DNA from: Cephalotus follicularis
Taxonomy: Eukaryota; Streptophyta; Magnoliopsida; Oxalidales; Cephalotaceae
Reading direction: 5' to 3'
DNA: 64,000 bases
Assembly (NCBI GenBank): GCA_001972305.1
Contig: BDDD01000978.1
Location: 165,036-229,035 of the forward strand
Position numbers and translations under genes: made by a program. The first letter of the stretch is position 1. The number at the start of each line of letters is the position of its first letter. A model generated the notes under the pieces. The model made no database searches. It worked only from the letters and a program-made list of their open reading frames with translations, and was not told the origin of the DNA. Shown one piece after another: positions 1 through 64,000 of this stretch.

Positions 1-5
1 TGTAT

Positions 6-560
6 ATGATGAGCCATAAGTCAGAATCCTTTGAGAAATTTAAGGAGTTCAGATTTGAAGTAGAAAAGCAGACTGGTAAATCAATTAAAATACTTCGGTC
101 GGATAGAGGTGGTGAGTACCTGTCAGCAGAATTCCTATGTTATCTTAGAGATAACGAAATTCTATCTCAGAGGACACCTTCTGGAACACCACAACATAAT
201 GGTATGTCCGAAAGGAGGAATTTGACCTTGTTGGAGATGGTTCGATCTATGATGTCTTTTATTGACTTTCCCACCTATCTCTGGGGTTATGCCCTAGAAA
301 CAGCTGCCTATATCTTGAATGAGATTCTTTCAAAATCTGTACCCTCCACTCCATACCAGGTATGGTCAGGGAGAAAACCCAGCCTGAGCCATATGAAAGT
401 TTGGGGTTGTCCGGCTTATGTCAAGAGGCTTGACGTAGATAAGCTAGAAGCATGGTCGGACCGTGCAGGTTTGTGCGTTATCCTAAAGAAACTAAAAGAT
501 ACTACTTCTACCATCCTAGCGAACAAAGGATATCTATTTCATGAAATGTTGTGTTCCTAG
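6..560 (+). pseudogene. pol: E0: Ty1/copia integrase fragment
   Basis: This is the integrase part of a copia polyprotein, the enzyme that joins retroelement cDNA to host DNA. The window begins inside the domain. The SDRGGEY segment (second catalytic Asp) and the GTPQHNG...ERRN segment (catalytic Glu region) are visible in the first 75 residues, followed by the usual copia W-G-x-A stretch and the VWGCPAYV motif. The reading frame is lost near 545-560, where the continuation moves to the frame starting at 551. The 5' part, including the zinc-binding domain and first Asp, lies outside the window. It is the oldest layer visible here, because E1 is inserted in its downstream RT. The copia assignment is secure; the lineage is not resolved. 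Confidence 0.9.
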
Positions 561-1262
561 ACACGGAATACCTTGTTGAAGGAAACAGTGGGAGTCAGGT
601 GGAACTCAAGGAGTTTCAAGAAGTAGAACCCACGCAGGAAATGGAGGAGTTGGGGGTTGGACCTTCAACAGACATAGTTGAGATTGGATCTCAATATGAG
701 AATAGATCTCAATTAGGCAAAGCACCTTTGAAGAGATCAGGCTGGATCTCATTAGCACCTGAGAGGTACGGTTTCCTCATTGATGGTACTGATGAGGTCA
801 ACGTCATTGAAGATGACGAGCCTACCAACTATCAGGAGGTAGTGTAGGGCACTAAATCTGAGGCATGTCTAGGAGCCATGAAATATGAAATGGATTCCAT
901 GTACTCCAACCAGGTTTGGAATTTGGTTGAAGCACCCGAAGGAATAGTGTCTGTTAATGGCAAATGGATCTTCAAAAAGAAGATGAACGCAGATGGAAAA
1001 ATTGAGACACATAAAGCTCAATTAGTGATGCATGGGTATAGACAGTTACATGGTGTCGACTATACTAAGACATTCTCACCTGTCGTCATGGTCAAATCCA
1101 TTCGGATTTTTCTTGCGATAGCCGCTCATTATAATTATGAGATATGGAAAATGGATGTCAAGACGACATTTTTAAATGGGCGTCTTGAAGAGGACATTTA
1201 TATTTCCCAACCTGAGGGGTTTACATCTATCGAGCATCTACACATGGTGTGCAAGCTCAAAC
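551..1262 (+). pseudogene. pol: E0: copia linker and 5' part of reverse transcriptase, cut by E1
   Basis: This continues E0 pol after the frameshift. Residues from 551 to 844 are the variable acidic linker between integrase and RT. An in-frame TAG at 845-847 interrupts it, and the same frame reopens at once into RT: the NQVWNLVEAPEG and KWIFKKK motifs, the KAQLVMHGYRQ segment (normally KARLVAKGYxQ), FSPVV and MDVKTTFLNG. The sequence ends abruptly near 1262 after QPEGF, where E1 begins, so the catalytic YVDD box and RNase H are absent. The rest of E0 should lie to the right of E1, outside the window. The stop, the frameshift and the truncation make it non-functional. Confidence 0.9.
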
Positions 1263-1639
1263 TGTGACACCTCGTATCACTTATGAAAAAAAAAAAGAAG
1301 GAGTAAAATTCTAGTGCATTGTGCCTTAACAAGAAAAGGGAGACACGGGTGCATAAAGTGCCCTCACCAGAGAAGTTACTGAGAGAGAGAGACAGGGACG
1401 CGAGGGCGCCGGAGAAGATGTCGGGCAAGGCATCAGTGACCTAAAAGAGGAGGAGACGGTAAGCTCAACTGCACGATAAGCCCATCTGTCGCTCGTTGCC
1501 ACCGCCTTTACCGTCATGAGTGGGGCCGCTCTTCATCTAGCAGATCGGCTATACCCATTTTGATGTTAGTTTTGGCGTTTTTTGATCGAAATCGGCTGGA
1601 TTCTAGGTGTTGAGTTAACTCAGTTGTGTTGACACGCTG
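1263..1639 (+). mobile_element. E1: left piece of LTR1 (LARD-like element)
   Basis: E0 coding sequence stops here and a non-coding sequence begins with TGTGACACC, a typical LTR start. A related start, TGACACCCC followed by an A-run, occurs near 16276 and is taken as the start of the second LTR. The segment contains an A-tract and a GA-rich stretch near 1380. It is interrupted at 1640 by E2 and resumes after 10984. The left target duplication of E1 cannot be confirmed, because its right end is outside the window. Confidence 0.65.
1635..1639. repeat. E2 target-site duplication, left copy (CGCTG)
   Basis: CGCTG lies directly before the TGTAACACCC start of E2 and is repeated at 10980-10984 directly after the ...ATTACA end. 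This 5-bp duplication fixes both ends of E2. Confidence 0.92.
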
Positions 1640-4600
1640 TGTAACACCCCCGATTCGGAACCGGGATCACTCCCGATTCGGGATCGGTGTGTCACACAAA
1701 ACTGAACTAAAAACATATGAAGATCTTAATCTTAATCATCATCAATACGTGGTGGTTCTAAAAATCTAAAAACATGTATCATCTTGGAACATAAACTGAA
1801 TCTAAAACATAATCTGAAAGCTTTATCATAAACCAAAAATGTCATAATCCCAAAAATCACAATACTGTTTAGATAACTGGCCTATACACGACCATATCAC
1901 TACTAAAAACATAACCAGATCAAACTCCTAGATGATCCTCTGACATAGGGTAACTCTCTCATCACACTTGCCCATGCTGTCCCTGAAAACCTGCCGCATG
2001 GAAAACAAAAACGTGACTGAGCAAACCTCAGTACGGATATAGAATCGTAAAACAGTTTACGAACAGCTTATGAAACAAATCAATTACGAAACAACATAAA
2101 TACGAATCAAAACATATACGAATCAAAACAGAACGGTTACGAAACAAAACAGAACAGTTACAAATCACAACAGATCAGTTACGAATCATAACAGAACGAA
2201 ACAAAACTGTATCCGAAATAAAACAATTTACCAAAACGAAACAGTATCTGAAACAAACACGATACGGTACAAAACATTTTACGAAACGAAACACTCTACG
2301 AAACAGAATAGAACAGTTTACGAAATAAAAGAAAAGAGTTTCTGAATAGTATAAAACAAACATATTTCAGAACAAAAACAAAACAGTAAACGATAACGAT
2401 AACGATAATTTAAAAGCAGTAAGATTTCAAAAGTTAACTCCAAACAGAAATCTTAAATAATAAATCAGTTTAAACATTCTTTGTAAACGCCATAGCAAAA
2501 CATATAACCAAGTTCATAGCTTTGAAAACATAAAGCATACCTTTCCCAAAACATAGGTTTCATAACTTTCAAAACATACCCGAAACCTTTGAAAACATAA
2601 GTTCCATAACTGAGCACCAAAACGTATCACATATCGAAACCCATATAGCAAGGGAGTAGCAAATTCCACATGCCAAATAAAATTGCAATGTACGACACTA
2701 CACATACAATTCCCATATCCCAAAACATATCCCAAACATATAACTAGGATCGATCCATACGCCTGTATCCCAAATCCGATCTACGGATATCCCAGAGAGA
2801 CGTCGTAAACTAATCACACTGTTACAGAAAGTGTCATGCCCCCGTGCCAGGCTCACACCATGCCTATGGTACCCCCATAGGTGGATATAAAAGCTCAGTA
2901 TTTCACCATTTCCAAAAATATGATTTCATCAAATCATTTTAAATAAAAACGTTTTCCCAAACCATTACCATAAATCGTACTCAAACGATATAGTTTCACA
3001 TACTTTCATAATCAAAAAATCAACTCATTTAATTTCAGAATAAAGAGGTGATTGCATATCATTTCGTAAATACATCATAACTGATTTCATAAAGTCAGAA
3101 TATTTACTTCATAAAATATCAAATGACTTTATTTCCAAAAACCCAAATATACGAAATTCATAAACCAAACGGAAGCATATTCATAAAACCGAGTGATAAC
3201 AAAACCAGAATCTGTATTTAATCTCAAACAGAACTGAAACAGTAAGAATTTATCAAGGAACGAAGAATCCGTACTTTAATCATAAAAGTAAAACGGGACA
3301 GTTCCAATAAAATCAGATAGCCGAAGAATAGAAAATCCGTACTAAAACATAATCCAAGTTTATTTTAAATAAACCGATAGAGAACCCAAAGAAAGGAGAA
3401 TCCATACGAAAAAACATATCTGAATTCATTTCAATAAAATCGGAGGATAATGACCCAAAAACGAAGAAATCCGAACGTTTTCACAATCAGGAATCAACTC
3501 ATTTTAATTCACAATAAAAGAGATGATCGCATAGCATTTCATAAACAAATCATAACTGAGCATATATAAAGTAAGAACATTTAATTTCGTAAAAATGTCA
3601 AAACCGACTTTAGTTTCAGAACGTGTCAAAACCCGAAACATAACAGAGTTCATAAAATCCAAATGAATTTACTTATAAAACTGGGTTTATTTCATATAAA
3701 TTGGATACCCCAAGAACGACAAAATCCGTACTTCCAAAACAGAAACTGAATTATTACGATCAAACCAAAAGGATAGCCAAAGAACGAAAGTATCCGTACT
3801 TTATTTTCGAAACATATCATAAAGCATAACGAATTCTATAAAACGAGAACATAACATAAAACTGATTTTAGTTCGATCATCAGATAGCCAAGGAACGATA
3901 GAATCCGTACATAATCATTAAACAGTAAAATTGACTTTACTCAAATAAAATCGATAAGAGCGTCAAAGAAAGAATGATTCGTACATCATTCGTAAAGTAA
4001 AACTATCTTTTATTTGTCACAGTGAAAACAGATAAGAGGCTATCAAGAAACGAAGATCCGTACTTCCAAAATAGAAACTGAATTTATTATGATCAAATCA
4101 GAAAGATAGCCAAAGAACGAAAGTAACCGTACTTTATTTCCGAAACATATCATAAAACATAACGAAGTCTATAAAACGAGAACATAACATAAAACTGATT
4201 TTAGTTCGATCATCAGATAACCAAGGAACGATAGAATCCGTACGTTATCCATAAAGTAAAACTATCTTTTTACTATAAAAACAGTAGGAGGGTATCAAAG
4301 AAACGAAGATCCGTACCTCATGCGATCACCAATACAACCTCAAGAATGTATATCGAGACTTCCCTAGACCACTCCTCGGTTGTTGCAAACATCTAACAGA
4401 AATAAAATCGTTCTCATAAGGACTTGAAATAAAATGATACCTCAACTCATGGGTCATTGTACACTAATCATGACCATATAACATAACAATTGGTTTAATA
4501 CGTCCAATTCGCAGAAGTCTCATCTAAGCATATTTTCGGATTCACTAAGGTAAGACCAATTTGTCCAATTCATCCAATATCGATTCATAATACCTTTTCA

Positions 4601-5112
4601 GCTCATAATATCTTAAAACGATTACATAAATACATAATTCAACCGAAAACAGAATGTAACGGAGTAGGGTTCAGAGTTTACCGAAAGCAGTAGAAACAGC
4701 GCACAGAGCCATAATCACATCGCGGAACTGGAGCGAATCACACATACGCGAAAAGCGGAGTCGGAAACTGTCCAAAAAAATTCTCGCCGGAGGGTCGCCG
4801 GCGCGTGGGCTCACGCGCCGCCGCTGGCAGAGAGAGAGAGAGAGAAACAAGTTTTTAACACAAAATGGGGTTTCTTTTGTTAAAAATGCTGAAAATGGTT
4901 TTTAACACAAAAATAAAAAGCCAAAAAAATTATTTTATTAATTCATAGACTCAAAATCAAAACCCAATGGCTAAGACTAAAACCCGCTTAGCCAAGCCAA
5001 AAGCAAAACAAATCGAAAAATGGGCAGTCCACAAACAGAGAAAGAATCGGCAGCCCACACAAAACAAATCGAAAAGCCCAAAATTATCGATACGGAAAAG
5101 CGGGATATTACA
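1640..5112 (-). repeat. E2: 3' LTR (left copy, 3.47 kb)
   Basis: It starts TGTAACACCC and ends GATATTACA on the plus strand. It is closely similar to 6961-10979 over its whole length, apart from a gap of about 545 bp corresponding to 10151-10695 of the right copy. The outer end carries inverted GATTCGG-type repeats (about 1648-1690). No ORF of substance is present. Between 3260 and 4315 a motif ending in ATCCGTAC recurs about every 70 bp. Confidence 0.9.
3245..4318. repeat. E2 LTR: spaced motif (AACGAAnnATCCGTAC) about every 70 bp
   Basis: Variants of GGAACGA...ATCCGTAC occur near 3268, 3335, 3401, 3471, 3725, 3793, 3904, 3979, 4056, 4126, 4236 and 4310. Many intervals are 66-77 bp and two are about 110 bp. 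The intervening sequence is less conserved than the motif. The right LTR repeats the same series (about 8590-9640). It is an old imperfect tandem array or a clustered binding site; no function is known to me. Confidence 0.7.
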
Positions 5113-5127
5113 ACTCCACCCCCCTTA
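5113..5127 (-). other. E2: polypurine tract
   Basis: On the minus strand, AAGGGGGGTGGAGT lies directly before the left LTR, the expected position of the plus-strand DNA primer. Together with the primer-binding site at 6945-6955 it sets the orientation of E2. Confidence 0.85.
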
Positions 5128-6309
5128 AAAAGATTTCGTCCCGAAATCTAAAACCCCTACTAACCTGAAGCAAACAGATTATCCCTACGGAAGACACCGT
5201 ATCGTATCAGCGAAAACCTCAAACCATATCTAAAAACAGTATGGATAACCATTAAAAACCATACTCTTAGAATTTCTCGAAAATCGGGCATGATGTATTC
5301 GTTTATCGGACTCCATGCCACCTGATAAACCACAGTTTATATGTTTGGAGATCAACTCTCATATCTCATCACAATCTATATGCTGGGGTTTAGCCCATAT
5401 CAGACTACATCACAACTAAATCAAAAATACCATTTACACGCGAAGTACAATCCTTTCAATACTCTCAAACATTGGCTTAATCATATCCAATAATATCATA
5501 AGCATCCAAAAGATAATCATGTCACTGAAATAATCAATTGAGTACATTCTAACTCTTATAATCTCACAAAAATTGGGCATGTAGTATTCGTTTATCGGAC
5601 ATATGCCCCCTGAAAAGAAAACACAATTTATATCCACACTCCCGAAGGAGGAACAATCAATTATAAATGGGCTCAGCCCTCAGTAAACCACAATTTAAAT
5701 CTGAATCATCATTCATATCTCTCAAATGTGAACTCATGCATATCCAATACATCAACACACATATCATAAGCACTGCCACATGTCGGCAGGTCGATAACTG
5801 AATAAACATATCTCTTAAGTTACCTCTTATACATAACAAGTCTCATAAATCTATACAGTTTAGTTTATGAACAAAAGGTACTCTTTACAAATCATATAAA
5901 CAAATCCATATCCAATATCATAAGCAATAAATGTGTGCAGAGGTGTAGCAGATATATATAATATCGATCATGTGAGATGCATACCTAGCATAAAAGATGT
6001 GAACCATGTCATATCATATCCATATAAGCCATAACACAACCTATAATCAGTAACTCCACCATATGTCATCATCCAAAGCCTTTTATCCATATCAATCAAT
6101 GACCATGCTATATCTATTACATTTCATATCCGTTTACGGTCCATATCCAATTACAATCCATATCCGTTTATCATTCATAGCCATTTAGCACTCCACTATG
6201 AATCTAGAGGTAAACTCCATATGTAGTTGAAATCGAGGCGTTGACTAAATACAGATACTGTCTCATATCAACAAATATAAGTAGTTAACTGTCACATCGG
6301 TTCATTCAC

Positions 6310-6545
6310 AAACTATTTGATCATCCATGCAATTCCCATCCATTCAATAACAGTCCATCCGATCACTAACCGTTCAACAATGACCCATTCGATCACTGTC
6401 TGATCAATAACGGTCCATTCGATCGCTATTCGTTCTATAACGGGTCACACGATCACTATCCATTTAACAACGGTCCTTACGATCATGATCTGTTCAATAA
6501 CGGTCCTTAACGATACTATGTGATCAATAACGATACACTAGCCAT
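6310..6545. repeat. E2 interior: degenerate ~30-bp tandem repeats
   Basis: Successive units share CATTCGATCACT, a C/T-rich variable part and TCAATAACGGTCC. At least six units are recognisable by eye. They lie in the non-coding interior of E2 and have no protein-coding reading. Confidence 0.65.
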
Positions 6546-6944
6546 CCATACACTATCCATTCACAATGACCATTCATATTCTATCTCGATCAACCACTAT
6601 TCGATACGGAGGCTATTGAGACAACACTTATGCTTTTCGGTCCATTCGATCGATCGCTTAACATTACGGCTCATTCGGTCGGTCTTTTAATCGCTATACA
6701 GTTGGCTCATACCGTGCATCCTCTTGTGAAACAGCTGACTCAGCTTTCGGATTAACATTCCTTAGTCGTCCGACTCTTCGTGCCATCAAAGAAACAAAAC
6801 CGAAACGGAGAAAAACAAACAGAGACAGAAAACTGGAATACAAAGGACATATCAAAACGACTCTTAAGGAATAGCCCTAACCCAAATGTCTACCCATCTC
6901 ACAGGTCAAACCTAGATAGGTCTTCTAAGGAAAGAAAAACTATT

Positions 6945-6955
6945 CTCTGATACCA
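6945..6955 (-). other. E2: primer-binding site
   Basis: On the minus strand the sequence TGGTATCAGAG starts 6 bases inside the right LTR (the element's 5' LTR). It matches the 3' end of initiator tRNA-Met, as used by most plant LTR elements. The last match positions are degenerate. Confidence 0.88.
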
Positions 6956-6960
6956 TAACT

Positions 6961-9900
6961 TGTAAGACCCCCGATTCGGAACCGGGATCACTCCCGATTC
7001 GGGATCGGTGTGTCACACAAAACTGAACTAAAAACATATCAAGAACTTAATCTTAATCATCATCAATACGTGGTGGTTCTAAAAATCTAAAAACATGTAT
7101 CATCTTGGAACACAAACTGAATCTAAAACATAATCTGAAGGCTTTATCATAAACAAAAAATGTTATAATCCCAAAAATCACAATACTGTTTAGATAACTG
7201 GCCTATACACGACCATATCACAACTAAAAACATAACCATATCAAACTCCTAGATGATCCTCTGACATAGGGTAACTCTCTCATCACACTCGCCCATGCTG
7301 TCCCTAAAAACCTGCCGCATGGAAAACAAAAACGCGGCTGAGCAAACCTCAGTACGGATATAGAATCATAAAACAGTTTACGAACAGCTTATGAAACAAA
7401 TCAATTATGAAACAACATAAATACGAATCAAAACAGAAACGAATCAAAACAGAACGGTTACGAAACAAAACAGAACAGTTACAAATCATAACAGATCAGT
7501 TACGAATCATAACAGAACGAAACAAAACTGTATCTGAAATAAAACAGTTTACCAAAATGAAACAGTATCTGAAACAAACACGATACGGTACAAAACATTT
7601 TACGAAATGAAACACTCTACGAAACAGAATAGAACAGTTTACGAAATAAAAGAAAACAGTTTCTGAATAGTATAAAACAAACAGATTTCAAAACAAAAAC
7701 CAAACAGTAAACGATAACGATAACGATAATTTAAAAGCAGTAAGATTTCAAAAGTTAACTCCAAACATAAATCTTAAGCAATAAATCAGTTTAAACATTC
7801 TTTGTAAACGCCCATAGCAAAACATATAACCAAGTTCATAGCTTTGAAAACATAAAGCATACCTTTCCCAAAACATAGGTTTCATAACTTCCAAAACATA
7901 CCCGAAACCTTTGAAAACATAAGTTCCATAACTGAGCACCAAAACGTATCACATATCGAAACCCATATAGCAAGGGAGTAGCAAATTCCACATGCCAAAT
8001 AGAATTGCAGTGTACGGCACTACACATACAATTCCCATATCCCAAAACATATCCCAAACATATAACTAGGATCGATCCATACGCATCTATCCCAAATCCG
8101 ATCTACGGATATCCCAGAGAGACGACGTAAACTAATCACACTGTTACAGAAAGTGTCATGCCACCGTGCCAGGCTCACAACATGCCTATGGTACCCCCAT
8201 AGGTGGATATAAAAGCTCAGTATTTCACCATTTCCAAAAATATGATTTCATCAAATCATTTTAAATAAAAATATTTTCCCAAACCATTACCATAAATCGT
8301 ACTCAAACGATATAGTTTCACATACTTTCATAATCAAAAAATCAACTCATTTAATTTCAAAATAAAGAGGTGATTGCATATCATTTCGTAAATACATCAT
8401 AACTGATTTCATAAAGTCAGAATATTTACTTCATAAAATATCAAATGACTTTATTTCCAAAAACCCAAATATACGAAATTCATAAACCAAACGGAAGCAT
8501 ATTCATAAAACCGAGTGATAACAAAACCAGAATCTGTATTTAATCTCAAACAGAACTGAAACAGTAAGAATTTATCAAGGAACGAAGAATCCGTACTTTA
8601 ATCATAAAAGTAAAACGGGACAGTTCCAATAAAATCAGATAGCCGAAGAATAGAAAATCCGTACTAAAACATAATCCAAGTTTATTTTAAATAAACCGAT
8701 AGAGAACCCAAAGAAAGGAGAATCCATACGAAAAAACATATCTGAATTCATTTCAATAAAATCGGAGGATAATGACCCAAAAACGAAGAAATCCGAACGT
8801 TTTCACAATCAGGAATCAACTCATTTTAATTCACAATAAAAGAGATGATCGCATAGCATTTCATAAACAAATCATAACTGAGCATATATAAAGTAAGAAC
8901 ATTTAATTTCGTAAAAATGTCAAAACCGACTTTAGCTCCAGAACGTGTCAAAACCCGAAACATAACAGAGTTCATAAAATCCAAAGGAACATACTCATAA
9001 AACTGGGTTTATTTCAAATAAATTGGATTGCCCAAGAACGACAAAATCCGTACTTCCAAAACATAAACTGAATTATTACGATCAAACCAAAAGGATAGCC
9101 AAAGAATGAAAGCATCCGTACTTTATTTCTGAAACATATTATAAAGCATAACGAATTCTATAAAACGCGAACATAACATAAAACTGATTTTAGTTCGATC
9201 ATCAGATAGCCAAGGAACGATAGAATCCGTACATAATCATTAAATAGTAAAATTGACTTTACTCAAATAAAATCGATAAGAGCGTCAAAGAAAGAATGAT
9301 CCGTACATCATTCGTAAAGTAAAACTATCTTTTATTTGTCACAGTGAAAACAGATAGGAGGGTATCAAGAAACGAAGATCCGTACTTCAAAAACAGAAAC
9401 TGAATTTATTATGATCAAATCAGAAAGATAGCCAAAGAACGAAAGTAACCGTACTTTATTTCCGAAACATATCATAAAACATAACGAAGTCTATAAAACG
9501 AGAACATAACATAAAACTGATTTTAGTTCGATCATCAGATAGCCAAGGAACGATAGAATCCGTACGTTATCCATAAAGTAAAACTATCTTTTTACTATAA
9601 AAACAGTAGGAGGGTATCAAAGAAACAAAGATTCGTACCTCATGCGATCACCAAAACAACCTCAAGAATGTATATCAAGACTTCCCTAGACCACTCCTTG
9701 GTTGTTGCAAACATCTAACAGAAATAAAATCGTTCTCATAAGGACTTGAAATAAAATCATACCTCAACTCATGGGTCATTGTACACTAATCAGGACCATA
9801 TAACATAACAATTGGTTTAATACGTCCAATTCGCAGAAGTCTCATCTAAGCATATTTTCGGATTCGCTAAGGTAAGACCAATTTGTCCAATTCATCCAAT

Positions 9901-10642
9901 ATCGATTCATAATACTATTTCAGCTCATAATATCTTAAAACGATTACATAAATACATAATTCAACCAAAAATAGAATGTAACGGAGTAGGGTTCAGAGTT
10001 TACCGAAAGCAGTCGAAACAGCGCACAGAGCCATAATCACATCGCGGAACTGGAGCGGATCACACTTACGCGACGAGCGGAGTCGGAAACTGTCCAAAAA
10101 AATTCTCGCCGAAGGGTCGCCGGCCCGTGGGCTCACGAGCCGCCGCTGGCCGGCTCATGACTGTCACGCGTCGTCGGTCAGTCACCAAAAAGAGCCGATC
10201 TGGACCGTTTGAGGCCGGTGATTCCATATCTGGGGCGCGTTTGCCGTGAAACCGCCGCGTTTGGCCGGAACAGAAGCTTTTGAACGCGGTTGACTATGTC
10301 GCCGATCTGCTTTTCCGGCATCGCCAAGGGTCGGGACCGGTTGGGTTCGCTTCCTCTCGTCGCCAGGATGCCGAATCTGTGGTTTCCTGGTCGTGCCGAT
10401 CACAGGAGAGGGAGAATCGATGCTAAATAGGTCCGGGAAGAGAAGACATCACGCATGCCGGAGGAGACGTCGACCTGTGCGGGGGTTGGGACCGGTGGAC
10501 TCAAGGCGTCACGGGGGTTCGACCGGTGTCTTCGCCGGTGCCATATCAGCACTGACGGCGACGGCAGCAGTTGAGAGGGGAGAGAGAACGGGAGAGAGAG
10601 AGAGATGGCCGGGAGAGAGAGGGAGATATATATTACTATATA

Positions 10643-10674
<32 letters not shown>

Positions 10675-10679
10675 GATAG

Positions 10680-10717
<38 letters not shown>

Positions 10718-10979
10718 GTTTTTAACACAAAATGGGGTTTCGTTTGTGAAAAATGCTGAAAATGGTTTTTAACACAAAAATAAAAAGCCAAAAAAGTTAT
10801 TTTATTAATTCATAGACTCAAAATCAAAACCCAATGGCTAAGTCTAAAACCCGCTTAGCCAAGCCAAAAGCAAAACAAACCGAAAAATGGGCAGTCCACA
10901 AACAGAAAAAGAATCGGCAGCCCACACAAAACAAATCGAAAAGCCCAAAAATATCTATACGGAAAAGCGGGATATTACA
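6961..10979 (-). repeat. E2: 5' LTR (right copy, 4.02 kb)
   Basis: This is a direct repeat of 1640-5112, starting TGTAAGACCC and ending GATATTACA. It retains a GC-rich segment (about 10150-10600) that the left copy lacks, followed by TA and GA microsatellites at 10625-10712. Because it is the 5' LTR by orientation, the retained GC-rich block would have been the copy able to drive transcription. Short ORFs in the GC-rich block have no recognisable product and are not called genes. Confidence 0.9.
10625..10713. repeat. TA and GA microsatellites in E2 right LTR
   Basis: A run of TATA dinucleotides is followed by TAGA units and a GA run. The GA run is the only part shared with the left LTR (about 4828-4846), and marks one edge of the length difference between the two LTRs. 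Confidence 0.95.
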
Positions 10980-10984
10980 CGCTG
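10980..10984. repeat. E2 target-site duplication, right copy (CGCTG)
   Basis: It is identical to 1635-1639 and abuts the ATTACA end of E2. Confidence 0.92.
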
Positions 10985-11837
10985 CTATTTGTGACTGGCG
11001 TTTGACGCCAAGTCAGGGTGAGTTTCGATCGCCAATGAGCAGTTCCAAGGTTTTGGAGGCTGGTTATGGTTTGACCGGAGCTCGAGTGACCTGGCCAGAG
11101 CTTCGGCGAGGTGTACCACCGTCGATTCTGCGCAAGTCTCGAGCAGAGACGCATAGAACTAAAGGGTTTATGGCTCTTTTGTGAAGTGCCCAAAGTTGTT
11201 AATGTCCGGTGAGTCAACTCAGTGAGTTAGACTCACTACCGGTCGTGACAGCGCATTCTGCGATGAGTCTTTGACGGTAATGTGTAGATTGTCTAGTTTT
11301 AGGGCTGTTTATGGTGTGGTCGGAGCTCTGATGTGTTGGCTGGAGCTCCGATGGCGATAGTGTTTGATTCCTTTGTGTAGAGTGTAATGAAAACGTATTG
11401 TATATGCAGTGTGAAGAAAGTGGCAAGGGATAAGAGGTTTCCAAGCTCAATTATTAATAGGTAGGTTATATTTTTTTGTATGCATTCATGCATTTTGAAT
11501 GGATTGTATAGACTGATATGGCTGTTATTTGATGATTGTGTGCTAAATGGATTGTTACGATTTTGCATGATTGATGATTTCATGGCTTAAGGAACCGTGT
11601 ACGGGTATAACAGATTGAACGGAGAATTGAGAGAAGTTGGAGAATTGGGACTCCTTACCCAATTCTATCTTCTCTCAATTCGAGGGATATAAAATGGATT
11701 TCAATGGTTTAAAAATAGTTTTGAGTTTCAATTTATGTTTGGAGATTATATGTTCCTATGAACCGAATTGTAAACTGATTTAAAATGGATTTTAAACTGA
11801 TTTTTTCAACTGTTGGCGAACTGAAATTGTTGCAAAA

Positions 11838-11992
11838 ACTATCGACGCCTTACTGTTAATAGTTGACTCTTTGGGGTTGATCAGTCAATGCTTTGTGTTG
11901 ATTAGTCGACACTTTTGTGCAATTGATTGACGCTAATGCATTAAAAACGGCTATGCGTCGACGCTTGAGGCATAACGCCTTAACCGTTGACG
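11838..11992. promoter_or_regulatory. E1 LTR1: decayed TCGA-palindrome array (type 1)
   Basis: Cores lie at 11842, 11863, 11885, 11906, 11927, 11958 and 11987. The first five are spaced 21, 22, 21 and 21 bp. Core tetramers read TCGA, TTGA, TCAA, TCGA, TTGA, TCGA and TTGA; the deviants are exactly what deamination of the central CpG would give on either strand. The best preserved site reads TGCGTCGACGCTTGA. The regulatory role is inference. Confidence 0.7.
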
Positions 11993-12239
11993 CCTAGTGC
12001 AAAGGAGTGCCGCCCAACGCCTTGTTTCGGCCAAACCTTACTGTTTTACATGATTTTCAAACCCAATGGGTTTATCTTCAAATGGATTTCATATGAAGAC
12101 TCCCTAAGGCCTTGTAGCCTATGGAAATCCTTGTTTAACACTTTTAGTCTCTAAAATTTACTTTCAAGCTAATCTTTAAAGAAAGTTCAATAAAAGGGTT
12201 TTATAAACGTTCAAAGGGTTTTACAGAAATGGTTTTCAA

Positions 12240-12412
12240 AAATGGTTAGGATAGTTCCATTTGGGACATCTGGACGAGGATATCCTAGTTGGACTTCCTC
12301 TCCATTGTTTTATGAATTTTGAAATGGATTTCAAAAATGGTTAGGATAGTTCCATTAGGACATCTGGATGCGGATATACTAGTTGGACTTCCTTTCCATT
12401 GGTTTATAAACT
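12240..12412. repeat. E1 LTR1: two-copy tandem duplication (~98 bp)
   Basis: The stretch beginning AATGGTTAGGATAGTTCC and ending with GTTGGACTTCC...CCATT occurs twice in direct orientation, with a few differences. Confidence 0.8.
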
Positions 12413-12727
12413 TCTATAGGGACGAACCAAATGATTATGGAAATGGTTACGGAAAACGGTTTTGAAAAACAGTTATGGGGAACGGTTATGAAAAACGGTT
12501 ATGAAAATGGTTTTATAAACTATTTTCACGAGTGTGGATCCTACTTCATCCTTTTTATTAGGTCCCTATCATTTCTACGGTACTACGGTTACGGGTTACA
12601 AGCATTATACGGTTATTATTGATGATTCTTATTGCTTGAGACCTAACGAGATAACCCATTCATAATTTTCATTTCTGTCATGAAGGTTATGAATGTTAGA
12701 CCACATCATACGAGGGAAATGGGAAAG

Positions 12728-12862
12728 GCTGGGACCATTGTGGACAAGCCTTACGGTTACGGTATTGACTGGGACCATTGTTGACAAGCCGAACGTATTG
12801 GTTGGGACCATTGTGGACAAGCCTAAATGTATGGGCTTTGACCATAGAGGACAAGCCCTATT
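12728..12862. repeat. E1 LTR1: 33-40 bp tandem repeats
   Basis: GGGACCATTGTGGACAAGCC recurs at 12731, 12771 (one change) and 12804, with a fourth degenerate copy near 12837. The spacer between copies varies, so this is a short imperfect minisatellite. The ORFs across it on both strands are by-products of the repeat. Confidence 0.85.
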
Positions 12863-13140
12863 GTATGCATGGTGTGGTCAGTGTTATCTTGATACCACGT
12901 GGCTACAAGCCAAGGGCGGGGTGTGTAGGTGGTGGTTGTACTATCTCGAGTCGGAGGGGCAGGATAGTCAGACCTTACAGATTGATTGTCCCCATTGATG
13001 GTTATGATTACTGATTGTTTTAGGAGTGTCAGCAGGCCTATGGCCTTTGATGAGATTAGAACTAGCCAAGTATACCCCACTTAGGGACGGTTGGTTTATC
13101 GAAGCTGTCCGCAATTGGCATTCATGCATATAACATGCCA

Positions 13141-13142
<2 letters not shown>

Positions 13143-13174
<32 letters not shown>
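13143..13174. repeat. TA microsatellite
   Basis: An uninterrupted run of TA dinucleotides about 32 bp long inside E1 LTR1. Confidence 0.97.
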
Positions 13175-13175
<1 letters not shown>

Positions 13176-13947
13176 TGTTATATTGTTATATTGTTGTTTT
13201 ATATGGCATACTGTTATACTGTTGCATCACATGACATACTGTTATACTGTCGCATTACATGATATGTGGTATCCCCTACCCGACTATATGTCGCTGACCC
13301 ATTTCATTGTAATGGAATGGGTTAGGGCTAGCTGATGGACTACAGTGAGGTAGACTGAGACGGACAGGTTTTCTATAGCAGATATTGCTAGCCATATTGC
13401 ATATGGTCTTGCTTATGGTCATGTATACGGATTGTGCTTACAAAAATTTTATAAAAAGGGACCTTATGTTTATAACTGAATTGTACAGATTTGTAAGACT
13501 TGTTAAGTGTAAGAGACAATCTAAAGATGAATTAGAGATATGTTTTATTCAGCTATCGACCTGTCGACTTGTGGCAATCCTTAAGATATATGTGTGTTGA
13601 TGTATTGGATATGGATGGGTTCATCATTTGAGGTATTAGAATGTGTATTTTTGGATTTCTTCCTACGTGAGTGTGGTCTTTTGAGGGATCACCCCAACAT
13701 ATAAATTGTGTTTTATTTACAGGGGGCATAGGTCCGATAAACGGATACTATATGTCCGATTTTTGTAAAATTATAAGAGTTAGAATATATATTCAAATGT
13801 ATTATTCCGTTGATGTTATATGATTGTTTAGAGTTTTAAATTTATTGCACTTTTGGAGTATGATTTATATGAGATTGTATAGATTGAAGGGATGGTGTTC
13901 GCGTGTCGGGTCGTGGGATTTTCCTCGCGATTCGAGGCATGACAGTT

Positions 13948-13959
13948 TGGTATCAAAGC
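13948..13959 (+). other. E1: primer-binding site
   Basis: TGGTATCAAAGC begins 3 bases after the CATGACA end of LTR1. It differs by one base from the initiator tRNA-Met complement found in E3-E5. It supports plus orientation for E1 and places the LTR end at 13944. Confidence 0.75.
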
Positions 13960-14036
13960 GAATCTATGCTGGATATGCATGGGTAGGGTCCTTGGCTGTT
14001 TGAAATTGAAAGTGATTGATTGAGATAAGTGCTTGT

Positions 14037-15588
14037 TGTAATGCCCCCGATCCGAGTTCACTTTATGCTCAAAGCGAGCTACGAAGATTCGGTGCGTTAC
14101 GAGGGGTGAAGCCTTTGATCCTTTAACAATTTTCCTAATTGCTAACATTCATCCAATATCTCATAATCTCATTCCTTATTTGCAACTTTTGATATTAAAC
14201 TTTAAAATATCATACTCTCATTGAAACATCTTGAGTCCTAATGATCATAATCAACATTATCATGATACATTCCACAACAAAAAATATTAAATTATTACAT
14301 CAAAAGCAGTTTATATACAATATTATAATTTTCTTTCCAAAACTTCTTTTGCGACTTTCCTTTACAGCTCAACATTGAAAGGAATGAGCTTAAATAGCCT
14401 AGTAAGGGTTTCAAAATAAACATTTCATCACATTCATTCTTTTCTGTTCATATATCATGAAACAGAACATTTCATTTCTTTTTGTGATCATATCTCATGG
14501 ATCATAACATTTCATAAATAACTGAGGGGTTGTATAAATTTAAATAACCCAATTGAAAGCTTTTGCTTCACCGGGGTATTGTGCACTACCCGATTACTAT
14601 CCTTACATCACATGCATGTCTGTGAGCCCTCACGCTCATTTAATCCTCCTAGAATTAATTACTTTGAAAAAAAAATAAGTAAAAATTTTATCCTTTCATT
14701 GCTTTAATCTTCTTCTTTCTTTCTCCTAGCTGAACTAATTTCTACACTGAAACCTCAGTAGAATTCTCCTTCTTTTCTCTTCGCTTCTCTTCTCTCTTTT
14801 CCTTTCTCTCCTCTCTCACTCTCTCTCTCAGTAAAGTTCTTTTGGTAGAAGACATTTTTTACTTACCCGTATTTATAGGGAAGTTAATCTGCAAACTTCT
14901 TATCCTCGTGTGTCAGCATATACCGTCGTCCACGTTATGTGCCGCCTGCGTTGTAAAATTTCCTTCCTCAAGTTAAACTACAAATTTCCCTTGTTTATTT
15001 TAAAATAATGCAAAATGGGTAAAATATCTCAAAGCGTCCATTTGTCAACACACGTCCGTAATTAGTATAAAGAATTCACTAAACGACAAAAAAAAATGAG
15101 ATAAGCGTTGAAGCTTTCAAATTTTCACTACGCTAAGCGTCGACGCCTTCAAAGAGCTGCTCCTTAACAACTAAGCATCGCCGGTTTAGCACTTTTAACA
15201 AAGGAAATAAGGCTTAAAACATTGAAGAATAAGCATCGCCGCTTTCTCCCGTCACTAAAAAAAACGTCGACGCTTTAGTTGCTAAAATAAGGCACAAAAG
15301 CGTCGACGCTTTCTCCATTACACTATAACAAACTATTGACGCTTTCAACGCCACAAGACGCACAACACACCATATAATACTTAGAACAACAATATTTCTG
15401 TAAACAATGACTTCAACAAAATTTCCAGTCCAAACTAAATAGCCAATTTCGACTACCTTTCGGGGGTGCTGCCCTCGAGCCCCTGAACGTTAGGGTCATA
15501 GTACTGGTCCTTTGAAATATTTGCCAACCTCAACAATAGCAACCATATTTCCATAATAACTTTAATAATTTTTTTTCCGGTCATTACA
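14037..15588 (-). mobile_element. Solo LTR A
   Basis: The ends are TGTAATGCCCCC at 14037 and ...GGTCATTACA at 15588. The reverse complement aligns with both ends of solo LTR B (18787-21464): the terminal GCTTTGAGC...CGTTACG block and the block around GGGGGCAGC at 15462 both match. It is shorter than B (1.55 against 2.68 kb) and lacks the 42-bp repeats. No primer-binding site or purine tract adjoins it, so it is a solo LTR. The flanking 5-mers (CTTGT and TATTT) do not match, unlike the other insertions here. Confidence 0.75.
15100..15345. promoter_or_regulatory. Solo LTR A: type-1 palindrome cluster
   Basis: AAGCGTCGACGCC (core 15140), AACGTCGACGCTTT (core 15267), AAGCGTCGACGCTTT (core 15303) and decayed forms such as AAGCGTTGAAGCTTT (core 15108), AAGCATCGCC (15178, 15236) and CTATTGACGCTTT (15336) cluster here. 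Spacing is about 31-36 bp, less regular than in other elements. Confidence 0.7.
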
Positions 15589-16275
15589 TATTTGGAGTTA
15601 ATTGGAGTTCCGGAAATGATAAATGCTATATTGAGTTTTGGAATTAAGTGATATGAATAAGACTGTTGGTATGGGAATCTAGTAATATTGATAAGATTGA
15701 CAGATACATCATTGTTCTAGGATTATGATTATGGAAATCGATAGCTGATTGTTTTGTCCCTTGTACAAGTAGATATGGAAGGTAAAAGGAAGGGAGCTAT
15801 TGAGGACAGGAGAATTGACCTAGTGTCATGGTTTTATGGTATGGGCTGATGGTATGGTTATGGAATAGCACGGTTAAGAAACTGTATAGTTACAGAATGG
15901 TACGGTGGTTACGGAACGGTATAGTTAGATGATGGTATAGGGTTAACTACTTGTATATGCTGGTATGGGATAGTATGTGTATTTAGTTAACCATACTACT
16001 ATTATCGAATGGATGGTTGTGGAACTGATGGATATGGAATGGATTGTTATAGAACGGATGGATATGGGATGGACTGGTTAGCAGCACATTATGCTCACGT
16101 GGACTGGTAAGAAAGGTTGTGACCTTCAGTTTGCCATGACGGTCTCCATTTCAGTTTATTGGGACCTTAGATCATCAACCAGTTCGGATGATATCGGCAT
16201 TTATGCAAATAGGCTTATGAGATAGGGTTGTAGTGGATTCCTGGCGCATGTGACTGATAGTGGAAAATGGATACC

Positions 16276-17555
16276 TATGACACCCCGTGTCACATTTTGG
16301 AAGTGATCGTGCAAAAAAAAAAAGTGAGTATAATAATAATATTATTATTGTTATTACTATTATTTAAAAAAAAAGTGGGGAAACTCGGGCTCCTTCTCGA
16401 AGGCGCCATACAAAAAAATTAAAAGAAAGAGTGACGGGCGCATAGCGCCCGTATGAAGAAACCGAGGCACTTAGCACCAGAAGAGAAAGAAAGGGAGAGC
16501 AGTGCTCCCATGGCGCTAGCCGTTTGCTGGGCATTCCGTGCGCCTCCGGTCGATAGAGAGAAAGAGAGAACACAGTCGACTTCTCCCCATCTCCCGTCTC
16601 CTTCCTTTTACTAGGCGAACTGTGTCGTGTTTCCACCCTTTTTAGCCCCGGTAATCACACACGGTGGAGATATTCATCGTCCTGCACGTCAGTTCTTCCT
16701 CGCTTGGCCGTAGCTCAGGATTTTTTCAGTGATTTAGATGATGTTTGGACGACTGAGTTGGCCCAGTGAGTTCGGCACGGGTTGAGTGGTGGCGTTGCTA
16801 TTGGGGGCGAGTCACGGCAAGTCATGAGGACAGACCATAGATCAGAGTAGTTGGAGGCCGGTGATGACGTGGCCGGAGTTATGACGAGGCTGCCAGAACT
16901 TGGCCGGAATCTGGAAGAACTCCTTCTCTAGGGCAGCTTGTCCACCTAAATTGTGAGTTTTCCTCACCGTTTCCTATTAAATTAGTTGACATGGTCATGT
17001 GTAGCTAGAGAATTTAAGGTGTTTAAGGATGTTAGAGCCTGTAATGTAATAGTGAATTTTAATGATAATATGTAATGGTGAAAGCATTGAAATGGGCAGT
17101 AGATTGATTATGAGTAGTAATTAGTAAAAAATGAGTGTTGCATGGGTGTTAAAAGTTGGAATCCTCCTAAGAAATAGAGAGATTAGTTGAGGTATAGTAA
17201 AATTTGAGAAATATGAATATATTGCTAGACTTAAGAGTGTAAGGCATATGGATTAATACAATCTTTTTCTTGCATAATGCATTTCGACAAGGATAAGTGA
17301 CATACATTGTAAATGTGGTTTAACAGGATTACTGATGTGATGGATCATGAGTTATAAAGTTAGATAATTGACTAAAGATTATGATTGAGAGAAAAATTGA
17401 GTAAAAGTGACGTGTGGAGGTATATGACATTTCATACATGCTTTGTATTCATCCTTTGTGATTAGGCATAGAAAGTGGTATTAATGAGACTTTAATACAA
17501 TGGCTTTGTAGACGAGGATTCTATATCTGATCTGAACCAACGAGGGGTAGTCCGT
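16276..17555 (+). mobile_element. E1: first piece of the second LTR (LTR2)
   Basis: TATGACACCCCGTGTCAC resembles the E1 LTR1 start at 1263 (TGTGACACC), and both are followed by an A-run and a GA-rich, gene-free stretch. The sequence is cut at 17556 by E3 and continues at 40445. Similarity to LTR1 in the middle is weak by eye, while the tail (45480-45830) clearly matches the LTR1 tail. It could be the diverged partner LTR of E1 or an LTR of a related family; I favour the first with moderate confidence. Confidence 0.5.
17551..17555. repeat. E3 target-site duplication, left copy (TCCGT)
   Basis: TCCGT precedes the TGTCACACCC start of E3 and recurs at 40440-40444 after the ...GCGTTACA end. It shows that 17556-40439 entered as one element. 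Confidence 0.92.
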
Positions 17556-18963
17556 TGTCACACCCCTGTTTCGGTAAGACAACAATTAAGCGGTAAAGGC
17601 AATTAACATACAAATTCAGCTCATGCAAATATCATAAAATTTAAACTTATAACAAGATTCAGTTCCGGAAGCATTAAGATTCATAAGCTGAAAACATGTA
17701 ACGTGCATCCCATACTACACGCTACCCAATACAAGTCCGTCATTGTTAGAAGCCCTCCAAACGGAGCGTGATCACAGTATGATACCAAATCCCGTCAGTA
17801 AACAAAACCATAAGTACAATACATTGGTCCTTGAACAACCTCGGTTTATTACAAAACATGTGAAAGCAAAACCCCGAAAAAAACATCATAACAACTTGTT
17901 CTTTGTCCCTGCCAGTCCAGCACCGGTCCACTGCATCAATCTGTAAAGTAGGGGGTTAGCCTTTGTCCCCACTCGGCTAAGTCATAAAAGTAGCTCGGGA
18001 TCAACATTTGATGCATGTCATGTAATGTATGCATAAAGGATGCAGTACAGGAAATACCAGTTTATATATAAATATATATAAGAAATATATATATTTTAGT
18101 AGTACAGTAAAATATCAGTGGGTACATATATAAGAAAATATATGTATGCAAGAACAGAACAGTAGTGATCTCGCCAGGATCACATCCACAGTCATAGTAA
18201 TGTCCGAAAAGGACCAACATGCAGTACAGTGTGTCCATAAGGACCACAACAGTCAGGCAGTATATGTAACGCCGCCAACTCCTGGCCCCACGCTACACTC
18301 CCACTCCGGTCCCTACTCCAGGTAACCGAGCGAGGCAACAATACAGTACAGTGAGTCACCCAGCCATACTCTTGGCTCCTAGGTCAACCCAACCACTAGC
18401 CGGCACTGGCAGCCTCCGCCATGCAATTAGTGGCTCAAGCACAATGACATAGAATTTCACAGAGCAAACAGTGCGTCAAACAGTAAACAGTGCAGTAACA
18501 GTATAGTAGTGATCGTTTAGATCGACAATAGTCAGTTAATTTCAAAATGTTTTCAAAGGTTATAAACATTTGAAATATACATATTCAGTAGCAGAAATAC
18601 TTTTAAACGGTTTCAGTAAGCGGAAATTGCTTCCCAATATGCTCAAAAATATAATAACACTCATATATTAGTTCCAACTTATATAAGCATTTCTAAAGTA
18701 ACGATACTTAGAAATCATAGTCAATCTATAGACAGTCAAGAACAGGCAGTAAGTAATGCATATGCAATGCATACAAATGCTCTAATTGTAAGTACCCGAA
18801 ATTCCATTAAAGATATTAATTATGGATATATGATCACTATTATTGAGATTGGCAGATATATCAAGGGACCCGTAGTATGATCCTACGCTCGCGAGGGTTC
18901 GGGGGCAGCGCCCCCAGAAGAAATTTTTTGGACTAAGTGTTGAGTATGGAAAATTGTCTTAAA

Positions 18964-19182
18964 GTGCCGACGGTTCAAGGTAAAGAGTCGACGCTTTAGA
19001 GGCAACGGTCGATGCTCCAAATGTAAAAGTCGACGCTTCGATATCAAGTATTAAGTATTGACCTGAAGGAGACTTAAAGCGTCGACGCTTTGTAGAAAGC
19101 GTCAGCGCTATAGTCGAGATGGAAGTGAAGAACTCGGAACAAGCCTCTAAGCGGCGACGCTTAGAGATAAAGAGTCGACGCT
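18964..19182. promoter_or_regulatory. Solo LTR B: type-1 palindrome array
   Basis: Cores lie at 18967, 18988, 19009 and 19030 (spacing 21, 21, 21), then 19082 and 19102 (20), then 19154 and 19175 (21). The best site is AAAGCGTCGACGCTTTG at 19077; others are AGAGTCGACGCTTT and CGGTCGATGC. It lies 560-770 bp upstream of the candidate TATA box at 19740. Function is inferred from arrangement only. Confidence 0.78.
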
Positions 19183-19343
19183 TTGCCCTGTGTCAGGTGC
19201 AGAATTCTAACTTTTTACCCCATTTAGGAGGAATTAAATGAATTGTAGGACACTTGGCAAGCAAGGGATGGAAGATTTATGTTTTTCTGCTAGAAAGAGG
19301 CAGGTGGCATCATTGGATTTGATGGAATTCCATCACATGGGTG

Positions 19344-19725
19344 GCTAAGAAGACTTTGACCCCAAGTCTTGATGCCATGTCCAAGACTAAGAAGACTTTG
19401 ACCCCAAGTCTTGATGCCATGTGCAAAACTAAGAAGCCTTTGACCCCAAGTCTTGATGCCATGTGCAAGACTAAGAAGACTTTGACCCCAAGTCTTGATG
19501 CCATGTGCAAGACTAAGAAGACTTTGACCCCAAGTCTTTATGGAATGTGCAAGGCTAAGGATACCTTGACCCCAAGTCTTTATGGCATGTGCAAGGATAA
19601 GGAGACCTTGACCCCAAGTCTTGATGGCATGTGCAAGGCTAAGGAGACATTGACCCCAAGTCTTTATGCCATAAGGAGACTTTGACTCCAAGTCTTGATG
19701 GCATGTGCAAGACTTTGCCTCCAAG
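19344..19725. repeat. 42-bp tandem repeat array in solo LTR B
   Basis: About eight and a half units of 42 bp are present (TTTGACCCC at 19355, 19397, 19439, 19481 and onward). Each unit contains AAGACTTTGACCCCAAGTCT(T), a 7-bp inverted repeat with a 7-nt loop. Because 42 is divisible by three, both strands stay open for 114-144 codons; these ORFs are artefacts of the repeat and have no start context or homology that I recognise. Confidence 0.93.
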
Positions 19726-19737
19726 TCTCCCTTTCCC

Positions 19738-19747
19738 TTTATATATG
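19738..19747 (+). promoter_or_regulatory. Candidate TATA box of solo LTR B
   Basis: TTTATATATG follows a pyrimidine-rich stretch directly after the 42-bp repeat array. It is the best TATA match in the LTR. Transcription start is not determinable here. Confidence 0.45.
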
Positions 19748-21534
19748 TGTGCCTTCTAAAGATGAATAAGGAGTTGGTTTCTTCTGAGCATGGAGAGAAG
19801 AATTCGTGGGAGAAAAGAAGAGAAGGAGATCAAGTGAGGTAAGGAAATTCTATACCCATCTATGTCAAAGCTTCCTCTGTTTTGAATCAAAATTTTGTAG
19901 CAGATAGTTTAATTTATATCTTTCTGAGTTCTTGCTGAAATTTCAAATGGTTTAATGTTTTGAAAACCTCAAGATGTCTACTTTAACTCTTATGTTTTAT
20001 ACATCTCGCAATTCTATCGAATGCTTGATGAAAAGCTATGTTTTCTTCTACTGCTCAGGTTTCGTTTTCAAAAGGAAACTGCAATTTTAAAAATTCATTG
20101 TAGCTTCGGTTCTCAATGGAATTTTATGATTTTTGTCTCTGTAGATTCATTGAGATGTCTACTTTAAATTCTATGTTTTAAGTTTTCTATGAAAATGACT
20201 GCTTCTATACGAAATATGTATTTTAGAAAGGTTGTGCAAAACTGTTTTCTAAAGGTTTTTGAGTTAATTACTCAAAGTGATGAGAAATGTTTTATGATTG
20301 TGAAATGAATGTTTTTACAAAAGAAACCAGTTTTGGAAAGGTTTTATGAAATGATTTTGTGAATGCTTTGAGCTGATCACTCAAAGTATATGATGAATGA
20401 ACCGCCCTTGGATTGTGTTCCAAGGGGAATGGAGCGAAGGCTCAATGTTAATGGAACGAAGGCTCAATGTTAAGGGAGCGTAAAGTGCTCGCGGACATGC
20501 ATGTGATGTAAGGATAGTAATCGGGGAGTGCACAATGCCCCGGTGAAGCGGTGTAATTGGGTTCATTAAGGGTTTTTAAACCACAAGTTTTATGAAAGGT
20601 TCTGGTTATGACCAGACAATGGTTTTAAATGAAAGTATGTTTTCAAGTTTGGCTAAGATATATGCCACAAGAATGTATAAACGGAAAACGTTTTGATTGT
20701 TTTCAAGTATGCTGGTTATATATACCAGAAAATGTATGATTTTAGAAATGTTCTGGTTTTATAAAACTAGAAAATGATTTCCAAAGATATTTTGAAAAGT
20801 ATGATGTTGAAACGTTTTGATAAATATTATAAAAAATAACGGATTTCGATAACGTTTTATGACTATGATTCTTACTGGGCTCTTAAAAGCTCACTCCTCT
20901 CAATGTCTTGTTTTTCAAATAAATCTTCCAGGAAATGTTGAACGTGAAGTTGCGAGCTTTAGAGGAAGTTCGCAAAAGAAGAGTAAGGAAAGGAAGTATA
21001 TGCTATGAAGTTATGTTTTATGTCATATGTGTACGTTTGCCGTTGTGTAATGTTTTATGATAGACGGTGTATAGATGTTATAGTATAGAAACAAATGTTA
21101 TGGATTATGATGTTTTTATGTAAGATGATGATATCAAGAGTTATTGAACATACTTGAGTTTATGAGATGTTTCCGCTGTGTAAGGCTACATGTAAATGAT
21201 ATACGAAATGCAAGGGTATTAGGAATGACCATGATAATGAGAATATGACATTTTGAAATTAGTGTTTCAAAGATGTAAGCATATGTGATCCTGTGAAGTT
21301 ATTAAGTAATAATGTTAGGTTTTAAATCTAAGCCAAGATTTTATGATATGAAATGGATCGTTGAATGATTAAATAATTTGACGGTCAAAGGTTACACCCA
21401 CGTAACGCACCGATCTTCGGAGCTCGCTTTGAGCTTAAAGCGGACTCAGGTCGGGGGCGGTACACTAATGCATCCTAAGCGAAAACGGGATCGTCGGGAA
21501 TCAAAACCGTAAAAACTATCCAAACAGGACTCTA

Positions 21535-21730
21535 AAGCGTCGACGTTTATTCCTCAGGCGTCGACGCTTATGTGCCTTAAGCGTCGCCGTTTAGTCCCTT
21601 AGCGTCAGCGCTTTCAGTGTCTGGGCGTAAATACCTCCTCCCTTAGACGTCGACGTTTAGCGCAATTCAATATATAAAACACAGTTCACAGTATTAAGCG
21701 TCGATGGTCATTACTTAGGTGTCAACGGTT
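21535..21730. promoter_or_regulatory. E3 left LTR: distal type-1 palindrome array
   Basis: Cores lie at 21540, 21561, 21584, 21605, 21628, 21650, 21701 and 21722, spaced 21, 23, 21, 23, 22, then 21 for the last pair. Examples are AAAGCGTCGACGTTTA and CAGGCGTCGACGCTTAT. Counting from the E3 LTR start at 22776, the cluster is about 1.05-1.24 kb in, the same place as the distal clusters of E4, C and E5. Confidence 0.78.
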
Positions 21731-22484
21731 TCAAGCAGGGGTCGTCTTCTACCTCACAACATGACTAAACAGTGACATTTCCATGCATATAACATGCATT
21801 CCAACAGGTATAAAGCCCATAAAACGGCCATGCAATATCATAGGACACAACTAGTACAAGGTAGCATCATTTTAGTGACTAAAAACGGATCATCAAGCTA
21901 TGAAATTCATGCATAAACATCACTGAACATTCACCAAGTATTGAACACAAATTACAATTATGGCTTCCACTACCTCTGGCCTCAAGTTAGAAGCCGAAAG
22001 TCCACCTCTTTTAGTACTCCCACAGGTCACTTGAATCCCCAGGCATGGCTTGAAAGCTCCCTGGTTCATCCCAGCAGTTGATGTGCAAGCTCCAAGCTCC
22101 CCTTTGTTCAACAATGGTGGTTTCTCTCTCTTTTCTCCTTTCTCAGATGTTTCAGTGAGAAGGAGGACAAAGTGGGAGGTGTTTTATGGTGGTAACACGC
22201 CTCTCACCTTTCTCTATTTCGTTGCATGCATCTCCCAGGCTCCTTTTCCCATCTTCCCCCTTTCCCAGGTTTTGTTCTTTTCTTCTTCACTTTCTGTCAT
22301 TGCAGGTGGAGGTGAAACTAACCATTTCCATGTTAAAGGCTATGGACACATTTTGGTGCATGCCTGAAGCCTTGTTGTATGGTTAACACGTCCTAAAATG
22401 CGTGTGAGGCACCTGAAGAGTGGCTTGAACATACCTTCGTGCGCCACGTCTTTCTGCAGTTATATGTATGCAGAACACGCCACC

Positions 22485-22590
22485 AAGCGTCGGCGTTTAC
22501 ATGCAGGCGTCGGCGCTTATGTGTTGAGTTTAAACGCGCGTTTCAACGGCTTAAGCGTCGACGCTATAAATCCAGGCGTCAGCGCTTTAA
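22485..22590. promoter_or_regulatory. E3 left LTR: proximal type-1 palindrome cluster
   Basis: Cores lie at 22490, 22510, 22558 and 22579, in two pairs spaced 20 and 21 bp. Sites include AAGCGTCGGCGTTT and TTAAGCGTCGACGCTAT. It is about 190-290 bp inside the LTR, matching the proximal cluster position in E4. Confidence 0.75.
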
Positions 22591-22776
22591 CCTCAAAACT
22601 GCACCGTTTAACTAAATTACCCTTTTAACACTCCTCTAACAATTGGATTCCAAATTCTACATCATCAAAGTTTGGGAAAACATCATCAAATTCGGAAAAT
22701 CCATCTTTTAATAATTCCACAAATAAAGTACATTTACATTGTGAAATTACAACACATGAATTTCCTGGGCGTTACA

Positions 22777-22795
22777 TCCACCCCTCCTTCAAAGG
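22777..22795 (-). other. E3: polypurine tract
   Basis: The minus strand reads AAGGAGGGGTGGA directly before the left LTR. E4 has GAAGGAGGGGTGGA in the equivalent place. Confidence 0.9.
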
Positions 22796-22823
22796 AATTT
22801 CGTCCTCGAAAGTCAAAACAAGG

Positions 22824-24461
22824 CTAGAACAAGTGCGGGTAGCGTTCTCAGATATCCTCCTCACGCTCCCAAGTTGCTTCATCTGGTCGGTGGTACTGCC
22901 ATTGAACCTTGACCAGGGAGATGGCTCGGTTCCTCAAAATTTGCATCTTCCAATCTAGAATCCGTACAGGCAACTCCTCACATGATAGGTCATCTCGTAC
23001 CAGAACAGTATCATAATCCAGGACATGTGACGGGTCCGGGATATATCTCCTCAGTATAGATACATGGAAGACATCGTGCACGTTTGACAGTGCATGAGGT
23101 AAGGCAAGCTGGTAGGCTACCTCCCCAACTCTCTCCAAAATCTCAAAAGGACCCATGTAGCGACGAGCTAGTTTGCCCTTTCTCCCAAACCTTTGCACGC
23201 CCTTCCATGGTGAGACCTTTAAGAAAACATGATCGCCCACACTGAAGGTCAAAGGCCTCCGCTTGACACTATCTACATAGCTCTTCTGCCGGCTCTGAGC
23301 AGCAAGCAGCTTCTTTTTGATCATCTTGATCTTCTCTGAAGTTTCCTCCACTAACTCAGTCCCGAGTAAAGGCCACTCCCCGACGTCATCCCAACATAGA
23401 GGAGATCAGCACTTCCTCCCATACAGTGCTTCAAACGGTGCCATGCCGATACTGGAATGATAGCTGTTATTATAAGAGAACTCTATCAAAGGTATGTGAT
23501 CCTCCCAGGTACCAGCAAAATCAATAATGCCAGCCCGTAGCATATCCTCCAAGGTCTGGATGGTACGCTCAAACTGCCCATCGGTTTGGGGGTGGAAGGC
23601 AGTACTCAGGTTTACCTTTGTCCCGAAAGTGGTATGAAACCTCTTCTAGAAGTTGGAAGTGAAGATGGCATCTCTATCACATACGATGCTGACTGGAACA
23701 CCATGTAGCTTCACTATCTCCTTTACAAACAAATGAGCTAGTTTGCTCGCAGAATCGGTAACGTGTGTAGGCAGAAAGTGTGCTGATTTGGTGAGTCTAT
23801 CCACGATAACCCATACGACGTTGTGACGGTTCCGAGTCAGAGGAAAACCCGAAACAAAATCCATCGTAACATGTTCCCATTTCCACTATGGAATCGGTAA
23901 AGGTTGTAGCAACCCTGCCGGTCTCTGGTGCTCAGCCTTGACTGTCTGGCAAGTTAAACACCTTGCCACATACTCGGCGATCTCTCGTTTCATGGCAGGC
24001 CACCAGTAAGTCTTTTTCATATTTTGATACATCTTCGTGCTACCAGGATGAATTCTATACAGAGATTTATGAGCCCCGCGAACTAACTAATTCTTCAACC
24101 CTAGTTCATTCGGAAGACACACACGTCCCCGATATCTCAGAATACCATCAGCATGCACTCAAAAATCGGATTCTGAGTCCAGGTTCTCCCGAATTTGTTG
24201 CAACTCTGGATCATGTGGTCGTGCATCCCTGATGTGATCCAGTAACACAGGCTGTACTCGCATGTCAGCCCCAAAGATCCCCGGTGACTGATTGAACGGA
24301 GACCACTCCTGGAAATCTTCTAACATCTTCCATTGTGACACCGTCGCACTGGCAACCATAGCCTTGCAGCTCAAGGCATCAGTGACTACATTCGCTTTTC
24401 CCGGGTGGTATTGAACACTGTAACCCACCTGCGCTGTCTCATGTTCAGTGTGTCCTGACAA
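22824..24461 (-). pseudogene. pol: E3: integrase and chromodomain region of pol
   Basis: After a deletion near 24420 this part of pol is read in one frame. It covers the zinc-binding N-terminus of integrase (CLTCQ near 23955), the MDFVSGFPL segment with the first catalytic Asp (near 23860), and CDRDAIFTS with the second Asp (near 23675). The C-terminus carries the GPFEILERVG segment and a Tekay-type chromodomain (ILDWK, LRNR, VKVQW, EATWERE) thought to guide insertion into chromatin. Nonsense codons break it, among them TAG before KWE near 23888, TAG after TSNF near 23646 and TGA replacing CGA just after EEDI near 22847. It is non-functional. Confidence 0.9.
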
Positions 24462-25126
24462 AACAGGTACCTCAAACTCTTGTGATCGGTAAAGATCTCA
24501 AATTGCGCCCCATAAAGATAGTGCCTCCACTTTTGAAGGGCAAAGATAATAGCTTCAAGTTCGAGGTCATGAGTCGGGTAGTTTTCTTCATACGGCTTTA
24601 GCTTCCTCGAGGCATACGCAATCACTCTGCCTCGCTGCATCAATACACAGCCCAAACCCTTACCTGATGCATCACTGTAGACAGCAAAGCCCTCATTACC
24701 ATCAGGTAATGCCAAGACAGGAGCGGAAACTAACTGATCATTCAGTTCACGGAAGCTAGCTTCACAGTCTTCATCCCAGACAAAAGGGGTCTTCTTCTGG
24801 GTAAGTCTAGTCAAGGGCTCGGCTATCCTTGAAAAGTTCTGGATGAACCTCCTATAATATCCCGCCAATCCAAGGAAACTGCGCACCTCCGTCACGTTCT
24901 TCAGTTGTGGCCAGTCTCGTACTACTTTGGCCTTTGACGGATCCACCGTCAAGCCTTCCCCAGATACAATGTGACCGAGAAAGTTCACATGATCAATCCA
25001 AAACTCACACTTGCCAAACTTGGCGTACCACCGATGTTCTCTGAGAACTTGCAATACTAGCCTCAGATAATGAGTGTGCTCCTCCTCACTCCTCGAATAT
25101 ACCAGTATGTCATCGATAAATACCAC
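24386..25126 (-). pseudogene. pol: E3: C-terminal RT and RNase H
   Basis: It begins with the RT catalytic box FIDD (about 25109-25120), continues through FLGHIVS and [14 protein letters not shown], and ends in RNase H with [30 protein letters not shown] and [13 protein letters not shown] at about 25127-25129, corresponding to CGA in E4, separates it from the upstream RT. A 22-bp deletion near 24420, judged against E4, shifts the frame just after NMRQRRW. The motifs are otherwise intact. Confidence 0.92.
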
Positions 25127-25147
25127 AACAAACTGGTCCAGGTATGG

Positions 25148-26332
25148 TCAAAATACGTCATTCATCAAGGACATAAAAGCTGCCGGTGCATTGGTAACAC
25201 CAAACGGCATCATCAAGAACTTGTAATGACCATACCGTGTCCGGAAGGCGGTCTTCTCAATGTCTCCTTCCCTTACCCTCAGTTGGTGATAACCTGACCT
25301 CAAGTCGAGCTTGGAAAACACCCTTGATCCTTGCAACTGGTCAAACAACTCCTCAATGTGGGGTAAAGGATATTTGTTCTTGATAGTTGCCTTGTTCAAC
25401 ATTCTATAGTCGATGTAGAGCCTCATCAACCCATCCTTCTTCTTGACAAATAGTACAGGCGCACCCCATGGAGAAACACTAGGTTGAATAAAACCCTTAT
25501 CGATCAGATCTTGCAACTGCAATTTCAGTTCTCTCAATTCTACAGGGGCCATTCTATATGGTGCTTTAGAAATATGAGCTATACCTGGTATAAGATCAAT
25601 AACAAACTCCATATTTCTCTTCGGTGGAAAAGATCCCAAGTCATCAGGAAATACATCGGGAAATTCGCACACAACTGGAATTTCCTCCAAGCTCAAGCCC
25701 TTCTCTTTCCTTCGATCAATCACGTAGGCCAGATATCCCTCGCATCCCTTCTCTAGGTATCTCTGTGCTCGAATAAAGGATATGATCGGTGCTGAGAATC
25801 CCTTGTCTCCCTTGAACTGAAAAGTCATTCCATCGGGTAGACAAAAATCCACAGTTTTATTATAGCAATCCATACAAGCACGGTGTGTTGATAGCCAATC
25901 CATCCCCAATATAACATCGAAGTCACGGAGAGGCAGCATTATCAAATCTGCATACAAAGGAATGCCTACCATAGACATTTCACAGCCTCTATATACTGAG
26001 TCAGTATACATTGAAGCCCCGGTCGGTGTACTCACATCAAGTATGTATGACATGCAGTCAGGGGTGACATCTAAGCAAGATGCAAAACATGCAGATATAA
26101 AAGAATGCGATGCTCCAGAATCCATCAATACTCTAGCAGAAAAACCATATATGTACAGAGTACCTCCAACAACAGAAGTCGACTCTGGAACCTCTGTCTG
26201 AGTAAGTACAAAAACTCTACCTTTTGCGATGCCCTTGCCGGTGTCCTTCCTCTGTGACGGTCCCGCCGTCGCACCACCACTACTCCCCGGCCCAGTAGGC
26301 GATGTAGCAGAACTCTTCGGATAGTCCTTCAC
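25148..26332 (-). pseudogene. pol: E3: protease and N-terminal RT
   Basis: The aspartic protease site [12 protein letters not shown] is intact (catalytic DSG about 26114-26122), followed by VILGMDWL, the GxDWL signature of gypsy proteases. RT begins with [18 protein letters not shown] and [18 protein letters not shown], then [30 protein letters not shown] and [11 protein letters not shown]. It ends at a TGA where E4 has CGA. In the RT, RLYIDYR replaces the usual RLCIDYR. The segment is open for 394 codons. Confidence 0.94.
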
Positions 26333-26349
26333 CGAATGACTAGGTGCCC

Positions 26350-27369
26350 GTCACCTCAGGCACCAACCATTGAACCTCCAGCAATCTTTCTGTTTGTGGC
26401 CTGTACGACCACAATAATAGCAACCTCCGGATCTAGCATTACTCCCTTGGCTAGGAGTACCTTGTGAAGCTGTCTGCTAAGACTTGTTCTTAGATGACTT
26501 CGTCGGAGAACCACCATCTTTCCATTTTGACGATGCCAGTCAGGACTGTGTAGGACTCTGTTCACTCTGCTGTGCGCGAGCTCTCTCAGCCCGGTGTTCA
26601 CTGGATATTGTCTCCAACAGTCTTGCTTTTTGAGCAACCTCCACAAAAGTCATCAGCTCCATAGCTCTAATTCTTGATCAAAGATCTGGTCGCAGACCTC
26701 TCAGGAATCTCTGAATCTTCTTCTCTTCATCAGCTACCAGATAAGGTGAATGTCTGGCTGGCTCCATAAACCTTGCTTGATACTCAGCCACAGTCATCTC
26801 TCCCTGTCGTAACTCCAAGAGCTCCGTCTCTCGTCGTTCTTGCTCAATACGCGGAACATAAGCCTCCAAGAACTCTGTCTGGAATCTGTCCCAAGTGCTA
26901 TCCAGCCTCTGTGATTCCTATTTTGCCTTGACCATCTCCCACCAATGAGTGGCCTCACCCCATAGGCGGTACACCGCAAACTTCAGCTTTTGAGTATCAG
27001 TACAGTCCATCACTTCAAAGATTTTCTCCAGGTCCTGCAGCCATATCTCAGCAACAGTAGCATCAAGTTCCCCCCAGAAACTGGGTGGATTCAGCCTAAT
27101 GAACTTTTCAATATCTCTCCCAAACTGGTTACCATCCTCCCCCGGGCAGTGGTCGTGAGCCCTATGTTGCGATCGAGTTGCGCGTAGTACTGGCGCATCT
27201 CCTCTGCATTATCCCTATTAAAGGCCATCTGTTGTGGAAACTAGTCCGTAATCTGGGCCATTGGATCTCTGTCATCTTGGGGAATATTCATCCCTCGCGG
27301 GACGTTTGCTTCCTCAGGGGCATTAGCTCCAACGGCTCTAGCCCTAGAACGTGTTCTCCTTCTGTCCAT
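26350..27369 (-). pseudogene. gag: E3: gag
   Basis: The start codon at 27367-27369 gives MDRRRTR, the same N-terminus as E4 and E5. The body includes the retrotransposon-gag segment with GEATHWWEMVKA and the ELRQGEMTVAEYQARFMEL block (about 26750-26830). A CCHC zinc knuckle reads CYYCGRTGHKQKDC near 26384-26428. Frameshifts or stops separate the start from the 26869 segment, and a second knuckle is damaged by a stop near 26360. Gag packages the RNA. The AG of a possible splice acceptor (TTCTTATAG) lies 7 nt before the ATG. Confidence 0.88.
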
Positions 27370-27465
27370 TGGTTCCTATAAGAAGGTTGACGGTTAGTCA
27401 CAACTTTAGGAAAACCATTCATTAATTGCCAAGGAAAGTATCCTAGCTAAGCATATATGGAATAT

Positions 27466-27477
27466 GCTCTGATACCA
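27466..27477 (-). other. E3: primer-binding site
   Basis: TGGTATCAGAGC on the minus strand begins 4 bases inside the right LTR. It complements the 3' end of initiator tRNA-Met. Confidence 0.93.
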
Positions 27478-27481
27478 CGTC

Positions 27482-27707
27482 TGTCACGCCCCCGTTTCGG
27501 TAAGACAACAATTAAGCGGTAAAGGCAATTAACATACAAATTGAGCTCATGCAAATATCATAAAATTTAAACTTATAAGAAGATATCAGTTGCAGAAGCA
27601 TAAGATTCATAAGCTTAAAACACGTAACGTGCATCCCATTCTACACGCTACCCAATACAAGTCCATCATTGTTAGAAGCCCTCCAAACGGAGCGTGATCA
27701 CTGTACA
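27482..27707 (-). repeat. E3: 5' LTR, first piece (before E4)
   Basis: It starts TGTCACGCCCCCG and matches 17556 onward. It is cut after GTACA (27703-27707) by E4 and continues at 38111. Together the pieces give an LTR of about 2.55 kb. Confidence 0.93.
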
Positions 27708-27859
27708 TGTAACGCCCGGTATTTTCCTGAATGTAATATTTCGATTTATGATGTAATCTTAAACTTGAATAAATAAGAATGTTGAGATTTTGAACTCAAA
27801 AGGTGCTTACAAACCCTAGTTATGGTTTTGGAAATGGAATATGTGTGTCAAACGCTTAA

Positions 27860-28035
27860 AACGACGCTGTTTTGGGGTAAAGACATCGACGTATTTTGAA
27901 AGACGTCGACGCCTATGGGAACCAAGGTACACATAAATGCATGGGCATGCACGTCGACAATGAGAGAAGGCATCGACACCTTCTTACAAAAAGGAAAAAG
28001 ACATCGACGTCTAGGGAAAGACGTCGATGCCTTTG
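27860..28035. promoter_or_regulatory. E4 5' LTR: proximal type-2 palindrome cluster
   Basis: Cores lie at 27886 and 27906 (20 bp), 27954 and 27973 (19 bp), and 28004 and 28024 (20 bp), with a weaker ACGACGC about 20 bp before the first. Sites read AAAGACATCGACGT, AAAGACGTCGACGCC and ATGCACGTCGACAATG. The paired arrangement at about two helical turns recurs in every array of this window. Confidence 0.78.
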
Positions 28036-28557
28036 TAAAGAACGTCTGTCACGTTCTTCACTGACAGAGTAACATGCAATCGGATCTTTGGGGGCTTTAC
28101 CAGACGCCTTTACAAGTGCATTGTGACGTGTTGATTCTGCTGGTGTGTTGCCAGGAACGCTCAAAACGTGCCCCTCACATGGAACATGCAAAGGAAGATA
28201 CGATCCTCACATGCAACCTGCAAAAAAGAAAGAAGGGAAGAAAACAAAAGGAAAAATGCATAATCTGGGAAAGGGGGGAGAGAGCACGAGAGTGCCCATT
28301 AAATGTAAGGAGAAGAATATTGGTGGGGAAGCCACCTGCATAAGAACAACCCTCCCCACTTCTCTCTCTTATTTTAAAACACCAAAGGAAAAAGAGGAAA
28401 GAAAACAGTGAGTGTGAGTGCCACCATTGTTGAGCTTGGATTGAGAAAGAGATTGGAGCTCGTGGGTAGCCGTTGCTGAGAGGATATTGGAGCTGCTGGT
28501 GGCCAGAACTTGGGAACTCAAAGAGGTGGATTTTCCAGTTCCTAACTTGGAGCAATA

Positions 28558-28570
28558 AGGTAGGGGAAAG
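28558..28570 (+). promoter_or_regulatory. Conserved AAG|GTAGGGG, possible leader splice donor of E4
   Basis: AAGGTAGGGGAAAG occurs about 850 bp into the LTR, after a conserved GAGGTGGA...CCTAACTTGG block. Equivalent sites are at 46592 in E5, 43420 in C and 39640 (minus) in E3. A matching acceptor lies just before gag in E3 and E5 but is GG instead of AG in E4 (about 30696). The intron is a prediction. Confidence 0.4.
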
Positions 28571-28789
28571 TGATGGATTTATACATGCATTTTGGGTTTT
28601 AAGTTAATGAATAACATGGTGAATTGCATGTTAATGGTTGAATTGTAATTTTGGACTTGTTGTGGTGTTACTGTGATATACGGAGTTAACTATGCATGTA
28701 CGATTTCACGAATATGTGAATTTGTTATGTAAAGGATGGATTTGATAATGGCTTGGTGTGTTAAAACTGCGAAGAAGAGGTTCTTGGTT

Positions 28790-29310
28790 GGAAAGACATC
28801 GACGTCTACATGAAGATGTCGATGCCTTCGTGTGAAAACGTGAAAGACCTCGATGGTCTTGTAAAGATATCGACGCCTTTTCTGGGCTTTATATAACAAT
28901 AACGTTATGCCTTCGTGTGTGGATGTGAAAGACATCAACGTCTTTTGGGAGACGTCGACGCCTTTTCTGGGTATTACAGAACAGTAGTGTTTACTGTTAT
29001 TGGTAAACTGCCCTTGGAATTACCTGTTTTATGCATGAAATGATGTTCTGGTTATATCCCTGTTAACCAGTAGCATGCCTTACACGTTGAGAGAGTGAGA
29101 TTCATTTACATGAAGGATTAAAAGGCCGGATTCTACCCTCCAGAATCAAGACTCGCGAACTGATACCTTCTGATATCATAAAGACATCGACGTCTTCGTA
29201 AAGACATCGACGTCTTTGGTCCGAAAACGCCTGGGAATATTTTTACATGGGATCGACGCCTTAGTGTAAAGACGTCGATGCCTTAAGGATTGACATCGAC
29301 GCCTTCTCCC
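28790..29310. promoter_or_regulatory. E4 5' LTR: distal type-2 palindrome clusters
   Basis: Cores lie at 28799/28819, 28850/28870, 28935/28955, 29187/29207 (all 20 bp apart) and 29253/29275/29296 (22 and 21 bp). Sites include AAAGACATCGACGTCTT and GAGACGTCGACGCCTTTT. The third pair is reduced to one site in the 3' LTR by loss of one 20-bp unit. Confidence 0.8.
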
Positions 29311-30595
29311 CTGATCAGTGGAATTTCACTTGAATGGGACCCGCTAGACCCGAAAGGACTCTAGGAACGAACCTAGATGTATTCTGAGCATATGTTGCAT
29401 TTTTACTGTGATTTGCATTATGGTTGCTTTCTAAAAGTGTTAACCATTTTGAAAAGCTTGTATGATTATAATAATCATTTTGTACGAAAATGTATATTTA
29501 TATATTTTCGAAACGATTGGGGAAGTATTTCCAAGGATGGAGAAATGTTTTAAAGGATTGATTATGAAACTAAATGTTTTATGCAAAAATGTATATTTGT
29601 CAACATATGAATATATATTTTTTGAAATAATTGGGGAAGTATTTCCAAGGATAGAGAAATGTATTGTTTTAAGTTTTATAACTTATCACAACTTGTAAAC
29701 GGAATAATATATTTTAAACAAATATGTTTGATCAAGTAATTACATTGCATTGCTTGACTTGTACTGTGCAATGCTTGTGCCTGTTGATTATTAGTCGCCG
29801 TGCTAATAACGTGTTGATTACTTAGCCACTGTGCTAGTAACTTGCTGTTGGTTTAGCCACCGTGCTAAACAACTTACGGAGGACTTGCTCCAAAACCGTT
29901 CGCAAACGGGGATGGAGTAAGAGTGCATGACGTTGGGGCCAGGAGGTGGCGACGGTCATGACGATTGGTTTGTCTGGTTCCTTTTTGGGAACATATTTAC
30001 TGCTTGTGTTGATATAACTTATGAGTTATACTTGTACTGTGAGCATGCATATATTTTTATATGTACATACGGAGGTATACTTACTGTGAAAATTACATGT
30101 CATGGTTCATCATAATGCATTCATTCATGATACTCATTATCATATGACTCGAACTGTATTTATGGGTTTATCGACTTAGCCGAGTGAGGACAAAGGCTAA
30201 CCCCTACTGTAACAGATTGATGGAATGGACATAATATGGAGCATGCATGGAGACTTAAAGAGAAGACTTGTTATCTCTCCTATTTATGTAATTGGGTTAT
30301 TGAACATTAATCATGTTATTCGGATTTTATAACAAAGGATATTTTGTTATCTCGTACTTTATTATTTCACGCTCCGTTTTGGGCGATCGACAGTTATGTT
30401 TGGGTTGTTATAACTTGTTGGGCATCACGTAGTATGGGATGCGTGATGCGTATTTAAATTCGTCTCATTTATGTTGTTGCTTCCGCTTCCGATGGTTTTT
30501 ATTTATTGGGAATTTTGCATGAGCTGGATTATCTTGTGTTGATTACCTTACCACTTTATGAGTTGTCTTGTCGTGGAAACGGGGGCGTGACAACG

Positions 30596-30607
30596 TGGTA
30601 TCAGAGC
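30596..30607 (+). other. E4: primer-binding site
   Basis: TGGTATCAGAGC lies 3 bases after the LTR end, complementary to initiator tRNA-Met. Confidence 0.95.
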
Positions 30608-30703
30608 ATATTCCATATATGCTTAGCTAGGATATTTTCCTTGGCAATCAATAAATTGTTTTCCTAAAGTCGTGACTAGCAGTCGTCCTTCTTATGGGAA
30701 CAA

Positions 30704-31800
30704 ATGGACCGAAGGAGAACGCGTGGTAGGGCTAGAGCAGCTGGAGCCAATGCCCCTAAAGGAATGATTGTGCTACAAGGAGTGAATGTTCCCCAAGATG
30801 ATAGGGACCCGATGACCCGAATTGTGGTCTACTTCCAGCAACAGATGGCCTTTAATATGGTCAATGTGGATGATATGCGCCAATACTACGCGCAAGCTCA
30901 ACCGCAACATAGAGCTCCCGATCACTGCCCGGGAGAGGATAGTAGTCAGTTTATAAGGGACATCGAGAGGTTTATGAGACAGAACCCACCTAGCTTCCGG
31001 GGAGAACTTGACGCCACGATTGCTGAAAGACGGCTTCAAGACTTGGAGAAGATTTTTGCAGTGATGGACTGTACCGATAATCAAAAGCTAAAATTTGCCG
31101 TGTACCGCCTATGGGGAGAGGCCACTTGCTGGTGGGAGATGGTCAAAGCGAAGTGGGAGTCAGTTGGACTCGATGCTACATGGGAGAGGTTCCAAACAGA
31201 GTTCCTCGATTCCTATGTACCTCGGATGGAGCAAGAACGGAGAGAGATAGAGCTTCTTGAGTTACGTCAAGGGGAGATGACTGTGGCCGAGTACTAGGCC
31301 AGGTTTATGGAACTATCCAGACATTCACCATATCTGGTAGCTGATGATGTGAAAAAGATACGGAGGTTTTTGAAGGGTTTGCGACCGGACCTTCGGTCGA
31401 GGATTAGGGCTATGGAGCTGGGTACTTTTTTGGAGGTCGCTCAAAAGGCGAGACTGCTGGAGAGCATATCTAGTGAGGACTGAGCAGAGAGGACCCGGGC
31501 ACAACAAATTAAACAGAACCCAACAAGACCAGCTTCTTCGAGATGGCAAGGCAGTGGTTCTCTGAATAAGTCATCGAAGAACAGATCTGGGCAGACTGCC
31601 ACACTGGGGACTCCTAGTCAGGGGAGTAATGCGGGAACCGGAGCTTGTTATCACTGTGGTCGGAAGGGCCACTTGCAGAAGGATTGTTCGAGGATGAACG
31701 GGCTATGTTTAAGGTGTGGGGCATCTGGCCATTCAATGAAAGATTGCCCGAAGAGTCAGGCTACAGCACCTACCGGACTGGCTAGCAGCAGTGGTGCCGC
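30704..31800 (+). pseudogene. gag: E4: gag
   Basis: The start ATG at 30704 gives MDRRRTRGRARAAG. The gag core has the CWWEMVKAKWES segment (near 31130) and ELRQGEMTVAEY, where a TAG at 31295-31297 replaces the CAG codon seen in the other elements. A TGA at 31481-31483 replaces CGA. Two CCHC knuckles follow: 31646-31687 (CYHCGRKGHLQKDC) and 31706-31747 (CLRCGASGHSMKDC). The frame continues without shift into protease, as expected for a single Gag-Pol polyprotein. Two knuckles are a feature of this family, as E5 also has two. The nonsense codons make it inactive. Confidence 0.93.
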
Positions 31801-32640
31801 AGCGGGGCCTTCACAGCAAAGGGACACCGGCATGGGCATTGCGAAAGGTAGAGTTTTTGCCCTTTCACAGACAGAGGTTCCGGAGTCTACCTCGGTAGTT
31901 GGAGGTACACTGTATATTTATGGTTTTGCTGCTAGAGTATTGATGGACCCTGGAGCATCACATTCTTTCATTTCATCACATTTTGCATCATGTTTAGATG
32001 TAACACCTGGCTGTATGCCATATACCTTGGATGTGAGCACACCTGTCGGAGTTTCCATGTATAAAAACACTGTATATAGGGGTTGTGAGATGTCTATGGC
32101 AGGCATTTCCTTGTACGCGGACTTGATAGTATTACCTATCCGCGACTTTGAGATTATTTTGGGGATGGATTGGCTGTCAGCACATCATGCTTACATGGAC
32201 TGCTACAACAAGACGGTTGATTTTCGTCTGCCCGATGGTACTACTTTCCAGTTCAAGGGAGGCAAGGGGTTTTCTACACCAATTATATCCTTCATCCGTG
32301 CGTCGAGGTATCTTGAGAAAGGATGTGAAGGGTATCTTGCCTATGTGATTGATCGGAGGAAGGAGAAAGGTTCGAGCCTGGAGGAGATCCCAGTAGTGTG
32401 TGAATTTCCAGATGTATTTCCGGGTGACTTGGGATCTTTACCACCGAGAAGAAATAGGGAGTTTGTTATCGATCTTACACCAGGTACAGCTCCTATTTCG
32501 AAAGCACCATACAGAATGGATCCTGCAGAATTGAGAGAGCTAAAATTACAGTTACAGGATCTGATCGATAAGGGTTTCATTCGACCCAGTGTTTCACCGT
32601 AGGGTGCACCTGTACTGTTTGTCAATAAGAAAGATGGGTC
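31801..32640 (+). pseudogene. pol: E4: protease to RT junction
   Basis: The protease active site reads [12 protein letters not shown]: the catalytic triad DSG has become DPG at 31946-31954, which should abolish activity. The [12 protein letters not shown] signature is present as IILGMDWL. Downstream the RT N-terminus shows KAPYRMDP and [13 protein letters not shown] at 32600-32602 stands where E3 and E5 have TGG (SPWGAP and SRWGAP). The change is a transition. The rest of the frame is open. Confidence 0.93.
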
Positions 32641-33541
32641 GATGAGACTCTGCATCGACTACAGAATGTTGAACGAAGCAACTATCGAGAACAAGTATCC
32701 TTTGCCTCACATCGAAGATTTGTTCGACCAGTTGCAAGGAGCGAGAGTGTTCTCGAAGCTTGATCTGAGAACAGGATGTCACCAGTTGAGGGTGAGGGAA
32801 GGAGATATTGAGAAAACTGCCTTCCGGACAAGATACGGTCACTATGAGTTCCTGGTGATGCCTTTTGGTGTTACCAATGCACCGGCTGCGTTCATGTCAT
32901 TGATGAACGATGTGTTCCGACCGCACTTGGACCAGTTCGTCGTTGTGTTTATTGACGACGTACTTGTATACTCAAGAAGTGAGGAAGAGCATGCTTTTCA
33001 CCTGAGGTTGGCTCTACAGATTCTCCGAGAGCACCAGCTGTATGCCAAATTCAGTAAGTGTGAATTTTGGCTTGACCGTGTGATCTTTCTTGGTCACATT
33101 ACATATGGAGAAGGTTTGGCCGTGGATCCGTCAAAGACAGAGGTGGTACGAGATTGGCCACAGCCGAGGAATGTAACGGATGTACGCAATTTTCTTGGCT
33201 TGGTGGGATATTACAGAAGATTTATCCAGAATTTCTCGAGAATAGCTGAGCCTTTGACAAGACTGACCCAGAAGAAGACTTTGTTTGTCTGGGATGATGA
33301 TTGCGAAACTAGTTTCCATGAACTGAAGGATCGGTTGGTTTCCGCTCCTATCTTGGCATTACCTGAGGGTAATGAGGGCATTGTAGTCTATAGTGATGCA
33401 CCGGGTAAGGGCTTGGGCTACGTACTGATGCAACGAGGAAAAGTGATTGCTTATGCTTCTAGGAAGCTGAAGCCGTATGAAGAAAACTACCCGACTCATG
33501 ACCTTGAGCTTGCAGCTATCATCTTCGCCCTTCAGAAATAG
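32641..33541 (+). pseudogene. pol: E4: reverse transcriptase and start of RNase H
   Basis: RT motifs follow in order: [51 protein letters not shown] and the catalytic FIDD at 32948-32959. The connection domain [12 protein letters not shown] leads into RNase H ([11 protein letters not shown], where SDAPG stands for the usual SDASG). A TAG at 33539-33541 replaces TGG in LQKWRHY. The 299-codon segment is otherwise intact. Confidence 0.94.
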
Positions 33542-35203
33542 AGACACTATCTTTATGGGGCGCAGTTTGAGATCTTTACCGATCATAAGTGTCTGAGGTA
33601 CCTGTTCTGCCGGGACATGCTGAACATGCGACAACGCAGATGGGTAGAGTTCTTTAATGATTATGACTGCAGTATCCAGTACCACCCGGGGAAAGCGAAT
33701 GTAGTCGCTGATGCCTTGAGTCGCAAGGCTATGGTCGCTAGTACCATGGTGTCGCAATGGAAGATGTTGGAAGACTTCCGAGAATGGTCTCCATTCAATC
33801 AGTCACCGGGGATCTTTCTAGCCGACATACGGGTAGAACCAGTGTTACCGCATCACATCAAAGATGCACAACCGCATGATCCTGAACTGCAGTGGATTCG
33901 AGAGAATCTGGATTCGGAGTCTGATTTTAGAGTACATGAAGATGGTATTATGAGATATCGGGGACGTGTATGTCTTTCGAATGAACCGAGAGTGAAGGAT
34001 GAGCTACTCCACGGGGCTCATAAATCCCTGTACAGTATTTATCCTGGTAGCACCAAGATGTACCAAGATATGAAGATAACTTACTGGTGGCCCGGCATGA
34101 AACGCGAGATTGCAGAATATGTAGCAAAGTCTTTGACTTGCCAGAGGGTCAAGGTCGAGCACCAGAGACCTGCGGGACTGTTATAGTCACTGCCAGTGGC
34201 AGAATGGAAGTGGAAACACATCACGATGGACTTTGTTTCTGGGTTTCCCCTGACTAGGCATCGACATAATGCCGTGTGGGTTATTGTTGATAGACTCACC
34301 AAATAAGCACACTTCTTGCCCACACATGTCACTGATTCTGCGAGCAAGTTGGCTCGGTTATATGTGAAAGAGATTGTGAGACTGGACGGTGTTCCAGTGA
34401 GCATCGTTTGTGGTAGGTATTCGATCTTCACTTCTAACTTCTGGAAGAGATTCCAGACAGCCTTTGGAACGAGGTTGAATCTCAGTACTGCTTTTTACCC
34501 TCAGACAGACGGACAGTCGGAGCGTACCATCCAAACCTTGGAGGATATGCTTCGAGCTTGTGTGATCGATTTTGGTGGGACTTGGGAGGACCCTATCCCT
34601 CTGATAGAGTTTTCTTATAACAATGGCTATCACTCGAGTATTGGTATGGCTCCCTACGAGGCACTGTACGGGAGGAAATGTAGGTCACCCATCTGTTGGG
34701 ACGAGGTTGGCAAACGATCATTGCTTGGGTCGGATTTGGTGGAGCAGACTTCACAGAAAGTCAAGTTCATCAGAGAGAAGTTGCTAGCAGCGCAGAGTCG
34801 GCAAAAGAGCTATGCTGACAATGTGAAGAGAAGGCCTTTAACCTTCAATGTTGGGGATTACGTGTTTTTTAAGGTATCTCCGTGGAAAGGAGTGCAAAGA
34901 TTCGGGAAAAAGGGCAAGCTAGCAACACGCTATATTGGTCCTTTTGAGATTCTGGAGAGGGTTGGGGAGGTAGCATATCAGCTAGCCTTGCCTCCTACAT
35001 TGTCGAGTGTACATGATGTCTTTCATGTATCGATGTTACAGGGTTATATCCGAGACCCATCACATTTCCTGGATTATGACTCGGTTACGGTGAGGAACCG
35101 ATCCATTCCAATGGTAAAGGTTCAGTGGCAATGTCATCGGCCAGATGAAGCGACCTGGGAACGTGAGGATGACATCCGAGAACGTTACCCACACTTGTTC
35201 TAG
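33542..35203 (+). pseudogene. pol: E4: RNase H end, integrase and chromodomain
   Basis: RNase H finishes with [14 protein letters not shown]. Integrase has the zinc-binding H...H...C-x-x-C region (LTCQ near 34135), MDFVSGFPL with the first Asp, and a mutated second catalytic site: CGRYSIF at 34409 onward replaces CDRDAIF, so the Asp is lost (GGT at 34412-34414). The Glu segment DGQSERTIQ is intact. The chromodomain has VKVQW, EATWERE and ends RERYPHLF at 35203. Stops are TAG at 34184-34186 and TAA at 34304-34306. Compared with E5, about 60 residues before the chromodomain are shortened. Confidence 0.93.
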
Positions 35204-35234
35204 TATTGTGTTAATTTCAGGGTCAAAATTTCTT

Positions 35235-35248
35235 GAAGGAGGGGTGGA
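35235..35248 (+). other. E4: polypurine tract
   Basis: GAAGGAGGGGTGGA ends directly at the 3' LTR start. Confidence 0.93.
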
Positions 35249-38110
35249 TGTAACACCCGGTATTTTCCTGAATGTAATATTTCGATTTATGATGTAATCT
35301 TAAACTTGAATAAATGAGAATTTTGAGATTTTGAACTCAAAAGGTGCTTACAAACCCTAGTTATGGTTTGGAAATGGAATGTGTGTGTCAAAAGCTTGAC
35401 TCGACGCTGTTTCGGGGTAAAGACATCGGCGTCTTTCGAAAGACGTCGACGCCTATGGGAACCGAGGTACACATAAATGCATGGGCATGCACGTCGACAT
35501 TGAGAGAAGGCATCGACACCTTCTTACAAAAAGGAAAAAGACATCGACGTCTAAGGAAAGACGTCGACACCTTTGTAAAGAACGTCTGTCATGTTCTTCA
35601 CTGACAGAGTAACATGCAATGGGATCTTTGGGGGCTTTACCAGACGCCTTTACAAGTGCATTGTGACGTGTTGATTCTCCTGGTGTGTTGCCAGGAATCC
35701 TCAAAATGTGACCCTCACATGGAACATGCAAAGGAAGATACGATCCTCACATGCAACCTGCAAAAGAAAGAAGGGAAGAAAACAAAAGGAAAAATGAAGA
35801 ATCTGAGAAAGGGGGGAGAGAGCACGAGAGTGCCCATTAAATGTAAGGAGAAGAATGTTGGGGGGGAAGCCACCTGCATAAGAACAACCCTCCCCACTTC
35901 TCTCTCTCGTTTTAAAACACCAAAGGAAAAAGAGGAAAGAAAACAGTGAGTGTGAGTGCCACCATTGTTGAGCTTGGATTGAGCAAGAGATTGGAGCTCG
36001 TGGGTAGCAGTTGCTGAGAGGATCTTGGAACTACTGGTGGCCAGAACTTGGGAACTCAAAGAGGTGGACTTTCCAGTTCCTAACTTGGAACAATAAGGTA
36101 TGGGAAAGTGATGGATTTATACATGCATTTTGGGTTTTAAGTTAATGAATAACATGGTGAATTGCATGTTAATGGTTGAATTATAATTTTGGACATGTTG
36201 TGGTGTTACTGTGATATACGGAGTTAACTATGCATGTAAGATTTCACGAATATGTGAATTTGTTGTGTAAAGGATGGATTTGATAATGGCTCGGTGTGTT
36301 AAAACTGCGAAGAAGACGTTCTGGGTTGGAAAGACATCGACGACAACATGAAGACGTCGATGCCTTCCTGTGAAAACGTGAAAGACCTCGATGCTTTTGT
36401 AAAGACATCGATGCCTTTTCTGGGATTTATATAACAATAACGTTATGCCTTCGTGTGTGGATGTGAAAGACGTCGACGCCTTTTCTGGGTATTATAGAAC
36501 AGTAGTGTTTACTGTTATTGGTAATCAGCCCTTGGAATTACCTGTTTTATGCATGAAATGATGTTCTGGTTATATCCCTGTTAACCAGTAGCATGCCTTA
36601 CACGTTGAGAGAGTGAGATTCGTTTACATGAAGGATTAAAAGGCCGGATTCTACCCACCAGAATCAAGACTCGCGAACTGATACCTTCTGGTATCATAAA
36701 GACATCGACGTCTTTGTAAAGACATCGGCGTCTTTGGTCCAAAAACTCCTGGGAATATTTGTACATGGGATCGACGCCTTAGTGTAAAGACGTCGACGCC
36801 TTAAGGATTGACATCGACGCCTTCTCCCCTGATCAGTGGAATTTCACTTGAATGGGACCCGCTAGACCCGAAACGACTCTAGGAACGAACCTAGACGCAT
36901 TCTGAGCATATGTTGCATTTTTACTGTAATTTGAATTATGGTTGCTTTCTAAAAGCGTTAACCATTTTGAAAAGCTTGTATGATTATAATAATCATTTTG
37001 TACGGAAATGTATATTTATATATTTTCGAAACGATTGGGGAAGTATTTCCAATGATGGAGAAATGTTTTAAAGGATTGATTATGAAACTAAATGTTTTAT
37101 GCGAAAATGTATATTTGTCAACATATGAATATATATATTTTGAAATGATTGGGGAAGTATTTCCAAGGACAGAGAAATGTATTGTTTTAAGTTTTATAAC
37201 TTATCACAACTTGTAAACGGAATAATATATTTTAAACAAATATATTTGATCAAGTAATTACATTGTATTGCTTGACTTGTACTGTGCAATGCTTTTGCCT
37301 GTTGATTATTAGCCGCCGTGCTAATAACTTGTTGATTACTTAGCCACTGTGCTAGTAACTTGCGGTTGGTTTAGCCACCGTGCTAAACAACTTATGGAGG
37401 ACTTGCTCCAAAACCGTTCGCAAACGGGGATGGAGTAAGAGTGCACGACGTTGGGTCCAGGAGGTGGCGACGGTCATGACGATTGGTTTGTCTGGTTCCT
37501 TTTTGGGAACATATTTACTGCTTGTGTTGATATAACTTATGAGTTATACTTGTACTGTGAGCATGCATATATTTTTATATGTACATACAGAGGTATACTT
37601 ACTGTGAAAATTACATGTCATGGCTCTTCATAATGCATTCATTCATGATACTCATTATCATATGACTCGAACTGTATTTATGGGTTTATTCACTTAGCCG
37701 AGTGAGGACAAAGGCTAACCCCTACTGTAACAGATTGATGGAGTGGACATGATATGGAGCATGCATGGAGACTTAAAGAGAAGACTTGTTATCTCTCTTA
37801 TTTATGTATTTGGGTTATTGAACATCGATCATGTTATTCGGATCTTATAACAAAGGATATTTTGTTATCTTGTACTGTATTATTTCTCGCTCCATTTTTG
37901 GCGATCGACAGTTATGTTTGGGTTGTTATAACTTGTTGGGCATCACGTAGTATGGGATGCGTGATGAGTATTTAAATTCAGCTCATTTATGTTGTTGCTT
38001 CCGCTTTCGATGGTTTTTATTTATTGGAAATTTTGCATGAGCTGGATTATCTTGTGTTGATTGCCTTACCACTTTATGTGTTGTCTTGTCGTGGAAACGG
38101 GGGCGTGACA
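35249..38110 (+). repeat. E4: 3' LTR (2862 bp)
   Basis: A direct repeat of 27708-30592, starting TGTAACACCCGG and ending GGGGCGTGACA. Palindrome clusters recur at 35425-35580, 36335-36480 and 36700-36815. It lacks one 20-bp palindrome unit present in the 5' LTR (28936-28955 region), which explains most of the 23-bp length difference. Confidence 0.95.
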
Positions 38111-40439
38111 GTACAATACCAAATCCCGTCAGTAAACAAAACCATAAGTACAATACATTAGTCCTTGAACAAGCTCGGTTTATTACAAAACATTAGAAAG
38201 TAAAACCCCGAACAAAACATTATAACAACTTGTTCTTTGTCCCTGCCTGTCCAGCACCGGTCCACTGCATCAATCTGTAAAGTAAAGGGTTAGCCTTTGT
38301 CCTCACAAGGCTAAGTCATAAAAGTAACTCGGAATCAACATTGGATGCATGTCATGTAATGTATGCATAAAGGATGCAGTACAGGAAATACCAGTTTATA
38401 TATATATATATGAGAAATATATATATTTTAGCAGTATAGTAAGATATCAGTCGGTACATATATAAAAAATATATGTATGCAAGAACAGTACAGTAGTGAT
38501 CCGTCCAGGATCATATCCACAGTCACAGTAATGTCCGAAAAGGACCAACAGGCAGTACAGTATGTGCATAAGGACCACAATAGTCAGGCAGTATATGTAA
38601 CTCCGCCAACTCCTAGCCCCACGCTACACTCCCACTCCGGTCCCTACTCCAGGCAATCGAGTGAGGCAACAATACAGTACAGTGAGTCACCCAGCCACAC
38701 TCATGGCACCTAGGTAACCATACCACTAGCCGGCGCTGGCAGCCTCTGCCATGCAACCAGTGGCTCAAGCACAATCACATAGAATTTCACAAAGAAAACA
38801 GTGCGTCAAACAGTAAACAGTGCATTAACAGTACAGTAGTGATCGTTTAGATCGACAATAGTCAGTTCATTTCAAAATGTTTTCGAAGGTTATAAATATT
38901 TCAAATATACATATTCAGTAGCAGAAATACTTTTAAACAGTTTCGGTAAGCGGAAATTGCTTCCCAATATGTTCAAAAATATAATAACACTCATCTTATA
39001 TTTTTGTTTTCAACACAGTAGTTCCAACTCATATATGCATTTCTAAAGTAACGATAGTTAGAAATCATAGACAATCTATAGACAGTCAAGAACAAGCAGT
39101 AAGTAATGCATATGCAATGCATACAAATGCTCTAATGCATCCTAAGCGAAAACGGGATCATCGGGCATCAAGACTGTAAAAACTGTCCAAACATGACTCT
39201 AAAGCGTCGACGTTTATTCCTCGGGCGTCGACGCTTATGTGACTTAAGCATCGCCGTTTAGTCCCTTAGCGTCAGCGCTTTCAGTGTCTGGGCGTCGATA
39301 CCTCCTCCCTTAGACGTCGACATTTAATGCAATTCAACATATAAAACGAAGTTCACAGTATTAAGCGTCGACGGTCATTACTTAGGCGTCTTCGGTATCA
39401 AGCAGGGGTCGTCTTCTACCTCACAACATGACTAAACAGTGACATTTCCATGCATATAACATGCATTCCAACAGGTATAAAGCCCATAAAACGGCCATGC
39501 AATATCATATGACACAACTAGTACAAGGTAGCATCGTTTCAATGACTAAAAACGGATCATCAAGCTATGAAATTCATGCATAAACATCACTAGTCATTCA
39601 CCAAGTATTGAACACAAATTACAATTATGGCTTCCCCTACCTCTGGCCTCAAGTTAGAAGCCGAAAGTCCACCTCTTTTAGTATTCCACAGGTCACTTGA
39701 ATCCCAGGTACATTTTGAAAGCTCCATGGTTTGTCCTAGCAGTTGGTGTGCAAGCTCCAAGATCCCCTTTGTTCAACAATGGTGGTTTCTCTCTCTTTTC
39801 TCCTTTCTCAGATGTTTCATCAAGAAGGAGGACAAAGTGGGAGGTGTTTTATGGTGGTAACACGCCTCTCACCTTTCTCTGGTTCATTGCATGCATCTCC
39901 CAGGCTCCTTTTCCCATCTTCCCCCTTTCCCAGGTTTTGTTCTTTTCTTCTTAACTTTCTGTCATTGCAGGTGGAGGTGACACTACCATTTGCATGTTAA
40001 AGGCTATGGACACGTTTTGGTGCATGCCTGAAGCCTTGTTGTATGGTTAACACATCCTGAAATGCATGTAAGGTGCCTGAAGAGTGCCTTGAACATACCT
40101 TCGTGCGCCACATCTTTCTGCTGTTATATGTATGTAGAACACGCCGCAAAGCGTCGGCGTTTACATGTAGGCATCGACGCTTATGTGTTGAGTTTAAACG
40201 CACGTTTCAACGGCTTAAGCGTCGACGCTATAAATCCAGGCGTCAGCGCTTTAACCTCAAAACTGCACCGTTTAACTAAATTACCCTTTTAACACTCCTC
40301 TAACAATTGGATTCCAAATTCTACATCATCAAAGTTTGGGAAAACATCATCAAATTCAGAAAATCCATCTTTTATTAATTCCAAAATAAAGTACATTTAC
40401 ATTGTGAAATTACAACACATGAATTTCCTGGGCGTTACA
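38111..40439 (-). repeat. E3: 5' LTR, second piece (after E4)
   Basis: It begins with the duplicated GTACA and runs to GGGCGTTACA at 40439. It aligns with 17773-18786 and 21465-22776 of the other LTR and preserves the empty site of solo LTR B (about 39131-39145). Type-1 palindromes lie at 39199-39390 and 40145-40255. By orientation this is the promoter-bearing LTR of E3, now cut by E4. Confidence 0.93.
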
Positions 40440-40444
40440 TCCGT
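40440..40444. repeat. E3 target-site duplication, right copy (TCCGT)
   Basis: Matches 17551-17555 and abuts the GTTACA end of E3. Confidence 0.92.
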
Positions 40445-42545
40445 GGTAGTTAACGGCGGTAAACCTGTGAGTAGAACATCTCCTTCCTTCCTTTATTTTA
40501 TTTTTTCTTGATATTCCTTGATGATGGATATTGCTTCTATTATGATTTTTAAATGCCATAGCTTGTCGATTCATATGATTTGTTGATAGCCCATTTGTCC
40601 ATTTTGACTTGTTGATATCCTATATTGTTGATTCCTAAGATTGTTGATAGCACTTGTGGTTGGTTTCCATCATTTGTTATTAAAAATCCTTTATTGGGCA
40701 TTCTTGATTGAACTCCTATATTGCTATGAGATAGTTGTGATTGTATATTCATTTTGCCTTGCTTTTATCTCCGATTGGCTCTTCTGGACATGTACTGTTT
40801 CTGCTATTATTGTTATATTGTTTAACTTCTACAAAGATTTATTTTGTTCTATTGCTACTGTTATATTCGTTCTAGCTCCGTATCTTCATGTTTGAGTTTT
40901 GTTGTTGGGTATGTGCCCTTTTGTTGTTCTATTATGAAAGGGCTATTCAGGGCCGAATTTGTTGATTTGTATTGGTTTTCGTATCGTTCTACTTGAGCCT
41001 TGTTGTTGATACCGTTGAGCAATTCATTATTCGAGAATCCTATTGTTTTCATATGTGCCCTGTTTTCTTGTGATATGTGATCTTGGGTGGGATTTGTATC
41101 CCGGTTGTCTTCTATTGTCGTATTCATTGTTGTGATATATGTGATTCCGAGCGGGTATATGCTCGATGATCTGGGTGACTTGGTCACCTTCTCACAATTA
41201 TGTATATGTATTATCGTCAATGGTGAGAGGACGTTCGACGATCAACTCTCCTTAGCATGTCCATTGGTCTATGATGGGGTGTTATGTGGGAACTGCCCCC
41301 GGGTTCCATACCTGGATCTGCGACATACTATTGTCTATGATGGTATGCTGAGTGTGAGTGCAACAGACGCTCCATCCCTCATCCATTTGACCATGTTGAC
41401 TGTGTGATTTTGACGAGGGAAGATCCATGAAATAATGACGTCCCCTCGATCGATGTTGTGATATATATGATTCTGACGAGGGCAGATCCGTGCGGTACAC
41501 GACATTCCCTCAGTCGAGGTTCAGATATGTGGTTCCGATGAGGGCAGATCAGTGAAATAACTACGTCCCCTCGGTCGATGTCATGATACATGATTTCCAG
41601 CGAGGGCAGATTCGTGAAATAACGACATCCCCTCGGTCGAGGTTCATATATGTATATTATTGTTGCAGCGGTTGTATTTTGACATCATGTGATTTGGCGG
41701 CAAGTATGAGACTGTGATATGATTGGTACTAGCATCCTCTTATATTTATATGTTTTCCTGGGCACATATTACATTCTTTATATTGATATTGTCATGATCG
41801 TATGTTTAAGCTTTGATATCCAGATACTTGATACTATTGTGACTCTCATGTATTTGATTAGTGTCTTGACTATGATATTTGTTCAGTGGACTTCTTTGGT
41901 GAGTCACTGGTTATTCCATTGGAGTCGTGCATTGTGCTTTTCATGATTATTGATCATATCCATAATTCTTGATATTTTATTGTACTTGGGAAGTCCTGAG
42001 CTTTGAGTTCGTTCAACGGAACTTTTATCGTCGACTTCCGATTTTCATTTATGGAGTTTTGTTAATGTCTATGGTCATAATTGTGTAATTTGTGTATTGA
42101 GATGATCTTGTCATCCTTTTGGATCTCTTTTGTGGAACTTGATATCATTGAGAATTTCGATGCCCTAGTTGATCTTGATATTCTCTGTTGATTTTGATAT
42201 CCTCTTAGATCTTGATATTCCTTTATGGATCTGGATATCCTTGTGGATCTTGAGTGTCATTGTGGATCTTATTCATATTGTAGTTCTTGTATATATCGTT
42301 GATCTCGTTGCATTCGGGCATCTTGATAAAGTTTTGGATCTTGCTAATCTTTTAGAATTTGTGTACTTTTTGTGAATCGAGTTTCTTTTGTGGATCCTGG
42401 TTAAGTTTATTGATTTTGATTTCATTTCTTGTCATGGATTTACCTTGTTTTCTACCTTAAGCTTATATTGTTTCTCGTTTTATTCGATATATAGTTATGG
42501 GAGATGTATTCTTTTGTTTCTACTCACTTAGTCATTTGGACTAAC
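40445..42545 (+). mobile_element. E1: second piece of LTR2 (no coding sequence)
   Basis: This continues the sequence cut at 17555. It is T-rich and gene-free. It contains a four-copy 62-bp tandem array (41410-41660) and, from 42120 to 42370, a run of short GATCTTGATATTC-like repeats. The small ORFs crossing it have no recognisable product. It is cut at 42546 by solo LTR C. Confidence 0.55.
41405..41660. repeat. 62-bp tandem repeats with CCTCGGTCGA motif
   Basis: GACGAGGGCAGATCCGTGAA recurs with changes at 41412, 41475, 41537 and about 41599, spaced 62-63 bp. Each unit ends with a CCCTCGGTCGA-like motif (near 41446, 41507, 41570 and 41632), so a TCGA core is again regularly spaced, about three times the 21-bp spacing seen elsewhere. 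Confidence 0.8.
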
Positions 42546-44298
42546 TGTAACTCTTAGGATCTTTATTATTGTAATATTCCAATTTGAAATATAATCTTAT
42601 TATTGAATTAATGAGAATGGCATAATTTCTGACTTAGATGATGCTTTCCAATATTTAAAAGGTTAAATTTTGGGAGAGGGAATGATTGGAATGTTAAATA
42701 AATGTTAAATGATGCAATCAGAGGCAAAACGGTGTAGTTTTGGGATAAACGCGTCGATGTCTTTGGAAGGCGTCGACGCCTATGGGAACAAAGGGCGCAC
42801 GTGAATGCATGTACATGCATGTCGATGTAGATGAAGACATCGACACCCTCGTATGAAAGAGGAAAAGACATCGACGTCTAAGGAAGACGTCAACGTGAAA
42901 AGAATATCAGTCACGTTATGAACTGACAGGATAACGTGCAAGGGAAAGGAATCCAAGACCTCTTGCAGGCACCTTGAGGCATGAGAGGGGGACGTGTTGA
43001 GCATGCATAATGACCTCCTAACCTGCAAGGATGAAGAGAGAATGCTTGTGAGTACATGCAAGGACTTGGCAGCCAAAGGAAGACACCTGGTGCACCATGC
43101 AACCTGGTGTGAAGAAGGTGAGTAGAAAGAGAGAATCTTGCCTTAATGCAGATGGAAATAAAAACCCCACTCTGCATAAAACTCCCTTCCCTCCCTGGAA
43201 ACGAGAGAGCTGAAGAAGAGAAACGGAAATTATTCTGAAACGGAGTGAGAAAAGAGATAGAACAGAGAAAGAAAGAGAGAGGGTAGAACCACCATTGTTG
43301 AGCACTTGGAGCTTGGAACTCAGAGCCCTGGGATTACTACAAGGGACGAACTTGGGGCTGATGTGATCAATTCTTGGAACACAAAGAGGTGGACTTTCAA
43401 GGTTTCTTACTTGAAACCAGAGGTAGGGGAAAGTGATGATCTTATACATGCATTTTGAGTTTTAAGATAATGAAATGACATTGATGAATTGCATGCTAAT
43501 GGATGAATTGAAATCTTTGGATTTGTTGTGATGACTGCTGTGATGTACGGAGTAACCATGCATGTGTAATTTACATGAATATTTGAATTAGTTTGTGTAA
43601 AGGATGGATTGGTAATGGCCTGGTGTGTTAAAACCATGGAAATGACGTTCTGGGCTGAATAGGCGTCTTACGCCTACATAAAGACGTTGATGCCTTCGTG
43701 TGTGAAAACGACAGACATCGATGTTTTGGTAGAACATCAACGCCTTTTCTAGAAAATTGCAGAACCTTAATGTTCATTGTGGATGATGAAATGCCTGCTT
43801 TTGATTGCCTGACTTGTTCATGAATTGATATTTGGTTACGTATTTTGATAACCAGTAGCACACCTTACATGGTGAGAGGATGAGATTGTTTGGGTAAAGG
43901 TTTGAGGGTTGGATTCTTCCCCCTGGAATCAAGGTTTGCGAACTGATACCTCCTGGTATCATAAAGACATCAACGCCTTTGGAAAAGCATCGATGTCTTT
44001 GTTCCTAAAATGCCTGGGAATAACTGCACGAAGTGTTGGCGCCTTAGGGTAAAGACGTCGACGCCCAGGGGATAAGCGTCGACGCTTATTCCCCTGTTTG
44101 AAAAGGTTTTACTCGAATGGGACCTGATAGACCTGAAACAACTCTAGAAAAGATCCTAGATGCATTCTGATCATATGTTTGCATTGTTACTGAACTGTGA
44201 ATTGAATTGTGATTGATTGCTAAAAAAAAAAGTGTTAACCATTTTGAAAAGCTTGCATGATTATAATAATCATTAATTGTACGAAAATGTATATTTGC

Positions 44299-44333
<35 letters not shown>

Positions 44334-45320
44334 ATGACTGGGGAAAGTATTTTCCAAAGAAGGTGAAATGTTTAAAGGATTGGTTACACAATCGAACTGT
44401 ATTGTTTTAAGTTTTATAACTTATCACAACCTGAGAATGGAGTAATATATTTTAAACAAATATATTTGATCAAGTAATTATATTTTATTGCTTGATTTGT
44501 ATTGTACGGTGTTTGTTGTTGTTGATTATTAGCCGCTGTGCTAGTAACTTGTTGATTGTTTAGCCGTCGTGCTAAGCAACATGTACGGAGGACTTGCCTC
44601 AAATCGTTCGCAAACGGGGATGGGGTAAGAGTGCATGACGTTGGGGCCAGGAGGTGGCAACGGTCGTGATGTCTCGTTTTTCTGGTTCCTTTTGGGACAT
44701 ACTTACTGCTTGTGTTGATGTAGCCTTATGAGGTTATACCTGTACTGTGAACATGCATATATTTTACATATGTATATACTGCGATATAAATACTGTACTG
44801 CATCATGATGCATTCATTCATGATACTCATTATCATATATCTCAAACTTCATTTATGAGTTTATTCACTTAGCCGAGTGAGGACAAAGGCTAATCCCCTA
44901 CTGTAACAGATTGATGGAGTGGGATTTGATATGGATCACGCAAGGAGACTTAAGGAGAAGACTAAATTGTTTCTCTATGATTATGTTATCTGGATTAATG
45001 AACAATGATTTGTTATTTGGATTATTGTAACGTGGATTTTATATCTGTCATGTATTGATGGATACCGTGGTTTATTTCATTTCGTACTGTATTATCACGC
45101 TCCGTTTATGGGCGATTGACGATGATGTTGGGTTTTTATATAAACTTTTTGGGTATCACGTAGTATGGGATGCGTGATACATATTTAAATTCAGCTTATT
45201 TCATGTTATTGCTTCCGCTATTAAAAGTTTTTGTTTATACATAAAATCGCATAAGCTGAATTATGTTGGTTGATTGCTTTATCGCTTTAATGTTGTCTTC
45301 TTGGAAAACGAGGTGTGACA
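42546..45320 (+). mobile_element. Solo LTR C (2.78 kb)
   Basis: It starts TGTAACTCTTAGG and ends GAGGTGTGACA. It is related to the E4 LTR: both have TGTAATATT 24 bp in, the purine-rich stretch, AGGTAGGGGAAAGTGATG near 43420, the TTAGCCGYYGTGCTA repeats near 44530 and the CTTAGCCGAGTGAGGACAAA block near 44870. No primer site or purine tract follows. The flanking 5-mers are CTAAC (42541-42545) and CTAAG (45321-45325), a target duplication with one mismatch. Confidence 0.85.
42750..44096. promoter_or_regulatory. Solo LTR C: palindrome clusters (mixed type 1/2)
   Basis: Clusters lie at 42750-42900 (AACGCGTCGATG, AGGCGTCGACGCCTA, AAAGACATCGACGTCTA), 43670-43750 (mostly decayed, such as AAAGACGTTGATGCC) and 43965-44095 (AAGACGTCGACGCCCA, AAGCGTCGACGCTTA). 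C mixes type-2 sites with at least one perfect type-1 site, AAGCGTCGACGCTT at 44074. Confidence 0.72.
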
Positions 45321-45325
45321 CTAAG

Positions 45326-45847
45326 CCTGTTTCAGTAGATGATGGAGGCATGATGATTGCTAAGTCTGTTTCAGTAGATGATGGACCATGGAGGCATGTC
45401 ATGCTACCAGGGTTTCAACGCATTCATATTATCACGACATCAGCATTTAAATTATGCATTTTTATATAAATGTTTTCTTTATGGTTTTGCTATTGAAGGG
45501 CCAAGCCCTATATATTTGCTTGGCATGCTTTGATAAAATGGTTGAGGCTGAGCCCAACCCATGCACGTTATTAGTTTAAATTGTGGTTTTTCTGAGGGCT
45601 AAGCCCATTAAAAACAAACCGATTCCTCCTTCGGGAGTGTATATTTAAATTATGTTTTTATTTACATGAGCATAGTCCGATAAACAGATACAACATGCCC
45701 GATTTTCGTAAAATTTTATGAGCTAGAAAAATTTTCAAGCTTTTAAGAAAAGTTCAAGTTTAAAGCGAGTTTTATAAAAACCATGTGGTGACTTCCGAAA
45801 GGAAGTTGTCATGTTGAATGTCATATCCGTTCTCGGTAGGATGTCGG
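45326..45847 (+). mobile_element. E1: third piece of LTR2, with tail shared by LTR1 and E2
   Basis: Non-coding sequence between solo LTR C and E5. A short direct repeat (CTGTTTCAGTAGATGATGGA) occurs at 45327 and 45366. From about 45590 it matches the E1 LTR1 tail and the E2 interior: CTCCTTCGGGAGTGTATAT, TCCGATAAACRGATAC and CCCGATTTTCGTAAAAT. It ends where E5 starts. Confidence 0.6.
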
Positions 45848-45999
45848 TGTAACGCCTGGGATTTTCGCACTTTGTAATATTTGAATTCCAAATGTAATCT
45901 TGTTATTAAATTAATGAGAAAGATGAATTTCCTGACTAATATTTTTGATTCGCAAATCAAATGAAAACAGTTATAAGTATCATTGTTGAAATATTGACG

Positions 46000-46100
46000 G
46001 GGACAGTCGATTGGTGCAATAGACCAGCCGACTGGTGGTCTGTCGAGCCACCTGGAAACCACAGCCACGAGGACAGCCGACTGTTGGGGGAGAACAGCCG
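46000..46100. promoter_or_regulatory. E5 5' LTR: proximal type-3 palindrome cluster
   Basis: CAGTCGATTGG, CAGCCGACTGG, CTGTCGAGCC, CAGCCGACTGTTG and CAGCCGGTTGG cluster about 160-250 bp into the LTR, the same place as the proximal clusters of E3 and E4 but with a different palindrome. Confidence 0.72.
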
Positions 46101-46926
46101 GTTGGATTATGCTCTGTTTTATTTGCATGTGACGAAATCACATGCAACGACTAACAAGGAGGAGGGGTGTGCCATCTGTTCGTCATGCCGCCAATGTAGA
46201 GGGGAGAGTGAACACCTGTGCGCCCTGCAGGTCATGGGACAGGAAAAATCAGTCCTGTGAGTGTGTGCTTGTAGATATGAGAGGTGTATGGCATTTAGTT
46301 CTATGAAAAAACGGGTTGGAGAAGAGGGAGAGAGAACCACCTACATAAAACGCTCCCCTCTTCACCTCTCCTGCCCAGTGCATGCAAGGAAAGAAAAACC
46401 GGTGAGAATTACAGAGAAAAACAGTGAGGTATCTTGAGAGAAAGAGAGAGAGTTTCTCAAATTGTTGAACCAAGAGGAGTTGGACGTGATGGGTTGGAGC
46501 TACTATACTTGGACTTGAAGCGCCTGGGAGCTCAAAACGTCACTATTGTAACACAAAGAGGTGGACTTATAGATTCCTAACTTGGAATATAAAGGTAGGG
46601 GAAGTTATGTTGTATTTTGAGCTCAAGATTACTAAATGTTATGCAACCGATTACCTGTCTGTATGAGCTGTGACGTTCAGTTGATATGCCATGGTTACTG
46701 CTGGTTTTTCATATGCTATGCTCACTGTTGAGAATTATTGAGTTTATGTATATGCATGTTGAGTTTTATCTTGGTATTAAATTGCTGGATAAGATGCATG
46801 CTACTGTTGTGTTCTATGAATTGTGAGGACTGATTAATGGTATTCCGCCTTGAGAATATATATGGATGCTTGCAATGATCCGTTTAAGTGACATATATTG
46901 GATTGCATGTAACTGGTTTGCAAGAA

Positions 46927-47092
46927 CAGTCGACTATCAAAGGAAGGCAGCCGACTACTAAAGCGAAACAGTCGACTGTTGAAGGATAACAGCCGACTGC
47001 ATGGTGAACAAGTCGACTGGTAGAAGGAACCAGCCGACTACTCATGTACTTATTACCAGAACAGCCTGCTGGTGAAGGATCCAGTCGACTGC
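46927..47092. promoter_or_regulatory. E5 5' LTR: distal type-3 palindrome array
   Basis: Sites start at 46927, 46948, 46969, 46990, 47010 and 47031, spaced 21, 21, 21, 20 and 21 bp, then 47062 and 47082 (20 bp). They alternate between CAGTCGACT and CAGCCGACT. This is the clearest example of the two-helical-turn spacing. It sits about 1.08-1.25 kb into the LTR. Confidence 0.85.
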
Positions 47093-48364
47093 CAAGTTGT
47101 TGTTTGATTCTCTCTCACTTAAAACGATCCGCGATAATCCCTATTTCGCTTAGGATGCATTCCAGCATTTCTATGCATTGCATATGTATTGTTTACTGCC
47201 TGTTTATTGACTGATTATAAGTCGTTTATGATTTCTAGATTACTATGTTAATTTAGAAATGCATATGTGAAACTAAAAATGACTATTTTGAGTACAAAAT
47301 AGTTATTCGATAATAACATATTTTTGAATAACTGAGAATTTGATTTCCACCCACTGAACCGTTTAAAAAGTATTTTCTACTATTGAAAATACATATTTCG
47401 AATGTTTATGGCTTTTTAAAACATTGTGAAATGAACTGCCTGTTATTGATCTAACGATCACCACTGTACTGTTTACTGTGACTATTCACTGTTGCTCTGT
47501 GAATTTACTGTGTTTGTGCTTGAGCCATTAGTTGCATGGCGGAGACTGCCAGTGCCCGCTAGTGGTAGGGTTGACCTATGTGCCAGGAGTTGGCTGGGTA
47601 ACTAACTGTACTATATTATTGTTTTGCTTGGTTGCCTAGAGTACGGACCGAAGTGGGAGTGTAACGTGGGGCTAGGAGTTGGCGGCGTTACACATACTGC
47701 CTGCCTATTGTGGTCCCCTTGTGGACTTAGTGTACTATTTACTGGTCATGTTCAGACACGACTATGCCTGTTTGATGTAGCCCTGGCCGGGCTACTACTG
47801 TACTGTTGTTGCATACATATATTTTTTCATATATGTCCCTACTTATATATAAACTGGTATTTTCTACTACACTGCATCATCTACGTATACATTTCATGAC
47901 ATCCATGTAATGTTGATCCCAAACTACCTTTATGACTTAGCCGAGTGAGGACAAAACCTAACCCCCTACTTTATAGATTGATGCAGTGGACCGGTTGGAC
48001 TAGCTTGGATGAAGAACAAGCCTTTATGTTATTGTTGTTGGCTTTATATTCTTCTGGATTGTAATAAACTTGTTTTGTTTTAAGGACTACTGATGTACCA
48101 TACTTTTGGTTTTGTTTAACGATCAGTAATGTATTATGGATCACGCTCCGTTTTATGGGCTTTTGACTATGACAGACTTGTATTGAGTAGCGTGCAGTAT
48201 GGGATGCACGTTACTCGTTTTTTCAGCTTATGAGTTTTAATGCTTCCGCAAATGATATCTTGTTTAAAAGTTTAAATTTTATGGTATTTGCATGAGCTGA
48301 ATCTTATTGTTAATTGCCTTTATCACTTTTATGTGTGTCTACTTGAAACCGGGGTGTAACAGAG

Positions 48365-48376
48365 TGGTATCAGAGC
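48365..48376 (+). other. E5: primer-binding site
   Basis: TGGTATCAGAGC, 3 bases after the LTR end. Confidence 0.95.
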
Positions 48377-48472
48377 ATATTCCATATATGCTTAGCTAGG
48401 ATATTTTCCTTGGCAATTAATCAATTGTTTTCCTAAAGTCATGACTAATCATCATCCTTCTTATAGGAACCA

Positions 48473-49540
48473 ATGGACCGAAGGAGAACACGTGCTAGGG
48501 CTACAGCTGTTGGAGCCAATGCCCCTGAAGAAGTGAATGTTCCGCAAGGGATGAATGTCCCCCAGGATGAGAGAGATCCGATGACCCGAATTACGGATTA
48601 TTTTCAGCAACAAATGGCCTTTAATATGGCTAATGTGGAGGAGATGCGTCAGTACTACGCGCAAGCTCGGTCGTAACATAGAGCTCCTGCCATTGCCCGG
48701 GAGAGGATGTAACCAGTTTGGGAGGGACATTGAAAGGTTCATGAGGCAGAATCCACCCAGTTTTTGGGGGGAACTTGATGCTACCGTTGCTGAGAGATGG
48801 CTGTAGGATTTGGAGAAAATATTTGAAGTGATGGACTGTACTGACAATCAAAAACTGAAGTTTGCTGTATACCGTATATGGGGTGAGGCCACCCATTGGT
48901 GGGAGATGGTCAAAGCAAAATGGGAATCTCAGAGGCTTGACATAACTTGGGGCAGATTCTAGACAGAGTTCTTGGAAACATATGTTCCACAGATTGAACA
49001 ATAGCGACGGGCGACGGAGCTCTTGGAGTTACGACGGGGAGAGATGACGGTGACTGAGTATCAAGCAAGGTTCATGGAGCTAGCTAGACATTCACCCTAT
49101 CTGGTGGCTGATGAAGTGAAGAAGATACGAAGGTTTCTGAGATGCCAGCGGCCAGACCTTCGATCAAGAATTAGGGCTATGGAACTGGGGACTTTTGTGG
49201 AGGTTGAACAAAAAGCAAGATTACCGGAGACCATATCCAGTGAAGACCGAGCTGAGAGAGCTCACGCACAACAGAATAAACAGAGTCCTACCCAATCCAG
49301 ACCAGCATCGTCGAAATGGCAGGATGGTGGTTCTCCAACGAACTCGTCCAAGAGCAAATCTCAACAGACAGCTTCACAGGGTTCTCCCAGTCAAAGGGGT
49401 AATGCTAAATCCGGAGGTTGTTCCTATTGTGGTTGCACGGGACACCAACAGAAAGATTGTTGGAGGTTTAATGGCTGGTGCTTGAGGTGCAGGGCACCTA
49501 GTCATTCGGAGAAAGACTGTCCGAAGAGTTCAGCTACAGC
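48473..49540 (+). pseudogene. gag: E5: gag
   Basis: ATG at 48473 gives MDRRRTRAR. A TAA at 48674-48676 and a 2-bp loss near 48690 (compared with E4) break the N-terminal half. The frame resumes clearly at about 49023 with ELRRGEMTVTEYQARFMELARHSPYL. Two zinc knuckles follow: CSYCGCTGHQQKDC (near 49420) and CLRCRAPSHSEKDC (near 49480), the second with S in place of the usual G before His. The region between is Ser/Gln-rich. It cannot be translated as one protein. Confidence 0.9.
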
Positions 49541-50504
49541 GCCCACTGGGCCAGGAGGTAGTAGTGGTGCGACGGCGGGACGGTCACAGAGGAAGGACAC
49601 CGGCAAGGGCGTCGCAAAAGGTAGAGTTTTTGTACTTGCTCAGACAGAGGTTCTAGAGTCGACTTCCGTTGTTGGAGGTACTCTATATATATATGTTTTT
49701 TCTGCTAGAGTGTTGATGGATTCTGGAGCATCGCATTCTTTTATATCTATACATTTTGCATCTTGCTTAGATGTCACCCCTGACTACATGTCATATACAC
49801 TTGATGTGAGTACACCGACTAGGACTTCTATGCACATTGATTCGATATATAGGAGTTGTGAGATGTCTATGGCAGGCATTTCTTTATATGCAGATTTGAT
49901 AGTACTACCTATCCGTGACTTCGATGTTATACTGGGGATGGATTGGCTATCACCACACCGTGCTCGCATGGATTGTTATAATAAAACTGTGGATTTTTGT
50001 GTACCTGACGGAACGACATTCTAATTCAAGGGAGACAAAGGGTTCTCGACACCGATCATATCCTTTATTCAAGCATCGAAGTATCTAGAGAAGGGATGCG
50101 AGGGATATCTGGCTTATGTAATTGATTGAAGGAAAGAGAAGGGTTTTAGCATGGAGGAGATTCCCGTTGTGTGTGAATTTCCATATGTGTTTCCTGATGA
50201 CTTGGGATCTTTACCACCGAAGAGGAGTATGGAGTTCGTTATTGATCTTGTTCCTGGAACGACTCCTATCTCTAAATCACCTTATCGGAAGGCTCCTGCC
50301 GAGTTGCAAGAGCTGAAGTTACAGTTACAAGACCTGATTGATAAGTGTTTTGTTGGACCCAGTGTTTCTCGGTGGGGTGCGCCTATACTGTTTATCAAGA
50401 AGAAGGATGGGTTGATGAGGCTCTGCATCGACTGCAGAATTTTGAACAAGGCAACTATCAAGAACAAGTATCCTTTACCCCACATCGAGGATTTGTTTGA
50501 CTAG
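49541..50504 (+). pseudogene. pol: E5: protease and N-terminal RT
   Basis: The protease site [12 protein letters not shown] is intact (near 49715) and followed by [13 protein letters not shown] at 50022-50024 and a TGA at about 50128-50130 (CGA in relatives) interrupt it. RT starts with [37 protein letters not shown] and [10 protein letters not shown], where IDCR replaces the conserved IDYR. It ends at a TAG at 50502-50504 where relatives have CAG. Confidence 0.92.
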
Positions 50505-51260
50505 TTGCAAGGATAATGGGTGTTTTCCAAGCTCGATTTGAGATCGGGTTATCACCAACTGAGAGTAAGGGAAGGAGACATTGAGAAGACTGCCTTCCGG
50601 ACACGATATGGTCACCATGAGTTCTCGGTAATGCAGTTTGGTGTTACCAATGCACGATCAACTTTCATGTCGTTGAGGAACGATGTATTTCGGCCATACC
50701 TGGATAAGTTTGTCGCAGTGTTTATTGACAACATACTGGTATAGTCGAGGAGTGAGGAGGAACACACTCATCATCTGAGGCTAGTATTGCAGGTTCTCAA
50801 AGAGCATCGATGCCCTTGACTAGACTGACCCAGAAGAAGACCTTATTTGTCTGGGATGAAGATTGTGAAGCTAGTTTCTGTGAACTGAAGGATCCGTTAG
50901 TTTCCTCTCCTATCTTGGCATTACCTGATGGTAATGAGGGCTTTGCAGTCTACAATGATGCTTCGGGTAAGGGGTTGGGCTGCGTGCTGATGCAGCGAGG
51001 AAGAGTGATCTCTTATTCTTCTAGGAAGCTAAAGCCGTATGAAAAAAACTATCCGACACATGACCTTGAATTCACAGCTATTATCTTCGCCCTTCAGAAG
51101 TGGAGGCACTATCTTTCTGGGGCATAGTTTGAGATCTTTACAGATCATAAGAGTTTGAGGTACCTGTCCTGTAAGGACACGCTGAACATGAGGCAATGAA
51201 GATGGGTAGAATTCTTCAACGATTATGATTGTAGGGTTCGGTACCACCCGGGGAAAGTGA
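50505..51260 (+). pseudogene. pol: E5: RT core with deletion, RNase H
   Basis: RT shows [15 protein letters not shown] and [11 protein letters not shown]. The catalytic box is FIDN instead of FIDD (AAC at 50730-50732), followed by a TAG at 50742-50744. About 200 bp of the RT connection region are missing near 50805, where LKEHR-like codons join directly to PLTRLTQKK. RNase H follows ([30 protein letters not shown]), with TAG at 51127-51129 and TGA at about 51197-51199. VYNDASG replaces VYSDASG. Confidence 0.9.
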
Positions 51261-52734
51261 ATGTGGTCGCTGATGCCTTGAGTCGGAAGGCTATGGTTAC
51301 TAGTGTGATGGTGTCGCAATGGAAGATGTTAGAAGATTTCCAAGAGTGCTTTCCGTTTAATCAGTCACCTATAATCTTTATGGCTACCACGAGAGTACAG
51401 CCAGTTTTGCTTGATGAAATAAAGAACGCTCAAACACACGATCCTGAATTGCAAAAGATTCAAGAGAATCTGGACTTGGAGTCTGATTTTCGGGTACATG
51501 CCGATGGTGTCTTAAGATTTCGGGGACGTGTGTGTCTTCCGAATGAACCTGGGTTGAAGAGTGAGTTACTTTACGGGGCTCATAGATCTCAGTACAGCAT
51601 TCACCCTTGTAGCACAAAAATGTACCAAGACATGAAGAGGGATTACTCGTGGCCTGGCATGAAACAAGAGATCGCCGAGTATGTGGCAAGGTGTTTGACT
51701 TGCCAAACAGTTAAGGCTGAGCACCAGAGACCGGCATGGTTGCTACAGCCTTTACCAATTCCATTGTGGAAATGGGAACATGTTACGATGGATTTTGTTT
51801 CGGGTTTTCCTCTGACTCGGAACCGTCACAACGCTATGTGGGTTATCGTGGATAGACTCACCAAATCAGTGCACTTTCTACCTACACACGTTACTGATTC
51901 TGCGAACAAGCTAGCTCGTTTGTATGTGAAGGAGATAGTGAGGCTACACGGTATTCCAGTCAGCATTGTATGTGATAGAGATGCCATCTTCACTTCCAAC
52001 TTTTGGAAGAGATTTCAGACAGCTTTCGGGACGAAGCTGAACCTGAGTACTGCCTTTCACCCTCAGACCGATGGGCAGTCTGGGCGTACCATCCAGACCT
52101 TGGAGGATATGCTACGGGCTTGCGTTATTGACTTTGCTGGTACATGGGAGGACCACATTCCTTTGATAGAGTTTTCTTATATTAACAGCTACCATTCCAG
52201 GATCGGCATGACACCGTTTGAAGCACTGTATGGGAGGAAGTGCAGCTCTCATGTTTGTTGGGATGAGGTCGGGGCGCGACCTTTACTCGGGACTGAGTTA
52301 GTGGAGGAAACTTCAGAAAAGATATGGATGATTAAAAAGAAGCTGCTTGCTGCTCCGAGCTGACAGAAGAGTTACGTGGGCAGTGTCAATAGGAGGCCTT
52401 TGACCTTCAGTATTGGTGATCATGTGTTCTTAAAGGTTTCACCATGGAAGGGCGTGCAAAGGGTTGGGAAAAAAGGCAAGTTAGCTCCACGCTATATTGG
52501 TCCTTTAGAAATTTTGGAGAGAATTGGGGAGGTAGCCTACCAGCTTGCCTTACCTCCCGCACTGTCAAACGTGCATGACGTCTTCCATGTGTCTATGCTG
52601 ACGAGATATATCCCGGACCCGTCACATGTCCTGGATTATTATACTGTTCCTGTACAAGATGACTTATCTTGTGATGAGTTGCATGTGCGGATCCTAGATT
52701 GGAAGACGCAGATTTTGAGGAACCGAACTATCTC
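51261..52734 (+). pseudogene. pol: E5: integrase and start of chromodomain, cut by E6
   Basis: Integrase is open for 368 codons: zinc-binding region (CLTCQ near 51700), MDFVSGFPL (first Asp near 51790), CDRDAIFTS with intact second Asp (51974-51976), but DGQSGRTIQ in place of DGQSERTIQ: the catalytic Glu has become Gly (GGG at 52082-52084). A TGA at 52361-52363 separates the C-terminal domain (GDHVFLKVSPWKG, GPLEILERIG, FHVSMLTRYIPDPSHV). The chromodomain starts with ILDWKTQILRNRTIS and stops at 52734 at the E6 insertion. Confidence 0.93.
52730..52734. repeat. E6 target-site duplication, left copy (ATCTC)
   Basis: ATCTC precedes TGTTGACGATT and recurs at 63571-63575, where E5 chromodomain codons resume. 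Confidence 0.93.
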
Positions 52735-52849
52735 TGTTGACGATTTAGTCCCAATCCTTGTTTAGATGATAACATATTTGCATTTGACAAGTTTACTTGA
52801 TGTGCAAGAAATTACAAAGTTCAATACCAAGGCAAAACTCATCTGCAGA

Positions 52850-53385
52850 AGAAGACATCGACCCTTAAGAAATGACATCGACGTCCGTACAGAAAGACAT
52901 CGATCCATTTAAAGAAGACATCGACGTCTTTAGTGCAAGATCAAATCACAATGAAGACATCGTCCTTCCAGTAATGACATCGACGTCCGTACAGAAAGAC
53001 ATCGATCTCTTTCAAGAAGACATCGACGTCTTTAGTAACAGAAGCTATTGTTCAAATTTGCAATTGAAGACATCGATCCCTACATGCAAAGACATCGACA
53101 TCAGTACAAAAGACATCGACGCCTTTACATAGACATCGACGCCTTTCTAAAGCTACCTGCATTTCCCAGAAAAGACATCGACCCCTACAGAAGAAGTCGA
53201 TGTGATGCTCAAAGTTTCAATACCTGGACATTTCCCAGAAATGGCATCGACGCCTTTAAAAAGACATCAACGTCTTTTTAAAAGGTTTGACCCGGGAAAC
53301 ATGGAACGACTATTACGCGCACTTTCAACGGCTATCAACTAACAAAGACATCGACGCCTTTACAAAGGCATCGACGTCTTTATGT
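52850..53385. promoter_or_regulatory. E6 5' LTR: type-2 palindrome array
   Basis: GACATCG starts at 52854, 52874, 52896, 52917 (spacing 20, 22, 21), repeats as 52956, 52976, 52998, 53019 (again 20, 22, 21; a 102-bp duplication), then 53069, 53091, 53112, 53132 (22, 21, 20). Further TCGA cores lie at 53178/53197, 53247/53267 and 53351/53371. Sites grade from AAAGACATCGACGCCTTT to decayed forms such as AAAGACATCAACGTCTTT. It occupies the U3 upstream of the TATA box. Confidence 0.85.
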
Positions 53386-53473
53386 CAGCAGAAGACAAAA
53401 TTCAAAGATTGCAACTACACATTTTTAAATCAAAAGCTTCCATGATTTACGCAACGACTACAAATCTTTTCTG

Positions 53474-53484
53474 CCTATAAAAGG
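53474..53484 (+). promoter_or_regulatory. E6 5' LTR: TATA box
   Basis: CCTATAAAAGG at 53474-53484, about 90 bp downstream of the last palindrome pair. The 3' LTR has the same CCTATAAAAGG at 63324. Transcription would start near 53510. Confidence 0.7.
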
Positions 53485-53727
53485 AAGATTGAAACCTCAG
53501 AAGAAGACACTGAACTACATCAATTCAACATCAATTACACAAAATCAAAGAGAGATATCATATTCTAGCAATCTATTGCCAAAAAGCTCAAAGTGCACAA
53601 TAGTGTTCTAAATAGCTTCTAAGCTTTATCCTTTGAGATTTTCTGAGTGTTTCATATTGTGAGCTGTATTATTCATATCAACCTATTTGAGAGGTTAGAG
53701 ATTACAAAGATACTTATAGATTTGAAT

Positions 53728-54821
53728 ATGTCTAACAAGGAAAGCATGTCCATCTCAAAGCCTCCATTTTTCGATGGAAACAAATATAGTCATTGGAAGG
53801 CAAAGATGACTATATTTATTCAAGCTCTTGACTTTAACTTATGGGACATCATCATTGACGGCCCGGAACTTCCTCACATCATCTCTCAAGAAGGAATCAA
53901 AACTCTCAAACCGAGAAGCTCATATACGGATGATGATCGCAAGAAGGTACAATTAAATGCTAAAGCAAAACATGTTATTATATGTGCTTTAAATTCAAAT
54001 GAATTCAATAGAGTATCATCTTGTGCTACCGCAAAAGAGTTGTGGGATCGATTAGAGGTTACCTACGAAGGAACCAACCAACCAACCAAGTCAAGGATGC
54101 AAAAATAAATATGCTTGTAAGAGAATACGAAATGTTCTCTATGAAGGAAAATGAAAACATTTCCGGTATGTTTGTTAGATTTACAAATATTATTAACTCT
54201 TTACAATCTTTGAATAAATGCTACACTAATAGTGAGATGGTAAGAAAGATACTTAGGTGTCTTCCCAAAAGTTGGATGCCTAAGGTTACGGCTATAGAGG
54301 AAGCAAAAGACCTCAACACCTTGCCGCCTGAAGAACTTCTTGGATCACTCATGACACATGAAATGACCATCAAAAACCATGAGGATGATGAAGAACAAGA
54401 TAAAAAGAAAAAGAAAGTCATTGCATTCAAGTCTTCTACAACGGACTCAAGTGAAGAAGATAGTGACGATGAAATGGCTTTGATCACAAGAAGATTCAAG
54501 AAATATCTATCAAAGAAAAAGTTTGGGAACAAACACTTCAAGAAGACATTCCCATCAAAATCCGAAACAAAGAAGGAAGAAATAATTTGTTTCCAATGCA
54601 ATAAACTCGGACATTACAAGAGTGAATGTCCAAGATTGAAGAAAGCAAAAGACACTATCAAAAAGAAGAAGGCTATGCTTGCTACATGGTCGGATAGTGA
54701 TGAATCAAGCTCCGAAGAAGATGAAGACCAAGAAGTAGCACAAATAGCATTAATGGCAATCAACGATAGTGATAAAGATGAAGATGAAGATGAAGATGAA
54801 GATGAGAATGAGGTAAGTTAA
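53728..54821 (+). pseudogene. gag: E6: gag (N-terminal part, first zinc knuckle)
   Basis: The likely start at 53728 gives MSNKESMSISKPPFFDGNKYS, a copia-type gag opening (PPxFDGxxYxxWK). The capsid-like part includes KVQLNAKAKHVIICAL and AKELWDRLEVTYEGT. An 8-bp expansion of a CCAA repeat near 54075-54091 shifts the frame; the correct continuation runs in the frame open from 54021 (INMLVREYEMFSM, LRCLPKSW). A Lys/Glu-rich stretch and the knuckle CFQCNKLGHYKSEC (54588-54629) follow, then an acidic tail with DEDEDEDEDENE. A TAA at 54819-54821 closes the frame. Confidence 0.9.
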
Positions 54822-55277
54822 CTTCTTGAACTACTTGAGAAATTTAGTTTTGAAAATAATTCTCTTAAAAAGACCATCAAAGCACTTAATAGAGAAAATG
54901 TTAGTTTAAAACATGAATTAGAATGTTTATCTAATAAGTCCCTAGATGATAAGACTATTTCTTTAGAAAAGGAAAATGAGACTTTAAAAGTTGAAATTGA
55001 TGCTCTTAAAAAGACTTTTTCAAAAATTTCAAATCGTAGTGAAAAACTGGATAAACTCTTAGGTCTTCAAAGATGTGTTTTTAACAAGGCTGGCCTAGGT
55101 TATGATGAGATGAACAGTGTTAAACATTTTCAAAAATATCGTGAAAAGAAGGATAATCAAAAAGTTTCATCTTGCATGACTTGTAATTATTGTAATAGAT
55201 ATGGCCACACTACACACACTTGCTATCGCAAGAGAAATGACATGCACAAGAGAAATTTGTTATTGAAAAATAAATAA
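54822..55277 (+). pseudogene. gag: E6: gag C-terminal coiled coil and second zinc knuckle
   Basis: The frame continues directly after the TAA for 152 codons without an ATG start. It has leucine/lysine heptad-like stretches (LLELLEKFSFENNSLKKT, LEKENETLKVEIDALKKTF), a KLDKLLGLQRCVFNKAGLGY motif typical of SIRE-like gag, and a second CCHC knuckle CNYCNRYGHTTHTC (55182-55223). It ends at TAA 55275-55277. The stop upstream is a single-base change, so gag was originally one long protein. Confidence 0.85.
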
Positions 55278-55299
55278 TTTAAATGACCTTCAAAATCAA

Positions 55300-56440
55300 A
55301 ATGTAAAATGCCTTGTCTCTTTAAATGATGATAGTTGGATGTGGCATAGAAGGCTTGGACATGTGAGTATGAGAACAATTGCAAAAATTTTGAAACATGA
55401 CCTAGTTAAAGGTCTTCCAAAATTAAGTTTTCAAAAAGATAAATTGTGTGATGCTTGCCAACAAGGAAAGCAAATAAGAGCAAGTTTTAATCCTACCAAC
55501 ATTGTCGCAACTTCTAGGCCACTTGAACTACTCCATATGGACCTTTTTGGACCAATAAACATAAGAAGCTTAGGAGGTAAATCTTATGCCTATGTTATTG
55601 TTGATGACTACACTAGGTACACATGGGTTTATTTTTTAGCACATAAAAGTGAAACCTTTACATTCTTTGCCAATTTTTGTAAAATAGTTCAAAAAGAAAA
55701 AAGGACTTTCAATTTTAAAAATTAGAAGTGACCATGGGAAAGAATTCGAAAATAATATTTTTGATGATTATTGCATTAAAAATGGTTTTAAACATGAATT
55801 TTCAACCCCTAGGACTCCTCAACAAAATGGAGTTGTTGAAAGGAGAAATAGAACATTAGAAGAAATGACAAGAACAATGCTTTGCGAAAATTATTTACCA
55901 AAGTATTTTTGGGCCGAAGCCACAAACACCGCATGCTATATTTTGAATAGAACATCAATAAGGCCAATTCTCAAAAAGACTCTATACGAGTTATGGAAGG
56001 AGAGAAAGCCTAACATTAGCTACTTTCGTGCCTTCGGATGTAAATGCTTCATACACAACAATGGAAAAGATCAACTTGGTAGGTTTGATTCGAAAGCGGA
56101 CGAAGGTATATTTCTTGGATATTCCCTTACTAGTAAAGGTTATAGATGTTTTATTAAACGTACTTTATTAGTAGAAGAATCTATGCATGTTGTATTTGAT
56201 GAGTTACATGATTCTTCTTCACATGTGCATGATAGTATAGATTTTCATGAACCCTCGGAGGACATAGATGTAGAACCTAAGGATAGCTACCAAAAAGAAC
56301 TTATAGATAAGACTTACAAGGTAGTTAGAGACCACCCACATGAGGCTATCATTGGTGACATTCAACAAGGCATTAGGACTAGACCTAGAATAAACACTTG
56401 TAACTATGTTGCATTCCTTTCTCACCTAGAACCCAACAAC
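55300..56440 (+). pseudogene. pol: E6: integrase (protease missing)
   Basis: The gag-pre-integrase signature SWMWHRRLGHVSM appears only about 40 bp after the gag stop, so the aspartic protease (DSG region) has been deleted. Integrase shows CDACQQGKQ, HMDLFGPI (first Asp), then a 1-bp frameshift near 55720, [10 protein letters not shown] (second Asp near 55729), [14 protein letters not shown] (Glu) and [17 protein letters not shown]. The C-terminus has [20 protein letters not shown] and VFDE. The frame from 55865 runs into RT. Confidence 0.92.
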
Positions 56441-57012
56441 TTTGTAGAAGCGAAAAAAGATGAATATTGGATATTAGCTATGCAAGAAGAGGTAAACCAA
56501 TTTCATAGAAACCAAGTTTGGTTTTTAGTACCTAGACCAAAGGACCATTCGGTTATAGGAACTAAATGGGTTTTTAGAAACAAAATGGACAATCAAGGGA
56601 TCATCATTAGAAACAAAGCTAGACTAGTTGCCCAAGGCTATTCACAAGAAGAAGGAATAGACCATGATGAGACATATGCACCGGTTGCTAGACTAGAATC
56701 CATCCATTGTTGCTTGCATTTGCTTGTTTTAAAAATTTCAAGTTATATCAAATGGATGTGAAAATTGCCTTTTTAAATGGTTTTATAAAAGAAGAAGTTT
56801 ATGTTGAACAACCTCAAGGTTTTGAGAATCCTCACTTTCCAAATCATGTTTTCAAATTAAATAAAGCTTTATATGGACTCAAACAAGCTCCTTGTGCTTG
56901 GTATGAGAGGTTGACAAAGTTTTTAATTGAAAATGATTTTAAACGAGGAAATGTCGATATTACTCTTTTTACAAAATCTAAAGGTAATGATTTACTTATT
57001 GTGCTTTCATGA
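56441..57012 (+). pseudogene. pol: E6: truncated reverse transcriptase
   Basis: RT motifs: [49 protein letters not shown] and [11 protein letters not shown] short duplication near 56705 shifts the frame, and the text continues as [43 protein letters not shown] and DITLF. It stops at 57010-57012, just before the expected YVDD box; the catalytic Asp pair, connection and RNase H are missing. A gene-free AT-rich stretch follows. Confidence 0.92.
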
Positions 57013-57593
57013 AATTTGTGTAAAGACAAAGTTTGTTAATGAAATTTTGTTATGAATTGTGTTTTGGTGTTTATACAGTTTATGATTTGTGTTTATACAT
57101 TTTATGTTATTATGAATTGTGTTTGTGATATGGTTGTATGAATGTGTTTTTGGTTTATGATATAATTGTATTGTATGATAATATGTTTTCTCAATTATGC
57201 TTATTGTCAATATTTTGATATTTTGTGCATAATGCCTATGTTCATATTTCTTTTACCCTTGCTTTTATTAAGGGGGAGCTAATGATTTCTGCCTTTTGCA
57301 GAACTTTTTGATGCTATACAAAAAAGGGGGAGAATAGGCTCAAAATGCTCGAGTTTATGAATTTTGGGAGAAAAGGCTCAATATGGGAGATTAAGGCTCT
57401 CAATGCTAGAGTTTTTTAATTGATATGGGAGATAACTCATTGCTTATTGATATTGCACAGGAACTGTCTTACTAACATTACCATTGCTCACATTATAAGA
57501 TATCTCTTTGGTATTTACTTATGTCTTATATTGGTATTACTTATGCTTATACATTTTTGAGCAAATTTTTGTCATCATCAAAAAGGGGGAGAT
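57013..57593 (+). other. E6: 3' non-coding region and polypurine tracts
   Basis: It is AT-rich, with a repeated ATGAATTGTGTTT theme (57050-57130) and no ORF of interest. From 57300 purine tracts appear: AAAAAAGGGGGAGAAT near 57319 and the terminal AAAAAGGGGGAGA (57580-57592) next to the 3' LTR. Several internal purine tracts are common in SIRE-like elements. Confidence 0.8.
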
Positions 57594-57686
57594 TGTTGAC
57601 GATTTAGTCCCAATCCTTGTTTTGATGATAACATATTTGCATTTGACAAGTTTACTTGATGTGCAAGAAATTACAAAATTCAATAC
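57594..57686 (+). repeat. E6: 3' LTR, first piece (before E7)
   Basis: TGTTGACGATTTAGTCCC matches 52735 onward. E7 cuts it after AATAC (57682-57686), and it resumes at 62678 after the repeated AATAC. Confidence 0.95.
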
Positions 57687-58230
57687 TGTTGGAAGTCTAG
57701 AGGGGGGTGAATAGACTAATAAAAATTTATCTAGCAAATATAACACATTAAAATTAATTACTCAAACACACAAAGCGGAAAGTAAAAAGTTTAGGGTTTA
57801 GAGATTGCAAACGGTTATATAGTGGTTCGGCAAACCGCCTACGTCCACTCCCCAAGGCCTCCCCTTGAGTATTTCACTAGTATGCCCCAATCCGGGCTTG
57901 AAACTCCAACCGAGCTCCAACAAACTTTCGCTCCAACCAAGCGAATTATACTTTGCTCCAACAGAGCAATACAAGAGACAACCTCTCTTGTATGAGTGAA
58001 ATAAATGTTTGAATGATTACAAATTCGTAGTGAATTTGTTTACAATGAAGCTCACTATGAACAAAGCTTAGAAATGTGTATGTAAGGTAAAAGTAAAGCT
58101 TTGTAATGTGTAGGATTGCTTGAATTTGATCTCTTTTGATTGTGTGAATGCTTTGTATTGTTCTTGAGATAGCTTGAGAGAATGTGTACTTTGAAAGCTT
58201 GATCACTTGTGCAAGAAGTCCAATTTTCCT

Positions 58231-58236
58231 CTTATA
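58231..58236 (-). promoter_or_regulatory. E7 LTR: TATA-like box
   Basis: The minus strand reads AACTATAAGAGG about 45 bp after the last palindrome (58281). The same sequence is at 61973-61978 in the other LTR. Confidence 0.5.
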
Positions 58237-58280
58237 GTTGAGCCTCCAACGGATCTATTTTTAACTGTCTGATACAAATC

Positions 58281-58790
58281 CAGTCGGCTGGATTTGGATG
58301 GCAGTCAGCTGGTTTGATGGCGCGTATATTTGAATATAGCCGTTGGGAGTGGGCAGTCGGCTGGATTCTGTAGGCAGTCGGCTCGATGTCTGGGCAGTCG
58401 ACTGATGCCCTGCTTCAGTCGGCTGTTGAGGCTAATTTGGAAGTTACAAAACCTATTGTATGAATTTGCACAATTGAAGGCAGTCAGCTGGACCCCTGTG
58501 GCAGTCGACTGGACCCCCTGGCAGTCGACTGGTCCCCTGCTACAGTCGGCTGGATTGGGTGTGAAATGTTACAGAAGCTTCTGCCTGATTTGTACCCCAT
58601 GGCAGTCGACTAATGCCCTGTGGCAGTCGACTGGAATTGCCTGGCAGTCGAATGGACCCCTGTGTCAGTCGACTGGTGTGTTGTTTCTGGAGATTCTGGG
58701 TTTAGGTTGAAGATGCAGTCGACTACATGACTTTGGAAGTCGACTCCTAGCCTTGGCAGTCGACTGGATTGCCCTCCAGTCGGCTGGAAT
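58281..58790. promoter_or_regulatory. E7 left LTR: type-3 palindrome array in quartets
   Basis: CAGTCG starts at 58281, 58302; 58354, 58375, 58395, 58416; 58481, 58502, 58522, 58543; 58603, 58624, 58644, 58666; and 58716, 58737, 58757, 58777. Steps inside groups are 20-22 bp. Sites alternate CAGTCGACTGG with CAGTCGGCTGG and some CAGTCAGCTGG. Groups of four are separated by 50-65 bp. The array fills U3 upstream of the TATA-like box. Confidence 0.88.
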
Positions 58791-58950
58791 TGCCTGTACC
58801 TGCATAAACATCCTTGGCACAACTTTGGACACAAGATTAAGTGAGTATATGCATTTATAATTTAAAGAATTATGCATACAAGTAATTTATGTTTGTTAAT
58901 CATCAAAATAACTCATGGTAAACAATTAATCGGGGTGGCAAAGGCCAACA

Positions 58951-58970
58951 ATCTCCCCCTTTTTGATGAT
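58951..58970 (-). other. E7: polypurine tract
   Basis: The minus strand reads ATCAAAAAGGGGGAGAT directly before the left LTR, the same tract as in E6. Weaker tracts of the same kind recur at about 59190, 59229 and 59260 in the 3' non-coding region (58971-59576), which holds nothing else recognisable. Confidence 0.9.
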
Positions 58971-59576
58971 TGACAAAACATGCATATTTTGCATAAATCT
59001 TAACAAATTTTACTCAAAGTAGTTCTAAAGTCCAAATATACCAACATAGGCATATCCAATGCACATGTCATATCAAAGTACACTTTCTCAATGCAAGAGT
59101 ACAACCTTTTCCATCAAAATGCAATATATTACCAAATATCATTTCAATATGCAACTTCAATGTAATGTGCAGAAATATAAATCTTCTCTCCCCCTTTTTG
59201 TCAAACAACAAAAAGAGAAGTGGAAGCTCCCCCTCAATCATAACACGGATTGAAGAGCTCCCCCTCAACTTATGCATTCCTATACAATTTAATAAATAAA
59301 AACAATGCAATAGGAGACATCCATTAAGATCGAAGCATGATTCTATTAAACACTTGAAGTAAACACATCAAAGCAATAATATGAAATACTTTTGCATTCA
59401 ACACATAATCCATCAATTTCATAAACCATATCCAAAAATATAAGATCAAAGCATAAAGTACTTAAAAACTTTAAGTACATAAACCACATTGTCTTTTCAC
59501 ATAAGTTAAACACTAAAAACCATTACAAATTCAAAGTTCGAAAATACAAGGGAAAACATGTGATGCATATGTAAGC

Positions 59577-60733
59577 TCAGGATGGAGGAGGGTGCTGTGG
59601 GAAAGTGTTTTGAAGCCACTGGAGGATGTCAGCTTGTCCTTGTCGAAGATCGGCCTGTCCTTGAAGAATGTTTGCTTGCCCCTCACGAAATTGATGCATT
59701 TCACCTTTGATGAACTCCATATCAGCTTGGGCAATATCCATTCTGGCCATAAGTGAATCAAGAGTAGGCCTGCTGCTGCTACTCCCCGATACAGCACTCG
59801 GACGCATCTCATACTGTTGTGGATCATCCTCATCATCATCATCATCATCATCCCCAGCCCTAACAGGCTCTTGCTCTCTTGCTTTCTCTCTACCTCTCCC
59901 TCTCACCTTGACCCACTCTCCTTCCTCAAAAGCAAGGTTTAATTGTCTAAGTCCCGCCTTATTCACCAAATGCTTATGGGAAGGCTTAACACTTTGCTCA
60001 TCATCCGGGATATCTATGTTAAAAGAAGCTAGGACAGTCAAAATGATCCTACTAAGAAGCATAGGATATGGAGTGTGATTTGGCCTAGACAATAAGTGGT
60101 TTACAATAAGATAGGGAAGGTTAATTTGGGTTCCATTCTTGACACAAGCGATGAATTTAAGGTCGCGCTCGGAGGGGAGGGTGTGTGATCCTTGTTTTGG
60201 AAGAAAAGTGTTGGTAACAAGGAGTAGAATAATCCTAGAGGCAATAGGTAAGTGACTACTAGTCATATTCAAAAGTGGATTCACATTTGGTTGCTCAAGA
60301 CAAATCCCTAGTGCCTCAGTTTTTCCTATGTCATGAAAATTAGTAATTCCCTCATTGGGAATTCCTAATGTTTCGGCAATTAGGTCGGGAGTAATACAAA
60401 TAGGAGTGCCTAGTATAAACGAATTGGCAATGCAAGTGGTGGAGGTTGCTAAATTGGCATAAAAAATTTTCACAAGCCTAGGGTATATGGTATGTGATGA
60501 GCAAATGTAGTCAAGCCAACCCATAGCATCAAACCAAGTAATTACCACAGCAAATTACTCACTAATACATCCCTACTCAGCCATTTCTCACAATGTAACT
60601 TAACTGAACTAAAATAGGAATTATACCTCATCTCTTTCTCCTTGGAGAGAAAGAGGTTGTTGTCATAATCTAACTCCTCTTGAGAGCCTCTTGCAAGCCT
60701 TGAAGAACTTCCTCTTTGTCTTTTAGGACCCAT
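59577..60733 (-). pseudogene. E7: third ORF downstream of pol (function unknown)
   Basis: The ORF opens at 60733 with MGPKRQRGSSSRLARGS, a basic, nuclear-signal-like start, and runs 63 codons to a frameshift near 60545; the rest is open for 323 codons from 60548 to 59577. The central part contains YPRLVKIFYANLA and DLIAETLGIPNEGI, which resemble the domain called putative plant transposon protein, found after pol in SIRE-like elements (from memory, unverified). A basic GRGREKAREQE stretch, an acidic run of Asp residues near 59845, and a Gln-rich C-terminus with repeated QGQAD units follow. No signal peptide or membrane segment is seen, so it does not look like an envelope protein. A palindrome quartet lies 117-190 bp upstream. 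Confidence 0.75.
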
Positions 60734-60849
60734 AGATGAATGCAGGTTCGAATATTTAGAGAGAAATGTGATTTTGGCATTTTAAAGTTTGAGAGAAGTG
60801 AAGAGGGCAGGTGACAAATCGGGTTTAAAACCCTGTCTGTCGAAATTCC

Positions 60850-60919
60850 AGTCGACTGGCCACTAATGGCAGTCGACTGGCTGGCAAGGCAGTCGACTGG
60901 AAAGCAATCCAGTCGGCTG
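60850..60919. promoter_or_regulatory. Palindrome quartet upstream of the E7 third ORF
   Basis: Four type-3 sites start at 60850, 60870, 60890 (CAGTCGACTGG) and 60910 (CAGTCGGCTG), spaced exactly 20 bp. They are in the interior of E7, between the RNase H end (61139) and the third ORF (60733), outside any LTR. Their placement upstream of an ORF suggests a control site. Confidence 0.85.
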
Positions 60920-61138
60920 TTTTCTGCAGAAATGAGAATTGCAAAAAAATTGCCAAACCAATTGAATATGCAATCCTTTGGTACACTATTATGGACTAAT
61001 AGCAACCAAGGTAAGTGAGCTAAATATATGTTATTGAGTTTGAAAACTCAAAGTTTAAATGCAAGATGACTTTTGAAAACATGTTTCACTCAAATCAATC
61101 AAAAATCAATTAAGCATCACAAATACACATAAAATGAG

Positions 61139-61900
61139 TTAGGAAGGATTTTGCATACCTAGCTCTCTCCGTAAAGTGCAGAAACGTTCGTTGTCCAGTG
61201 GCTTTGTGAATATATCTGCAACTTGATTCAAAGTGTCAATATATTCAAGAAATATATCTCCCTTTTCAACATGATCTCTAAGGAAATGATGTCTAATTTC
61301 AATGTGTTTAGACTTAGAGTGTTGAACGGGATTTCTACTCAAATTAATAGCACTAGAATTATCACATTTAATACACACATTGCTAATGCTAATTCCGAAA
61401 TCACAAAGTTGTTGCTTAAGCCACAATACTTGAGCACAACAACTTCCCGCCGCAACATATTCGGCTTCGGTAGTGTATAGAGCTACACTATTTTGTTTCT
61501 TGGAAAACCAAGATACTAAAGAGTTACCTAGAAATTGGCAAGTGCCACTAGTACTCTTTCAATCCAATTTGCAACCACCATAGTCGGCATCGGAATAAGC
61601 GTGCAAGTTAAATAACGAATCATGTGAATAAAACAATCCTAATAGTGGTGTATATGCAAGATATCTAAAAATTTGCTTAACCGCGGTCAAGTGAGATTCT
61701 CTAGGTGAAGATTGATATCTAGCACAAAGACATACACTAAACATTATATCCGATCTACTTGCGGTTAAGTAAAGAAGAGATCCTATCATGCTTCTATATA
61801 GTTTTTGATCTACCTCTTTACCATTCTGATCCTTGTCAAGTTTCGGTGCAATGCTCATTGGTGTCTTGCAAGGTTTTGAGTGCTCCATTCCAAATCTTAT
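61139..61900 (-). pseudogene. pol: E7: RT connection and RNase H
   Basis: From the deletion breakpoint (about 61898) the minus strand codes the end of copia pol: GMEHSKPCKTPM, YRSMIGSLLYLTASRSDIMF, SPRESHLTAVKQIFRYL and YSDADYGGCKLD, then a TGA near 61559 where CGA is expected (KLDRKSTSGT), and on through TEAEYVAA, WLKQQL, DNSSAINLSRNPVQHSKSKHIEIRHHFLRD and IFTKPL to the stop near 61139. The first codons of the open frame come from LTR sequence joined by the deletion. RNase H residues are recognisable and otherwise intact. Confidence 0.93.
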
Positions 61901-62672
61901 TGTTCTTGAGATAGCTTGAGAGAATGTGTACTTTGAAAGCTTGATCACTTGTGCAAGAAGTCCAATTTTCCTCTTATAGTTGAGCCTCCAACGGATCTAT
62001 TTTTAATTGTCTGATACAAATCCAGTCGGCTGGATTTGGACGGCAGTCAGCTGGTTTGATGGCGCGTATATTTGAATATAGTCGTTGGGAGTGGGCAGTC
62101 GGCTGGATTCTGTAGGCAGTCGACTGATGCCCTGCTTCAGTCGGTTGTTGAGGCTAATTTGGAAGTTACAAAACCTACTGTATGAATTTGCACAATTGAA
62201 GGCAGTCGGCTGGACCCCTGTGGCAGTCGACTGGAACCCCTGGCAGTCGACTGGTCCCCTGCTACAGTCGGCTGGATTGGGTGTGAAATGTTACAGAAGC
62301 TTCTGCCTGATTTGTACCCCATGGAAGTCGACTAATGCCCTGTGGCAGTCGACTGGAATTGCCTGGCCGTCGACTGGACCCCTGTGTCAGTCAACTGGTG
62401 TGCTGTTTCTGCAGATTCTGGGTTTAGGTTGAAGATGCAGTCGACTACATGACTTTGGAAGTCGACTCCTAGCCTTGGCAGTCGACTGGATTGCCCTCCA
62501 GTCGGCTGGAATTGCCTGTACCTGCATAAACATCCTTGGCACAACTTTGGACACAAGATTAAGTGAGTATATGCATTTATAATTTAAAGAATTATGCATA
62601 CAAGTAATTTATGTTTGTTAATCATCAAAATAACTCATGGTAAACAATTAATCGGGGTGGCAAAGGCCAACA
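61898..62672 (-). repeat. E7: 5' LTR remnant (right copy)
   Basis: 775 bp match 58156-58950. It lacks a 20-bp unit (CAGTCGGCTCGATGTCTGGG) present at 58375 in the left copy, an exact one-repeat loss. Palindromes run from about 62023 to 62510. The 469 bp that would adjoin the primer site are deleted. Confidence 0.92.
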
Positions 62673-62677
62673 AATAC

Positions 62678-63570
62678 CAAGGCAAAACTCATCTGCAGAA
62701 GAAGACATCGACCCTTAAGAAATGACATCCACGTCCGTACAGAAAGACATCGATCCCTTTAAAGAAGACATCGACGTCTTTAGTGCAAGATCAAATTACA
62801 ATGAAGACATCGTCCTTCCAGTAATGACATCGACGTCCGTACAGAAAGACATCGATCCCTTTCAAGAAGACATCGACGTCTTTAGTAACAGAAGCTATTG
62901 TTCAAATTTGCAATTGAAGACATGGATCCCTACATGCAAAGACATCGACGTCAGTACAAAAGACATCGACGCCTTTACATAGACATCGACGCCTTTCTAG
63001 AGCTACCTGCATTTCCCAGAAAAGACATCGACCCCTACAGAAGAAGTCGATGTGATGCTCAAAGTTTCAATACCTGGACATTTCCCAAACATGACATCGA
63101 CGCCTTTAAAAAGACATCAACGTCTTTTTAAAAGGTTTGACCCGGGAAACATGGAACGGCTAGTACGCGCACTTTCAACGGCTATCAACTAACAAAGACG
63201 TCGACGCCTTTACAAAGACATCGACGTCTTTATGTCAGCAGAAGACAAAATTCAAAGATTGCAACTACACATTTTTAAATCAAAAGCTTCCATGATTTAT
63301 GCAACGGCTACAAATCTTTTCTACCTATAAAAGGAAGATTGAAACCTCAGAAGAAGACACTGAACTACATTAATTCAACATCAATTACACAACATCAAAG
63401 AGAGATATCATATTCAAGCAATCTATTGCCAAAAAGCTCAAAGTGCACAATAGTGTTCCAAATAGCTTCTAAGCTTTATCCTTTGAGATTTTCTGAGTGT
63501 TTCATATTGTGAGCTGTATTATTCATATCAACCTATTTGAGAGTTGTATATTGCAACAATGTTTATTTCA
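62678..63570 (+). repeat. E6: 3' LTR, second piece (after E7)
   Basis: It matches 52829-53691 with few changes, including the palindrome array (62704-63235) and TATA box (63326), then extends about 30 bp beyond the preserved 5' LTR to TTTATTTCA. ATCTC follows. Confidence 0.94.
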
Positions 63571-63669
63571 ATCTCCATGGTCAACGTTCAATGGTAGTTA
63601 CACTGACTGGATGAAGCCACTTGGGAATGTGAGGATGATATCCAACAACGTTACCCACATTTATTCTAG
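63571..63669 (+). pseudogene. pol: E5: end of chromodomain after E6
   Basis: After the repeated ATCTC, codons resume with a VNVQW-like stretch, a stop in place of the residue before DEATWECEDDI, and RYPHLF to a TAG at 63667-63669. Aligning with E3 and E4 confirms that this is the cut end of the E5 chromodomain. ATWECE replaces ATWERE. Confidence 0.9.
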
Positions 63670-63700
63670 TATTGTTTTTAATTTTAAGGACGAAATTCCT

Positions 63701-63715
63701 TGAAGGAGTGGTGGA
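63701..63715 (+). other. E5: polypurine tract
   Basis: TGAAGGAGTGGTGGA abuts the 3' LTR; one G is changed to T relative to E4. Confidence 0.9.
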
Positions 63716-64000
63716 TGTAACACCCGGGATTTACGCACGTTGTAATATTTGAATTCCAAATGTAATCTTGTTATTAAATTAATGAGAAAGATGAATTTCT
63801 TGACTAAGGGAACAGTCGACTGGTGTGACGAACCAGCAGACCGGTGGGCTGTTGAGCCACCTGGCAACCACAGCCACAAGGACAACCAACTTTCAGGGAA
63901 GAACAACCAGTTGGATTATGCTCTGTTTTATTTGCATGTGATGAAATCACATGCAACGACTGACAAGGAGGAGAGGTGTGCCATCTGTGCATCATGCAAC
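63716..64000 (+). repeat. E5: 3' LTR, first 285 bp (runs off the window)
   Basis: TGTAACACCCGGGATTTACGC matches 45848 onward. Near 63811 it has an intact CAGTCGACTGG where the 5' LTR has CAGTCGATTGG, which shows the latter to be a decayed site. Confidence 0.95.

What the first reader, a model, noticed from the sequence alone, without database searches (positions are those of the whole stretch)
11838..63235. TCGA-centred palindrome arrays with about 21-bp spacing in the LTRs of nine nested retroelements
Short palindromes centred on TCGA (commonly GTCGAC) occur in groups in E1, A, B, E3, E4, C, E5, E6 and E7. Core-to-core steps that I counted: E1 21,22,21,21; B 21,21,21; E3 21,23,21,23,22; E4 pairs of 20; E5 21,21,21,20,21; E6 20,22,21; E7 21,20,21 and 20,20,20. 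Linkers between sites diverge more than the palindromes. A step of about 21 bp is two turns of B-DNA, which would put bound proteins on the same face. I know of no described LTR feature of this kind; the nearest parallel is clustered short motifs bound by TE-encoded anti-silencing proteins (VANC of VANDAL elements). Alternatives are a decaying 21-bp minisatellite or stem-loops in the RNA.
Basis: partly seen in the sequence, partly recalled or inferred. Interest (0 to 1): 0.92.

Follow-up and report, generated by a model that had tools for sequence, protein, structure and literature searches.

The report
Phased palindromic enhancer-like arrays in retrotransposons
Many jumping genes of what appears to be a carnivorous plant carry, in their control regions, rows of the same short near-symmetric DNA site about 21 letters apart; the layout resembles switches known from one group of plant retroelements, but here unrelated groups share the same two broad site types.

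Summary
TCGA palindromes with arms of 4 bp or more exceed shuffles fivefold, and TCGA-TCGA distances peak at 20-22 bp. Of 52 phased sites, 48 lie in LTRs and four just upstream of an element's extra ORF. Sites outlast linkers in 12 of 12 directions of 6 LTR pairs. The genome, inferred to be Cephalotus follicularis, holds 176,266 GTCGAC pairs 19-23 bp apart. That nothing like it is known is wrong: 13 Sireviruses carry 8-32 palindromic repeated motifs upstream of the TATA box and, in many, of env (PMC2829016). E6 and E7 look like such elements. New here: arrays also in Ty3 elements; two broad site types, each found in Ty1 and Ty3; one related Ty3 pair with different types across an unalignable U3; looser helical periodicity near 10.4 bp. 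Phased variants fit RYCGAC, listed for barley CBF1/CBF2. Best reading: U3 enhancer arrays for host DNA-binding proteins, DREB/CBF-like factors being candidates. Minisatellite and RNA-hairpin readings fit less well; transfer of array modules between elements remains possible. Binding was not tested.

The parts
27708..30592 (+). 5' LTR of Ty3 element A (TGTAACGCCCG...GGGGGCGTGACA; primer site TGGTATCAGAG at 30596); sites 27888-28026 and 29189-29298, type AAAGACRTCGAYGTCTTT
30593..35248 (+). internal region of A: five ORFs of 150 aa or more, with gag, protease, RT, RNase H, integrase and a chromodomain-like match below Pfam's cut-off; no phased sites
35249..38110 (+). 3' LTR of A, sites at about 35437-35565 and further on
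38111..40439 (-). larger part of the 5' LTR of Ty3 element B (A inserted into it; the rest is 27478-27706); sites 39208-39369, type GCGTCGACGC
21465..22776 (-). part of the 3' LTR of B (rest 17553-18786, with an insertion between); sites 21541-21651
42601..45320 (+). LTR C, diverged relative of the A LTR, left end approximate; sites 42756-42873 and 43992-44081
45907..48361 (+). 5' LTR of Ty3 element E4, left end approximate (true start probably somewhat upstream; 3' LTR begins at 63716); sites 46008-46099 and 46931-47086, type CAGYCGACTG
52735..53730 (+). 5' LTR of Sirevirus-like Ty1/copia element E7, right end approximate; sites 52860-53138 and 53353-53373, type AAAGACATCGACGTCTTT; TATA box CTATAAAAG at about 53475
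62673..63607 (+). right part of the 3' LTR of E7 (left part about 57594-57686), similar array; right end approximate
57687..58950 (-). 3' LTR of Sirevirus-like element E6, inserted in the E7 3' LTR (flanking repeat AATAC); sites 58285-58781, type CAGYCGACTG, upstream of CTATAAGAG
61898..62672 (-). truncated 5' LTR of E6, sites 62027-62503
60853..60914 (-). quartet of CAGYCGACTG sites upstream of the E6 ORF
59577..60554 (-). E6 open frame with a PF20167 match, between pol remnants and the 3' LTR, where Sireviruses have the env-like gene; stop-to-stop coordinates; homology to env not shown

Best explanation
The arrays are enhancer-like cis-regulatory modules in the U3 part of the LTRs: repeated near-symmetric sites for sequence-specific DNA-binding proteins, spaced about two helical turns apart so that bound proteins face the same side. 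They are the same kind of thing as the palindromic repeated motifs of Sireviruses, here in two broad site types and shared by Ty1 Sirevirus-like and Ty3 elements. The binder is more likely a host factor than one encoded by each element, because Ty3 element A shows only gag-pol-like ORFs. The degeneracy of phased sites matches RYCGAC, which makes DREB/CBF-type AP2 activators the leading but unproven candidates (about 0.3). Shown: real arrays, spacing, LTR location, conservation, site types present in both superfamilies. Inferred: protein binding, activation, identity of the binder.
For: Excess and 20-22 bp peak; 45,110 triplets genome-wide against 166 for the reversed pattern and 176,266 pairs at 19-23 bp against 1,828. 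Location upstream of TATA in E6 and E7 and upstream of the E6 ORF. Sites more conserved than linkers; adjacent linkers dissimilar. Site types in both superfamilies: CAGYCGACTG in E6, E4 and L013; AAAGACRTCGAYGTCTTT in E7 and A, and beside Ty3 coding in L009. B and E4 are 61-84% identical per 100 columns downstream of LTR position about 1240 but 29-63% (forced) over positions about 100-1240, with sites at the same place and of different type. Phased one-mismatch versions of GTCGAC after redundancy filtering, n=55: ATCGAC 22, GCCGAC 20, central CpG decay 8, others 5. RYCGAC 8.71/kb in LTRs against 1.12/kb internal, both strands counted so GTCGAC counts twice, both LTR copies of some elements included; 11 other hexamer patterns 0.21-1.59/kb in the same LTRs. 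RYCGAC and GTCGAC are listed as barley CBF1/CBF2 and HvCBF2 sites (PMC4222965, one passage). DREB1D sites are associated with plant LTRs (PMC11656987, passages).
Against: No binding, expression or methylation data. Units inside an array may share ancestry, so the RYCGAC spectrum is not a set of independent events, and with the strictest filter (n=33) central CpG decay is 7, against 24 RYCGAC-type. In E7 the conserved half is AAGACATCGA and at least three of its sites are ATCGAT, not RYCGAC. The extended arms are not explained by a CBF core. Gaps of 27-28 bp are not whole turns. The strict site set gave periods of 9.6-10.0 bp. RNA folding potential is also above shuffles. In 5'/3' LTR pairs sites are not clearly better kept than the rest.
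Confidence: 0.62

Rival explanations
1. Decaying 21-bp minisatellites: slipped-strand duplication made tandem units, and the palindromes are simply what is left.
For: Tandem Repeats Finder reports many 20-22 bp arrays in these LTRs, mostly 64-95% matches; within several families the asymmetric variants point one way, as units of common descent would; the E7 LTR holds a 102-bp duplication.
Against: Adjacent CAGYCGACTG linkers 0.31 identical (range 0.09-0.73, n=12, not all independent) against 0.27 for different loci; CpG-rich sites outlast linkers in 12 of 12 directions; by eye from the looser list, gaps at odd multiples of about 10.4 bp are as common as at even ones (30 and 30 in 5 windows of 4 bp each; 32 in 11 off-phase windows).
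Confidence: 0.15
2. RNA hairpins: adjacent palindromes pair in the transcript, serving the element or feeding small-RNA production.
For: Sense RNA of the arrays folds better than shuffles (E6 z -2.07, 2 of 100 shuffles as good; E7 z -3.47, 0 of 100). In maize an excess of small RNAs maps to Sirevirus palindrome clusters (PMC10760457 passage citing Bousios 2016; the 2016 paper is not held).
Against: Asymmetric variants that break a pair in the sense RNA outnumber those leaving G-U: GCCGAC 12 to GTCGGC 2, ATCGAC 26 to GTCGAT 9 in 7 LTRs, counted anywhere in the LTR; but L013 goes the other way, B and C are balanced, and units may share ancestry. Any palindrome folds, and the hairpin reading does not require helical spacing.
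Confidence: 0.15
3. Shared by transfer: array modules have moved between Ty1 and Ty3 LTRs by recombination, so the common site types reflect common descent rather than convergence on one binder.
For: Forward alignment of E6 and E4 arrays scores 31 against 15 reversed, and only 2 of 200 linker-shuffled versions reach it; E6/L013 8 of 200 and E4/L013 7 of 200.
Against: For E7/A forward and reverse scores are nearly equal (32/31, 36/30); E6 against the other E4 cluster 16/15 and E7/B 13/13 show nothing. This is about origin and does not exclude the binding function.
Confidence: 0.3
4. Anti-silencing arrays bound by a protein encoded by the elements themselves (VANC-like), possibly the E6 PF20167 protein.
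For: E6 keeps an extra ORF with a quartet upstream of it; the 120 relatives listed of 316 found are all named as Cephalotus proteins.
Against: Element A shows only gag-pol-like ORFs of 150 aa or more; other Ty3 copies were not examined for extra genes. The ORF lies where Sireviruses have env-like genes. Its fold could not be predicted (tool off).
Confidence: 0.06

Closest known systems
Sirevirus repeated motifs (RM boxes), Bousios et al. 2010, PMC2829016 (abstract, section 9 and passages read)
   Same: Many palindromic boxes per LTR, mostly in the upper half, upstream of a cTATA(A/T)A(T/A)Ag-type TATA box, with further copies upstream of the env-like gene; two of the 13 listed RMs are TCGA-centred (Vitis CGGTCGACCG, Tnd-1 ACAATCGATTGT).
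   Different: Reported as absent from classic retrotransposons and, but for Tnd-1, with a CGG-CCG core; here also in Ty3 elements, with a TCGA core and regular spacing near 21 bp; I saw no spacing analysis in what I read.
Tnt1 BII boxes and other U3 repeat modules (PMC3316501 passages; Vernhettes 1998 and Araujo 2001 as cited in PMC10760457)
   Same: U3 boxes bound by defence-induced factors; U3 differing between subfamilies (from cited titles). That BII boxes are repeated palindromes is partly recalled.
   Different: Sequence not compared; sharing between Ty1 and Ty3 not seen in what I read.
CRT/DRE sites of DREB/CBF AP2 factors (GTCGAC as CRTDREHVCBF2, RYCGAC as barley CBF1/CBF2 site, in a table of PMC4222965)
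   Same: GTCGAC, ATCGAC and GCCGAC all fit RYCGAC.
   Different: Listed as short promoter sites; extended 10- and 18-bp symmetry and phased arrays are not part of the definition as shown there.
VANC-binding motif arrays of VANDAL transposons (recalled, no call)
   Same: Clustered short motifs in mobile elements.
   Different: VANC is element-encoded; no such gene found in element A.

Membership tests
Sirevirus repeated motif (RM) | Host element is a Sirevirus | tested here: inconclusive
   E6 and E7: several GGGGGAG(A) tracts before the 3' LTR, and a C-rich LTR end in E6; no RT phylogeny made. A, B and E4: not met, their coding regions are Ty3-type.
Sirevirus repeated motif (RM) | Dyad-symmetric box, at least 8 copies per element | tested here: met
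   E6 3' LTR: 15 sites by the loose rule; E7 LTR: only 6 by that rule, but 13 TCGA cores in register, 11 from 52860 to 53138 and 2 at 53353-53373, many with imperfect arms.
Sirevirus repeated motif (RM) | Located upstream of the LTR TATA box, extra copies upstream of the env-like gene | tested here: met
   E7 and E6 TATA-like boxes; quartet 60853-60914 upstream of the PF20167 ORF. That this ORF is an env homologue was not shown.
Sirevirus repeated motif (RM) | CGG-CCG core | tested here: not met
   Core is TCGA, variants CCGA/TCGG; the paper lists Tnd-1 as an exception.
Sirevirus repeated motif (RM) | RM cluster defines a CpG island | not tested
   No island prediction run.
CRT/DRE (DREB/CBF) site | Matches RYCGAC | tested here: met
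   42 of 55 phased one-mismatch variants, plus GTCGAC itself; 24 of 33 with the strictest filter; ATCGAT sites of E7 do not match.
CRT/DRE (DREB/CBF) site | Bound by DREB/CBF; cold or drought responsive | not testable with these tools
   No binding or expression data.
VANC-type anti-silencing array | Element encodes the binding protein | tested here: not met
   For element A only: five ORFs of 150 aa or more, all gag-pol-like; shorter frames and other elements not examined.
21-bp minisatellite | Adjacent units alike along their whole length | tested here: not met
   CAGYCGACTG type only: adjacent linkers 0.31, n=12, against 0.27 for different loci.

The most novel reading that the evidence does not exclude
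Unrelated retrotransposon superfamilies in one genome have converged on, or exchanged, two common regulatory codes: each code is a near-symmetric site repeated in helical register, read by a shared host protein family, and elements switch codes by replacing U3 while keeping the rest. This would be a genome-wide shared regulatory grammar for retrotransposon activation or escape from silencing.
Probability: 0.3. Interest if true: 0.78.

Novelty: new variant of a known kind. Interest (0 to 1): 0.56.

Why it matters
If right, the question of which host factor drives many of the retrotransposons in this genome becomes directly testable from two short sites, and it would show that Ty1 and Ty3 elements can share and swap the same regulatory code. 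It would also extend the Sirevirus repeated-motif concept, reported as Sirevirus-specific, and offer a spacing rule that can be tested with synthetic reporters.

Tried and rejected
Chance: rejected. Pure 21-bp minisatellite: see rivals. The first variant count had an inoperative redundancy filter and was replaced: 70 unfiltered (ATCGAC 32, GCCGAC 25, central CpG decay 8, others 5), 55 at 0.70 (22, 20, 8, 5), 33 at 0.60 (13, 11, 7, 2). A universal sense-strand direction of RYCGAC, suggested, was given up because L013 points the other way and B and C are balanced. In one search the linker shuffle destroyed part of the 18-bp sites and is not a fair null for E7/A. Lower CpG loss inside sites after insertion: p=0.01 one way, 0.31 the other, not claimed; A/C comparison 0.014 and 0.19. 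One search counted BLAST pieces, including shifted matches within one LTR, and is superseded. In one search many of the 41-43 bp gaps hold a variant site in the middle (two 21-bp steps), so that set is not one of strictly consecutive gaps. Genome-wide counts of GCCGAC and GTTGAC neighbours, of 14-18 bp gaps and of 57-87 bp gaps: not completed. Structure of the PF20167 protein: tool switched off. Bousios 2016: not held.
Full report
Source. The window is G000:C978:165036-229035 of a 1.577-Gb assembly of 9,746 contigs. The open frame 59577-60554 (-) is 93% identical to a protein named as Cephalotus follicularis; the 120 relatives listed (of 316 found) all bear that name, and two contig lengths attached to them, 390,113 and 1,263,020, equal those of contigs C500 and C10. 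I take the plant to be Cephalotus follicularis; this is an inference.

Observation. Of 280 TCGA, 66 have palindromic arms of at least 4 bp and 35 of at least 5; 100 shuffles that keep dinucleotides in 1-kb blocks give 12.9 (max 24) and 3.3 (max 9). TCGA-TCGA distances of 19, 20, 21 and 22 bp occur 5, 19, 21 and 8 times against 0.59-0.85 each expected. Twenty 10-kb pieces from other contigs show the same peak, 11, 18, 20, 18. Genome-wide, GTCGAC triplets with 19-23 bp steps number 45,110 against 166 for the pattern read backwards, pairs 19-23 bp apart 176,266 against 1,828, pairs 26-56 bp apart 191,692 against 3,742. The reversed pattern is a different hexamer, so this control is rough, and copies of one family count many times.

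Anatomy. Self-comparison, ends and domains give a nest. A (27708-38110, +) is a Ty3 element with 2.9-kb LTRs and a chromodomain-like match below Pfam's cut-off, inserted into the 5' LTR of B, a Ty3 element on the minus strand. C is an LTR related to A's. E4 is a Ty3 element (5' LTR about 45907-48361; 3' LTR from 63716). E7 (Ty1/copia, from 52735) lies inside E4, and E6 (minus strand, 57687-62672, flanked by AATAC) inside the E7 3' LTR. E6 and E7 have several GGGGGAG(A) tracts before the 3' LTR, and E6 a C-rich LTR end, both Sirevirus features in PMC2829016; no tree was made. Phased sites: 48 in the array-bearing LTRs (20,374 bp), 4 in internal regions (20,651 bp), 0 in the other classes (22,954 bp); three TCGA cores at 21-bp steps near 19.0 kb, in an unclassified insertion, fail the rule used. 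In E7 the array ends about 100 bp before CTATAAAAG; in E6 it lies upstream of CTATAAGAG, and a further quartet lies upstream of the PF20167 ORF.

Site types. TCGA cores with a TCGA neighbour 19-22 bp away divide, by the letters next to the core, into a CAGTCGACTG group (56, 38 after removing near-duplicates), a group whose majority profile is AAAGACGTCGACGTCTTT, outer CpGs often CA/TG, which also holds GCGTCGACGC (167, 115 after removal), and 12 others. CAGYCGACTG occurs in E6 (Ty1), E4 (Ty3) and L013, where Ty3 coding lies between 96%-identical LTRs with an adjacent primer site; AAAGACRTCGAYGTCTTT occurs in E7 (Ty1) and A (Ty3), and beside Ty3 coding in L009, whose LTRs were not delimited. 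B and E4 align at 61-84% per 100 columns downstream of LTR position about 1240; upstream the forced alignment is 29-63% except at the very start, with sites at 1072-1233 and 1025-1180 of different type.

Selection. In six pairs of diverged relatives sites are more conserved than linkers and than the remainder in both directions, 12 of 12, Fisher p from 2e-7 to 0.044 against linkers plus rest; several pairs share an LTR, so they are not independent. Within 5'/3' LTR pairs sites are not clearly better kept, as expected if selection acted on active copies before insertion. Adjacent CAGYCGACTG linkers are nearly as unlike as unrelated ones (0.31 against 0.27). Alignment of arrays between superfamilies is nearly as good reversed as forward for E7/A, but mostly forward for E6/E4, with 2 of 200 linker-shuffled versions as good, so transfer of a module is possible there.

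Spacing grammar. Consecutive gaps between sites, redundancy-filtered, in 294 kb: 19-22 bp dominate. For 26-140 bp gaps the looser site set gives a best period of 10.5 bp (n=104, R=0.315, 0 of 2000 jittered sets as strong) and 10.4 bp for 26-80 bp (n=73, R=0.409, 0 of 2000); the strict set gives 9.6 (edge of the scan; n=75, 4 of 2000) and 10.0 bp (n=51, 2 of 2000). In a further set from contig C1, 54 copied gaps reduced to 39, R at 10.4 bp is 0.36, the best period lies at the edge of the scan (11.4) and 19 of 2000 nulls reach it; 27-28 bp gaps (5) do not fit whole turns, and some 41-43 bp gaps hold a variant site in the middle. I conclude that 21 and 42 bp are firm and helical phasing of longer gaps is likely but loose.

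What reads the sites. At positions 19-22 bp from a GTCGAC, hexamers one step away from GTCGAC are ATCGAC 22, GCCGAC 20, GTTGAC/GTCAAC 8, others 5 (n=55; background 3.5 per 4 offsets; with a stricter filter 13, 11, 7, 2). Central CpG transitions, the change expected to be commonest in methylated repeats (general knowledge), are the minority, while the commonest changes are those allowed by RYCGAC. PMC4222965 lists RYCGAC as the site of barley CBF1 and CBF2 and GTCGAC as the preferred site of HvCBF2 (passage). Units within an array may be related, E7 keeps AAGACATCGA rather than RYCGAC, and the extended arms are unexplained, so I give a DREB/CBF-like binder about 0.3.

Known or new. PMC2829016 (abstract, section 9 and passages read) describes palindromic repeated motifs in 13 Sireviruses, upstream of TATA and, where an env-like gene is present, mostly upstream of it, calls them Sirevirus-specific and absent from classic elements, and found no common binding factor. 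PMC10760457 (passages) reports for maize that structure is concentrated in copia LTRs, with no obvious peak in Ty3 elements. The E6 and E7 arrays are therefore new members of a known kind; the Ty3 arrays, the sharing of two site types across superfamilies and the 21-bp grammar are the new part as far as I could see. Searches whose listings showed no report of this: (20 of 484 papers listed; 10 of 21; 15 of 15; 10 of 125; 2 of 2; 10 of 24), in an open-access library that lacks most subscription papers, including Bousios 2016; most listed papers were seen as titles and abstract beginnings only.

Noticed in passing
window 59577-60554 (-): PF20167 open frame in a degraded Sirevirus-like element, where such elements have env-like genes; 316 relatives found, the 120 listed all named as Cephalotus proteins, which suggests a large family with open copies. 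Function unknown.
   Followed up: partly
whole window: Besides GTCGAC and GACGTC, the RY-type hexamers ATGCAT (72 against 24.6) and GCATGC (21 against 10.2) exceed shuffles; ATGCAT is also above a Markov expectation in the 200-kb sample (123 against 83).
   Followed up: no
1640-5112 and 6961-10979: Pair of very long repeats (97% identical) around a 1.85-kb centre, apparently a non-autonomous LTR element; no phased sites.
   Followed up: no
19345-19728: Nine-copy 42-bp tandem repeat inside the insertion in the B LTR, overlapping a 179-aa minus-strand open frame.
   Followed up: no
18990-19032: Three TCGA cores at 21-bp steps in the unclassified insertion within the B LTR, with imperfect arms.
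   Followed up: no
52851-53036 and 62701-62886: 102-bp duplication inside the E7 array: arrays also grow by copying several sites at once.
   Followed up: no
B 38111-40439 and E4 about 45907-48361: Two related Ty3 elements whose LTRs are unalignable over about 1.1 kb of U3 but similar downstream, a sign of U3 replacement or very fast U3 change.
   Followed up: partly
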